A stretch of 64,000 nt of DNA from Chondrilla cf. caribensis. Lineage: Eukaryota; Porifera; Demospongiae; Chondrillida; Chondrillidae. The stretch spans positions 3,612,466 to 3,676,465 of the forward strand of contig OZ026557.1 in assembly GCA_964020155.1 (NCBI GenBank), written 5' to 3'. A program made the translations under genes and the position numbers. The notes below the pieces were generated by a model. That model was not told where the DNA came from and searched no databases. It saw only the letters and a list, made by a program, of their open reading frames with translations. Positions 1-64,000 of the stretch are shown here, in pieces (the first letter of the stretch is position 1; each line of letters opens with the position of its first letter).

Positions 1-3000
1 CAGCTTCCAAAGGTCAAGTTGAATCAGTATGTGAAGTGCTAAGGTCAGGTGGTAGGCCTTCAATGACAGTGGTTGCTGGTACTTACGGGACCCCACTACA
101 TCAAGCTGTAAGAGCAGGTCACAAAGAGATAGTGTCTGTTCTACTGGAGGAAGGTTGTCCAATTGATGTGAAGGCCAGTAATGGTAGAAGTGTCCTCCAC
201 TGGGCTGCTGGGTGTGGTCAGGTTGACTTGATAAAATTATTTGTTAAGAGTGGATTGGATGTAAATGTGGTAGATAATGATGGTTGTACTCCCCTCCATG
301 CTGCAGCTTGTAAGGGTCATGTAGAATGTGTGCATGTATTACTTGCACTAGGTGGTAGACCTTCAATGACAGTGGTTGCTGGTACTTATGGAACCCCACT
401 ACATCAAGCTGTACTAGCTGGTCACAAAACAATAGTGTCTGTTCTATTGGAGGAATGTTGTCCTATTGATCTAAAGGCCAGTAATGGTGAAAGTGTCCTC
501 CACTGTGCTGCTGTGTATGGTCAGGTTGATTTGATTATATTATTTGTTAAGGGTGGATTGGATGTAAATGTGGTAGATAATGATGGTCGGACTCCCCTCC
601 ACTCTGCAGCTAGTAAGGGTCTTGTAGAATGTGTGTGTGCATTGCTTACATTAGGTGGTAGACCTTCAATGACAGTGGTTGCTGGTACTTACGGAACCCC
701 GCTACATCAAGCTGTACTATCTGGTCACAAAAGGGTAGTGTCTGTTCTATTGAAGGAAGGTTGTCCAATTGATGTAAAGAACAGTGATGGTGAAAGTGTC
801 CTCCACTGGGCTGCTGAGTTTGGTCAGGTTGACTTGATAGAATTATTTGTTAAGGGTGTATTGGATGTAAATGTGGTAGATAATGATGGTCGGACTCCCC
901 TTCACGATGCATCTAGTGAAGGTCATGCAGAATGTGTGCGTGTATTGCTTACATTAGGTGGTAGACCTTCAATGACAGTGGTTGCTGGTACTTATGGAAC
1001 CCCACTACATCAAGCTGTACTAGCTGGTCACGAAAAAATAGTGTCTGTTCTATTGAAGGAAGGTTGTCCTATTGATCTAAAGGACAGTAATGGTGAAAGT
1101 GTCCTCCATTGGGCTGCTGAGTTTGGTCAGGTTGACTTGATAAAATTATTTGTTAAGGGTGGATTGGATGTAAATGTGGTAGATAATGATGGTAGGACTC
1201 CCCTCCACTTTGCAGCTAGTCAGGGTCATGTGGAATGTGTGCATATATTGCTTACACTAGGTGGTAGGTCTTCAATGACAGTGGTTGCTGGTACTTATGG
1301 AACCCCACTACATCAAGCTGTACTAGCTGGTCACAAAAAGATAGTGTCTGTTCTATTGAAGGAAGGTTGTCCTATTGATCTGAAGGCCAGTAATGGTGAA
1401 AGTGTCCTTCACTGTGCTGCTGAGTTTGGTCAGGTTGACTTGATTGAATTATTTGTTAAGGGTGGATTGGATGTAAATGTGGTAGATAATGCTGGTAGGA
1501 TTCCACTTCATTATGCAGCTAGTCTGGGTCATGTAGAATGTGTGCGTGTATTGCTTGGATTATATGGTAGATTATCTGTGCTCACTATTACACATGGATC
1601 CCCACTACCTGAAGCTGATGCAGAAGATGAGAATAGGTTGACTCCTTTCCCCTCAGAGCACAAATTGGATGATTGTCCAACAGATTGGACAGTCCTCCAA
1701 TCTAGAAACGTTCTTGATTCAGTTTGCTCAGACCATGTGCAAACCGATAACATCTTGAAGGAAAGTAGTCATGTCAACCATCAATCAGTAAATAATGGGA
1801 TTAGCTCTAACAGTGAATTCCATCCACTAGGCACCAATGTACAGGAAATGGTTAATCACGTTGAGAAGAATGGGATGACACCGTTGATTATGGCGGCTGC
1901 ATTAATAGAGCTAGAAACATTCAAAGAACTTAGATCAGTGGGAGGGGATATTTACCTGTCTGATAACTTTGGTATGAGATTTTGTGATTATGTTCTAATG
2001 AGCCAAGATGACCCCACTGTACTACATCAGTTCTGTGAGGCTTGTGACATTAGTTGTAGTGAAGATGGCATAATTGGTGCCATTTCTGCCTTGAATTCAA
2101 GTGAGCTACTTGATGTAAATAGAGTGTTGTGCCTGGCAGCTGTAGAGGGGGATGTTAGTGTATTTGATGCCATGGTAACATCCCAATATATACTAGATTA
2201 CCAAAGATGGCCAAAAGCAGGTCTTTTGTTGTCAGCTATCTCTGGCAATGAGCAGATATTGACAGACCTGCACATCTCTTCAGAACCACTCAATCCTTTG
2301 CACATTGCTTTACTCTCTACGTACATGCTACAGGGTGAAGAAGGGTATGATCCTACTTTCATAAAGAGGCTGGTCTCTCACCCACGCACTAAATTCACAG
2401 CTAACAAGGTCTTTCCTAATGGTCTGAGTCCACTTGATGTAGCTCGTCAGTTAAAGCTCCACAACATTGCTGATATGATTGAGGGAGCAGGTGGTGGACC
2501 AGGTCTGTGGGCCAACCTACCAAAGGAGATACTACCAGTGTGCACTGATATTTTGGCTGGTGTAAACCAACTTCGAGACCTCCAGTTGGACGAAGTGATC
2601 GTTTCAACAATATCTGCCTACTTCAACTACCAGACTTGTTCTGGGGGAGGAAGACAGAAGGATGAAGAGATTCTGAAGAATGCTATTCTGGAGAAGAAGC
2701 CCGAACTCAGGAGTATTGACAAACATGTTCTCTCCAATCTCAAATGTAAGGGTAAGTGGGAGAGGGTTGGAAATCTCCTAGAGATCGATGAAGACACTTT
2801 GGACAGACTGGGTGAGGAGTCTCCCGACAGTGATGATGCTTACTACTCCATGCTGAAGTACTGGTTGGAACATGGCCACAATGTGACTTGGAAGACCTTA
2901 CTCAATGCTGTTGGCCACTTTGAAACAAAGAAGACTGTTGATGACATGACAGAGAGGATAGTTGAAGAGAACACAGCACCAAATGTAAGGCCAACAGACC

Positions 3001-3774
3001 TTGCATAGCAGTTGAGCTGTGACATATGATGTGTTGATCCTAAAGACACTTAACCTAGTCTTAAATCTCCTTTCATTCTACAGAGCTCATCTTCACAGCA
3101 TTCCCAACTCTGTCCCCCCAGAGGTCATTCACCTTTACCAGTCCCTGCACCCCGGCCTTCCCTGTACCCCCCACCCACTGTACATGGAGTACAGAGTACA
3201 TCACTTGTGGAGTGTACACACCGTGGTACACATCATGGTAGGTTTGTATGGTGCTCCACTCTACTTGTTTAGTTGTGTCAACAGTTCATCTTCTTCAATG
3301 TACGTAGGTGTTCATATTCCAACAGGATGGGCTGATGAAAAGGCTTCATCCAAACCTCTCTCCACCAGACAGAGTCCCACTGTCTCTGTAGACACCCAAC
3401 GTGAGATATGAGGTACTCAATGTGTGGATTGGTGTAGTCCTTACAGTGTGTGTTCTTTGTTTGTAGGTTTCCAGAGGGACCAAAGTCTCACTGAAGAAAA
3501 ACTCTTGCGTCTAGTTGGGAAAAAAATGGACGCCAGATGGGAGGAGTTTGCGGAGCATTTACATGTGGAGTGGAATATGATAAAAGGAGTACGCAGAAAT
3601 TGCCCGTATGATGTAACAGTCTGCTTTATTGAGGTGACCAGTAGATGGCTGTCTGGTGAGGATGGTACTGGTGAGCGTCCCCGTACCTGGGAGACTGTGT
3701 TTGATGCTCTGAGACTCACAGGACACCCTCTTCTTGTGGAGGAGGTCAAAGAAGCACTGTCAAAGGAACAGTGA
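1..3774 (+). CDS. A1: ankyrin-repeat protein with two death domains (5' partial)
   Basis: Exons <3-2984, 3084-3237, 3326-3400 and 3467-3774; all junctions are GT-AG and the phases (0, 1, 1) join without a stop, giving 1172 visible residues. Comparison with A2 shows that 14 codons plus one base are missing before the window. After one N-terminal ankyrin come five 101-aa units (starting at 48, 351, 654, 957, 1260), each three ankyrins. Next is a unique region with degenerate ankyrins (MTPLIMAAA, LNPLHIALL, LSPLDVARQL), then a first death-type domain (about nt 2700-2970; KGKWERVGNLL, MLKYWLEHG, TWKTLL). A Pro-rich linker leads to a second death domain in the last exon (RWEEFAEHL, SRWLSG, TWETVFDAL). 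Family knowledge: ankyrin-death proteins are intracellular scaffolds or sensors; a signalling role here is inference. Exon 2 carries a 12-bp in-frame insertion. The 66-bp third intron has an in-frame TGA, unlike A2-A4. Confidence 0.85.
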
Positions 3775-4120
3775 ACAGGTGAGCACCAACCACTGTTGAA
3801 ATGCCACTACTCGGTGTAGTGTAAGGATAAAGTTGTGAGAGTTTTCTTTTAATGTACATCTTTTTATTGTCCAGTGTGTATGTTGTGCGTTGTTAGTTCC
3901 TCTTTATTTTATAGCAGCCATTAACCTGTGTGTGTATATGACCTCACCACAATTGGATCTGCCTCTTCTGAACTACCCTGATCACAGCCTCCTCCCAGCT
4001 TGTATATAGCCAAGTGATCCGTAATATGATTTCCACCAGAAAAAAATCCAGATCTGAATTTAACCAACACTTCAATCATCACAGATGTCTTCTGACCACA
4101 ACCTTGCTCTCCCTTAATCT
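3775..4120 (+). other. 3' flank/3'UTR of A1
   Basis: No coding potential is seen. Four bases after the stop codon lies a donor-like AACAG|GTGAGC, and a pyrimidine-rich TTTATTTTATAG acceptor-like site follows near 3915. Both are kept in A1, A2, A3 and A4, so a spliced 3'UTR is possible. No AATAAA is seen here. The block ends where the 32-bp minisatellite starts. Confidence 0.4.
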
Positions 4121-5626
4121 TCACCCGAAGCAGCCAGACCATGCCCTTGTTTTCACTCGAAGCAGCCTGAACACACCCTTGTTCTCACCCGAAGCAGCCT
4201 GACCACGCCCTTGTTCTCACTCGAAGCAGCCTGAACACACCCTTGTCCTTGTTGGAAGCAGCCTGGACACACCCTTGCTCTCACCCGAAGCAGCCTGAAC
4301 ACACCCTTGTTCTCACCCAAAGCAGCCTGAATACACTCTTGTTCTCACCCGAAGCAGCCTAAACATACCCTATTTCCCACCAGGAGCAGCCTGACCACAC
4401 CCTTTTTCTCACCCAAAGCAGCCTCAGCACACCCTTGTTCTCTCCAGAAGCAGCCTAAACACACCCTTGTTCTCTCCAGAAGCAGCCTGAAAATGCCCTT
4501 GTTCTCAACAGAAGCAGCCTGAACACACACCTGTTCTCACCCGAAGCAGCCTGACCACACCCTTGTTTTCACTCGTAGCAGCCTGACCACACCCTTTTTC
4601 TCACCCAAAGCAGCCTGAACACACTCTTGTTCTCTCCAGAAGCAGCCTGAACACACCCTTGTTCTCAACAGAAGCAGCCTGAACACACCCTTGTTCTCAC
4701 TTGAAGCAGCCTAAACACACCCTTTTTCCCACCAGGAGCAGCCTGGCCACACCCTTTTTCTCACCCCAAGCAGCCTGAACACACCCTTGTTGTCTCCAGA
4801 AGCAGCCTGACCACACCCTTGTTCTCACCCGAAGCAGCCTGAACACCCTTTTTCTCACCCGAAGCAGCCTGAACACACCTTTATTCTCACCCGAAGCAGC
4901 CTGAACACACCCGTAATCTCACTTGAAGCAGCCTGAACACACCCTTTTTCCCACCAGAAGCAGCCTGAACACACCCTTTTTCTCACCCGATGCAGCCTGA
5001 ACACACTTCTTCTCACCCGAAGCAATTTGACCACACCCTTGTTTTCACTTGTAGCAGCCTGAACACACCCTTGTTCTCACCCGAAGCAGCCTGAACACAC
5101 CCTTGTTCTCTCCAGAGGTAGCCTGAACACACACTTGTTCTTACTTGAAGCAGCCTAAACACACCCTTTTTCCCACCAGGAGCAGCCTGACCACACCCTT
5201 GTTTTCACTTCTAGCAGCCTGAACACACCCTTGTACTCACCCGAAGCAGCCTGAACACACTCTTGTTCTCTCCAGAGGTAGCCTGAACACACCCTTTTTC
5301 TCACCCGAAGCAGCCTGAACACACCCTTGTTCTCACCCGAAGCAGCCTGAACACACCCTTGTTCTCTCCAGAAGCAGCCTGAACACACCCTTGTTCTCTC
5401 CAGAAGCAGCCTGAACACACCCTTGTTCTCACCCGAAGCAGCCTGAACACACCCTTTTTCTCACCTGAAGCAGCCTGAACACACCCTTGTTCTCATCAGA
5501 AGCAGCCTGAACACACTCTTGTTCTCTCCAGAAGCAGCCTGAACACACCCTTTTTCTCACCCGAAGCAGCCTGAACACACCCTTGTCTTGCCAAACGCAG
5601 CCTGACCACACCCTCCTCCCCACCAG
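4121..5626. repeat. 32-bp minisatellite M1
   Basis: Tandem array of a 32-bp unit with core CAGCCTGAACACACCCTTGT followed by TCTC, a variable stretch and GAAG. By length it holds about 47 units. Variation is concentrated in the segment between TTCTC and GAAGCAG (ACCC, CTCC, ACTC, AACA). Because 32 is not a multiple of 3, apparent open frames on the minus strand have a 32-residue period and are an artefact. Confidence 0.95.
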
Positions 5627-7063
5627 AATGACTTCAATGTGAATATGTCTGGACCTGTATTTTACAAATTGTTGGGAAATTGTCTTGAAATTTGCATGAT
5701 GTTGTTGTCCACGCTCTTACATGTGTACATATACAGTGTTATGTTGTTGAACATTAACCAAACTTCAATAGTATAATAGTACACAAATTATATACGTATA
5801 AGAATTATTAATTCAATAATAATTATTATGTTTTTTGAGATTATGTGATAATAAAGATTGTGATAATATTATAGTAAAGTGAATGTGTGTGTGTATGTGT
5901 GTACAATCACTAGTAGTATGAGTGAGTGTGTGAGTGTGCGTGCGTGCTCACGTGCTACCGTACGTGTGTGTGTCACACGCAGCCATTGACTGCATATCAG
6001 GAGATTTCATCCAACCAATACTTGATCCAGTGACACAGATCCTGTGTAATGTCAATATATTATCTCTGCCTTGATTTTGTACGTGGTTAAGACATGGGCA
6101 CGAGGGCATTAAGACATATAAAATACCGAGTCCCGAGGGCGAGTGTATTTTATGTCATATATATTACCATGTGTATGGATCTGCAATATATGCATATCTG
6201 GTTGACTAGTGTTTAATATAATGTTAATCATGGATACCCTCAACTCTAGTATTGAAAACAATTCTAATAATTAGTGGTGTGAATGTGTAATTTTGTTTTA
6301 TTATACAGTTGAGCATAACGATGGTTTATACTCAACCAAATATCTCTGTGTAAGTATACTGAAGCATTTTTGGGTTTGTCAATATATGTAATAGTGTACA
6401 TGTCCCCACATACATCCCTACATGTGTGTTACCACATGTTTTACAACATGTGACACTACATGTACGTGTGTACATACGTATACACAAACACTATGTACAT
6501 GCATTCCTACATACGTAGGTCTCTGCATGTGTTATACCACATGTTACTACATGTGTCCATATGTGTATAACTATATACATGCTGAACTATTATGCATGCT
6601 TCCATGTATTGTAAAACATATGCCTAGTGGTGCTGATTGGTCTCACTGGTAGTGTACACTATATATGTCATGTAGTAAATGTACTGTATAACAACAGTGG
6701 TGCAATCATTATACGTAATATTGAATTGAGAACTCATACTTATGTCAAAATAATTTCAGTTTTGACAAGTTATGAATGAATTTCTGTATTGATGCATACA
6801 CTACAAACTGGAACACACATGCACACACACACAAGACATGCATGTATATGCATACACACACGTATACACACATGCACACATCTGGTGTACTGACCTGCAC
6901 AAGTACAAATTGTGATTGGGTGATTTGACAAGCTCACTTATGTACATACTTAAACAATATTATATATACAGTACGTATGTACAGACATGTATGTATGTAC
7001 GTGTGTGCGTGTGTCTATGAATTTTCTTATCCCTTTGCTATTATGTTTTTACACACACTGCGG
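5627..7063. other. Intergenic spacer between M1 and C1
   Basis: AT-rich non-coding sequence that recurs after every minisatellite (18464-19553, 36313-37396, 50325-51460). It is rich in ACATGT/TACGTA palindromic stretches. The part at about 5930-6300 is shared only with unit 4. An imperfect palindromic insertion (about 6085-6165, TAAAATAC...GTATTTTATG around a CGAGTCCCGAGGGCGAG core) is present here but absent from unit 4. An AATAAA occurs at 5850 but is not conserved between units. Confidence 0.5.
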
Positions 7064-7967
7064 GCTGAAATAGCAGAACTTGAGAAACAGAGGACATCTT
7101 TTCTGGACAAAATGGAGTCTCTTAAGGTTGATGTTGCTTCAGGTGAAAGAGCCAAGCATGTTTCACAGGATCTAGCTGGTCATCTGGAAAAGGAACTCCA
7201 GAAAACCAGAACAAGCTACCAGAAACTCCAAGGAGAGAACTGTGAGCTCAGGGTCAAGTTGGAGGACTCTCACACACGTGAACAGCAACTGGACATGCTG
7301 CTCACCAGCCAGAGGAAGCAGCGTAGCAATCTGGACTCCTCACTTGAAGGCATCCAACCAGCAAAGCCTTGAGGCTCAGATGAGGATACGAGAACTGGAA
7401 GGAAGCCTGAATGAGAGGGAGAGGGACTTTAAGAAGAAGTTTGTGAATTGTGTTCCATCATACATTCATACACACATACATCCGTGCATGCATACATACA
7501 TACATACAGACGTACATACATATGCATGCAGTACATGTAGTGTGGTCTTGAAACAGCCATCAAACATTGTACTGTATTCATATGCATACGTATGTATGCC
7601 AGTACATTTGTACGTACATACGTACGTATATGGTAGACTACGTACTTGCTCATTAGCCTATAGCTACTGTACATCACTCAATCCCCTACACTGTATGTAC
7701 TTATGTACATATGTACTCATACATACGTATGTTGTATAGTTTGTAGAGTATGTGTACGTACGTATGTACATAAGCATGTATCTCCTTGTATTAATGTGTA
7801 CATACATATCCACATACGTATGCAGATTGAATGATATTCAAATGGAGCAGAGCGGAGAGATTGGTCAGAGGTTGACCAAGATGGAGGCCTTACGTAAAGT
7901 GCAGGAAAATGAGTGGATAAGTAAAGAACATGATTACAGGAAGACGATTACTCAACTTGAGACTATA

Positions 7968-8062
<95 letters not shown>

Positions 8063-8576
8063 TGTGTGTGTTTGTTTGTGTGTGTGCATGCATGCGTGTG
8101 TGCGTGCGTTGTGCGTGCATGTGTATGTGTGCGATTACCTTTGACCTTCCATTGCTGATATAATGTGTGTGGTGTGATACAGATTAGCACATACAAATCT
8201 ACATACATACATACATATGTACATACTCCTTCATTCTACATCTCTCCTGCCAATCCAGGTTCACCTGCTTCATGACCAAATACGTGAGGACAAGAAAAAG
8301 AGAGAAGAGTACCTCAAACTAGCCACGAGTTTTGATGGAGAAATCAAACAGATGAGGGACATGATGGACCACTCCGTCCGTCCTGTCTCCTCTGATCACA
8401 GTGAAACTGGTAGAGCTGTGAGTAGGGACCTCCAGCCCCATGGTAGCACCACTGCAGACTACAAGATCAGGTCTCCTCGTACAAGCACACCTTCCAAGAC
8501 CACTTCTTCCAGGTCCTTTCTGCACTTGTCTCCTCACAGGTCACCACTGAGACTCAACAAGACAGAGCAACTTTGA
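7064..8576 (+). pseudogene. C1: 3'-terminal exons of a coiled-coil protein, disabled
   Basis: Three exons (7064-7438, 7826-7969, 8259-8576) encode an alpha-helical, Glu/Lys/Gln-rich coiled coil (AEIAELEKQRTSFLDKME; RIRELEGSLNERERDFKKK) and a Ser/Arg/Pro-rich tail ending KTEQL. Upstream exons with a start codon are not present. Lesions compared with C2 and C3: the acceptor CAG of the first exon is CGG (7061-7063), one extra T at about 7344 shifts the frame into TGA (7370-7372), and two extra bases precede the second donor. The family was not recognised; a centrosomal or ciliary coiled-coil protein is only a guess. The copy should not give a normal product. Confidence 0.75.
7970..8135. repeat. 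(GT)n microsatellite with (GC)n core
   Basis: A run of GT dinucleotides interrupted by CGCGCGCGCGC, then more GT and TGCATGCG variants. It begins at the 5' splice donor of the second C1 exon, so the GT of the donor is the first GT of the repeat. Alternating purine-pyrimidine DNA of this kind can adopt Z-DNA (established knowledge). Confidence 0.95.
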
Positions 8577-8847
8577 TCCTTTTTACCCCACTAATGTCTC
8601 TATTAATTCAAGTTATGTACATACTATTATATATACTTGAGTAGTTTTATTTTGGCTATCATTTGTCCTTTTCCTTCATAATATTACTATAGCTATTATT
8701 GTATCCTATCATGAATGACCAATTCAATGCAGTATACCCATATTATTATATATTATTATACATACTGTATATAAGATTCGTTTATATACGTATACTCGAA
8801 TGTTATATGTATAATTCAGCTGCAGGTTGTGCACATAATAATGAGGA

Positions 8848-8894
8848 TGACGTATAGAGGCCGCTGTTTCGATTACGTAACGTTGCCTAGCAAC
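8848..8894 (+). promoter_or_regulatory. X-box plus bZIP-like sites
   Basis: GTTGCCTAGCAAC at 8882-8894 fits the RFX X-box pattern (RYYNYY, one base, RRNRAC). Just upstream are ATTACGTAAC, with the palindrome TTACGTAA typical of PAR-bZIP factors, and TGACGTA, a CRE-like half site. The same cluster is kept in unit 2. That it drives A2 (or a gene upstream) is inference from position; no TATA box is seen. Confidence 0.55.
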
Positions 8895-9240
8895 ACTCGG
8901 TAAGTTTAAGTAAACGGGCTGGTATACTGATACTTGGGCGTTCCCAGCGAGTCAGAAGACACCAGCAAGACGGTAGAATTCGTCCGAACAAACTGTTTTA
9001 ACGGTAGAGTTGAACCTTATCATTTTAATTCCTTCGATTTGCATACCTGTAGCTGGTACAGGAGATTGATTTCGCTATGATTTCCCTCTTTTGATTTTAT
9101 AATCCTTCCAACCTTCGTAGTGGTTCATTGTACTTGGGCTGATGTTTATCAGCGATCGAAGCTGAGGGTTGAATCTAATTTCCAGTTCTGTCAGTACTGA
9201 GTAGATGCTCGTGTATTATAATAATGTCGTTCTTGTACAG

Positions 9241-9367
9241 GTTCCACTGAAGGTTGACGTTGGAAACAAGATCTTCTGTACATGGTCCTTTACTAAGAGA
9301 GACTATCGCTGTGGTTCCTGCTCTTTGAGTCGGAAAATTGTAATGTTCTCTGAAGTGTTGTGATCAG
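9241..9367 (+). other. Candidate 5'UTR exon of A2
   Basis: Bounded by an acceptor TTCTTGTACAG and a donor GATCAG|GTGAGG. The same exon-like block is conserved at 21739-21865 and 40824-40951. No long open frame runs through it, so it would be untranslated. Transcript evidence is lacking. Confidence 0.35.
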
Positions 9368-10097
9368 GTGAGGTTATGATTTTACTGGATAGTTAGTGTT
9401 ATTCCTACCCCAGGGTGTAGTGTATGTAATGGTTGCGGTATGTTTACACAGTTACTACCTGACGGCGGTATAAACGGTAATGCTGCGAAAGCATAAACAT
9501 ACGGTAACTTGTATTTTATTTATTTCAAGAAATTTTGAACAGTCAAGTTAATGAAAAAATGAGTAATAGTTATTACACATCAAAGTGTGCTGTATGCTTC
9601 TCACAGCACTGAGACCTGAAGGGTTGGGATTGCCAGAGGGTGAGTGTGGCACACTTAGATGTGTAATAACTGACTTGATGTACCAAAATTGATAAGAAAT
9701 ACTCAAATGATCACAGAATATGTTGTTTTGAGGTTTTGTTGGCAAATCCACTGGAATTGACTCCTAAAATCTACTGTTGATCCAACCCTAGTTATGGGCA
9801 TTTACTGTAGCCCAGGCTTCAACATGTACAACTTCATAGGTACTCTAAAATCTAAGCAAGACTTACTATGACAGAGCGTCAGGCTTCGAGTTCTGTAGGC
9901 CAAGAGAATATGTGTCCCATTTTTAATGTCTAGAAAAGAAGCTATTCTTATCCTTTGATCTGCCCATGCATTGAACAACAATGATTGTAGCGATGGCAAT
10001 TATAAATTCTGAATAATCTCATGCCATGATCAAAAAGCCATACTAAAGTTTAACAATATTCAAAATTACAATCCATTCTGTCTGGCTGTGTGTACAG

Positions 10098-10204
10098 ATC
10101 TCATCCCAGTTGTGTGGTATAGATAATCTATGGATGAACAGGGCTCAGGCATACCTTATGCAAGTTCATGGAAATAGATTAACCCACACCATTCTATCAA
10201 ATAG
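10098..10204 (+). other. Candidate second 5'UTR exon of A2
   Basis: Follows an acceptor TGTGTGTACAG and ends at ATAG|GTAATT. The next acceptor TTGGTACAG lies just before GAAAATG, the A2 start. In A3 and A4 the equivalent donor is GCAATT, so those copies would need a GC-AG intron or another donor. Confidence 0.35.
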
Positions 10205-10325
10205 GTAATTATGACTAATGGAATATTTCTATCCATCCTCTCCCATCACAATTATTATATTATATTGCACATTATTCAAATTGACTTAAATTTATCACTT
10301 ATAGAACATTTATTGGTACAGGAAA

Positions 10326-13300
10326 ATGTCAGAGGGGATAGAGACAATGTGGACTTCTCTTCATTCAGCAGCTTCCGAAGGTCAAGTTGAATCAGTATGT
10401 GAAGTGCTAAGGTCAGGTGGTAGACCTACAATGACAGTGGTTGCTGGTACTTACGGAACCCCACTACATCAAGCTGTAATAGCAGGTCACAAAGAGATAG
10501 TGTCTGTTTTATTGGAGGAAGGTTGTCCAATTGATATAAAGAACAGTAATGGTAGAAGTGTCCTCCACTGGGCTGCTGGGTGTGGTCAGGTTGACTTGAT
10601 GGAATTATTTGTTAAGGGTGGATTGGATGTAAATGTGATAGATAACGATGGTAGGACTCCCCTCCACTATGCAGCTAGTAAGCGTCATGTAGAATGTGTG
10701 CGTGTATTACTTTCTTTAGGTGGTAGACCTTCAATGACAGTGGTTGCTGGTGCTGCCAGAACCCCACTACATCAAGCTGTAAAAGCAGGTCACAAAGAGA
10801 TAGTGTCTATTCTATTGGAGGAAGGTTGTCCAATTGATGTAAAGGACAGTAATGGTAGAAGTGTCCTCCACTGGGCTGCTGAGTATGATCAGGTTGACTT
10901 GATAGAATTATTTGTTAAAGGTGGAATGGATGTAAATGTGGTAGATAATGATGGTAGGACTCCCCTCCACGATGCAGCTAGTAAGGGTCATGTCGAATTT
11001 GTGCGTGTATTGCTTACATTAGGTGGTAGGCCTTCAATGACAGTGGTTGCTGGTACTTACGGAACCCCACTACATCAAGCTGTACTAGCTGGTCACAAAG
11101 AGATAGTGTCTGTTCTATTGGAGGAATATTGCCCAATTGATGTAAAGGACAGTAATGGTAGAAGTGTCCTCCACTGGGCTGCTAGACATGGTCAGGTTGA
11201 CTTGATGGAATTATTTGTTAAGGGTGCATTGGATGTAAATCTGGTAGATAATGCTGTTTGTACTCCCCTCCACGATGCAGCTAGTAAGGGTCATGTAGAA
11301 TGTGTGCTTGTATTGCTTAGGTCAGGTGGTAGTCCTTCACTGACAATGGTTGCTGGTACTGACGGAACCCCACTACATGAAGCTGTAAAAGCAGGTCACT
11401 ACGAGATAGTGTCTGTTCTATTGGAGGAAGGTTGTCCAATTGATGTAAAGGACAGTGATGGTGAAACCATCCTCCACTGGGCTGCTGAGTTTGGTCAAGT
11501 TGACTTGATGGAATTATTTGTTAAGGGTGGATTGGATGTAAATGTGGTAGATAATGAGGGTGGAACTCCCCTCCACTATGCAGCAATTAAGGGTCATGTA
11601 GAATGTGTGCTTGTATTGCTTACATTAGGTGGCAGGTCTTCAATGACAGTGGTTGCTGGTACTTACGGAACCCCACTACATCAAGCTGTACTAGCTGGTC
11701 ACAAAGAGATAGTGTCTGTTCTATTGGAGGAAGGTTGTCCAATTGATGTAAAGGAGAGTAATGGTAGAAGTGTCCTCCACTGGGCTGCTAGGCATGGTCA
11801 GGTTGACTTGATAGAATTATTTGTTAAGGGTGGATTGGATGTAAATGTGGTAGATAATGATGGTAGGATTCCCCTCCACTCTGCAGCTATTGAAGGTCAT
11901 GCAGAATGTGTGCATGTATTACTTACATTAGGTGGTAGTCCTTCAATGACAGTGGTTGCTGGTACTTACGGAACCCCACTACATCAAGCTGTACTAGCTG
12001 GTCACAAAGAGATAGTGTCTGTTCTATTGGAGGAAGGTTGTCCAATTGATGTAAAGGACAGTAATGGTAGAAGTGTCCTCGACTGGGCTGCTTGGTGTGG
12101 TCAGGTTGACTTGATAGAATTATTTGTTAAGGGTGGATTGGATGTAAATGTGGTAGATAATGATGGTAGGACTCCCCTCCACTCTGCAGCTATTGAGGGT
12201 CATGTCGAATGTGTGCGTGCATTGCTTACATTAGGTGGTAGATTATCTGTGCTTGCTAGTACACATGGATCCCCACTACCTGAAGCTGATGCAGAAGATA
12301 GGTTGACTCATTTCCCCTCAGAGCACAAATTGGATGGTTGTCCAACAGATTGGACAGTCCTCCAATCTAGAAACGTTCTTGATTCTTCAGTTTGCTCAGA
12401 CCATGTGCAAACCGATAACATCTCGAAGGAAAGTAGTCATGTAAATAATGGGATTAGCTCTAACAGTGAATTCCATCCACTATGCACCACTGTACAGGAA
12501 ATGGTTAATCAGGTTGAGAAAAATGGAATGACACCATTGATTATGGCGGCTGCAGAAATAGAGCTAGAAACATTCAAAGAACCCAGATCAGTGGGAGGAG
12601 ATATTTACGTGTCTGATAAATTTGGTATGAGATTTTGTGATTATGTTCTAATGAGCCAAGATGACCCCACCGTATTACATCAGTTCTGTGAGGCTTGTGA
12701 CATTAGTTGTAGTGAAGATGGCATAATTGGTGCCATTTCTGCCTTGAACTCAAGTGAGCTACTCGATGTAAATAGAGTGTTGTGCCTGGCAGCTGTAGAG
12801 GGGAATGCTAATGTATTTGATGCCATGGTAACATCCCAATATATACTAGATTACCAAAGAATGCCAAAAGCAGGTCTTATGTTGTCAGCTATCTCTGACA
12901 ATGAGCAGATATTGACAGACCTGCACATCTCTTCAGAACCACTCAATCCTTTGCACATTGCTTTACTCTCTACGTACATGCTACAGGGTGAAGAAGAGTA
13001 TGATCCTACTTTCATAAAGAGGCTGGTCTCTCACCCACGCACTAAATTCACAGCTAATGAGGTCTTTCCTAATGGTCTGAGTCCACTTGACGTAGCTCGT
13101 CAGTTAAAGCTCCACAACATTGCTGATATGATTGAGGGAGCAGGTGGTGGACCAGGTCTGTGGGCCAACCTACCAAAGGAGATACTACCAGTGTGCACTG
13201 GTATTTTGGCTCATGTAAACCAACTTCGAGACCTCCAGTTGGACGAAGTGATCATTTCAAGAATATCTTCCTACTTCAACCACCAGACGTGTTCTGGGGA

Positions 13301-14409
13301 AGGAAGACAGAAGGATGAAGAGAAGAATGCTATTCTGGAGAAGAAGCCGAAGGTCAGTAGTGTTGTCAAACATGTTCTCTCCAATCTCAAGTGTAAGGGT
13401 AAGTGGGAAATGGTTGGAAATCTCCTAGAGATCGATGAAGACACTTTGGACAGACTGGGTGAGGAGTCTCCCGACAGTGATGATGCGTACTACTCCATGC
13501 TGAAGTACTGGTTGAAACATGGCCGCAATGTGACCTGGAAGACCTTACTCGATGTTGTTGGCCACTTTGAAACAAAGAAGACTGTTGATGACATGACAGA
13601 GAGAATAGTTGAAGAGAACACAGCATCAAATGTAAGGCTAACAGACCTTGCATAGCAGTTGAGCTGTGAAATATGATGTACTGATCCTAAAGATACTTAA
13701 CCTAGTCTTAAATCTCCTTTCATTCTACAGAGCTCATCTTCACAGCATTCCCAACTCTGTGCCCTCAGAGGTCAGTCACCTTCACCAGCCCCTCTATCAC
13801 AGCCCTCCCTGTACCCCCCACCCACTGTACGTGGAGTACAGAGTACATCACTTGTGGAGTGTACACATCATGGTAGGTTTGTGTGGTGCTCCACTCCACT
13901 TGTTCAGTTGTGTCAAACGTTCATCTACATCAATGTACGTAGGTGTTCAAATTCCAAAAGGATGTGTTGATACAAAGGCCTCATCCAAACCTCTCTCCAC
14001 CAGACAGAGTCCCACTGTCTCTGTAGACACCCAACGTGAGATACGAGGTACTCAATGTGTGGATTTATGTAGTCCTTACAGTGTGTGTTCCTTGTTTGTA
14101 GGTTTCCAGAGGGACCAAAGTCTCACTGAAGACAGACTCTTACGTCTAGTCGGGAAGAAGATGGATGCCAGATGGGAAGAATTTGCTATCTACGTACATG
14201 TGGAGTGGAATGTGAGGGAAAGAGCAAGCAGAAATTACCCGTCTGATGTAACACTCTGCTTCAATGAGGTGACCAGCAGATGGCTGTCTGGTGAGGATGG
14301 TACTGGTGAGCGTCCCCGTATCTGGGAGACTGTGTTTGATGCTCTGAGAGACACAGTAGGTCCTCGTCTTGTAAAGGAGGTCAAAGAAGCACTGTCAAAG
14401 GAACAGTGA
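10326..14409 (+). CDS. A2: ankyrin-repeat protein with two death domains (complete)
   Basis: Exons 10326-13631, 13731-13872, 13961-14035 and 14102-14409 give 1276 aa in a continuous frame; this is the best intact copy. The start ATG sits in GAAAATGTC directly after a splice acceptor and is matched in A3 and A4. Residues 1-30 hold one ankyrin; 31-636 are six 101-aa units of three ankyrins; about 730-930 are degenerate ankyrins; about 1010-1095 the first death domain (KGKWEMVGNLLEIDEDTLDRL); then a Pro-rich linker from exons 2-3; 1175-1276 the second death domain (RWEEFAIYVHVEWN, SRWLSGEDGTG, WETVFDAL). The exon-3 acceptor is AAAAG instead of AACAG. The 66-bp third intron is open in frame, so its retention would only add 22 residues. 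No signal peptide or membrane segment is seen. A cytoplasmic sensor/adaptor role is inference. Confidence 0.88.
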
Positions 14410-14762
14410 ACAGGTGAGCACCAACCACTGTTGAACTGCCACTACTCGGTGTAGTGTGGGGATGTTGTGATGATGAGTGTATGGATGAACTTTCTCTTAA
14501 TGTCCGTATTTTTATTGTCCGGTGTGTATGTTGTGCGTTGTTAGTTCCTCTTTATTTTATAGCAGCTGTAAACCTGTGTGTCTATGATCTCACCACAAGT
14601 GGATCTGCCTCTTTTGAAGTACCTACCCTGATCACAGCCTCCTCCCAGCTTGTATATAGCCAATTGATCTGTAATATGATTTCCACCAGAAAAAAAATCC
14701 AGATCTGAATTTAACCAACACTTCACAGATGTCTTCTGACCACAACCTTGCTCTCCCTTAAT
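14410..14762 (+). other. 3' flank/3'UTR of A2
   Basis: Same block as after A1: a donor-like AACAG|GTGAGC after the stop, an acceptor-like TTTATTTTATAG, then CAGCTGTAAACC. It runs into the minisatellite and has no coding content. Confidence 0.4.
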
Positions 14763-17700
14763 CTTCACCCGAAGCAGCCAGACCATGCCCTTGTTTTCAC
14801 TCGAAGCAGCCTGACCACACCCTTGTTCTCACCCGAAGCAGCCTGACCACGCCCTTGTTCTCACTCAAAGCAGCCTGACCACACCCTTGTTCTCACCCGA
14901 AGCAGCCTGAACACACCCTTGTTCTCAACTGAAGCAGCCTGAGCACACCCTTGTTCTCACCTGAAGCAGCCTGAACACACCCTTGTTCTCAACTGAAGCA
15001 GCCTGAACACACCCTTGTTCTCACCTGAAGCAGCCTGAACACACCCTTGTTCTCACCCGAAGCAGCCTCACCACGCCCTTTTTCTCTCCAGAAGTAGCCT
15101 GAACACAACCTTGTTCTTACTTGAAGCAACCTAAACACACCCTTGTTCTCACCTGAAGCAGCCTGAACACACTCTAGTTCTCTCCAGAAACAGCCCGAAC
15201 ACACCCTTGTTCTCAACAGAAGCAGCCTGAACACACCCTGTTCTCACCTGAAGCAGCCTGACCACACCCTTGTTCTCACCCGAAGCAGCCTGACCACACC
15301 CTTGTTCTCACTCGAAGCAGCCTGAACACACCCTTGTTCTCTACAGAAGTACCCTGAACACACCCTTTGTTCTCATCAGAAGCAGCCTGAACACACCCTT
15401 GTTCTCACCCGAAGCAGCCTGAACACACCCTTGTTCTCACCTGAAGCAGCCTGAACACACCCTTGTTCTCAACAGAAGTACCTGAACACAACCTTGTTCT
15501 CACTCGAAGCAACCTGAACACGCCCTTGTTCTCTCCAGAAGTAGCCTGAACACACCCTTGTTCTCTCCAGAAGTAGCCTGAACACACCCTTATTCTCAAC
15601 AGAAGTAGCCTGAACACACCCTTTGTTCTCATCAGAAGCAGCCTGAACACACCCTTGTTCTCACCCAAAGCAGCCTGAACACACCCTTGTTCTCACCCAA
15701 AGCAGCCTAACCACACCCTTGTTAATGCCAAAAGCAGCCCGAACACACCCTTGTTCTCACTCGAAGCAGCCTGAACACACCCTTGTTCTCACCTGAAGCA
15801 GCCTGACCACGCCCTTGTTCTCACCCAAAGCAGCCTAACCACACCCTTGTTCTCTCCAGAAGTAGCCTGAACACACCCTTGTTCTCACCCAAAGCAGCCT
15901 AAACACACCCTTGTTCTCTCCAGAAGTAGCCTGAACACACCCTTGTTCTCTCCAGAAGTAGCCTGAACACACCCTTGTTCTCATCAGAAGTAGCCTGAAC
16001 ACACCCTTGTTCTCACTCGAAGCAGCCTGACCACACCCTTGTTAATGCCAAAAGTAGCCTGAACGTGTGTTCACCCTTGTTCTCAACAGAAGTAGCCTGA
16101 ACACACCCTTTGTTCTCATCAGAAGCAGCCTGAACACACCCTTGTTCTCACCCAAAGCAGCCTGAACACACCCTTGTTCTCACCCAAAGCAGCCTAACCA
16201 CACCCTTGTTAATGCCAAAAGCAGCCCGAACACACCCTCGTTCTCACTCGAAGCAGCCTGAACACACCCTTGTTCTCACCTGAAGCAGCCTGACCACGCC
16301 CTTGTTCTCACCCAAAGCAGCCTAACCACACCCTTGTTCTCTCCAGAAGTAGCCTGAACACACCCTTGTTCTCACCCAAAGCAGCCTAAACACACCCTTG
16401 TTCTCTCCAGAAGTAGCCTGAACACACCCTTGTTCTCACCCGAAGAAGCCTGAACACACCCTTGTTCTCAACAGAAGTAGCCTGAACACACCCTTGTTCT
16501 CACCTGAAGCAGCCTAACCACACCCTTGTTCTCTCCAGAAACAGCCTGAACACACACTTGTTCTCACCCAAAGCAGCCTAAACACACCCTTCTTATCATC
16601 CGAAGCAGCCCGAACACACCCTTGTTCTCAACAGAAGCAGCCCAAACACACCCTTGTTCTCAACAGAAGCAGCATGAACACACCCTTGTTCTCACCCGAA
16701 GCAGCCTGAACACACCCTTGTTCTCACCAGAATCAGCCTGAACACACCCTTGTTCTCAACCAAAGCAGCCTGAACACACCCTTGTTCTCACCCAAAGCAG
16801 CCTAAACACACCCTTGTTCTCTCCAGAAGTAGCCTGAACACACCCTTGTTCTCAACAGAAGTACCCTGAACACATCCTTTGTTCTCATCAGAAGCAGCCT
16901 GAACACACCCTTGTTCTCACCCGAAGCAGCCTGAACACACCCTTGTTCTCACTCGAAGCAGCCTGAACACACCCTTGTTCTCACCTGAAGCAGCCTGACC
17001 ACACCCTTGTTCTCACCCAAAGCAGACTAACCACACCCTTGTTCTCTCCAGAAGTAGCCTGAACACACCCTTGTTCTCACCCAAAGCAGCCTAAACACAC
17101 CCTTGTTCTCTCCAGAAGTAGCCTGAACACACCCTTGTTCTCTCCAGAAGTAGCCTGACCACACCCTTGTTCTCACCTGAAGCAGCCTGAACACACCCTT
17201 GTTCTCACCCGAAGCAGCCTGAACACACCCTTGTTCTCAACAGAAGTAGCCTGAACACACCCTTGTTCTCACCTGAAGCAGCCTAACCACACCCTTGTTC
17301 TCACCCAAAGCAGCCTAAACACACCCTTGTTCTCTCCAGAAGTAGCCTGAACACACCCTTGTTCTCACTCGAAGCAGCCTGAACACACCCTTGTTCTCTC
17401 CAGAAACAGCCTGAACACACCCTTCTTATCATCCGAAGCAGCCCGAACACACCCTTGTTCTCAACAGAAGCAGCCCGAACACACCCTTGTTCTCAACAGA
17501 AGCAGCATGAACACACCCTTGTTTTCACCCGAAGCAGCCTGAACACACCCTTGTTCTCACCAGAAGCAGCCTGAACACACCCTTGTTCTCAACCAAAGCA
17601 GCCTGAACACACCCTTGTTCTCACCCAAAGCAGCCAAAACACACCCTTGTTCTCTCCAGAAGTAGCCTGAACACACCCTTGTTCTCTCCAGAAGTAGCCT

Positions 17701-18463
17701 GAACACACCCTTGTTCTCATCAGAAGTAGCCTGAACACACCCTTGTTCTCACTCGAAGCAGCCTGAACACACCCTTGTTAATGCCAAAAGCAGCCTGAAC
17801 ACACCCTGTTCTCACCCGAAGCAGCCTGAACACACCCTTGTTCTCAACAGAAGTAGCCTGAACACACCCTTGTTCTCACTCGAAGCAGCCTGAACACACC
17901 CTTGTTCTCACTCGAAGCAGCCTGAACACACCCTTGTTCTCAACAGAAGCAGCCTGAACACACCCTTGTTCTCACTCGAAGCAGCCTGACCACACCCTTG
18001 TTCTCACCCGAAGCAGTCTGAACACACCCTTATTCTCACCCGAAGCAGCCTGAACACACCCTTGTTTTCACTCGAAGCAGCCTGAACACACCCTTGTTCT
18101 CACCCAAAGCAGCCTGGACACACCCTGTTCTCACCCGAAGCAGCCTGAACACACCCTTGTTCTCTCCAGAAGCAGCCTGAACACACCCTTGTTCTCTTCA
18201 GAAGCAGCCTGAACACACCCTTATTCTCACTCGAAGCAGCCTGAACACACCCTTGTTCCTGTCAGAAGCAGCCTGACCACACCCTTGTTCTCTCTCGCCA
18301 GAAGCAGCCTGAACACACCCTGTTCTCACCCGAAGTAGCCTGAACACACCCTTGTTCTCACCTGAAGCGACCTGAACACACCCTTGTTCCCACCAGGAGC
18401 AGACTGACAACACCTTTGTTCTCACCTGAAGCAGCCTGAACACACCCTTGTTCTTGCCAGAAT
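14763..18463. repeat. 32-bp minisatellite M2
   Basis: Same 32-bp unit as M1, about 116 units by length. Rare variant units carrying TTAATGCCAAAAGCAGC recur near 15721, 16035, 16208 and 17769. They mark internal block duplication (15721 and 16208 are 487 bp apart, 15 units plus 7 extra bases). An irregular spacer CCTGAACGTGTGTTCACCC lies near 16058. Confidence 0.95.
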
Positions 18464-19553
18464 GACTTCAATGTGTATATGTCTATAGATCTGTTTTACA
18501 AATTGTTGGGAAATTGTCTTGAAATTTGCATGATGTTGTTGTCCACACCCTTACATGTGTACATATACAGCTAGTGTTTTGTTGTTGAACATTAACCAAA
18601 CTTCAATATTATAATAGTATACAAATTATATAATATTATAAGAATTATTAATACAATAATAATTATGTTTTCTGAGAAGTAATTGTGATAATAATATTAT
18701 TATTATAGTAAAGTGAATGTGTGTGTGTGCGTGTGTGTACGTGTGTTTATTATATATACGGTTGAGCATAAGGATGGTTTATACTCAACCAGATATCTCT
18801 AGCTGTGTAAGTATATACTGTAGCATTTTTGGGTTTGTCAATATATGTAATAGTGTATATGTCACCACATACATCCCTACATGTGTGTTACCACATGTTT
18901 TACAACATGTCACACTACATGTACGTGTGTACATACGTATATGCAAACACTATGTACATGCATTCCTACATACGTAGGTCTCTGCATGTGTTATACCACA
19001 TGTTACTACATGTGTCCATATGTGTATAACTATAATAATTATACATGCTGAACTATTATGTATGCTTCCATGTATTGTAAAACATATGCCTAGTGGTGCT
19101 GATTGGTCTCACTGGTAGTGTATACTATATATGTCATGTAGTGAATGTACTGTATGGTGTGCAGTACAGTGGTGCAATCATTATACGTAATATTGAACTG
19201 AGAACTCATACTTATGTCAAAATAATTTCAGTTTTGACAAGTTATGAATGAATTTCTGTATTAATGCATACACTACAAACTGGAACACACATGCACACAC
19301 ACACAAGACATGCATGTATATGCATACACACACGTATACACATACACACATACACATCTGGTGTACTGACCTGCACAAGTACATTGGGTGATTTGACAAG
19401 CTCACTTATGTACGTACATACACAATATTATGTATACAGTACGTATATGTAATTATTATGTTTATATACAGACATGTACATATGTACGTGTGTACGTACG
19501 TATGTCTATGAATTTTCTTATCCCTTTGCTATTATGTTGTTTACACACTGCAG
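18464..19553. other. Intergenic spacer between M2 and C2
   Basis: Homologous to 5627-7063 but lacks the segment that units 1 and 4 share after the GTGTGTG run (about 5930-6300 and 50617-50990). AT-rich, with ACATGT and TACGTA palindromes; no gene seen. Confidence 0.5.
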
Positions 19554-20410
19554 GCTGAAATAGCAGAACTTGAGAAACAGAGGACATCTTTTCTGAACAA
19601 AATGGAGTCTCTTAAGGTTGATGTTGCTTCAGGCGAAAAAGCCAAGCATGTTTCACAGGGTCTAGCTGGTCATCTGGAAAAGGAACTCCAGAAAACCAAA
19701 ACAAGCTACCAGAAACTCCAAGGAGAGAACTGTGAGCTGAGGGTCAAGTTGGAGGACTCTCACACACGTGAACAGCAACTGGACATGCTGCTCACCAGCC
19801 AGAGGAAGCAGCGTAGCAATCTGAACTCCTCACTGAAGGCATCCAACCAGCAAAACCTGAAGGCTCAGATGAGGATACGAGAACTGGAAGGAAGCTGAAT
19901 GAGAGGGAGAGGGACTTTAAGAAGAAGTTTGTGAATTGTGTTCCATCATACATGCATTCATACCTACGTACATACATATGTATGTACATACATACATGCA
20001 TACATACATAAATACATACCTACATACATACGTACATGCATATGCATGCAGTATATGTAGTGTGGCCAAAATCTATACATATTTCCTATTATATTGAAAC
20101 AGTCATCAAACATTGCAGCCCCCTGCACTATATGTACTTATGTACATCTGCACTCATATGTACGTATTTTGTATAGCTCATAGAGTATTTGTTCAGAACC
20201 ACGTACGTATGTACATAAGCATGTATCTCCTTGTATTAATGTGCACATACATATCCACATACATATGCAGATTGAATGATATTCAAATGGAGCAGAGTGG
20301 AGAGATCGGTCAGAGGTTGACCAAGATGGAGGCCTTACGTAAAGTGCAGGAAAATGAGTGGATAAGTAAAGAACATGATTACAGGAAGAAGATTACTCAA
20401 CTTGAGACTA

Positions 20411-20481
<71 letters not shown>

Positions 20482-20993
20482 GACTGAGTGTGTATAGATG
20501 TGTACATATGTATGTGTGTGTGCGTGAGTGTGTGCAGGTGGGCATGCGTGTGCGTGTGCATGTGTGTGTGTGATTACCTTTGATCTTCCATTGCTGATGT
20601 AATGTGCGTGGTGTCGCACATATGTATATACATACGTACATACTCCTTCATACTACATCTCTCCTGCCAATCCAGGTTCACCTGCTTCATGACCAAATAT
20701 GTGAGGACAAGAAAAAGAGAGAAGAGTACCTCAAACTAGCCACAAGTTTTGATGGAGAAATCAAACAGATGAGGGACATGATGGACCACTCCATCCGTCC
20801 TGTCTCCTCTGATCACAGTGAAACTGGTAGAGCTGTGAGTAGGGACCTCCAGCCCCATGGTAGCATCACTGCAGACTACAAGATCAGGTCTCCTCGTACA
20901 AGCACACCTTCCAAGACCACTTCTTCCAGGTCCTTTCTGCACTTGTCTCCTCACAGGTCACCACTGAGACTCAACAAGACAGAGCAACTTTGA
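19554..20993 (+). pseudogene. C2: 3'-terminal exons of the coiled-coil gene, frameshifted
   Basis: Exons 19554-19926, 20271-20412 and 20676-20993, with intact acceptors (CTGCAG, TATGCAG, AATCCAG). The first exon is one base shorter than the 374 bp expected from C3: GGAAGCTGAATG replaces GGAAGCCTGAATG at about 19894, and TGA follows at 19896-19898. The intact exon lengths (374, 142) give phases 2 and 0, which fit a FKKK-LNDIQMEQ junction. The tail (VHLLHDQIC...) is open to its own stop. Start-containing exons are absent, as in the other copies. Confidence 0.75.
20413..20480. repeat. (GT)n microsatellite at C2 donor
   Basis: About 34 GT dinucleotides start exactly at the donor ACTAAG|GT of the second C2 exon. 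GTGTGCG/TGTGCATG variants continue to about 20570. Confidence 0.95.
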
Positions 20994-21250
20994 GCCTTTT
21001 TACCCCACTAATGTCTCCATTAATTCAAGTTATGTACATATTATTATACTTGAGTAGTTTTATTTTGGCTATCATTTGTCCTTTTCCTTCATAATATTAC
21101 TATAGCTATTATTGTATCCTATCATAAATGACCAATTCAATGCAGTATACGCATATTATATATATATTATACATAATATAGTATATAATTAAGATTCGTT
21201 TATATACTCGAATGTTATATAATTCAGGTTGTGCACATAATAATAATGAT

Positions 21251-21296
21251 GACGTATAGAGGCCGGTGTTTCGATTACGTAACGTTGCCTAGCAAC
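21251..21296 (+). promoter_or_regulatory. X-box plus bZIP-like sites (unit 2)
   Basis: GTTGCCTAGCAAC at 21284-21296, preceded by ATTACGTAAC and TGACGTA, is conserved with unit 1. It lies about 1.85 kb before the A3 start codon and about 450 bp before the first candidate untranslated exon. Confidence 0.55.
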
Positions 21297-22090
21297 ACTC
21301 AGTAAGTAAGTAAACGGACTGGTATACTGATACTTGGGCGTTCCCAGCGAGTCAGAAGACACCAGCAAGACGGTAGAATTCGTCCGAACAAACTGTTCTA
21401 ACGGTAGAGTTGAACCTTATTATTTTCATTACGTCTATTTGCATATCTGTAGTTGGTTCAGGAGATTGATTTTGCTATGATTTCCCCTTTTTATGTCCTC
21501 TTCAACCACGTGTTCGCGATCGTCACCTGGTACTTCTTCTCGAGGTATCAGCTTGGCTCGCTTCATTGCGACTGATCATCAGCTAACTTTGATTTTATAA
21601 TCCTTCCAACCTTCGAAGTGGTTCATTGTACTTGGGCTGATGTTTATCAGCGATCGAAGCTGAGGGTTGAATCTAATTTACAGTTCTGTCAGTACTGAGT
21701 AGATGCTCATGTATTATAGTAATGTCGTTCTTGTACAGGCTCCACTGAAGGTTGACGTTGGAAACAAGATCTTCTGTACATGGTCCTTTACTAAGAGAGA
21801 CTATCGCTGTGGTTCCTGCTCTTTGAGTCGGAATAATTGGATATTCTCTGAAGTGTTGTGATCAGGTGAGGTTATGATTTTACTGAATAGTTAGTGCTAT
21901 TCCTACCCCAGGCTGTAGTGTATGTGTTCAACATGTACAACTGCATAGGTACTCTAAAATCTAAGCAACAGAGCGTCAGGCTTTGAGTTCTGTAGGCCAA
22001 GAGAATATGTGTTTCATTTCTAATGTCCAGAAAAGGAGTTACCCTTATCCTTAACCACAAACAAACCAGATTCATGTTTTGATTCCACTA

Positions 22091-22267
22091 CAGTGGAACC
22101 TTTCTATTAAGGACACTATTAAGGACCCTGATTTTAGTCCTTATTACAGAGGTGTCCTCAATTCAGAGGTCACTTAATACACTACAGTACTACACTGGGA
22201 CACAGAATGGTGTCCTTATTATAGAGGTTTCTGCAATTCAGAGGTTTGTAATAGAGAAGTTCAACTG
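22091..22267. mobile_element. pogo/Tigger-type MITE
   Basis: Starts CAGTGGAACCTTTCTATTAA and, read from the other end, CAGTTGAACTTCTCTATTAC: terminal inverted repeats typical of pogo/Tigger elements. TA flanks both ends (22089-22090, 22268-22269). The homologous locus in unit 3 (TA at 41544-41545) reads GATTCCACTATTGGC without the insert, which is an empty site. At 177 bp it has no transposase and is non-autonomous. Confidence 0.85.
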
Positions 22268-23128
22268 TATTGGCGAACATCATTTAAGGATCATGGCTAA
22301 AGGGCTCTGCTCCAAATACATCACTTCCAACCAATCACCCATTGTTTTGTGCATTTAGTGCATTTACTTAGGACCCTTTGGATTGTAGCGATGGCATTTT
22401 GCTTTTGGAATTGTTTTTTGGATCTATTTTGATGCCAAACTGATCCTCAATCTTTGAAGCATCCAATGGTACTAGCATTTGAAAGTTTTGGATAAGTTTA
22501 ACTTTTCTTCATACTTAATGTCCAGAATGAAGAAGCATCTGGAATTAGGGCACATTACCACACTCCCTAGTCCTGGTCAAGAGTCTGTGAATGATTTGGA
22601 TTGTTGATTTGATTGATTATTTAACCTGAACACCAAATTTGGTCAATTGTTTACATAAAATTACAAAATAAACACCCACTGCTCTTGCAGGTTATTTGCA
22701 CACTTTTGGTGTAAGTGTGCCTGTATGTGAATAGGAGCACACTTTCCCTTTGATTCACCCATGCATTGAACAACAATGATATTCAAATTATGAATAATAT
22801 TACAATTAATCTCATGCCATGATCAAAAGCCATCATGATACTAAAGTTTAACAATTGAATATGTCACCATTATATTCAAAATTACAATCCATTCTGTCTG
22901 TCTGTGTGTACAGATCTCATCCCAGTTGTGTGGTATAGATAATCTATGGATGAACAGGGCTCAGGCATTCCTTATGCAAGCTCATGGAACTAAATCAACC
23001 CACAACATTCTATCAAATACGCAATTATTTCTATCCATCCTCTCCCATCAAAATTATTATATTATATTGCACATTATTCAAATTGACTTGAATTTATCAC
23101 TTAAAGTACATTTTATTGGTACAGGAAA

Positions 23129-26100
23129 ATGCCAAGGGAGATGGAGGCAATGTGGACTCCTCTTCATTCAGCAGCTTCCGAAGGTCAAGTTGAATCAGTA
23201 TGTGAAGTGCTAAGGTCAGGTGGTAGGCCTTCAATGACAGTGATTGTAGGTACTTCTGGAACCCCACTACATCAAGCTGTAAAAGCAGGTCACAAAGAGA
23301 TAGTGTCTGTTCTATTGGAGGAAGGTTGTCCAATTGATGTAAAGGACAGTGATGGTAGAAGTGTCCTCCACTGGGCTGCTGAGTGTGGTCAGGTTGACTT
23401 GATGGAATTATTTGTTGAGGATGGATTGGATGTAAATGTGGTAGATAATGCTTGTAGGACTCCCCTCCACTATGCAGCTCGTGAGGGTCATGTAGAATGT
23501 GTGCGTGTATTGCTTACATTAGGTGGTAGACCTTCAATGACAATGGTTGCTGGTGCTGCCGGAACCCCACTACATCAAGCTGTACTAGCTGGTCACAAAG
23601 AGATAGTGTCTGTTCTATTGGAGGAAGGTTGTCCAATTGATGTAAAGAACAGTAATGGTGGAAGTGTCCTCCACTGGGCTGCTATGTATGGTCAGGTTGA
23701 TTTGATAGAATTATTTGTTAAAGGTGGATTGGATGTAAATGTGGTAGATAATGCTGGTCAGACTCCCCTCCACTTTGTAGCTAATAGGGGTCATGTAGAA
23801 TGTGTGCGTTTATTGTTTTCATTAGGTGGTAGACCTTCAATGACAGTGGTTGCTGGTACTTACGGAACCCCACTATACCAAGCTGTACTTGTAGGTCACA
23901 AAGAGATAGTATCTGTTTTATTGGAGGAAGGTTGTCCAATTGATGTAAAGGACAGTGATGGTGAAAGTGTCCTCCACTGGGCTGCTTGGTGTGGTCAGGT
24001 TGACCTGATGGAATTATTTGTTAAAGGTGGATTGGATGTAAATGTGGTAAATAATGATGGTTGTACTCCCCTTCACTATGCAGCTAGTGAGGGTCATGTA
24101 GAATATGTGCGTGCATTGCTTACATTAGGTGGTAGACTTTCAATGACAGTTGTTGCTGGTACTTACGGAACCCCACTACATCAAGCTGTACTAGCTGGTC
24201 ACAAAGAGATAGTGTCTATTCTATTGGAGGAAGGTTGTCCAATTGATGTAAAGGACAGTAATGGTGGAAGTGTCCTCCACTGGACTGCTGGGTGTGGTCA
24301 GGTTGACTTGATAGAATTATTTGTTAAAGGTGGATTGGATGTAAATGTGGTAGATAATGCTGGTCAGACTCCCCTCCACTTTGTAGCTAATAGGGGTCAT
24401 GTAGAATGTGTGCGTTTATTGTTTTCATTAGGTGGTAGACCTTCAATGACAGTGGTTGCTGGTACTTACGGAACCCCATTACATCAAGCTGTACTGGTAG
24501 GTCACTACAAGATAGTATCTGTTCTATTGGAGGAAGGTTGTCCAATTGATGTAAAGGACAGTAATGGTGGAAGTGTCCTCCACTGGGCTACTAGGTATGG
24601 TCAGGTTGACTTGATGGAATTATTTGTTAAGAATGGATTGGATGTAAATGTGGTAGATAATGATGGTTGGACTCCCCTCCACTCTGCAGCTAGTGAAGGT
24701 CATGTAGAAAGTGTGCATGTATTGCTTACATTAGGTGGTAGACCTTCAATGACAGTGGTTGCTGGTACCTACGGAACCCCACTACATCAAGCTGTACAAG
24801 CTGGTCACAAAGGGATAGTGTCTATTCTATTGGAGGAAGGTTGTCCAATTGATGTAAAGAACAGTAGTGGTAGAAGTGTCCTCCACTGGGCTGCTGCGTT
24901 TGGTCAGGTTGACTTGATGGAAATATTTGTTAAAAGTAGATTGGATGTAAATGTGGTAGATAATAATGGTTGTACTCCCCTCCACTCTGCAGCTAGTAAG
25001 GGTCATGTCGAATGTGTGCGTGCATTGCTTACATTAGGTGGTAGACTTTCAATGACAGTGGTTGCTGGTACTTACGGAACCCCACTACATCAGGCTGTAC
25101 TAGCTGGTCACAAAGAGATAGTGTCTATTCTATTGGAGGAAGGTTGTCCAATTGATGTAAAGAACAGTAATGGTAGAAGTGTCCTCCATTGGGCTGCTAG
25201 GTATGGTCAGGTTGACTTGATAGAATTATTTGTTAAGGGTGGATTGGATGTAAATGTGGTAGATAATGATGGTTGTACTCCCCTCCACTCTGCAGCTAGT
25301 CAGGGTCATGTCGAATGTGTGCGTGCATTGCTTACATTAGGTGGTAGACTTTCAATGACAGTGGTTGCTGGTACTTACGGAACCCCACTACATCGAGCTG
25401 TACAAGCTGGTCACAAAGGGATAGTGTCTATTCTATTGGAGGAAGGTTGTCCAATTGATGTAAAGAACAGTAGTGGTAGAAGTGTCCTCCACTGTGCTGC
25501 TGCGTTTGGTCAGGTTGACTTGATGGAAATATTTGTTAAAAGTAGATTGGATGTAAATGTGGTAGATAATAATGGTTGTACTCCCCTCCACTCTGCAGCT
25601 AGTAAGGGTCATGTCGAATGTGTGCGTGCATTGCTTACATTAGGTGGTAGACTTTCAATGACAGTGGTTGCTGGTACTTACGGAACCCCACTACATCAGG
25701 CTGTACTAGCTGGTCACAAAGAGATAGTGTCTATTCTATTGGAGGAAGGTTGTCCAATTGATGTAAAGAACAGTAATGGTAGAAGTGTCCTCCATTGGGC
25801 TGCTAGGTATGGTCAGGTTGACTTGATAGAATTATTTGTTAAGGGTGGATTGGATGTAAATGTGGTAGATAATGATGGTTGTACTCCCCTCCACTCTGCA
25901 GCTAGTCAGGGTCATGTCGAATGTGTGCGTGCATTGCTTACATTAGGTGGTAGACTTTCAATGACAGTGGTTGCTGGTACTTACGGAACCCCACTACATC
26001 GAGCTGTACAAGCTGGTCACAAAGGGATAGTGTCTATTCTATTGGAGGAAGGTTGTCCAATTGATGTAAAGAACAGTAGTGGTAGAAGTGTCCTCCACTG

Positions 26101-29100
26101 TGCTGCTGCGTTTGGTCAGGTTGACTTGATGGAAATATTTGTTAAAAGTGGATTGGATGTAAATGTGTTAGATAATGATGGTCGGACTCCCCTCCACTCT
26201 GCAGCTAGTAAGGGTCATGTAGAATGTGTGCGTGTATTGCTTACATTAGGTGGTAGACCTTCAATGACAATGGTTGCTGGTACTTACGGAACCCCACTAC
26301 ATGAAGCTGTACTAGCTGGTCACAAAGAGATAGTGTCTGTTCTATTGGAGGAAGGTTGTCCAATTGATGTAAAGGACAGTGATGGTAGAAGTGTCCTCCA
26401 CTGGGCTGCTAGGTATGGTCAGGTTGACTTGATGGAATTATTTGTTAAGGGTGGATTGGATGTAAATGTGGTAGATAATGATGGTTGTATTCCCCTCCAC
26501 TTTGCAGCTAGTAAGGGTCATGTACATTGTGTGCGTGTATTGCTTACATTAGGTGGTAGACCTTCAATGACAGTGGTTGCTAGTACCTACGGAACCCCAC
26601 TATATCAAGCTGTACAAGCTGGTCACAAAGGGATAGTGTCTGTTCTATTGGAGGAAGGTTGTCCAATTGATGTAAGGGTGAGTAATGGTGGAAGTGTCCT
26701 CCACTGTGCTGCTGTATTTGGTCAGGTTGACTTGATAGAATTATTTGTTAAAGGTGGATTGGATGTAAATGTGGTAGATAATGCTGGTCAGACTCCCCTC
26801 CACTTTGTAGCTAATAGGGGTCATGTAGAATGTGTGCGTTTATTGCTTACATTAGGTGGTAGACCTTCAATGACAGTGGTTGCTGGTAATTATGGAACCC
26901 CACTACATCAAGCTACACAAGCAGGTCACAAAGAGATAGTATCTGTTCTATTGGAGGAAGGTTGTCCAATTGATGTAAAGGACAGTAATGGTGAAAGTGT
27001 CCTCCACTGGGCTGCTGGGTGTGGTCAGGTTGACTTGATAGAATTATTTGTTAAGGGTGGATTGGATGTAAATGTGGTAGATAATGATGGTCGGACTCCC
27101 CTCCACTCTGCAGCTAGTGATGGTCATGTAGAATGTGTGCGTGTATTGCTTACATTAGGTGGTAGACCTTCAATGACAATGGTTGCTGGTACTTACGGAA
27201 CCCCACTACATCGAGCTGTAAGAGCACGTCACTACGAGATAGTGTCTGTTCTATTGGAGGAAGGTTGTCCAAATGATGTAAAGGACAGTAATGGTAGAAG
27301 TGTCCTCCACTGGGCTGCTGGGTATGGTCAGGTTGACTTGATGGAATTATTTGTTAAGGGTGGATTGGATGTAAATGTGGTAGATAATGATGGTTGTACT
27401 CCCCTTCACTATGCAGCTAGGCAGGGTCATGTAGAATATGTGCGTGCATTGCTTACATTAGGTGGTAGACTTTCAATGACAGTTGTTGCTGGTACTTACG
27501 GAACCCCACTACATCGAGCTGTAAGAGCACGTCACTACGAGATAGTGTCTGTTCTATTGAAGGAAGGTTGTCCAATTGATGTAAAGGACAGTAATGGTAG
27601 AAGTGTCCTCCACTGGGCTGCTATGTATGGTCAGGTTGACTTGATAGAATTATTTGTTAAGGGTGGATTGGATGTAAATGTGGTAGATAATGATGGTTGG
27701 ACTCCCCTCCACTATGCAGCAAATAAGGGTCACATCAAATGTGTGCATGAATTGCTTACATTAGGTGGTAGTCCTTCAATGGCAGTGGTTGTTGGTACTT
27801 ACGGAACCCCACTACATCAAGCTATAAGAGCAGGTCACAAAGAGATAGTGTCTATTCTATTGGAGGAAGGTTGTCCGATTGATGTAAAGGACAGTAATGG
27901 TGGAAGTGTCCTCCACTGTGCTGCTGAGCATGGTCAGGTTGACTTGATGACATTATGTGTTAAGGGTGGATTGGATGTAAATGTGTTAGATAATGATGGT
28001 CGGACTCCCCTCCACTCTGCAGCTAGTAAGGGTCATGTAGAATGTGTGCGTATATTGCTTACATTAGGTGGTAGTCCTTCAATGACAGTGGTTGCTGGTA
28101 CTTACGGAACCCCACTACATGAAGCTGTAAGAGCAGGTCACTACGAGATAGTGTCTGTTCTATTGGAGGAAGGTTGTCCAAATGATGTAAAGAACAGTAA
28201 TGGTAGAAGTGTCCTCCACTGTGCTGCTGCGTTTGGTCAGGTTGACTTGATAGAATTATTTGTTAAGGGTGGATTGAATGTAAATGTGGTAGATGATGAT
28301 GGTTGGACTCCTCTCCACTCTGCAGCTAGTCAGGGTCATGTAGAATGTTTGTGTGCATTGCTTACATTAGGTGGTTATCCTTCAATGACAGTGGTAGCTG
28401 GTACTTACGGAACCCCACTACATGAAGCTGTAAGAGCAGGTCACAAAGAGATAGTGTCTATTCTATTGGAGGAAAGTTGTCCAATTGATGTAAAGAACAG
28501 TAATGGTAGAAGTGTCCTCCACTGGGCTGCTGGGTGTGGACAGGTTGACTTGATAGAATTATTTGTTAAAAGTGGATTGGATGTAAATATGGCAGATAAT
28601 GATGGTCGGACTCCCCTCCACTCTGCAGCTAGTAAGGGTCATGTAGAATGTGTGCGTGTATTGCTTACATTAGGTGGTAGTCCTTCAATGACAGTGGTTG
28701 CTGGTACTTACGGAACCCCACTACATGAAGCTGTAAGAGCAGGTCACAAAGAGATAGTGTCTGTTCTATTGGAGGAAGGTTGTCCAAATGATGTAAAGAA
28801 CAGTAATGGTAGAAGTGTCCTCCACTGGGCTGCTGCGTTTGGTCAGGTTGACTTGATAGAATTATTTGTTAAGGGTGGATTGAATGTAAATGTGGTAGAT
28901 GATGATGGTTGGACTCCTCTCCACTCTGCAGCTAGTAAGGGTCATGTAGAATGTTTGTGTGCATTGCTTACATTAGGTGGTTATCCTTCAGTGACAATGG
29001 TTGCTGGTACTTACGGAACCCCACTACATCAAGCTGTTGGAGCAGGTCACAAAGAGATAGTGTCTGTTCTATTGGAGGAAGGTTGTCCAATTGATGTAAA

Positions 29101-31118
29101 GGACAGTAATGGTAGAAGTGTCCTCCACTGGGCTGCTGGGTGTGGTCAGTTTGACTTGATGGAATTATTTGTTAATGGTGGATTGGGTGTAAATGTGGTA
29201 GATAACAATGGTTGGACTCCCCTCCACTTTGCAGCTAGTAAGGGTCATGTAGAATGTGTGCGTGTATTGCTTACATTAGGTGGTAGACCTTCAATGACAA
29301 TGATTGCTGGTACTTACGGAACCCCACTACATCAAGCTGTAAAAGCAGGTCACAAAGAGATAGTGTCTGTTCTATTGGAGGAAGGTTGTCCAATTGATGT
29401 AAAGAACAGTAATGGTAGAAGTGTCCTCTACTGGGCTGCTGGGTGTGGTCAGGTTGACTTGATAGAATTATTTGTTAAGTGTGGATTGGATGTAAATGTG
29501 TTAGATAATGATGGTTGTACTCCCCTCCACTCTGCAGCTAGGCAGGGTCATGTCGAATGTGTGCGTGTATTGCTTACATTAGGTGGTAGACTTTCAATGA
29601 CAGTGGTTGCTGGTACTTACGGAACCCCACTACATCAAGCTGCACTAGCTGGACACAAAGAGATAGTGTCTGTTCTATTGGAGAAAGGTTGTCTGATTGA
29701 TGTAAAGGACAGTTATAGTAGTAGTGTCCTCCACTGGGCTGCTGAGGGTGGTCAGGTTGACTTGATGGAATTATTTGTTAAGTGTGGATTGGATGTAAAT
29801 GTGTTAGATAATGATGGTTGTACTCCCCTCCACTATGCAGCTAGTGAGGGTCATGTAGAATGTGTGCGTGTATTGCTTACATTAGGTGGTAGACCTTCAA
29901 TGACAATGGTTGCTGGTACTTACGGAACCCCACTACATCGAGCTGTAAGAGCACGTCACTACGAGATAGTGTCTGTTCTATTGGAGGAAGGTTGTCCAAT
30001 TGATGTAAAGGACAGTAATGGTAGAAGTGTCCTCCACTGGGCTGCTGGGTATGGTCAGATTGACTTGTTGGAATTATTTGTTAAGGGTGAATTGGATGTA
30101 AATGTGGTGGATAACAATGGTTGGACTCCCCTCCACTTTGCAGCTAGTAAGGGGCATGTAGAATGTGTGCATGTATTGCTTATATTAGGTGGTAGTCCTT
30201 CAATGACAGTAGTTGCTGGTACTTACGGAACCCCACTACATCAAGCTGTACTAGCTGGACACAAAGAGATAGTGTCTGTTCTATTGAAGGAAGGTTGTCC
30301 AATTGATGTAAAGGACAGCAATGGTGTGAAGTGTGGTGACATGACAGAGAGGATAGTCGAAGAGAATACAGTGTCAAATGTAAGGCCAGCAGTAGAGCTG
30401 TGAAATGTGATGTGCTGATATAGATACTTAACTATTTTTATATTTTCTTTCATTCTACAGAATTCATCTTCACAATATTTACAACTCAGAGGTCAGTCAC
30501 CTTTACCAGCCCCTGTATCACAGCCCTCCCTGTACCCCCCACCCACTGTACATGGAGTACAGAATACATCACTTGTGGAGTGTGCACATCATGGTAGGTT
30601 TGTATGGTGTTCCACTCTACTTGTTCAGTTGTCTCAACAGTTCTTCTCCATTAATTCGTGTTTCAACAGGACGTGTTGATACAAAGACCTCATCCAAACC
30701 TCTCTCCACTAGACAGAGTCCCACTGTCTCTGTAGACACCCAACGTGAGATACGAGGTACTCAATGTGTGGATTGGTGTAGTCCTCACAGTGTGTGTTCC
30801 TTGTTTGTAGGTTTCCAGAGGGACCAAAGTCTCACTGAAGAAAAACTCTTGCGTCTAGTTGGGAAAAAAATGGACGCCAGATGGGAAGAGTTTGCTATCT
30901 ACTTACATGTGGAGTGGAATGTGAGGGAAAGAGCAAGCAGAAATTGCCCGTCTGATGTAACACTCTGCTTCATTGAGGTGACCAGCAGATGGCTGTCTGG
31001 TGAGGATGGTACTGGTGAGCGTCCCCGTACCTGGGAGACCGTGTTTGATGCTCTGAGAGAGACAGTAGGTCCTCGTCTTGTGGATGAGGTCAAAGAAGCA
31101 CTGTCAAAGGAACAGTGA
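23129..31118 (+). CDS. A3: giant ankyrin-repeat protein with one death domain
   Basis: Exons 23129-30379, 30461-30593, 30670-30744 and 30811-31118 give 2588 aa in frame. The 7251-bp first exon has no intron and encodes one ankyrin, then 23 complete 101-aa three-ankyrin units (23219-30187) and a partial 24th, about 71 ankyrins in total. After CPIDVKDSNG it jumps to GDMTERIVEEN, so the unique region, degenerate ankyrins and first death domain present in A1, A2 and A4 are deleted in frame. The second death domain remains (RWEEFAIYLHVEWN, SRWLSGEDGTG, TWETVFDAL). Introns are 81, 76 and 66 bp. Units starting at 25037+25340 and 25643+25946 are nearly identical 606-bp dimers, a recent duplication. 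An intact frame through 7 kb of repeats argues for a functional protein; the ligand is unknown. Confidence 0.85.
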
Positions 31119-31465
31119 ACAGGTGAGAACCAACCACTGTTGAACTGCCACTACTCGGTGTAGTGTGGGGATGAAGGTGTGAGAACTTTCTCTAAATGTC
31201 CGTATTTTTATTGTCCAGTGTGTATGTTGTGCGTTGTTAGTTCCTCTTTATTTTATAGCAGCTGTAAACCTGTGTGTGTATGATCTCACCACAAGTGGAT
31301 CTGCCTCTTTTGAAGTACCTATCCTGATCACAGCCTCCTCCCAGCTTGTATATAGCCAATTGATCCGTAATATGATTTCCACCAGAAAAAAAATCCAGAT
31401 CTGAATTTAACCAACACTTCAATCATCACAGATGTCTTCTGACCACAACCTTGCTCTCCCTTAAT
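31119..31465 (+). other. 3' flank/3'UTR of A3
   Basis: Same conserved block as after A1 and A2: AACAG|GTGAGA donor-like sequence after the stop and TTTATTTTATAG acceptor-like sequence. It leads straight into the minisatellite. Confidence 0.4.
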
Positions 31466-34400
31466 CTTCACCTGAAGCAGCCAGACCATGCCCTTGTTTT
31501 CATTCGAAGCAGCCTGAACACACCCTTGTTCTCACTCGAAGCAGCCTGAACACACCCTTGTTCTCACTCGAAGCAGCCTGAACACACCCTTGTTCTCACC
31601 TGAAGCAGCCTGACCACGCCCTTGTTCTCACCCGAAGTAGCCTGACCACACCATTGTTCTCTCTAGAAGCAGCTTGAACACACCCTTGTTCTCTCCAGAA
31701 GCAGCCTGACCACGCCCTTGTTCTCACCTGAAGCAGCCTGAACACACCCTTGTTTTCACCCGAAGTAGCCTGACCACACCATTGTTCTCTCTAGAAGCAG
31801 CTTGAACACACCCTTGTTCTCTCCAGAAGCAGCCTGACCACGCCCTTGTTCTCACCTGAAGCAGCTTGAACACACCCTTGTTCTCACCCGAAGCAGCCTG
31901 AACACACTCTTGTTCTCTCCACAAGTAGCCTGAACACACCCTTGTTCTTACCCGAAGCAGCCTGAACACACCATTGTTCTCACCTGAAGCGGCCTGAACA
32001 CACCCTTGTACTCACCCGAAGCAGCCTGAACACACTCTTGTTCTCTCCACAAGTAGCCTGAACACACCCTTGTTCTTACCCGAAGCAGCCTGAACACACC
32101 ATTGTTCTCACCTGAAGCAGCCTGAACACACCCTTGTTCTCACCCGAAGCAGCCTGAACACACTCTTGTTCTCACTCGAAGCAGCCTGACCACGCCCTTG
32201 TTCTCACTCGAAGCAGCCTGAATACACCCTTGTTCTCTCCAGAAGCAGCCTGAACACGCCCTTGTTCTCTCCCAAAGCAGCCTGAACACACCCTTGTTCT
32301 CACTCGAAGCAGCCTGAACACACCCTTGTTCTCTCCAGAAGCAGCCTGACCACGCCCTTGTTCTCACTCGAAGCAGCCTGACCACGCCCTTGTTCTCACT
32401 TGAAACAGCCTGAACACACCCTTGTTCTCTCCAGAAGCAGCCTGAACACACTCTTGTTCTCACTCGAAGCAGCCTGACCACGCCCTTGTTCTCACCTGAA
32501 GCAGCCTGAACACACCCTTGTTCTCACCCGAAGCAGCCTGACCACACCCTTGTTCTCTCCAGAAGTAGCCAGACCACGCTTTTGTTCTCACTCGAAGCAG
32601 CCTGAACACACCCTTGTTCTCACCCAAAGCAGCCTGAACACAGCCTTGTTCTCTCCAGAAGTAGCCTGAACACACCCTTGTTCTCACCCGAAGCAGCCTG
32701 AACACACCCTTGTTCTCACTCGAAGCAGCCTGATGACACTCTTGTTCTCACTCGAAGCAGCCTGAACACAGCCTTGTTCTCTCCACAAGTAGCCTGATCA
32801 CGCCCTTGTTCTCACCCGAAACAGCCTGAACACAGCCTTGTTCTCTCCAGAAGTAGCCTGAACACACCCTTGTTCTCACCCAAAGCAGCCTGAACACACT
32901 CTTGTTCTCACTCGAAGCAGCCTGACCACGCCCTTGTTCTCACTCGAAGCAGCCTGAATACACCCTTGTTCTCTCCAGAAGCAGCCTGAACACGCCCTTG
33001 TTCTCTCCCAAAGCAGCCTGAACACACCCTTGTTCTCACTCGAAGCAGCCTGAACACACCCTTGTTCTCTCCAGAAGCAGCCTGACCACGCCCTTGTTCT
33101 CACTCGAAGCAGCCTGACCACGCCCTTGTTCTCACTTGAAACAGCCTGAACACACCCTTGTTCTCTCCAGAAGCAGCCTGAACACACTCTTGTTCTCACT
33201 CGAAGCAGCCTGACCACGCCCTTGTTCTCACCTGAAGCAGCCTGAACACACCCTTGTTCTCACCCGAAGCAGCCTGACCACACCCTTGTTCTCTCCAGAA
33301 GTAGCCAGACCACGCTTTTGTTCTCACTCGAAGCAGCCTGAACACACCCTTGTTCTCACCCAAAGCAGCCTGAACACAGCCTTGTTCTCTCCAGAAGTAG
33401 CCTGAACACACCCTTGTTCTCACCCGAAGCAGCCTGAACACACCCTTGTTCTCACTCGAAGCAGCCTGATGACACTCTTGTTCTCACTCGAAGCAGCCTG
33501 AACACAGCCTTGTTCTCTCCACAAGTAGCCTGATCACGCCCTTGTTCTCACCCGAAACAGCCTGAACACAGCCTTGTTCTCTCCAGAAGTAGCCTGAACA
33601 CACCCTTGTTCTCACCCAAAGCAGCCTGAATACAGCTTTGTTCTCTCCAGAAGTAGCCTGAACACACCCTTGTTGTCACCTGAAGCAGCCTGAACACACC
33701 CTTGTTCTCACCCGAAACAGCCTGAACACAGCCTTGTTCTCTCCAGAAGCAGCCTGACCACGCCCTTGTTCTCACCTGAAGCAGCCTGACCACGCCCTTG
33801 TTCTCACCCGAAGTAGCCTGAACACACCCTTGTTCTCACCCGAAACAGCCTGAAGACGCCCTTGTTCTCACCCAATGCAGCCTGAACACACCCTTGTTCT
33901 CACTCGAAGCAGCCTGACCACACCATTGTTCTCTCCAGAAGCAGCCTGAACACACCCTTGTTCTCACCCAATGCAGCGTGAACACACCCTTGTTCTCTCC
34001 AGAAGCAGCCTGAACACACCCTTGTTCTCACTCGAAGCAGCCTGAACACACCCTTATTCTCTCCAGAAGCAGCCTGAACACACCCTTGTTCTCACTCGAA
34101 GCAGCCTGAACACACCCTTGTTCTCACTCGAAGTAGCCTGAACACACTTCTGTTCTCACTCGAAGGAGCCTGAACATGCCCTTGTTCTCACTCGAAGCAG
34201 CCTGAACACACCCTTGTTCTCACCCAAAGCAGCCTGAACACACTCTTGTTCTCACTCGAAGCAGCCTGAACACATCCTTGTTCTCACCCAAAGCAGCTTG
34301 AACACACCCTTGTTCTCACCCGAAGCAGCCTGAACACACCCTTATTCTCACCCGAAGCAGCCTGAACACACCCTTGTTCTCTTCAGAAGCAGCCTGAACA

Positions 34401-36312
34401 CATCTTTGTTCTCACTCGAAGCAGCCTGAACACACCCTTATTCTCTCCAGAAGCAGCCTGAACACACCCTTGTTCTCACTCGAAGCAGCCTGACCACACC
34501 ATTGTTCTCTCCAGAAGCAGCCTGAACACACCCTTGTTCTCACCCAATGCAGCCTGAACACACCCTTGTTCTCTCCAGAAGCAGCCTGAACACACCCTTG
34601 TTCTCACTCGAAGCAGCCTGAACACACCCTTATTCTCTCCAGAAGCAGCCTGAACACACCCTTGTTCTCACTCGAAGCAGCCTGAACACACCCTTGTTCT
34701 CTCCCAAAGCAGCCTGAACATACCCTTGTTCTCTCCAGAAGCAGCCTGAACACACCCTTGTTCTCACCCGAAGCAGCCTGAACACACCCTTGTTCTCTCC
34801 AGAAGCAGCCTGAACACACCCTTGTTCTCACCTGAAGCAGCCTGAACACACCCTTGTTCTTACCCGAAGCAGCCTGAATACACCCTTGTTCTCACCTGAA
34901 GCAGCCTGAACACGCCCTTGTTCTCACCCAATGCAGCCTGAACACACCCTTGTTCTCATCAGAAGCAGCCTGACCACGCCCTTGTTCTCACTCGAAGTAG
35001 CCTGAACACACCCTTGTTCTCACTCGAAGCAGCCTGAACACACCCTTGTTCTCTCCAGAAGCAGCCTGAACACACCCTTGTTCTCACTCGAAGCAGCCTG
35101 AACACACCCTTGTTCTCTCCAGAAGCAGCCTGAACACACCCTTGTTCTCACTCGAAGCAGCCTGACTACACCCTTGTTCTCACCCGAAGTAGCCTGAACA
35201 CACCCTTGTTCTCACTCGAAGCAGCCTGAACACACCCTTATTCTCTCCAGAAGCAGCCTGAACACACCCTTGTTCTCACTCGAAGTAGCCTGAACACACT
35301 TCTGTTCTCACTCGAAGGAGCCTGAACATGCCCTTGTTCTCACTCGAAGCAGCCTGAACACACCCTTGTTCTCACCCAAAGCAGCCTGAACACACTCTTG
35401 TTCTCACTCGAAGCAGCCTGAACACATCCTTGTTCTCACCCAAAGCAGCTTGAACACACCCTTGTTCTCACCCGAAGCAGCCTGAACACACCCTTATTCT
35501 CACCCGAAGCAGCCTGAACACACCCTTGTTCTCTTCAGAAGCTCCAGAAGCAGCCTGAACACACCCTTGTTCTCACTCGAAGTAGCCTGAACACACTTCT
35601 GTTCTCACTCGAAGGAGCCTGAACATGCCCTTGTTCTCACTCGAAGCAGCCTGAACACACCCTTGTTCTCACCCAAAGCAGCCTGAACACACTCTTGTTC
35701 TCACTCGAAGCAGCCTGAACACATCCTTGTTCTCACCCAAAGCAGCTTGAACACACCCTTGTTCTCACCCGAAGCAGCCTGAACACACCCTTATTCTCAC
35801 CCGAAGCAGCCTGAACACACCCTTGTTCTCTTCAGAAGCAGCCTGAACACATCCTTGTTCTCACTCGAAGCAGCCTGAACACACCCTTATTCTCTCCAGA
35901 AGCAGCCTGAACACACCCTTGTTCTCACTCAAAGCAGCCTGAACACACTTCTGTTCTCACTCGAAGCAGCCTGAACACGCCCTTGCTCTCACTCGAAGCA
36001 GCCTGAACACACCCTTATTCTCTCCAGAAGCAGCCTGAACACGCCCTTGTTCTCACCCAAAGCAGTCTGAACACACCCTTGTTCTTACCCAAAGCAGTCT
36101 GAACACACCCTTGTTCTCTTCAGAAGCAGCCTGAACACACCCTTGTTCTCACACGAAGCAGCCTGATCACACCCTTGTTCTCTTCAGAAGCAGCCTGAAC
36201 ACACCCTTGTTCTCACACGAAGCAGCCTGATCACACCCTTGTTCTTACCCAAAGCAGTCTGAACACACCCTTGTTCTCTTCAGAAGCAGCCTGAACACAC
36301 CCTTCTCCCACC
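31466..36312. repeat. 32-bp minisatellite M3 with higher-order duplications
   Basis: Longest of the four arrays, about 150 units of 32 bp. The block from about 32140 recurs 736 bp (23 x 32) later, from about 32876, with no difference seen. A variant pair (CACACTTCTGTTCTC then GAAGGAGCC) recurs near 34141, 35292 and 35589, spaced 36 units and then 9 units plus 9 bp; the extra 9 bp matches an irregular junction near 35535. Confidence 0.95.
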
Positions 36313-37396
36313 AGAATGACTTCAATGTGTATATGTCTAGATCTGTATTACAAATTGTTGGGAAATTGTCTTGAAATTTGCATGATGTTGTTGTCCACAC
36401 CCTTACATGTGTACATATACAGTGTTATGATGTTGAACATTAACCAAACTTCAATATTATAATAGTACACAAATTATATATAAGAATTATTAATACAATA
36501 ATAATTATGTTTTCTGAGAAGTAATTGTGATAATGATATTATTATTATAGTAAAGTGAATGTGTGTGTGCGTGTGTACGTGTGTTTATTATATTATATAC
36601 AGTTGAGCATAAGGATGGTTTATACTCAACCAGATATCTCTGTGTAAGTACACTGAAGCATTTTGGGTTTGTCAATATATGTAATAGTGTACGTGTCCCC
36701 ACATAGTACATCCCTACATGTGTGTTACCACATGTTTTACAACATGTCACACTACATGTATGTGTACATACGTATACACAAACACTATGTACATGCATTC
36801 CTACATACGTAGGTCTCTGCATGTGTTATACCACATGTTACTACATGTGTCCATATGTGTATAACTATATACATGCTGAACTATTATACATGCTGAACTA
36901 TTATGCATGCTTCCATGTATTGTAAAACATATGCCTAGTGGTGCTGATTGGTCTCACTGGTAGTGTATGCTCTAGCTATATATGTCATGTAGTGAATGTA
37001 CTGTATAACGACAGTGGTGCAATCATTATACGTAATATTGAACTGAGAACTCATACTTATGTCGAAATAAATTCAGTTTTGACAAGTTATGAGTGAATTT
37101 CTGTATTAATGCATACACTACAAAGTGGAACACACATGCACACACACACACACACACACAAGACATGCATGTATATGCATATACACACGTATACACACAT
37201 GCACACATCTGGTGTACTGACCTGCACAAGTACAAATTGTGATTGGGTGATTTGACAAGCTCACTTATGTACATACGTACATACACAATATTATGTATAT
37301 ACAGTACGTGTGTACAGACATGTACGTATGTACGTGTGTGCGTGTGTCTATGAATTTTCTTATCCCTTTCCTATTATGTTCTTACAAACACTACAG
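36313..37396. other. Intergenic spacer between M3 and C3
   Basis: Homologous to 18464-19553 (unit-2 type, lacking the 5930-6300-like segment). AT-rich with ACATGT/TACGTA palindromes and a short CA run at about 37137-37160; no gene seen. Confidence 0.5.
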
Positions 37397-38306
37397 GCTG
37401 AAATAGCAGAACTTGAGAAACAGAGGACATCTTTTCTGGACAAAATGGAGTCTCTTAAGGTTGATGTTGCTTCAGGTGAAAGAGCCAAGCATGTTTCACA
37501 GGATCTAGCTGGTCATCTGGAAAAGGAACTCCAGTAAACCAGAACAAGCTACCAGAAACTCCAAGGAGAGAACTGTGAGCTCAGGGTCAATTTGGAGGAC
37601 TCTCACACACGTGAACAGCAACTGGACATGCTGCTCACCAGCCAGAGGAAGCAGCGTAGCAATCTGGACTCCTCACTGAAGGCATCCAACCAGCAAAACC
37701 TGAAGGCTCAGATGAGGATACGAGAACTGGAAGGAAGCCTGAATGAGAGGGAGAGGGACTTTAAGAAGAAGTTTGTGAATTGTGTTCCATCATACATACA
37801 TACACTCATACCTATGTACATACGTATGTACATACGTACATACACATTTACATACACACGTACATACATACCTATGTACATGCATATGCATGCAGTACAT
37901 GTAGTGTGGTCAAACTATGTACATATTTCCTATTATATTGAAACAGCCATCACACATTGCACTGTATTCATATGCACATGTATGTACACATGTATTTGTA
38001 CATACGTACATATGTACGTACATATTTGCATATCCTGGACTACGTACTTGCTCATTAGCCTACTGTACATCACCCAATCCCCTACACTGTATGTACTTAT
38101 GTACATAAGCATGTATCTCCTTGTATTAATTATAATGTGTACACACATATCCACATACATATGCAGATTGAATGATATTCAAATGGAGCAGAGTGGAGAG
38201 ATTGGTCAGAGGTTGACCAAGATGGAGGCCTTACGTAAAGTGCAGGAAAATGAGTGGATAAGTAAAGAACATGATTACAGAAATAAGATTACTCAACTTG
38301 AGACTA

Positions 38307-38376
<70 letters not shown>

Positions 38377-38919
38377 GTGTGTGTTGACTGAGTGTGCATA
38401 GATGTGTACATATGTATGTGTGTGTGCGTGAGTGTGTGTGCGTGCGTGCATACGTGTGTGCAGGTGGGCATGCGTGTGCGTGTGCATGTGTGTGTGTGAT
38501 TACCTTTGACCTTCCATTGCTGATGTAATGTGCGTGGTGTCGCACATATGTATATACATACATACATACGTCTTCACACTACATCTCTCCTGCCAATCCA
38601 GGTTCACCTGCTTCATGACCAAATACGTGAGGACAAGAAAAAGAGAGAAGAGTACCTCAAACTAGCCACGAGTTTTAATGGAGAAATCAAACAGATGAGG
38701 GACATGATGGACCACTCTGTCCGTCCTGTCTCCTCTGATCACAGTGAAACTGGTAGAGCTGTTAGTAGGGACCTCCAGCCCCATGGTAGCACCACTGCAG
38801 ACTACAAGATCAGGTCTCCTCGTACAAGCACACCTTCCAAGACCACTTCTTCCAGGTCCTTTCTGCACTTGTCTCCTCACAGGTCACCACTGAGACTCAA
38901 CAAAACAGAGCAACTTTGA
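37397..38919 (+). pseudogene. C3: 3'-terminal exons of the coiled-coil gene, nonsense mutation
   Basis: Exons 37397-37770 (374 bp), 38167-38308 (142 bp) and 38602-38919 (318 bp) have intact splice sites and consistent phases. Codon AAA of C1 and C2 is TAA here (37535-37537: CTCCAGTAAACC), ending the frame inside the first exon. Otherwise the coiled coil and the Ser/Arg-rich tail ending KTEQL are preserved. As in the other copies, no upstream start exon is found in the unit. Confidence 0.75.
38309..38385. repeat. (GT)n microsatellite at C3 donor
   Basis: A GT tract starts at the donor of the second C3 exon; GTGTGCG/TGCGTGCG variants follow to about 38500. Confidence 0.95.
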
Positions 38920-39176
38920 GCCTTTTACCCCACTAATGTCTCCATTAATTCAAGTTATGTACATAATTATTATTATACTTCAGTAGTTTTATTTTGGCTA
39001 TCATTTGTCCTTTTCCTTCATAATATTTTTATCACACACATATCAAGCATTAGCTGACGTGCCAGTTGACCGGATACACCTTCAATTCCTGCTTATGTAA
39101 TATATTCTAGTGTCAGTTGTACATACTATTATTGTATCCTATCATAAATGACCAATTCAATGTAGTATATTTATAT

Positions 39177-39629
39177 ATACTTGAGGCAAAAAAAGGATAC
39201 AAACAAGCATAATAAAAACATTTAAAAATGATAAAAGATGTAGGGATAACAAGCAAAAAAAGGGAAAGAACAAGGTAGGGATGAGCGGAATGAGAAGACC
39301 GTCAGAGTGAGCAGCATGTCGGAATGAGAAGACTGTCGGAATATAACCATCCCTATATCAACAGCTGCAGACACTATAGTGTGTATTGCACAAGCAATAA
39401 CTGCTGCAGACACTATAGTGTGTATTGCTCAAGCAATAACTGCTGTTGATATAGGGATGGTTATATTCCGACAGTCTTCTCATTCCGACATGCTGCTCAC
39501 TCCGACAGTCTTCTCATTCCGCTCATCCCTACCTTGTTCTTTCCCTTTTTTGCTTGTTATCCCTACATCTTTTATCATTTTTAAATGTTTTTATTATGCT
39601 TGTTTGTATCCTTTTTTTGCCTCAAGTAT
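39177..39629. mobile_element. Foldback element with ~189-bp inverted arms
   Basis: The left arm (39177-39365) and right arm (39442-39629) are reverse complements apart from one A in a homopolymer and two substitutions seen by eye. The centre is two copies of a 39-bp direct repeat (39365-39403, 39404-39442; CTGCAGACACTATAGTGTGT at the start). It is absent from the other units at this place. Transcription would give a long near-perfect hairpin. An 84-residue open frame through the right arm is only a by-product. Confidence 0.85.
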
Positions 39630-39664
39630 GTGATGTAAAATGTGTATAATTTGGCAATTTTAAA

Positions 39665-39736
39665 CAAATCGCCCTCTCGGGGATTCGAACCTACCAATCT
39701 CTGTATATAAAACCTGTCATCTGCTCACTGAGCCGT
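39665..39736 (-). mobile_element. tRNA-Ser-like SINE head
   Basis: Read on minus it starts GTCACGACGGCTCAGTGAGC, like the 5' end and A box of eukaryotic tRNA-Ser, and contains a perfect B box GGTTCGAATCC about 45 bp later. The 3' side does not pair with GTCACGA, so it cannot fold as a functional tRNA. A tRNA-derived SINE or relic is the likely reading. Confidence 0.55.
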
Positions 39737-40340
39737 CGTGACTGAGCGTTATGAAGTAAGCGATTATTTTTAATTGAAGAAAATGGCGTATTACTACGAG
39801 GCGGTCGCCGTATAGTGCTGGAAATGCCACAGTCGTCATATGTAATACAATGGTAACAAAAGTAGGAAAGGGCACTCCGCGCTACAAAATTAAGATCGCT
39901 CGTGTTAAAATTAGCCCCATAGCTCTAGCAGATACTTCGGTAGCTTTGTCTAAAAATATTGTGAGAAGAAGAAGAAGAAGAAGAAGAAGTCCGAAATTTT
40001 GACCTTTAATTTTTTTGACCTTTCGCCGGTTCGCCACTTCAGCTACGTTCTTTTCACTTGTTAATAGTTTTATTACTTCTCAAATCAGCCGAAAATGACT
40101 CCTGAGTGTTCGCTTGGGCTTAATGCCTTTCCATAGGCGATATTTTGCGAAACTGTAATGTATAGGAGGTATAGGGCCGCCATTTTGTTTTCGCGTCATC
40201 CCTACATATAGAGTGCTATCGCACTCTATGATACGTACATATTGTATGAAATATTCTATTATATGCGTAGGTATGTGTAGTGATATATTGTGATATATAT
40301 AATGATATTGTAATATATATAATAAGATTCTTTTATATAC
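39737..40340. other. Unit-3-specific insert of unknown origin
   Basis: Sequence not found in units 1 and 2. It contains an (AAG)n tract (about 39963-39989) and a perfect 9-bp hairpin ATAGAGTGC-TATC-GCACTCTAT at 40208-40229. No coding region is recognised. It may belong to the same composite insertion as the SINE head and foldback element. Confidence 0.4.
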
Positions 40341-42300
40341 TCGAATGTTATAATTTCAGGTTGTGCGTATAATATTCATGACGTGTGGTAAACGGACTGG
40401 TATACTGATACGTGGGCGTTCCCAGCGAGTACAGAAGACACCAGCAAGACCGTAGAATTCATCCGAACAAACTGTTTTAACGGTAGAGTTGAACCTTATT
40501 ATTTTTATTACGTCGATTTGCATATCTGAAGCTGGTTCGGGAGATTGATTTTGCTATGATTTCCCCCTTTTATGTCGTCTTCAACCACGTGTTCGCGATC
40601 GTCACCTGGTACTTCTTCTCGAGGTATCATTTTTTTCTTGGCTCGCTTCATTGCGACTGATCATCAGCTAACTTTGATTTTATAATCCTTCCAACCTTCG
40701 GAGTGGTTCATTGTACTTGGGCTGATGTTTATCAGCGATCGAAGCTGAGGGTTGAATCTAATTTCCAGTTCTGTCAGTACTGAGTAGATGCTCGTGTATT
40801 ATAATAATGTCGTTCTTGTACAGGCTCTACTGAAGGTTGACGTTGGAAACAAGATCTTCTGTACATGGTCCTTTACTAAGAGAGACTATCGCTGTGGTTC
40901 CTGTTCTTTGAGTCGGAATAATTGGAATGTTCTCTGAAGTGTTGTGATCAGGTGAGGTTATGATTTTACTGAATAGTCAGTGCTATTCCAACGCCAGGCT
41001 GTGGTGTATGTAATGGTTGCGACATGTTTACACAGTTACTACCTGACGGCGGTATATTCGGTAATACTGCAAAAGCATAAACATGCGGTCACTAGCATTT
41101 TATTTATTTCAAGAAATTTGGAACATTCAGGTTAATGAAAAATGAGTAATAGTTATTACACATCAAAGTGTGCTGTATGCTTCTCACAGCACTGAGACCT
41201 GAAGGGTTGGGATTGCCAGAGGGTGAGTGCGGCACACTTAGATGTGTAATAACTAACTTGATGTACCAAATTATTAACTAAAGATATACTCAACTGATCA
41301 CAGAATATGTTGTTTTGAGGTTTCATTGGCAAGTCCACTGGAAATGACTTTTAAAAATCCACTGTTGATCCAACCCTAGTTATGGGCATTTAGTGTAGCC
41401 CAGGCTTCAACATGTACAAATGCATAGGTACTCTAAAATCTAAGCAATACTATGACAGAGTGTCAGGCTTCGAGTTCTGTAGGCCAAAAGAATTATTATG
41501 TGTCCCATTTTGAATGTCCGGAAAAGAAGTGACTTGATTCCACTATTGGCAACCATGATTTAAAGACCATGGCTAAAGGGTTCTGCTCCAAAAACACCAC
41601 TTCCAACCAATCAGCCATCGTTTTCTACTTTAGTTCTCCAGGTGTCAAATTACTTTCAATATGTGGTAAGGTGCCCTAACTTCGGACCCTTTAGATTGTA
41701 GCAATGGCATTTCTCTTTTGGAATCATTTTTAGATCTTTTTTGATGCCAAACTGATCCTCAATCTTTGAAGCATCCAAAGGTACTAGCATTTGAAAGTTT
41801 TGGATAAGTTTAACTTTTCTTCATACTTAAAGTCCAGAATGAGGAAGCATCTGGAATTAGGGCACATTACCACACTCCCTAGTCCTGGTCCAGAATCTGT
41901 GGATGATCTGGACCTTTGACATTTTAGATCATTGTCAGATTCTGTGTTGCTAGGCTACTTGTAATTTGGAAGACTAAATTATGGATGTTTGTGATGGTAG
42001 GCGTGAGTTAACCTTCTTACTCCTTGTTCATATTCATTGTTGAGTTGATTGATTATTTAACCTGAACACCAAATTTGGTCAATTGTTTACATAGCAAAAT
42101 AAACACTGGTCTTGCTGGTTATTTGCACACTTTTGGTGTAAGTGTGCCTGTATGTGAATAGAAGCACACTTTCCCTTTGATCCGCCCATGCATTGAACAA
42201 TGATATTCAAATTATAAAAATAATATTACAATTAATCTCATGCCATGATCAAAAGCCATCATGATACTAAAGTTTAACAATTGAATATGTCACCATTATA
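40341..42300 (+). other. Promoter/5'UTR block P3 of A4, X-box deleted
   Basis: Homologous to P1 and P2, but about 55 bp are missing: ATGACGT runs straight into GTGGTAAACGGACTGG near 40380-40395, so the X-box and TTACGTAA present at 8875-8894 and 21275-21296 are gone. The candidate untranslated exon 40824-40951 is kept. The TA at 41544-41545 is the empty site for the unit-2 MITE. Confidence 0.55.
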
Positions 42301-42447
42301 TGTTATGGTTACAGTACGTCCAAGTGTGCATTGGCGTATTTATTGCTCGAGTCCTGAGGGCGCGACCAACTTGTTGTGGGCGTTTATTTGAATTTTCATT
42401 CGAAGACGCATTTCATTTCGAGCTCTTGGTTCTACTAATTCTCTTCC

Positions 42448-43821
42448 ATGATGTCTCTTAAGCGTTCCGGTGATGCTGAAAATATCCCTCCCTCTACAAA
42501 AAACGGATCGCTTCAATTTTTCTTTCGATGAAGAATTCCAAGTTCTTTCCAAAGGCTACCAACCGAAGAATACCATGGCGAATACATCCTGGGCTTTAAA
42601 CGCGTTCGACGAGTAGAGAAAGGTTCGCAATGCTCTTGCCGACTTCGAGGAGGATATGTGTCCAGACGATGTATTTTCAAAAGGTACTAAGGGTGCAGTT
42701 TCCCACTGGTTAGGACGATTTGTAATGGAAGCGCGGAGAAAGGATGGGAAACCTTATCCTCCGAAATCCATCCACATGCTGTTGATGGGTATTCAGCATC
42801 ATATGCGGGAATTAACACCCGAGAAGCAGGTCAATTTCTTTGGAGATCCGGAGTATCACAAGCTCAAGAATGTTTGCGACGCTTTTTACCGACAGCTTCA
42901 TGCATCGGGGGTAGGCACAGAAACGAAAGCCACGCCTGTACTCATAGATGAAGATGAAGACCGTCTGTGGACTTCAGGAGTGATCAACCTTTCAACGCCT
43001 CAGAGATTAGTGAACGCAATGTTCTTCTATAATGGGAAGAATTTTTGTTTGCGCGGCGGCCAGGAACACAAGAACCACCAGTTTTCTCAATTCAAGCGAA
43101 AGGTTGTGAATGTGAATGGCTACAGCCAAGTTTGTTATGAATATACTGAACACGGCTCCAAAAATCGCTCTGGTGGACTTAAGCAGCTTAAAACATCAAA
43201 CAAAGTCGTTGTGCAATATGAGGACACTCAAGCTGGAGAACGTTGCCACGTTGATATTCTGGCCTTTACTTCCTCAAAGTGTCCAAGGAGGCTAAAGATG
43301 CTGATGTATTTTATTTGAAACCCCTCACACAAGCCCCAGAAGACCCTTTGAAGCCATGGTTTAGTCGTCAACCAATCGGACGTAACAAACTAAATCAAGT
43401 GATGAAAACCATGAGTACACAAGCTGGACTATCTCAAGTGTACACAAATCACAGCTTTAGAACTTTTGGAGCATCAAGGATGTTTCAGCACGGTGTTCTA
43501 GAGAAGCTTATTCAGGAAAGGACAGGCCACCGTTCACTTGAAGCACTAAGGAAATACGAGAGGGTGTCCGAAGAGCAGAGAGAAACCACTTCAAAGGTAA
43601 TGAATAATACCGCCCAGCACCAACTTGTGCCATACAATCCTTCTGTACGGACAATGCAAACAAGAAAAGAACATCCCATCCCTGTCTTTCCAACACCCCA
43701 GCCAACATTCTCTGGATGTACCTTTACTGGATGTTCTTTCACCATCAACGTCGTCCAGCCGCCTACAAATGATGACCACTTACAGGGATTGGACATCAAG
43801 GACATTTTTGCTGACTTTTAG
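42448..43821 (+). pseudogene. Crypton/KIAA1958-type (DUF3504) tyrosine recombinase, decayed
   Basis: Recognisable in order: a wrapped N-terminal domain (NTMANTSWALNAFDE, then KYHKL-type helices), the arginine motif NGKNFCLRGGQEHK, GSKNRSGGLKQL, GERCHVDIL, then HSFRTFGASRMFQHG (HxxR), TGHRSLEALRKYERVS (H and catalytic Tyr) and a Cys-rich tail. Lesions: a frameshift in a T run near 42520, a TAG at 42614-42616 where a Trp is usual, and a one-base deletion near 43261 joining DIL to LYFLKVSKEA. The family catalyses DNA strand exchange through a tyrosine; similar domains are domesticated in ZMYM and KIAA1958 proteins. This copy should be inactive. Confidence 0.8.
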
Positions 43822-43994
43822 CTTTTAGGAACTTCATACGTAGTTTTGCCTTAGTTTCCGTAATTTGTACATGTTATACTTACTATCAAAGAGTGTGTGT
43901 TAGTATTGTTTTTGTCATGATGTTATGAAGCCAGACAATGGAGTGAGAATAATAAATTGTGGTCGATTGTTATGATTAGAGATGGGCGCTTAGT

Positions 43995-44034
43995 TGATAC
44001 TGCACACTTGTGGTCAAAAAAGTGTGCAGTATCA
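43995..44034. repeat. Perfect 15-bp hairpin near Crypton 3' end
   Basis: Arms 43995-44009 (TGATACTGCACACTT) and 44020-44034 are exact reverse complements around a 10-base loop. It lies between the recombinase relic and the right insertion end, within the inserted DNA. It could be a recombination or transcript-end signal of the element (inference). Confidence 0.8.
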
Positions 44035-44123
44035 GAAGCAAATGCACAGTTTTGCCCTTTGATCCTCCCCTTAACCATGCAACAATCAAAATTATAATAC
44101 GTTCTGTCTGTCTGTGTGTACAG

Positions 44124-44234
44124 ATCTCATCCCAGTTGTGTGGTATAGATAATCTATGGATGGACAAGGCTCAGGCTCAGCTCATGGAAATAAATTAACC
44201 CAGTTAATTAACCCACACCATTCTATCAAGATAG
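44124..44234 (+). other. Candidate 5'UTR exon of A4
   Basis: Matches 10098-10204 of unit 1, with acceptor TGTGTGTACAG and donor ATAG|GCAATT (GC rather than GT). The A4 start lies after the next acceptor TTGGTACAG. Confidence 0.3.
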
Positions 44235-44355
44235 GCAATTATGACTAATGGAATATTTCTATCCATCCTCTATCATCACAATTATTGTATAATATTGCAC
44301 ATTTTTCAAATTGACTTGAATTTATCACTTAAAGTACATTTATTGGTACAGGAAA

Positions 44356-47300
44356 ATGTCAGGGGAGATGGAGACAATGTGGACTTCTCTTCATTCAGCA
44401 GCTTCCGAAGGTCAAGTTGAATCAGTATGTGAAGTGCTAAGGTCAGGTGGTAGGCCTTCAATGACAGTGGTTGCAGGTACTTACGGAACCCCACTACATC
44501 AAGCTGTAATAGCTGGTCACAAAGAGATAGTGTCTGTTCTATTGAAGGAAGGTTGTCCAATTGATGTGAAGGACAGTAATGGTGGAAGTGTCCTCCACTG
44601 GGCTGCTGAGTATGGTCAGGTTGACTTGATAGAATTATTTGTTAAGGGTGGATTGGATGTAAATGTGTTAGATAATGATGGTTGGACTCCCCTCCACGAT
44701 GCAGCTAGTAAGGGTCATGTAGAATGTGTGCATATATTGCTTACATTAGGTGGTAGACCTTCAATGACAGTGGTTGCTGGTACTTACGGGACCCCACTAC
44801 ATGAAGCTGTAGGAGGAGGTCACAAAGAGATAGTGTCTGTTCTGTTGGATGAAGGTTGTTTGATTGATGTAAAGAACAGTAATGGTAGAAGTGTCCTCCA
44901 CCGGGCTGCTGGGTGTGGTCAGGTTGACTTGATTGAATTAATTGTTAAGGGTAGATTGGATGTAAATGTGGTAGATAATGCTGGTTGGACTCCCCTCCAT
45001 GATGCAGCCAGTGAGGGTCATGTAGAATGTGTGCGTGTATTGCTTACATTAGGTGGTAGACCTTCAATGACAGTGGTTGCTGGTACTGCCGGAACCCCAC
45101 TACATCAGGCTGTGGGAGTAGGTCACAAAGAGATAGTGTCTGTTCTATTGAAGGAAGGGTGTCCAATTGATGTAAAGGACAGTGATGGTGGATCTATCCT
45201 CCACTGGGCTGCCGAGAGTGGTCAGTTTGACTTAATGGAATTATTTGTTAAGGGTGGATTGAATGTAAATGTGGTAGATAATGATGGTTATACTCCCCTC
45301 CATGATGCAGCTAGTCAGGGTCATGTAGAATGTGTGCATGTATTGCTTACATTAGGTGGTAGACCTTCAATGACAGTGGTTGCTGGTACTTACGGGACCC
45401 CACTACATGAAGCTGTAGGAGGAGGTCACAAAGAGATAGTATCTGTTCTATTGAAGGAAGGTTGTCCAATTGATGTAAAGGACAGTAATGGTGAAAGTGT
45501 CCTCCACTGGGCTGCTGGGTGTGGTCAGGTTGACTTGATCAAATTATTTGTTAAGGGTGGATTGGATGTAAATGTGGTAGATAATGATGGTTGTACTCCC
45601 CTCCACTCTGCAGCTAGCGAGGGTAATGTTGAATGTATACGTGTATTACTTAGATTATTTGGTAAATTATCTGTGCTCGCTAGTACACATGGATCCCCAC
45701 TACCTGAAGCTGATGCAGAAGATGAGAATAGGTTGACTCATTTCCCCTCAGAGCACAAATTGGATGGTTGTCCATCAGATTGGACAGACCTCCAATCTAG
45801 AAACGTTCTTGATAATTCAGTTTGCTCAGACCATGTGCAAACCGATAACATCTTGAAGGAAAGTAGTCATGTCAACCATCAATCAGTAGATAATGGGATT
45901 AGCTCTAACAGTGAATTCCATCCACTAGGCACCAATGTACAGGAAATAGTTAATCAGGTTGAGAAGTATGGGATGACACCATTGATTATGGCAGCTGCAG
46001 AAATAGAGCTAGAAACATTCAAAGAACTTAGATCAGTAGGAGGAGATATTTACCTGTCTGATAACTTTGATTTGAGATTTTGTGATTATGTCCTAATGTA
46101 TAATAATGACCCCGCTGTACTACATCAGTTCTGTGAGGCTTGTGACATTAATTGTAGTGAAGATGGCATAATTGGTGCCATTTCTGCCTTGAACTCAAGT
46201 GAGCTACTTGATGTTAATAGAGTGTTGTGCCTAGCAGCTGTAAAGGCTAATGTTAATGTATTTGATGCCATGTTAACATCCCATTATCCGCTAGATGAAC
46301 AACTGCAAATATTGCCAAAAGCAGGTCTTTTGTTGTCAGTTTATTTGCTCATTGTCAGTTATCTCTGACAATGAGCAAATATTGACAGACCTACACATCT
46401 CCTCAGAACCACTCAATCCTTTGCACATTGCTTTACTCTCTGCATACATGCTACAGGGTGAAGAAAATTATGATAATACTACTTTCATAAAGAGGCTGGT
46501 GTCTAACCCATTCACTAAATTCACAGTTAACGAGTTCTTTTCTAATGGTATGAGTCCACTAGATGTAGCTCGTCAGTTAAAGCTCCACAACTTTGCTGAT
46601 ATGATTGATGGAGCAGGTGGTGGACCAGGTCTGTGGGCCAACCTACCAAAGGAGATACTACCAGTGTGCACTGGTATTTTCGCTCGTGTAAACCAACTTC
46701 GAGACCTCCAGTTGGACGAAGTGATCGTTTCAAGAATATCTTCCTACTTCTCCTACCAGACTTGCTCTGGGGGAGGAAGACAGAAGGATGAAGAGAAGAA
46801 TGCTATTCTGGAGAAGAAGCCGAAGGTCAGTAGTGTTGTCAAACATGTTCTCTCCAATCTCAAGTGTAAGGGTAAGTGGGAGAGGGTTGGGAATCTCCTA
46901 GAGATCGATGAAGACACTCTGAACAGACTGGGTGAGGAGTCTCCCGACAGTGATGATGCCTACTACTCCATGCTGAAGTACTGGTTGAAACATGGCCATA
47001 ATGTGAGCTGGAAGATCCTACTCGATACTGTTGGCCACTTTGAAACAAAGAAGACTGTTAATGACATGACAGAGAGGATAGTTGAAGAGAACACAGCATC
47101 AAATGTAAGGCCATCAGACCTTGCATAGCAGTTGAGCTGTGATATATGATGTGCTGATCCTAAAGATACTTAACCTAGTCTTAAATCTCCTTTCATTCTA
47201 CAGAGCTCATCTTCACAGCATTCCCAACTCTGTCCCCTCAGAGGTCAGTCACCTTTACCAGCCCCTCTATCACAGCCCTCCCTGTACTCCCCACCCACTG

Positions 47301-47878
47301 TACATGGAGTACAGAGTACATCACTTGTGGAGTGTACACATCATGGTAGGTTTGTATGGTGCACCACTCTACTTGTTCAGCTGTGTCAAACGTTCATCTC
47401 CATCAATGTAGGTGTTTGTGTTTCAACAGGAAGAGGTGGTATGAAGACCTCATCCAAACCTCTCTCCCCCAGACAGAGTCCCGCTGTCTCTGTAGACACC
47501 CAACGTGAGATACGAGGTACTCAATGTGTGGATTGGTGTAGTCCTTACAGTGTGTGTTCCTTGTTTGTAGGTTTCCAGAGGGACCAAAGTGTCACTGAAG
47601 AAAAACTCTTGCGTCTAGTCGGGAAGAAAATGGGTGCCAGTTGGGAAGAGTTTGCTCTCTTCTTACTTGTGGAGAGGAATGTGATACAAGTAGTAAGGAG
47701 AAATTTCCCATTTGATGCAACACTCTGCTTCATTGAGGTGACCGGAAGATGGCTGTCTGGTGAGGATGGTACTGGTGAGCGTCCTCGTACCTGGGAGACC
47801 GTGTTTGATGCTCTGAGACTCACAGGATATCCTCTTCTTGTGGAGGAGGTCAAAGAAGCACTGTCAAAGGAACAGTGA
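44356..47878 (+). pseudogene. A4: ankyrin-death gene with a frameshift
   Basis: Exons 44356-47104, 47204-47345, 47430-47504 and 47571-47878. It holds one ankyrin, four 101-aa units (44446-45657), the unique region with degenerate ankyrins, first death domain, linker and second death domain, as in A2. A 19-nt insertion near 46340-46358 shifts the frame, and the protein would end after 670 aa at 46368, before either death domain. Removing 19 nt restores a 1084-aa frame, so this is the only frame lesion. The upstream block has also lost its X-box. Alternatives are a recent null allele, a truncated ankyrin-only product, or an assembly fault. Introns are 99, 84 and 66 bp. Confidence 0.8.
46342..46381 (+). 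repeat. 17-bp perfect inverted repeat causing the A4 frameshift
   Basis: Arms 46342-46358 and 46365-46381 are exact reverse complements around the 6-base loop TTATCT. The right arm is ancestral sequence (same place in A1 and A2); the left arm is the inserted part. Confidence 0.9.
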
Positions 47879-48224
47879 ACAGGTGAGCACCAACCACTGT
47901 TGAACTGCCACTACTTGGTGTAGTGTGGAGTAATGAAGTTCTGGGAACTTTCTTAACGGAACGTCTTTTTATTGTCCATTGTGTGTACATTGTGCGTTGT
48001 TAGTTCCTCTTTATTTTATAGCAGCCATTAACCTGTGTATGTATGACTTCACCACAAGTGGATCTGCCTATTCTGAACTACCCTGATTACAGCCTCCTCC
48101 AGCTTGTATATAGCCAATTGATCCTCAATCAGATTTCCACCAGAAAAAAAATTTAAAAAAATAAATTAGAATTGGAACAACACTTTAATCATCACAGATG
48201 TTTTTCTGACAACAACCTTGTTCT
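47879..48224 (+). other. 3' flank/3'UTR of A4
   Basis: Same block as after A1-A3, with AACAG|GTGAGC and TTTATTTTATAG preserved, plus a short A-rich insertion near 48145-48175. It leads into the minisatellite. Confidence 0.4.
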
Positions 48225-50324
48225 CCCCTTATCTTCACCTTAAGCATCCTGACCACACCCTTGTCTTGCCAGAATCACCCTTAACATAGCCTTATTCTCA
48301 CCAGAGGTACCCTGACTGCACCCCTGTTCTCATCTAGAGCAGCCTGAACACACCCTTATTCTCAACAGAAGCAGCCTGAACACACCCTGTTATCGCCAGA
48401 ATCAGACTGAACACACCCTTGTTTTCACCAAATGCAGCCTGAGCACACCCTTGTACTTGCCAGAAGCAGCCTAACTGCACCCTCATTCTCGCCAGAAGCA
48501 ACCTGAATGCACCCTCGCTCTCGCCAGAAGCACCCTAAACACACCCTTGTTCTCAACAGAAGCAGCCTGACTGCACCCTTGTCCTTGCCAGAAGCAGCCT
48601 GACCGCACCCTTGTTCTCAACAGATGCAGCCTAACCACACCCTTGTTCTCACTCAAAGCAGCCTGAACACACCCTTGTTCTCACCCGAAGCAGCCTGAAC
48701 ACACATTTGTTCTCAACAGAAGCAGCCTAAACACACTCTTGTTCGCATCAGAAGCAGCCCGAACACACCCTTGTTCTCGCCTGAAGCAACCTGAACACAC
48801 CCTTGTTCTTGCCAGAAGCAGCCTGAACGCACCCTTGTTCTCACCCGAAGCAGCCCAAACACACCCTTGTTCTCGCCAGAAGCAACCTGAACACACCCTT
48901 GCTCTGACCAAAAGCAGCCTGAACACACCCTTGCTCTGACCAAAAGCAGCCTGAACACACCCTTGTTCTCACCCGAAGCAGCCCGAACACACCCTTGTTC
49001 TCGCCAGAAGCAACCTGAACACACCCTTGCTCTGACCAAAAGCAGCCTGAACACACCCTTGTTCTCGCCAGAAGCAGTCTGAACACACCCTCGTTCTCAA
49101 CAGAAGCCACTTGAACGCACCCTCACTCTTGCCAGAAGCAGCCTGAACACATCCTTGTTTTCACCCGAAGCAGCCTGAACACACCGGGTCCCTTGTTCTC
49201 ACCCGAAGCAAACTGAACACACTCTTGTTTTCTCCAGGCATTGCCTAAACATATCCTTGTTCTCACCCAAAGCAGCCTGAACACACCCTATTCTTACCTG
49301 AAGCAGCCTGAGCACACCCTTGTTCTCACCTGAAGCAGCCTGAACACACCCTATTCTTACCTGAAGCAGCCTGAGCACACCCTTGTTCTCACCTGAAGCA
49401 GCCTGAACACACCCTTGTTCTCTCCAGGCGTAGCCTGAACACACACTTTTTCTCACCTGAAGCAGCCTGAACACACCCTTGTTCTCACCTGAAGCAGCCT
49501 GAACACACCCTTGTTCTCACTCGAAGCAGCCTGAACACACCCTTGTTCTCAACCAAAGCAGCCTCAACACACCCTTGTTCTCACCCACAGCAGCCTGAAC
49601 ACACCCTTGTTCTCACCCGAACCAGCCTGAACACACCCTTGTTCTCTCCAGGCGTAGCCTGAACACACACTTTTCTCACCTGAAGCAGCCTGAACACACC
49701 CTTGTTCTCACTCAAAGCAGCCTGAACACACCCTTGTTCTCACCCGAAGCAGCCTGAACACAGCCTTGATCTCTCCAGAAGCAGCCTAGCCACACCCTTG
49801 TTCTCAACTGAAACAGCCTGAACACACCCTTGTTCTCACCCGCAGCAGCCTGAACACACCCTTGTTCTCACCCAAACCAGCCTAAACACACCCTTGCTCT
49901 CTCCAGACATAGCCTGAACACACCCTTTTTCTCACCTGAAGCAGCCTGAACACACCCTTGTTCTCACCTGAAGCAGCCTGAACACAGCCTTGATCTCTCC
50001 AGAAGCAGCCTAGCCACACCCTTGTTCTCAACCAAAACAGCCTGAGCACACCCTTGTTCTCACCCACAGCAGCCTAAACACACCCTTTTTCTCACCCGAA
50101 GCAGCTTGAACACAGCCTTGTTCTCACCCGAAGCAGTCTGACCACACCCTTGTTCTCACCCGAAGCAGCCTGAACACACCCTTGTTCTCACCAAAGCAGC
50201 CTGAAACCACCCTTGTTTCCACCAGAAGCAGTCAAAACACACCCTTGTTCTGATTAGAAGCAGCCTGAACACACCCTTGTTCTCACCAAAAACAGCTTGA
50301 CCACACCCTCCTCCCCACCAGAAT
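48225..50324. repeat. 32-bp minisatellite M4, more diverged
   Basis: Same 32-bp unit, about 65 copies. The first 700 bp are markedly more varied (TTGCCAGAAGCAGCC, CTGACTGCACCC, CTGAATGCACCC) than M1-M3; the rest resembles them. A small duplication of units reading CACACCCTATTCTTACCTGAA lies at about 49280-49400. Confidence 0.95.
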
Positions 50325-50617
50325 GACTTCAATGTGTATATGTCTAGATCTGTATTACAAATTGTTGAGAAATTGTCTTGAAATTTACATGATGCTGTTG
50401 TCCACGCCCTTACATGTGTACATATACAGTGTTATGATGTTGAACATTAACCAAACTTCAATATTATAATAGTACACAAATTATATATAAGAATTATTAA
50501 TACAATAATAATTATGTTTTCTGATTGTAATTGAAGTAATTGTGATATTAAAGATTGTGATAATATTATAGTAAAGTGAATGTGTGTGTGTGTGCGTGTG
50601 TGTATGTGTGTACAATC

Positions 50618-50666
<49 letters not shown>

Positions 50667-51470
50667 GTGCGTGCGTGCGTGCCGGCGTGCGTGTGTGCAT
50701 GCGTGTGTGTGTCACATGCAGCCATTGACTGCATATCAGGAGATTTCATCCAACCAATACTTTATCCAGTCACACAGATCCTGTGTTATGTTACTATATT
50801 TTCTCTGCCTTGATAAATACATAGAGGATCAGGTTTGCATATATTATACATTATCATGTGTATGGATCTGCAATATATGCATAACTGGTTGACTAGTGTT
50901 TAATATAATGTTAATCATGAATACCCTCAACTCTAGTATTGAAAACAATTCTAATAATTAGTGGTGTGAATGTGTAATTTTGTTCATTATACAGTTGAGC
51001 ATAACGATGGTTTATACTCAACCAGATATCTCTGTGTAAGAATACTGAAGCATTTTTGGGTCTGTCAATATATGTAATAGTGTATATGTCCCCACATACA
51101 TCCCTACATGTGTGTTACCACATGTTTTACAACATGCCACACTACATGTATGTGTACATACGTATACGCAAACACTATGTACATGCATTCCTACATATGT
51201 AGGTCTCAGCATGTGTTATATCACATGTTACTACATGTGTCCATATGTGTATAACTATATACATGCTGAACTATTATGCATGCTTCCATGTATTGTAAAA
51301 CATATGCCTAGTGGTGCTGATTGGTCTCACTGGTAGTGTACACTATATATTGTCATGTAGTGAATGTACTGTATAACGACAGTGGTGCAATCATTATACG
51401 TAATATTGAACTGAGAACTCATACTTATGTTGAAATAATATATTCAGTTTTGACAAGTTTTGAATGATTT
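50325..51470. other. Last copy of the M-C spacer; end of the tandem array
   Basis: Homologous to 5627-6760, including the segment missing from units 2 and 3, and with a (GT)n tract at about 50617-50662. Homology to the other units stops at about 51460, shortly before the C exons would begin; different sequence follows. Confidence 0.6.
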
Positions 51471-51556
51471 TTTATGATATTCCATCAATTTCAAACACCA
51501 CAGCACAGTATACACTATTTACACTCCATAGCAGTGAGTGTCTGAAATATCTTTTT

Positions 51557-51750
51557 GAGTAAGTACTGTTATATTGAACATACAGCAAAGATGAGAGTTT
51601 TGCCTGGAGTGCAAAGTGGGTAGGGTGGACTGTTGCAACTGGCTTGCATGGGGTAGACGACTGAAGGGTTGGTGTCAGCTACAATTTTTGAAATGGGGAC
51701 TGTGCACCTGTCGACACAGATGATGTCCTGACAATGACAAGTAATGGAGA
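51557..51750 (-). pseudogene. Collagen C-terminal fragment
   Basis: Reads in parallel with 52060-52240, the 3' end of the intact collagen gene (shared GGGTAGGGTGGAC..., GCTTGCATG, TGAAGGGTTGGT, ATGGGGACTGTG), with several small indels. No collagen triplets or 5' part are present. It is a partial duplication of the C-terminal domain. Confidence 0.65.
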
Positions 51751-52072
51751 ATTACTACAGTAAAGTCACTTGTCATCTGAAGTCTCTCAATTTCAGCTTT
51801 AATTTGGAACATTAAGTTAAATTTTATGATTAATTGATTTTATGATTATTGCAGCTCAATGCATACATTATTGCTATAATATTCCTTACTTAGTGTATTC
51901 TCTTAATTTGGGCGGAACATTTCAGTTTTGATTAGGATTATTAAGTGAAATTAAATGATAAAAAATACCACTCAATACACACATTATTACTATTAAATAT
52001 TCCTTATACTCTACTACTACTTAACTGCTATATTAGTGTTAGTGCTTGCATTTCTTTGCTGAGTGTGTGTAG

Positions 52073-53458
52073 TTACTTTGAACAGACAGCACAGGTGAGA
52101 GCCTTTTTTGGAACATAGGGTGGACAGGGTAGACCGTTGCAGCTGGCTTGCATGAGGTAGATTATTGAAGGGTTGGTCTCAGCTGCACTTCCCGGAATGG
52201 GGACTGTGTCCTTGTCAACACAGATGGTGTCCTTACGATGACGACTGGCTCCATTCCGCTCAGTCATCATATAGCCGTAGTACTCCCTTGTGAATCCAGT
52301 TGGACATGTGTACCTAGCTGGGATAGTGAGAACGGTGGACCTTGTCGCTATGTAGCAGACAGTACAGGGCATGTTTGTGTCATGAAGATTCTTCAAAGGT
52401 GGTGATGTTCCAAATACTTCAAACTCCATCCCATAGAGGGTTGCTAAAGCTGTAGCAGATGTGTCGTGTGATAGGTACTGTGGTGACCTTGGAAGGCAGT
52501 GTGTGTCACTGGTCCCTCCATGTTCATTCCAACGACTTCCACTAGCAAACCCGCTGTACAGGACCTGTCCTCCATTAGCACAGTCAGTCCGACCCCATCT
52601 CACATAGGTAGATCCACCAGAACCTTGTAATCCACTCTCACCCTTCACACCAGGAGGGCCAGTTTGTCCAGGATCACCCTTGGGTCCCATTGGTCCAGTA
52701 GGTCCCGACTGTCCATCACGTCCATCTCGTCCAGGATTCCCATCTTCTCCATCTCGTCCATCTCGTCCATCACGTCCTTTTAGCACATTATCACAGGTTT
52801 GTTGTTGCTGGTCATTTTGTCTCCTCTCCCTCGAGAGTTTTACAATAGTACCTGTGTGTAGTAGTCAGAATGTAATACATCATGCTACTATGTATATAGA
52901 GAGGAATAAAGGAAAGGTGGTCTTTGTAGACAGGTGGTTGTTTTATAAAAGTACACAATACTAATATAATGTACATACAGTACATAGTGCATGAGTAATG
53001 GACTCTACTACGTATGGATGGGTAGGTGGCCTATGGAGACTAAATGATATTCACATTCTAAACATTCAACAATGTCGAGCTCATTGTGAAAGCCATTTGT
53101 CATGAATAAACGACTAACTTGGACATTTTCACACCATGAACTTGTGGTATCAGTAATAATGACTTGGTATCATGGTTCCACCTTTCTCAAGTAGAAATAA
53201 CAAAATGCACACCAAGTACATTAAACTGCATTAACAATGTCAATCCCTACCATGTATTCCAATCTCTACTTCTTCCTCACCTTCAATATCTTGTTTGGTA
53301 GATCTCTTGTGTTCTGTGTCCACTGTTTCTGGTTTGTTGAGTGTGTCCTTCAACTGGTCCCCTTCTTGAGTCAATCTTCCTTCACTGATGGCTGTTCCAG
53401 TGAGGACCACGAGGAAGAAGACGAGTACAATTCCCTTCTTGTTCACAATCATTTCCAA
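52073..53458 (-). CDS. Short-chain collagen (spongin-like)
   Basis: Two exons on minus, 53458-53251 and 52851-52073 (phase-1 GT-AG intron), give 328 aa. Exon 1 encodes a signal peptide (NKKGIVLVFFLVVLTGTAIS) and an acidic propeptide-like segment. Exon 2 has a Gln-rich stretch with one Cys, about 18 Gly-X-Y triplets (GRDGRDGRDGEDGNPG, GPTGPMGPKGDPGQTGPPG), then a Cys-rich C-terminal domain: TYVRWGRTDCANGGQVLYSG, LYGMEFEVFG, NMPCTVCYIATRS, PARYTCPTGFTREYYGYMM, LPCPPYV, LTCAVCSK. This C-terminal domain is characteristic of invertebrate short-chain collagens, which are secreted and trimerise in the extracellular matrix. The Gly-X-Y part is short for the family. A TATA box lies upstream. Confidence 0.88.
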
Positions 53459-53552
53459 TGCGCCAACAAGTGTCCAGCAATTTTCTTAAGATTTACTTGT
53501 CAATGGTAATCAGTAATAATGCTAGCTATTCCAGTCCAGACTAAAGAAGCAC

Positions 53553-53559
53553 TTTTATA
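53553..53559 (-). promoter_or_regulatory. TATA box of collagen gene 1
   Basis: GCTATAAAAGTGC on minus, about 95 bp before the start codon at 53458. It matches the placing of the TATA box of collagen gene 2. Confidence 0.6.
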
Positions 53560-53853
53560 GCAAAATCTGTTAATCTGGGTATTCCCTAGACAAACCCTTA
53601 ACCTGTGGGGTCATGAAACCACAAGATTCCTGACAACATGATTTCATTTCATTACAAGAAATCACTTCTGTAGGTTGAACTTCGAAAGCAGCTGTGATGC
53701 ACTTTGCTGTATACTAGTTGAACACTTCATTTATAATCCCAATCCAGTACACTGTACCAGCTAGTTATCAGACATGGGATCCTGCATGATCTATTATGTT
53801 CTCATCATGGAGGTTTATGCATTAATAGAAGCTTTAATTTACTGTTTATGCAT

Positions 53854-53856
<3 letters not shown>

Positions 53857-53940
<84 letters not shown>
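53857..53940. repeat. (GT)n microsatellite, about 42 units
   Basis: Pure GT tract, followed to about 54215 by degenerate TGTG/TATG/TGCATG sequence in which GTGGTCCATC occurs twice (53939, 54139). Coding frames here are artefacts. Confidence 0.95.
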
Positions 53941-53941
<1 letters not shown>

Positions 53942-54215
53942 TCCATCCATCTGTGTGTCTGCTCATGTGTGTGGATGTGTAAATATGTGTGTTAGTGTGC
54001 ACACATACATGTGTTTGTGGGTGTGTATGCATGTGTGTGTGTGTGTGTTGTATGTGTGTACATGTGTATATGTGTGTGTGCGAGTATGTGTATGCGTGTA
54101 TGCATGCATGTGTGTATAGGTGCACGTGCATGCGCGTGTGGTCCATCAATCCATTTGTCTGTCCATGTGTGTGTGGGTGTATGTGTGTGCCTGTGAGTGC
54201 AAATGTGTTTACTAG

Positions 54216-55488
54216 TGTAATACAGTGGTGATACGTATATGACGGTTCGTGATTAATACATATATTCCTATCAATTTCTTTCTTCTGTTGCTGTCATCAC
54301 TCCTCTCTATATTTGCTGCTTACCTTTGGAACCAACATCCACCATAAGTAATGATATTAGCTTATGTATATATGGTATGTAACAGGTCTTATTCAGTGCA
54401 TTGAAATGGAAGTGTGTGTGTGTTGCATACAGTATGACAATACATTGACACACTGCATGACATTGTCATGATTTGATGTTAGTGTACTCATAGATACTGT
54501 ATCTATGGTGTACTGAGTATGTCCCGAGAAGTTATCAAAGTGTCATTATCACAACACCTTACAGGGGTCATGAGGTCATCAAATATCTTTGTGTGTTGTT
54601 ATTGTCGTGATGAATTTGGAACTATATACGTATGTTGTTCCTGTCTTGTTGTTGACCTGTAAATCCCCTCACAGTCCCAAGGATCATTATATTTGGCATT
54701 GTTGTGATAGTTCAGCTTGCCTATGTAAACATCAGATGCTGCTGAATTGCTGAATTTGTGTTTACAAGGATTTCAATTCTTTCATCTGATATTTTAAGCC
54801 ATACATAACTTGTTTTATCCTGGATGGTAGCCCTCTCTAGGTTCTCACACACAGCCACTCACACATATTCAGCCCATATACACTCACACACATACATGCG
54901 TACAGGTATGCGTGTGAGTGCATATGCATGTATGTATGTATTCATCAATTTGCTGCTTGCTTACGTGAGGTTTGGAGTCCAAGTTACTATTCTTGAAAAA
55001 TCACTTACTATATAAAAATGAATCAAATGTACTGTGAATTTAAGAGTTTTATTCTTGCAGTGTCATGTTATCCCCCATTTACCAGGGTCATGATGTCATT
55101 AGTTGTTTTTTAGGAATTGGAAATCATATTTTATATTGTTTTGACCGTGGGTTGCATGACCTGTGAATCCCCCCAGAGTCGCTATTTTATATTGTTTTGA
55201 CTGCATGTGGGTTGCATGACCTGTGAATCCCCCCAGAGTCCCAAGGTCCACCAAAATTGATGATGTTGAATCTCTTCGATCGTTCCATAACATATTCCTA
55301 ATCCTACATGTAGATGCCAATGGTGTGCCATTCTGCACCATGCATTGCAGTGGTATCCATGTAGGCATGTCTTGCAGACAGCCTTTTGCATTATGGCAGT
55401 TGATGCAATGCTGTACCTCAAACCAAGTACGTAGAAATGGCAAGTTTGTCTCTAAGAGAGAGAAGGAGCAGCCAACCCACCAAACAAC

Positions 55489-55490
<2 letters not shown>
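54216..55490. other. Non-coding stretch with two related repeat copies
   Basis: No gene recognised. A segment at about 54558-54690 (GGGTCATGAGGTCATCA ... GACCTGTAAATCCCC...CAGTCCCAAGG) is a diverged copy of 55084-55250 (GGGTCATGATGTCATTA ... GACCTGTGAATCCCC...AGAGTCCCAAGG). The second copy also has an internal tandem duplication. Confidence 0.5.

Positions 55491-55549
<59 letters not shown>
55491..55549. repeat. (CA)n microsatellite
   Basis: About 29 CA dinucleotides, ending shortly before the C4 exon fragment. Confidence 0.95.
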
Positions 55550-55551
<2 letters not shown>

Positions 55552-55616
55552 ATGAACAAGCAGAACTTCCAGAATGAAACAAACATATTAATTTTTAAAA
55601 ACATTTCAAATTGTAG

Positions 55617-55736
55617 GAAAATCAAACAGATGAGGGACATGATGGACCACTCCGTCCGTCCTGTCTCCTCTGATCACAGTGAAACTGGTAGAGCTGTGAG
55701 TAGGGACCTCCAGCCCCATGGTAGCACCACTGCAGA
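55617..55736 (+). pseudogene. C4: fragment of the coiled-coil gene's last exon
   Basis: GAAAATCAAACAGATGAGGG onward matches the middle of the last exon of C1-C3 (IKQMRDMMDHSVRPVSSDHS ... QPHGSTTAD), then breaks off at TGCAGA and meets a TGA. The first and second exons and both ends of the last exon are missing. It is about 4 kb away from the array end. Confidence 0.8.
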
Positions 55737-56260
55737 TCTCTGACCACTCCTATAGGCCTTCCAAAAATGCTCTTACCAAGGACATAATATACATATAATA
55801 ATATTGTATATCCCCAAGACATTCCTTATCCTGTACATGTAGCTAAGCTATAGGCCCTAGGCCACTAGCTTTAATCGACTCCATCTTTTAGACAGCTCCC
55901 TATACAGGAAAATACATACATTATACTATTATTCTATATACCACCACTTGAAGAATTAATTTATTTATATATAATACATAATACTGTATAACAATGAAAC
56001 TATATTATTGTGTATAATATTATATCTGAATTGTTTGTAAAGGTGTTTGTTATAATACTTTAAGTGTACGTACATATTATTCTAGTACAGGCATACCGCG
56101 GCCGTATAATAATATTATACTGGAATAAAAAATATGTTCACATAGCATTATTATTATACTTTTTTAAATTTAATATATAATATTACTAAAATAATGATAC
56201 ATTATAATATTAGAGTACATTCCATTATAGTCTTATAATTAAGATTTTAATAAGAAGCAG
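55737..56260. other. AT-rich non-coding flank
   Basis: Low-complexity AT-rich sequence with many TAATATTA-type runs between the C4 fragment and the minus-strand gene. No gene or clear poly(A) signal was assigned; several TTATTA/TTTATT runs could serve the minus-strand gene. Confidence 0.4.
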
Positions 56261-57681
56261 TTAGTTGTCTTCTTCTGCGACTAAAATAACACCTTCGATG
56301 ACAGAGGTGACTGCTTTAGTGGTCTCAGGAACAGCCTCCACCACTGCTATGTCGACATCAGACTCTTTACTGACAGCTTCCACCAACAGTCTATCCTCCG
56401 GAGTGATAACTGGCTCCCTTGCAGGGAATGGTTCAAGGAGAATTGGTTCATGTTCGGTCTCAACAGGCTCCACAGGGACATGTTCGGTTTCATTGAGTTC
56501 CACTGGGACATGTTCGGTTTCATTGGGTTCCTCTGGGACATGTTCGGTTTCATTGGTCTCCTCTGGGACATGTTCGGTTTCATTGGGCTCCACAGGGACA
56601 TGTTTGGTTTCATTGGGTTCCACAGGGACATGTTCGGTCTCATTAGGCTCCACAGGGACATGTTCGGTTTCAACAGACTCAGTTAGTTCAGTGGGTTCAG
56701 TTGGAACACATTCATTAATAGTGGGTTCCATTAGGACATAACCCGTCTCAGTGGGGACAGCTGGGTCATGCTCAGTCTCAATGGGCTCAGTCAGACCTGG
56801 TCCACCCAGGGGCACTTCACAGCTATGCACTGAATCCTGCTTAGTAGAAAGTGTCATAACGGGAGAGAGCTGGTTAGATGAAGCTGGCTGATTGTCTTCA
56901 TCCATCTTCTCAAGGGTTACTACCTGATCATCTCTACCTGATTCATTTTGCAAATTAGCTACCAATGAATTGTTCACACGTCCTACGTTCTCCTCTGAGT
57001 TGAAGTTTTTGTCTTCCTCTTCCATCAGCTCATCCTCCTGGTACCTATCTGTCTGTCCCTGGGATGCCTCATTGGTCACTTGAATGGTCTGTTGGAGAGG
57101 CACGTGCTCATCAGAGGTGTCACTAGCAATGTCAGTATTATCCTTAGGAGTCAGCCCACCAGTGGTACCGACAGATTCCACAGATGGATCGGATGTATGT
57201 CTACTAGAAGCTAAATGCAGCTGTTGTTGTTGTTGCTGTTTCTGTTGTTCTTGCTCTTTTTCAGGTTGTTGTTGTTTTTCCTCATTCTGTTCTTCTTGTT
57301 GTTGTTGTTGTCTTTGCTCACTGTCTGGCTGATGCTGTTGTCCTGGTTGCTCTGGCTGTGATTCTTGCATTAGTTCTTGTTCAACCTCGAGGTCGGCCGT
57401 CACCTGCTTCACAACCACGGGCTGGTCTCTGTCAACACTCTGCTCCTGTTCAGCAAGCTCGCTCTCTTCAGCTCTACTCACTGAAGTTAGTTTGGCCATT
57501 AGAGATTGGAAGTGGTCAGTTTCTGACGTCTTGTCAACATCACTGCTGTCCAGTTGCTGGGGTGGGACAGTCTGTTTGGTGTGAACCTTCATTCTGAGAA
57601 CCTGGACAACAGAAGGACACAAGATGTACCCACATGAGATAGAATTGTGATATGCAAAGTTGTGATACAATCACACTCACA

Positions 57682-57724
<43 letters not shown>

Positions 57725-57743
57725 ACACACGCGTGTATGAGCT

Positions 57744-57827
<84 letters not shown>

Positions 57828-57881
57828 CACACAAGCACATACACACACATGCACGTATGAGCTAGCACACACAAACTCACG

Positions 57882-57940
<59 letters not shown>

Positions 57941-59832
57941 ACAGCTGTAGGCACAAACGCCTTGGCAGTTGGTCTTAGTGAGGTGGGTGGACCAAATAAA
58001 GCCTGAGATCCTGGATACCTGGGCACTCTGGGGGGGTTAAGTGGGGGTGTAAACCTTGTACTGCCATGTACAGGGGGAAGTCCCCAGTTGGGCGGAGGGA
58101 CAGGAAACTGACCTGAAGGAATAAGACAAGGTTGATCACAACATCCAGAGAGGTACAGGGTAGGGAATACAGGGGTCTCCACTGCATGTATGAGTTATTC
58201 AATAGCCCAAGACACCATACGTACATCCTCCACTATGTTCATACAGTGCACACTGAACAACAGTCCAAATCAAATGCTGAACAGCTTACTGACTTACAGC
58301 ATACTCCATAACGTCACACAATATTACTGCAGATCAATTTCTATTTTTGGTAAACTCAACATATGTACTCTCCCTACACAATACCGGTATACAGTAGTAT
58401 TGGATGAATGGAGACACTTTGGCCCCAAATATGCACGTAGTCTCACAAAGTCAGTATTTTACACCGGCATATTAGCAATACGAGCAATATTGAAGCACAA
58501 ATATCACAATGGAGTTGTTATTGAATAAGGCAGGGCAACATACAGAGGTGCTCACCTGGATGGGGATAATGGGGATTCCTCGGTGTGTTGTAATAAAACC
58601 ACAGACCTGGTCCTGGAGGAGGGTGATAGTGTGAGTGGGGGAGGTGTCCATGAGGAGGTGTTGGGAGGAGAGGGGCATTAGGGGGGCGTGTCATGGGTTG
58701 CGTGGTAGGGCGGGTAGATTGGGAATCACTCTGAGTTGAAGCGGACATAAAAAGGGCGGCAACAGAGTCGGCAAGCTGATTGGACGGAGATGACGTCCTC
58801 ACTGTAGTCTGAGGAAGTGGAGATCCCTTCTCTTCTCGTAAGGATTCCTTGGACATGAGTTCATCTAGCTTGCTAGCGGCCACTGCAAAACTATCAACTG
58901 TTTTTCCACTTTCTCTAGATTGTGGCTGCATTCTTGCTTTCTCGGTTTTCTTACCAGCAGGACCTGTGCAGATTGAGCAGCAAAGACAATGACATCATGT
59001 ACACCACATCACACAGCAACACACATAGAAAACATACATTGTACAAACATTTGTACACCCATACATTGTACAGTACATCAATGTGTACAACAACACTTAT
59101 ATGTACATGCACAGTAAAGTACAGGGGTATGCCCATTGGCATAGCCATATGTTGCTGCATGTTCTAATGATGTACAACACAATTTACATCTTGGATTGAT
59201 ATTTAGCAACATTCACAGACATCCATGGTATGTGTGGTTACCATGAAATTCACATGTAAATGACTTGTACGAATGAGTTGGTATGAATACAGAGGCTCCT
59301 CAGTATTGAGGGTCTACAATAGAGGCTCCCCAGTATTGAGAGTCTATGATAAGGGCTCCCCAGTATTGAGGGTCTGTGATAGAAGCTTCTCATGAGGGTC
59401 TATGATGGAGGATTCTTGGCACTGAGGGTCTATAATACAACACACAATACCTATGTGTATACAATGCATATGATCATGCATCACACAGGAGTAGTCTACA
59501 CATGTTGCACAAACCTCCTGTTTTCTTTGAGTGAACTGGTTTGGGTGATTTGGTGGAATGCGACTCCATCTCTTTCACCATACTGACAAATTCACTGGCT
59601 GCAGTAGCTGAAAGAGCCACAATTGTGAATAAAAGCAGTGTATTTCATGTACACTACACTACAACACACTATAATACAATAGAGTATCGCAGGGTGTGCA
59701 CAATGCAGGTGTACCACAATTATTTCCATTCAAGCCATCACTATATTACTATATTATGTATGATAGGTACATATGTACACATGTACAATATGTAAAATGC
59801 ATGATATGCTTCAATTTAGTACAGTCATGCAT

Positions 59833-59910
<78 letters not shown>

Positions 59911-60167
59911 ACATGTATTTGTATGTGTAAACACACATTTTGCAGTAACTGGACTTGATTTGGATTTTGCTGTGTCTCTACTATCAGTGCTGCTCTTGGT
60001 GTTGGGTTTGGCTGACAAGATCTTCACCTTGCCACTCTGAGGGCTGGCAAAGTTGACACTGGGAATCGGAGAGCCCTCTTCAAAATCCTTCAGTTTAGAA
60101 GGATTGTTTCTGGCAGTTCTTTTAGCAGAGGACGGCGATAACTTAGCATCTCCATATGTCTTTTTAC
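56261..60167 (-). CDS. Proline-rich / acidic low-complexity protein (5' incomplete)
   Basis: Five exons on minus: 60167-59937, 59598-59515, 58963-58556, 58112-57943 and 57601-56261; phases join consistently (1, 1, 1, 0), about 744 aa. Order: basic Ser/Lys-rich region (FEEGSPIPSVNFASPQSGK), short acidic helix (ASEFVSMVKEMES), Ser-rich part (FAVAASKLDELMSKESLREE), His/Pro-rich stretch (PLLPTPPHGHLPHSHYHPPP), Pro-rich exon (PPPNWGLPPVHGSTRFTPPL), then a long acidic exon with Gln/Glu-rich tracts and about nine 10-aa repeats of the NETEHVPVEP type. The first exon (start codon) was not found upstream. The family was not recognised; mostly disordered by composition. The 59937 donor falls in a GT-rich tract and is the weakest junction. 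Confidence 0.7.
56425..56700 (-). repeat. 30-bp coding repeat (NETEHVPVEP)
   Basis: About nine tandem 30-bp units inside the last exon of the proline-rich gene; minus-strand codons read VPVEPNETEH with changes to VPEET, VPEEP, VPVEL and VETEH. The length is a multiple of 3, so changes in copy number keep the frame. Confidence 0.9.
57680..57942. repeat. Compound (CA)n microsatellite in an intron
   Basis: Three CA tracts separated by two similar spacers with GTATGAGCTAGCACACAC (about 57734-57751 and 57855-57872), so CA plus spacer was itself duplicated. It fills most of the intron between the fourth and fifth exons and starts at the donor CTTAC. Confidence 0.9.
59288..59440. repeat. ~31-bp minisatellite in an intron
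   Basis: About five imperfect copies of AGAGGCTCCCCAGTATTGAG followed by GGTCTATGAT, within an intron of the proline-rich gene. Confidence 0.8.
59832..59905. repeat. (CA)n microsatellite
   Basis: Long CA tract in an intron of the proline-rich gene, next to the weak donor at 59937. Confidence 0.95.
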
Positions 60168-61611
60168 CTGTAGAAACACAACCACAAGAGGATTGAGATG
60201 GGAAAGAAACAAACCTTCCCCTGCATCAGTCAAAGGTAGAGCAATTTATCAATAACTCAATAAAGTTATCAAGCTGTTTGGTGGAGAGCGTACATGACAA
60301 CTCCAGTACTGTTAGTTCAATGAATACCAAACAAACCACCTCAGCTACAGTACAATGTAACAATACTTGTATCCTGGTCAAGGGGTAGATCAAGGAAAAA
60401 CTGTGCGTACATAAGCCATGTAGCACAGGTCACCAGACAGGTTTCATTGTTAAGATTAATTGTGTGAGAACAAGGCAGGAAATTAGTAAACACAATTCTA
60501 TTGCATATAATATGTTGTATTGAGCTATGCACATATTTGCTGCATCATTGTTTCAATCACTCGCTACATCAGGATATAACTATAACATGAAACATCTCAA
60601 CCGACAATGAAGAACTCTTTTCCCACGCCCCTACAGCATGACCACCATGGGAGGGGATTCACTCCCCGTCCCACACATTCAAACTTGGGAGAACAGTCAT
60701 TTTGCAGCCTAGTGTTGAGCAATCATGTTAATTGTGATATTCGACCAAGGCAATCATCGTATCAGCATGACATCTACCGTCACTATTGTCATTGGAACAT
60801 AATAATTGGTTAATATCATTCAATGTATTCAACGTTTCGATCATATGAGATACCATGCATGTGAGTTTATGGAAATGGTACAGCAAATACCCCTTACTGT
60901 GGATAGTGATGACCTTGTTGTTCAACATTTGATAGTCAACATAATTAGAAAAGTCATCACAGACAATTACTATGTGCGAGTTTCAAATGTTACCCAACAC
61001 AGACAAGGGAACTAATACCAGTTTCATCATACCACACTCACACTGGGAACAATTGGTGTACTTATGTACTATGGACCACAAATTGGATGAGGACAGTGAA
61101 CTCATTATTCTGCTATTAACCTCGTACTAACAAGTGTAGTACATGGAGGCATGTAGCTACCAGGTGCCTGTTGGCAGTATGCTGTTAGTCTAACGTGTTG
61201 TCACCTACTTTTTAAGAAATAGTGTCATAAGTCCCCAAGCCCATTGGTATAGGACTATACTGGATTGGACCTCCAATTGCTAGACATACCATATAGTAGA
61301 AAAATTCATGGAAGAAAATTTCACAATTTTGCACCCAAACAAGCATTTCATATTATTTGCATGCTGATATTGCAATTGAGTTTCGATATTATTGCTTGCA
61401 ATGATTTTGCAAATAAACTTTAACAAAGTGGGTCAAATCGCAAAAAATGCAAAATGCTCACGAAATTGTCCCACTATGCAGTAGTCCTGGCAAAGGCATG
61501 GTACTGAATGACAATGGAAGGGCAATGGAGGGATAATATTATGTCACAGCAAAATTGTGTTGCTGTCCCAAGGGGACGTAGAGTATTGATGGACTAAATG
61601 GGCAGGCAGTC
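60168..61611. other. Intergenic / possible 5' part of the proline-rich gene
   Basis: No convincing exon found on either strand. The missing first exon of the minus-strand gene may lie here or further right. The part at about 61300-61480 is A/T-rich with GAAAATTTCACAATTTTGC and GCAAAATGCTCACGAAATTG, loosely inverted, possibly a MITE. Confidence 0.4.
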
Positions 61612-61836
61612 ACTCATGGTAGACCTGGCATTCCTGGAGTAGCTGGAAGCTCCAGTTTCAGTAGATTACAAGGTTCTGGTGGAACTACCTATGTGAGGTG
61701 GGGTAGGACTGACTGTGCTAATGGAGGGCAGGTCCTGTACAGCGGGTTTGCTAGTGGAAGTCGATACAGTGAACATGGAGGGACCAGTGACACACACTGC
61801 CTTCCTGAGACAATGCAGAACTTATCAAAATTACCG
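61612..61836 (+). pseudogene. Collagen gene fragment
   Basis: Encodes HGRPGIPGVAG (Gly-X-Y end), then GTTYVRWGRTDCANGGQVLY and SGFASGSRYSEHGGTSDTHC, nearly identical to the two intact collagens, then breaks off after CLPETMQ and reaches TAA. No signal exon or distal Cys motifs were found. A possible second Gly-rich remnant follows at 61869-61932 (RGPNGYNRLGGPFGQSGPRG). Confidence 0.75.
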
Positions 61837-62447
61837 TAATTACCGTACCGAAAAATAACATGACAGAGAGGACCCAATGGATACAATAGACTGGGTGGCC
61901 CATTTGGACAATCTGGGCCAAGAGGAGCAGTTTGACTTACATTATATCCATAATCTACACACCTAGTTATATACAGTGTACATGTATATGTACATATAAC
62001 AACAATGTACATATACATCCCACATGTATACCCACATGAACATATTATAAACATAATATTACGGTGTAATGAGGGCTTAATATGAGTCGAAGGGTTTATG
62101 AAGGCAGGACACTGAGTGCCAACCAAGTGACAGCATTGCCATCTTGTACGACAATGGAGAAGTTACGGTAGAGGAATGAGTAGACACCTTCATACCCCAC
62201 TTGCCAGACTGAAGTAATGTCCTAAGCTCAGGATGAATCCCATGGTGTCATGCATCATACTGAACTTGTAATTAGCCGGGAACATTGTAGTACAAAGTAG
62301 TTGAGGACAATCCATATGTTAGCACAGGACGTGAATAATGAATACAAGACGTCATGTAGTTAGTCTAATGCATTGTCACCCACTTCTAGGAACTTATAGT
62401 CTTCAAACACACATCTCTGACTACTGTCACATACGGCTGGATCCTGT
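61837..62447. other. Intergenic region upstream of collagen gene 2
   Basis: Besides the possible Gly-rich remnant at 61869-61932, no gene is recognised. Contains TACATGTA/TATACAT palindromic stretches near 61975-62035. Confidence 0.4.
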
Positions 62448-62454
62448 TATAAAA
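62448..62454 (+). promoter_or_regulatory. TATA box of collagen gene 2
   Basis: TATAAAA in CCTGTTATAAAACCAC, 99 bp before the start codon; the spacing is close to that of collagen gene 1. Confidence 0.6.
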
Positions 62455-62546
62455 CCACACCAGGCCATGCTAGCCAGCATCAACTACAATCATAAGTTTG
62501 ATTGAAGCAATATTGAGTTTTAAGAATTATTGTCGAGAGGATTACT

Positions 62547-64000
62547 ATGGACTGGAAGAAACTTGCAATGGTCCTATTTCTAGCAGCCATCACTAGAGTG
62601 GCCCTCAGCGAAGACAAGGACAATGCTGGCATTTCCAGGAGATCTTCTGAAGAAGATATCGACGGTGAGGATTAGAAAGTTATCAGGAGATGAAGCAGAG
62701 AGTAGAATAGGTGTCTGCGAGCAATATTGATCAATAGCTTCATCTTGTACATGGAAACACCTTAGCAGACCTAATCCTACTGTACATACACACCTACTTG
62801 AACACACAACAATTGAGGTAGCACCAATAGTTGGTCTACAACTTCACATATGTAGCTTGCATGTGGTCGAAACACATCTTTGTGCTCCCCAACACCCACA
62901 CTTTTATTCAAACATGATGGAATGGAGGAAAATGGACAAGTCTAGCTATAACAGACCATACCAAGGGATCATGGTACCAGGTGGGGACTACCAGGTATCT
63001 TGAGGGGGTGGTCTAGCACACACAGTTCAAACCAGTTATTTTAGTTGCAAACCAGTTACAAACCAGTTACTTCCAGTTGTAACATACACGTACTAGGATG
63101 CACGTACATTGATGGGTATCTCTTTCTGATTATATACAAGGAGCACCAATATTCCACCACTTTCCACACATACACAGGTTGTCGGTTTTAGCTTCTCTAT
63201 ACACCTGGTTCTGTATTACATGACAGTTGCATCAACTGTGTGAAAATCCAAACAGATACAGTCCAACAATCCGACCACTATGGTCATATGCAACTCGCAG
63301 CCATTGACAAGAATCCATGGGACTGGTCATGGAAGCTCCATCCAACTACAATTGATGCACTATATGCACTGTATGTACATACGTAGCTCACATACAAACA
63401 GGTTGAGGGCAATCGTGTGTGAGAGGGGTGCAAGGGTGAGAGTATCAGTATAATCGTATGATCTCCATTTTATCACCCTCAGATGACATATTCCAGAAGG
63501 GAGGTAATATGTCTTGGATGCAATATTGTCGTACTGTGATCAGAGGACGTGATGGTCGTGACGGTCGCGATGGTCGTGAGGGACGGATGGGACCACCAGG
63601 CCCACCAGGACCAATGGGATTCAAAGGCGTCCCTGGGGTCCCTGGACCACCCGGTGTGCCTGGTTTGAAGGGTTCTAGCGGAACTACCTATGTGAGGTGG
63701 GGTCGGACTGACTGTGCTAATGGAGGACAGGTCCTGTACAGTGGATATGCTAGTGGAAGTCGTTGGAATGAACATGGAGGGACCAGTGACACACTCTGCC
63801 TTCCAAGGTCACCACAGTACCTGTCACACGACACATCTGCTACAGCTTTAGCAACCCTCTATGGGATGGAGTTTGAAGTATTTGGAACGTCACCACCTTT
63901 GAAGAATCTTGTTCAAACCAACATGCCCTGTGCTCTCTGCTACATAGCAACAAGGTCCACCGTTTTCACTATCCCAGCTAGGTACACATGTCCAACTGGA
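62547..64000 (+). CDS. Short-chain collagen 2 (3' cut by window end)
   Basis: Exon 1 62547-62664 encodes a signal peptide (MDWKKLAMVLFLAAITRVAL) and a short acidic stretch. A phase-1 intron of 818 bp follows, and exon 2 starts at 63483 and runs off the window. Exon 2: one Cys in SWMQYCRTV, about 18 Gly-X-Y triplets (RGRDGRDGRDGREG, GPPGPPGPMGFKGVPGVPG), then TTYVRWGRTDCANGGQVLY, LYGMEFEVFG, NMPCALCYIATRS, PARYTCPTG. The C-terminal domain is almost the same as in collagen gene 1, while the triplets and signal peptide differ. The missing part should hold the last Cys motifs. Secreted matrix protein by family. Confidence 0.85.

Follow-up and report, generated by a model that had tools for sequence, protein, structure and literature searches.

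We found four tandem genes (g1 to g4) in the window, that is, the whole 64,000-nt stretch of sponge DNA analysed here, and these genes house 38 complete 101-residue units. A first-pass annotation had counted 38 such units in four genes, and our extraction bears this out; the extent that it gave, 48 to 30340, leaves the fourth gene, from 44356 on, outside. Each unit comprises three ankyrin repeats of 33, 33 and 35 residues (R1, R2 and R3), and the arrays have a period of 303 bp at 88–91% match. Pfam Ank_2 matches g1 to g4 with E values of 6e-98 or better, indicating that they encode ankyrin repeat proteins, and the best PDB matches of the g2 array are a DARPin and ankyrin-1. The number of units differs between the paralogues (5, 6, 23 and 4 in g1 to g4, in one assembly). 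The start of g1 lies just upstream of the window, and collagen-type genes are among the neighbours. The features are as follows.

3..3008, + strand: g1, open frame encoding five ankyrin units (75-1589) and DD1, the first death domain
47..1571, + strand: 303-bp tandem array of g1, 5.0 copies, 90% match
2490..2975, + strand: GGGPG segment and DD1 of g1, conserved (Pfam Death, pN/pS)
3469..3771, + strand: DD2 exon of g1 (second, death-like domain)
10326..13655, + strand: g2, ankyrin array (6 units) and DD1
10415..12242, + strand: 303-bp tandem array of g2, 6.0 copies, 90% match
13143..13622, + strand: GGGPG segment and DD1 of g2, Pfam Death E 1.7e-6
14104..14406, + strand: DD2 exon of g2
23129..30403, + strand: g3, 23 complete units; DD1 region lost, in-frame deletion near the frame end
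23218..30334, + strand: 303-bp tandem array of g3, 23.5 copies, 91% match, holding a recent two-unit duplication
30813..31115, + strand: DD2 of g3, splice signals by eye
44356..46368, + strand: g4, array frame with 4 units; 19 additional bases at 46340-46358 shift the frame
44445..45664, + strand: 303-bp tandem array of g4, 4.0 copies, 88% match
46295..47128, + strand: downstream frame of g4, conserved segment and DD1 at 46616-47095
47573..47875, + strand: DD2 exon of g4

In this genome, these genes belong to a family of 26 loci with 45–100% C-terminal identity, plus g3 and 13 more distant loci. No stop interrupts 36 of the 40 C-terminal matches, and the open frames reach 3,199 residues. We scanned six proteins with Pfam (g1 to g4, L023 and L027, the last from cluster C1), and no match to NACHT, NB-ARC, leucine-rich repeats or TRADD-N was found in them.

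Most of the genes examined encode a death domain downstream of the array. PF00531 (Death) matches the DD1 segments in all eight members of alignment A3, and the AlphaFold2 model of the g2 GGGPG segment with DD1 is confident across its last hundred residues. When whole frames were scanned, g1, g2 and L023 scored above the Pfam Death gathering score and g4 just below it; g3 gave no match at the E limit used, and L027 none at E 0.01. The pN/pS of DD1 is 0.46–0.61 among g1, g2 and g4, and that of the C-terminal region including DD1 is 0.46–0.65. With the DD1 segment as query, a sequence search of the PDB returned no match. The predicted C-terminal model is nearly all helical, and the 50 fold matches listed for it, out of 1,032, are ankyrin-type or RNase L, which contains ankyrin repeats; no death domain is among these 50, whose TM-scores to the query are about 0.2. 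The death-domain output, proposed to be constant in the first-pass annotation, is not constant across the four genes, since g3 has no DD1 and the frame of g4 is shifted before it.

The second domain, DD2, is present in g1 to g4 and in three loci of another cluster, C12b. In g3, the splice signals found by eye (donors at 30380, 30594 and 30757; exon starts at 30461, 30670 and 30811) fit in phase. Three of the seven DD2 sequences match Pfam Death, all below the cut-off (best E 0.0031), and an hhalign comparison of DD2 with DD1 gave E 0.016 at a probability of 2.8%. The predicted DD2 model is of low confidence (pLDDT 56), its best fold match has an E of 2.3, and pN/pS exceeds 1 in two of six pairs. 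The identity of DD2 as a death domain is weakly supported.

We then investigated where variation falls within the unit. Among the 38 window units, variation is highest in six columns: R2-13, R1-13, R2-14, R3-5, R3-14 and R3-10; R1-13 is absent from the sites listed in the first-pass annotation. With R1 to R3 averaged, no other position among the 33 varies as much as 13, 14, 10 and 5, and canonical ankyrin positions 5, 10, 13 and 14 lie on the concave side. Further variable columns outside these four positions are R3-21, R3-22, R2-1 and R2-20. The set {5,10,13,14} ranks first of 40,920 four-position sets in the window, where this is circular because the set was read off there; in the clusters not used to choose it, it ranks 8 (C3), 41 (C12b) and 109 (C1). 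DARPins are varied at repeat positions such as 3, 5, 13 and 14, and position 10 is outside the classic set. Positions 2, 3 and 33, taken jointly, show no elevated diversity in the window (0.96 for piN relative to unit-wide piS).

The inner and outer faces were compared in several unit sets. Unit matches with gaps or with fewer than about 85 positions were left out, as were units with less than 60% identity to the family consensus (21 of 132 in C3, 4 of 19 in C1). In the window, a count of distinct strings (37 inner and 35 outer among 38 units) does not separate the faces, but the mean pairwise difference does (0.57 inner versus 0.24 outer). In C3, another cluster in this genome comprising 111 units at 13 loci, there are 96 distinct 12-residue inner strings versus 35 outer strings, with mean differences of 0.49 and 0.10, so that the outer face is nearly fixed. 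Of the 18 own-genome loci with at least four units, 17 show more variation at the four positions than on the outer face; the two faces are in the opposite order in the C12b locus L010. A protein search gave 5,884 hits among 7,976 scored candidates. Of the 120 listed, eight belong to the same genome (exact match to fetched frames) and nine of the other 112 have fewer than four units; among the matches listed, all 103 usable homologues show the same excess, although these may include unfetched loci of the same genome and several come from one source. Human ankyrin-1 has almost no such bias (inner 0.87, outer 0.83), this control being one protein with highly diverged repeats compared at the amino-acid level only. 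Thus, the first-pass observation that variation is concentrated at the predicted ligand face of the ankyrin fold is confirmed in the window and replicated in C3 and in these homologues.

In each of the four sets, linkage between sites decays with distance inside the 303-bp unit, to an extent that 0 of 500 permutations reached, and mosaic units exist, including half-unit mosaics. Both observations indicate that the units recombine, and the shuffling proposed earlier is thereby upheld. Units u7 and u9 of g3 are identical and mark the recent two-unit duplication in its array.

The dN/dS estimates differ between clusters, and their P values serve as a guide only, because changes in units are not independent and tree counts ignore recombination. 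In C3, dN/dS is 3.26 and 2.59 at the DARPin positions under two tree schemes (P 9e-17 and 2.5e-8) and 1.67 and 1.48 at {5,10,13,14} (P 5e-5 and 0.011), with 0.35–0.41 on the outer face and 0.31–0.35 in the framework. In the window, local dN/dS at the concave codons is 1.3–1.8 (one-sided P 0.009 to 0.073) and that of the outer face 1.0–1.3; this excess is weaker partly because synonymous diversity at the concave codons is also above average (0.22 versus 0.10). C12b shows no excess at the concave codons (0.61–0.87), with 0.72–0.93 at every class tested. In C1, which has few units, framework dN/dS is near 1.2 and the selection signal is not significant. A stricter filter used for one dN/dS analysis kept 85 of 132, 17 of 22 and 11 of 19 units, and all 38 window units. 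The ratio within to between consensus sequences was set aside because consensus differences were saturated. C3 thus gives a clear signal of positive selection at interaction-face positions, the window a modest one and C12b none, and the selection for variety suggested earlier is not fully supported. The outcomes that the first-pass annotation had named against its own reading, a uniform dN/dS over the unit or variable sites on the convex face or in the framework, do not describe the data, in which diversity is concentrated on the concave face.

We consider it probable (roughly 0.6) that these genes encode recombining, diversified recognition receptors with a death-domain output, most like the fungal NOD-like receptors with ANK or WD repeats. 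From the sequence pattern, we infer an immune or recognition function for the arrays. The receptors would be apparently cytosolic, and the string of 101-residue units would form a long solenoid, with selection diversifying its concave residues while the framework, and in C3 the outer face too, stays fixed. Unequal exchange and gene conversion may duplicate, delete and recombine units and half-units, so that binding residues are combined anew. An array that binds its ligand could then cluster the molecules, letting the C-terminal death domain or domains nucleate a signalling complex; such binding, clustering and signalling might serve the recognition of non-self, be it a microbe, a symbiont or another individual. 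A bolder reading, which we regard as conceivable but rather doubtful, is a NOD-free animal system in which recombining ankyrin arrays provide individual binding-face repertoires wired to cell-death signalling, for pathogen or symbiont sensing or for sponge self/non-self recognition, possibly with unit turnover so rapid that siblings differ.

Alternatively, the arrays might be multi-partner scaffolds in an internal arms race, binding fast-changing endogenous partners such as other cell proteins or mobile-element products, much as the zinc fingers of PRDM9 chase their DNA targets, with the death domain as an assembly module and not an alarm. External and internal ligands are indistinguishable from the sequence pattern alone, and human PRDM9 repeats are reported to have a mean dN/dS of 2.7 among themselves (PMC5120217); a death domain and many loci fit alarm receptors better, and we consider this reading unlikely. 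A distinctly unlikely explanation is that constraint was relaxed after repeat duplication and tolerant surface positions simply changed most, which needs no recognition role. Fast, relaxed divergence of paralogous repeats is described as general (PMC5120217), and the overall piN/piS of 1.03 among the window units and the 0.72–0.93 in C12b would agree with it. However, relaxed constraint cannot raise dN/dS above 1, and C3 reaches 2.6–3.3 at the DARPin positions beside 0.3–0.4 on the outer face and framework; moreover, the outer face is as variable as the inner in human ankyrin-1 but nearly fixed in C3. Relaxed constraint alone is thus rejected for C3 by a dN/dS above 1 beside a constrained outer face, helped by the ankyrin-1 control. 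It is highly improbable that a mutational mechanism, instead of selection, makes particular codons hypervariable. Third-position diversity at the R2 and R3 concave codons is somewhat raised in the window and C3 (0.16–0.18 versus 0.06–0.11 flanking), but the rise at first and second positions is much larger (0.36–0.38), the flanking codons are quiet, and R2-14 and R3-10, among the most variable codons, lack any synonymous change.

In antibodies, lamprey VLRs and fungal NLRs, the scaffold stays fixed and recognition comes from variation of its binding face. If our reading of these genes as diversified recognition receptors is true, they would be a natural ankyrin counterpart of these systems in an animal, a sponge, in which the residues varied by evolution largely coincide with those chosen by protein engineers. 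Work on immunity or allorecognition in sponges would gain specific, testable candidate genes, and self-compatible ankyrin binders could be drawn from a natural source.

In the fungal NOD-like receptors of Podospora, the ANK, TPR or WD repeats are described as nearly identical within a protein and as exchanging units, with their concave or interaction face under positive selection and a signalling domain linked to them (PMC4986451, PMC2873952). The sponge genes share the near-identical repeats, the unit exchange, the interaction-face selection (clear in C3) and a signalling domain. The fungal receptors, as those papers present them, have a NOD (NACHT or NB-ARC) and fungal effector domains; here, no NOD was found in the six proteins scanned, the unit is a three-repeat block of 101 residues and the output a death domain, in an animal. 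Unlike in animal NLRs, NACHT plus leucine-rich repeats were not found in these six proteins. In Amphimedon and other animals, Death/TRADD-N proteins with ankyrin C-termini are described as showing a large lineage-specific expansion, and direct recognition of invaders has been proposed for them (PMC8195603). The combination of a death-like domain with ankyrin repeats and the large expansion are shared, but in that account the death-like domain is N-terminal and joined to TRADD-N, whereas here the arrays are N-terminal and the death domain C-terminal. DARPins are described as binding through their concave side (PMC8229355). Like them, the sponge arrays have a fixed framework and varied concave positions; unlike them, they are natural, vary position 10 as well, vary positions 2 and 33 little in the window, and have three unequal repeats per unit. 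In PRDM9, selection is focused on contact residues and the array recombines. As in PRDM9 arrays (PMC5120217), tandem units of one protein show positive selection among themselves; PRDM9 is, however, one gene with DNA-binding zinc fingers, whereas the sponge arrays form a family of putatively protein-binding solenoids.

Four tandem genes (g1-g4) carry arrays of a 303-bp unit, each encoding three ankyrin repeats (R1, R2 and R3, of 33, 33 and 35 residues), and together hold 38 complete units. They lie at 3.61-3.68 Mb of contig C12, in a 137-Mb genome of 37 contigs with introns. By eye, no signal peptide is evident, and g2-g4 begin straight with an ankyrin cap.

Ankyrin arrays of the four genes (window positions)
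47-1571, g1, 303-bp tandem array, 5 complete 101-aa units
10415-12242, g2, 303-bp tandem array, 6 complete 101-aa units
23218-30334, g3, 303-bp tandem array, 23 complete 101-aa units
44445-45664, g4, 303-bp tandem array, 4 complete 101-aa units

The classic position list of designed ankyrin repeat proteins (DARPins) comprises repeat positions 2, 3, 5, 13, 14 and 33. DARPins are described as binding through their concave surface (PMC8229355). The first-pass annotation had claimed that variation clusters at predicted binding positions, and we found this to be so: of 33 repeat positions, the four named there, 5, 10, 13 and 14 (inner positions), vary most in the window, and the most variable columns in DARPin numbering are R2-13 (repeat 2, position 13), R1-13, R2-14, R3-5, R3-14 and R3-10. 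Since this set had been chosen in the window, a test there is circular, and we therefore tried it in three other clusters of related loci in the genome (C3, C12b and C1), where it ranked 8, 41 and 109, respectively, among 40,920 sets. The DARPin set ranked 98 in C3 and 2,538 in the window among 1,107,568 six-position sets. Of the 18 loci that have four units or more, 17, all but the C12b locus L010, varied more at inner than at outer positions (17, 18, 21, 22, 25 and 26); with the DARPin set in place of the inner four, 16 of the 18 did. Units differed by 0.57 at inner and 0.24 at outer positions in the window, and by 0.49 and 0.10 in C3, where 111 units yielded 96 distinct inner and 35 distinct outer strings. 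Among the matches listed, 112 homologues had no match to this genome; after removal of 9 with fewer than four units, inner exceeded outer variation in all 103, with a median ratio of 1.51. The 13 columns that vary most there are without exception at positions 3, 4, 5, 10, 13 or 14. The bias is almost absent in our control, human ankyrin-1 (13 repeats; 0.87 inner versus 0.83 outer).

Pairwise piN at the inner positions relative to unit-wide piS was 3.01 (2.56-3.59) in the window (outer 1.22, framework 0.42) and 2.06 (1.89-2.26) in C3 (outer 0.36, framework 0.30); these intervals come from 300 resamples of units, among which relatedness remains. Against synonymous change in the same codons, the window ratio drops to 1.38. 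In C3, counting changes on trees gave dN/dS of 3.26 (tree from other codons, P 9e-17) and 2.59 (tree per repeat, P 2.5e-8) at DARPin positions and of 1.67 (P 5e-5) and 1.48 (P 0.011) at the inner four, with 0.35-0.41 at outer and 0.31-0.35 at framework positions. The same tests gave 1.3-1.8 in the window (P 0.014-0.073; outer 1.0-1.3), 1.4-2.1 in C1 (P 0.05-0.18) and 0.72-0.84 in C12b (0.61-0.70 in a separate count), all P values being one-sided, uncorrected and based on changes taken as independent. Thus, of the proposed selection for binding variety, positive selection is strong in C3 and suggestive in the window; these dN/dS counts do not show it in C12b, where they lend no support, or in C1. 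Mutation targeted to the concave codons is unlikely to be the source of the variation, because, in both the window and C3, the concave codons of R2 and R3 are far more diverse at their first and second positions (0.36-0.38) than at the third (0.16-0.18).

The proposal that units are shuffled is borne out as well. Linkage decays with distance inside the 303-bp unit: in the window, r2 is 0.113 at 3-20 bp and 0.031 past 120 bp, and the corresponding values in C3 are 0.097 and 0.014. In none of 500 position permutations, for each of four sets, was the decay as extreme. In g3, units u7 and u9 have the same sequence, and u6 and u8 are three bases apart, a recent duplication of two units. Units u2, u4 and u12 have a common second half (1-3 differences) and not a common first half; the reverse holds for u14, u15 and u23 (2-4 differences). 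Because binding positions lie in both halves, half-unit exchange yields new combinations.

The most likely working is that a rigid ankyrin solenoid, whose concave face is selected and recombining, would bind a ligand, and that binding would cluster the molecules so that their death domains signal; the first half rests on the present data and the second on the known behaviour of death domains. Candidate ligands are microbes, symbionts, other individuals and endogenous proteins.

The region 3' of the array was modelled as stacked short helices. The Foldseek matches listed for the C-terminal model (best 50 of 1,032) are ankyrin-type proteins, the best with E 5.6e-4, at a TM-score of ~0.2 to the query. 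A first death domain (DD1) follows, with a Pfam death domain match in all eight segments; the AlphaFold2 model including it has a mean pLDDT of 79, with the first 71 residues below 50. In all four genes an AAY|GTAAG donor closes the array exon, and a TTCTACAG and a TTTGTAG acceptor lie downstream of it; the phases of the intervening g3 exons are compatible by eye. The last exon encodes a second domain (DD2), present in g1-g4 and in three loci of C12b, whose copies are 88-96% identical to the closest one in the window, and not found in the remaining fetched loci, which carry little downstream sequence. DD2 is weakly death-like: three of seven copies matched in Pfam, below cut-off, hhalign against DD1 gave E 0.016 (probability 2.8%), and its structure model has low confidence. 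DD1 has been lost in frame from g3, which keeps DD2, and the g4 frame is broken ahead of the C-terminal part by 19 bases that g1 and g2 lack; both were left as found in the sequence. By eye, the extra bases (46340-46358) contain an inverted copy of adjacent bases, of the kind that template switching leaves.

Among g1, g2 and g4, pN/pS is 0.46-0.61 for the conserved segment with DD1; it is 0.65 for the part preceding that segment (g1 versus g2) and 0.32 to 1.13 for DD2 over six pairs. Searching the genome with the C-terminal region returned 40 rows representing at least 39 distinct loci, 26 at 45-100% and 13 at 28-35% identity; g3, lacking this region, is one further family locus, and these counts are lower bounds. 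No stop occurs in 36 of the 40 rows, and open frames reach 3,199 aa. Eight distant relatives of the C-terminal region (28-31% identity) form a regular tandem cluster at C5 707077-747720, and six lie in frames of 969-972 aa.

Similar, by eye coiled-coil-looking, open frames recur between the receptor genes (6929-8576, 19512-20993 and 37256-38919), so the tandem-duplicated unit is a block of about 10-21 kb that exceeds the receptor gene; the two frames scanned had no Pfam match above cut-off. Downstream of every receptor gene is a 32-bp minisatellite (4121-5614, 14765-18454, 31468-36304 and 48235-50323), and all 19 genome-wide copies of its exact 28-base core are inside these stretches. One possibility is that this minisatellite marks or stimulates the exchange by which the blocks are copied. 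Adjoining g4, two overlapping frames (42617-43821) match DUF3504/QRICH1 and phage-integrase models and make up a tyrosine-recombinase type gene split across two frames. Collagen-type frames with a common C-terminal sequence occur near the cluster (52073-52786 on the reverse strand, 61582-61839 and 63440-64000); Pfam Collagen matches the first, the one scanned. Such neighbours suggest a sponge as the source.

In the open-licence literature, judged from titles and abstract openings, we found no published account of animal ankyrin arrays under diversifying selection. Two genes of the sponge Aplysina aerophoba, one with ankyrin repeats and the other with a death domain, are reported to rise after microbial elicitors (PMC6208332). 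Expansions of death-like/TRADD-N/ankyrin proteins, with a proposed recognition role, are described in Amphimedon (PMC8195603); the present genes differ from these in architecture and domain order, and Pfam scans of six proteins found no TRADD-N. The nearest precedent is in fungi, where the ANK and TPR repeats of NOD-like receptors are described as polymorphic in number and positively selected on the concave side (PMC4986451), the corresponding account for WD repeats being PMC2873952. As the same six proteins had no Pfam match to a NOD domain, the present genes fall outside that receptor family; by analogy, they would nevertheless work like its members.
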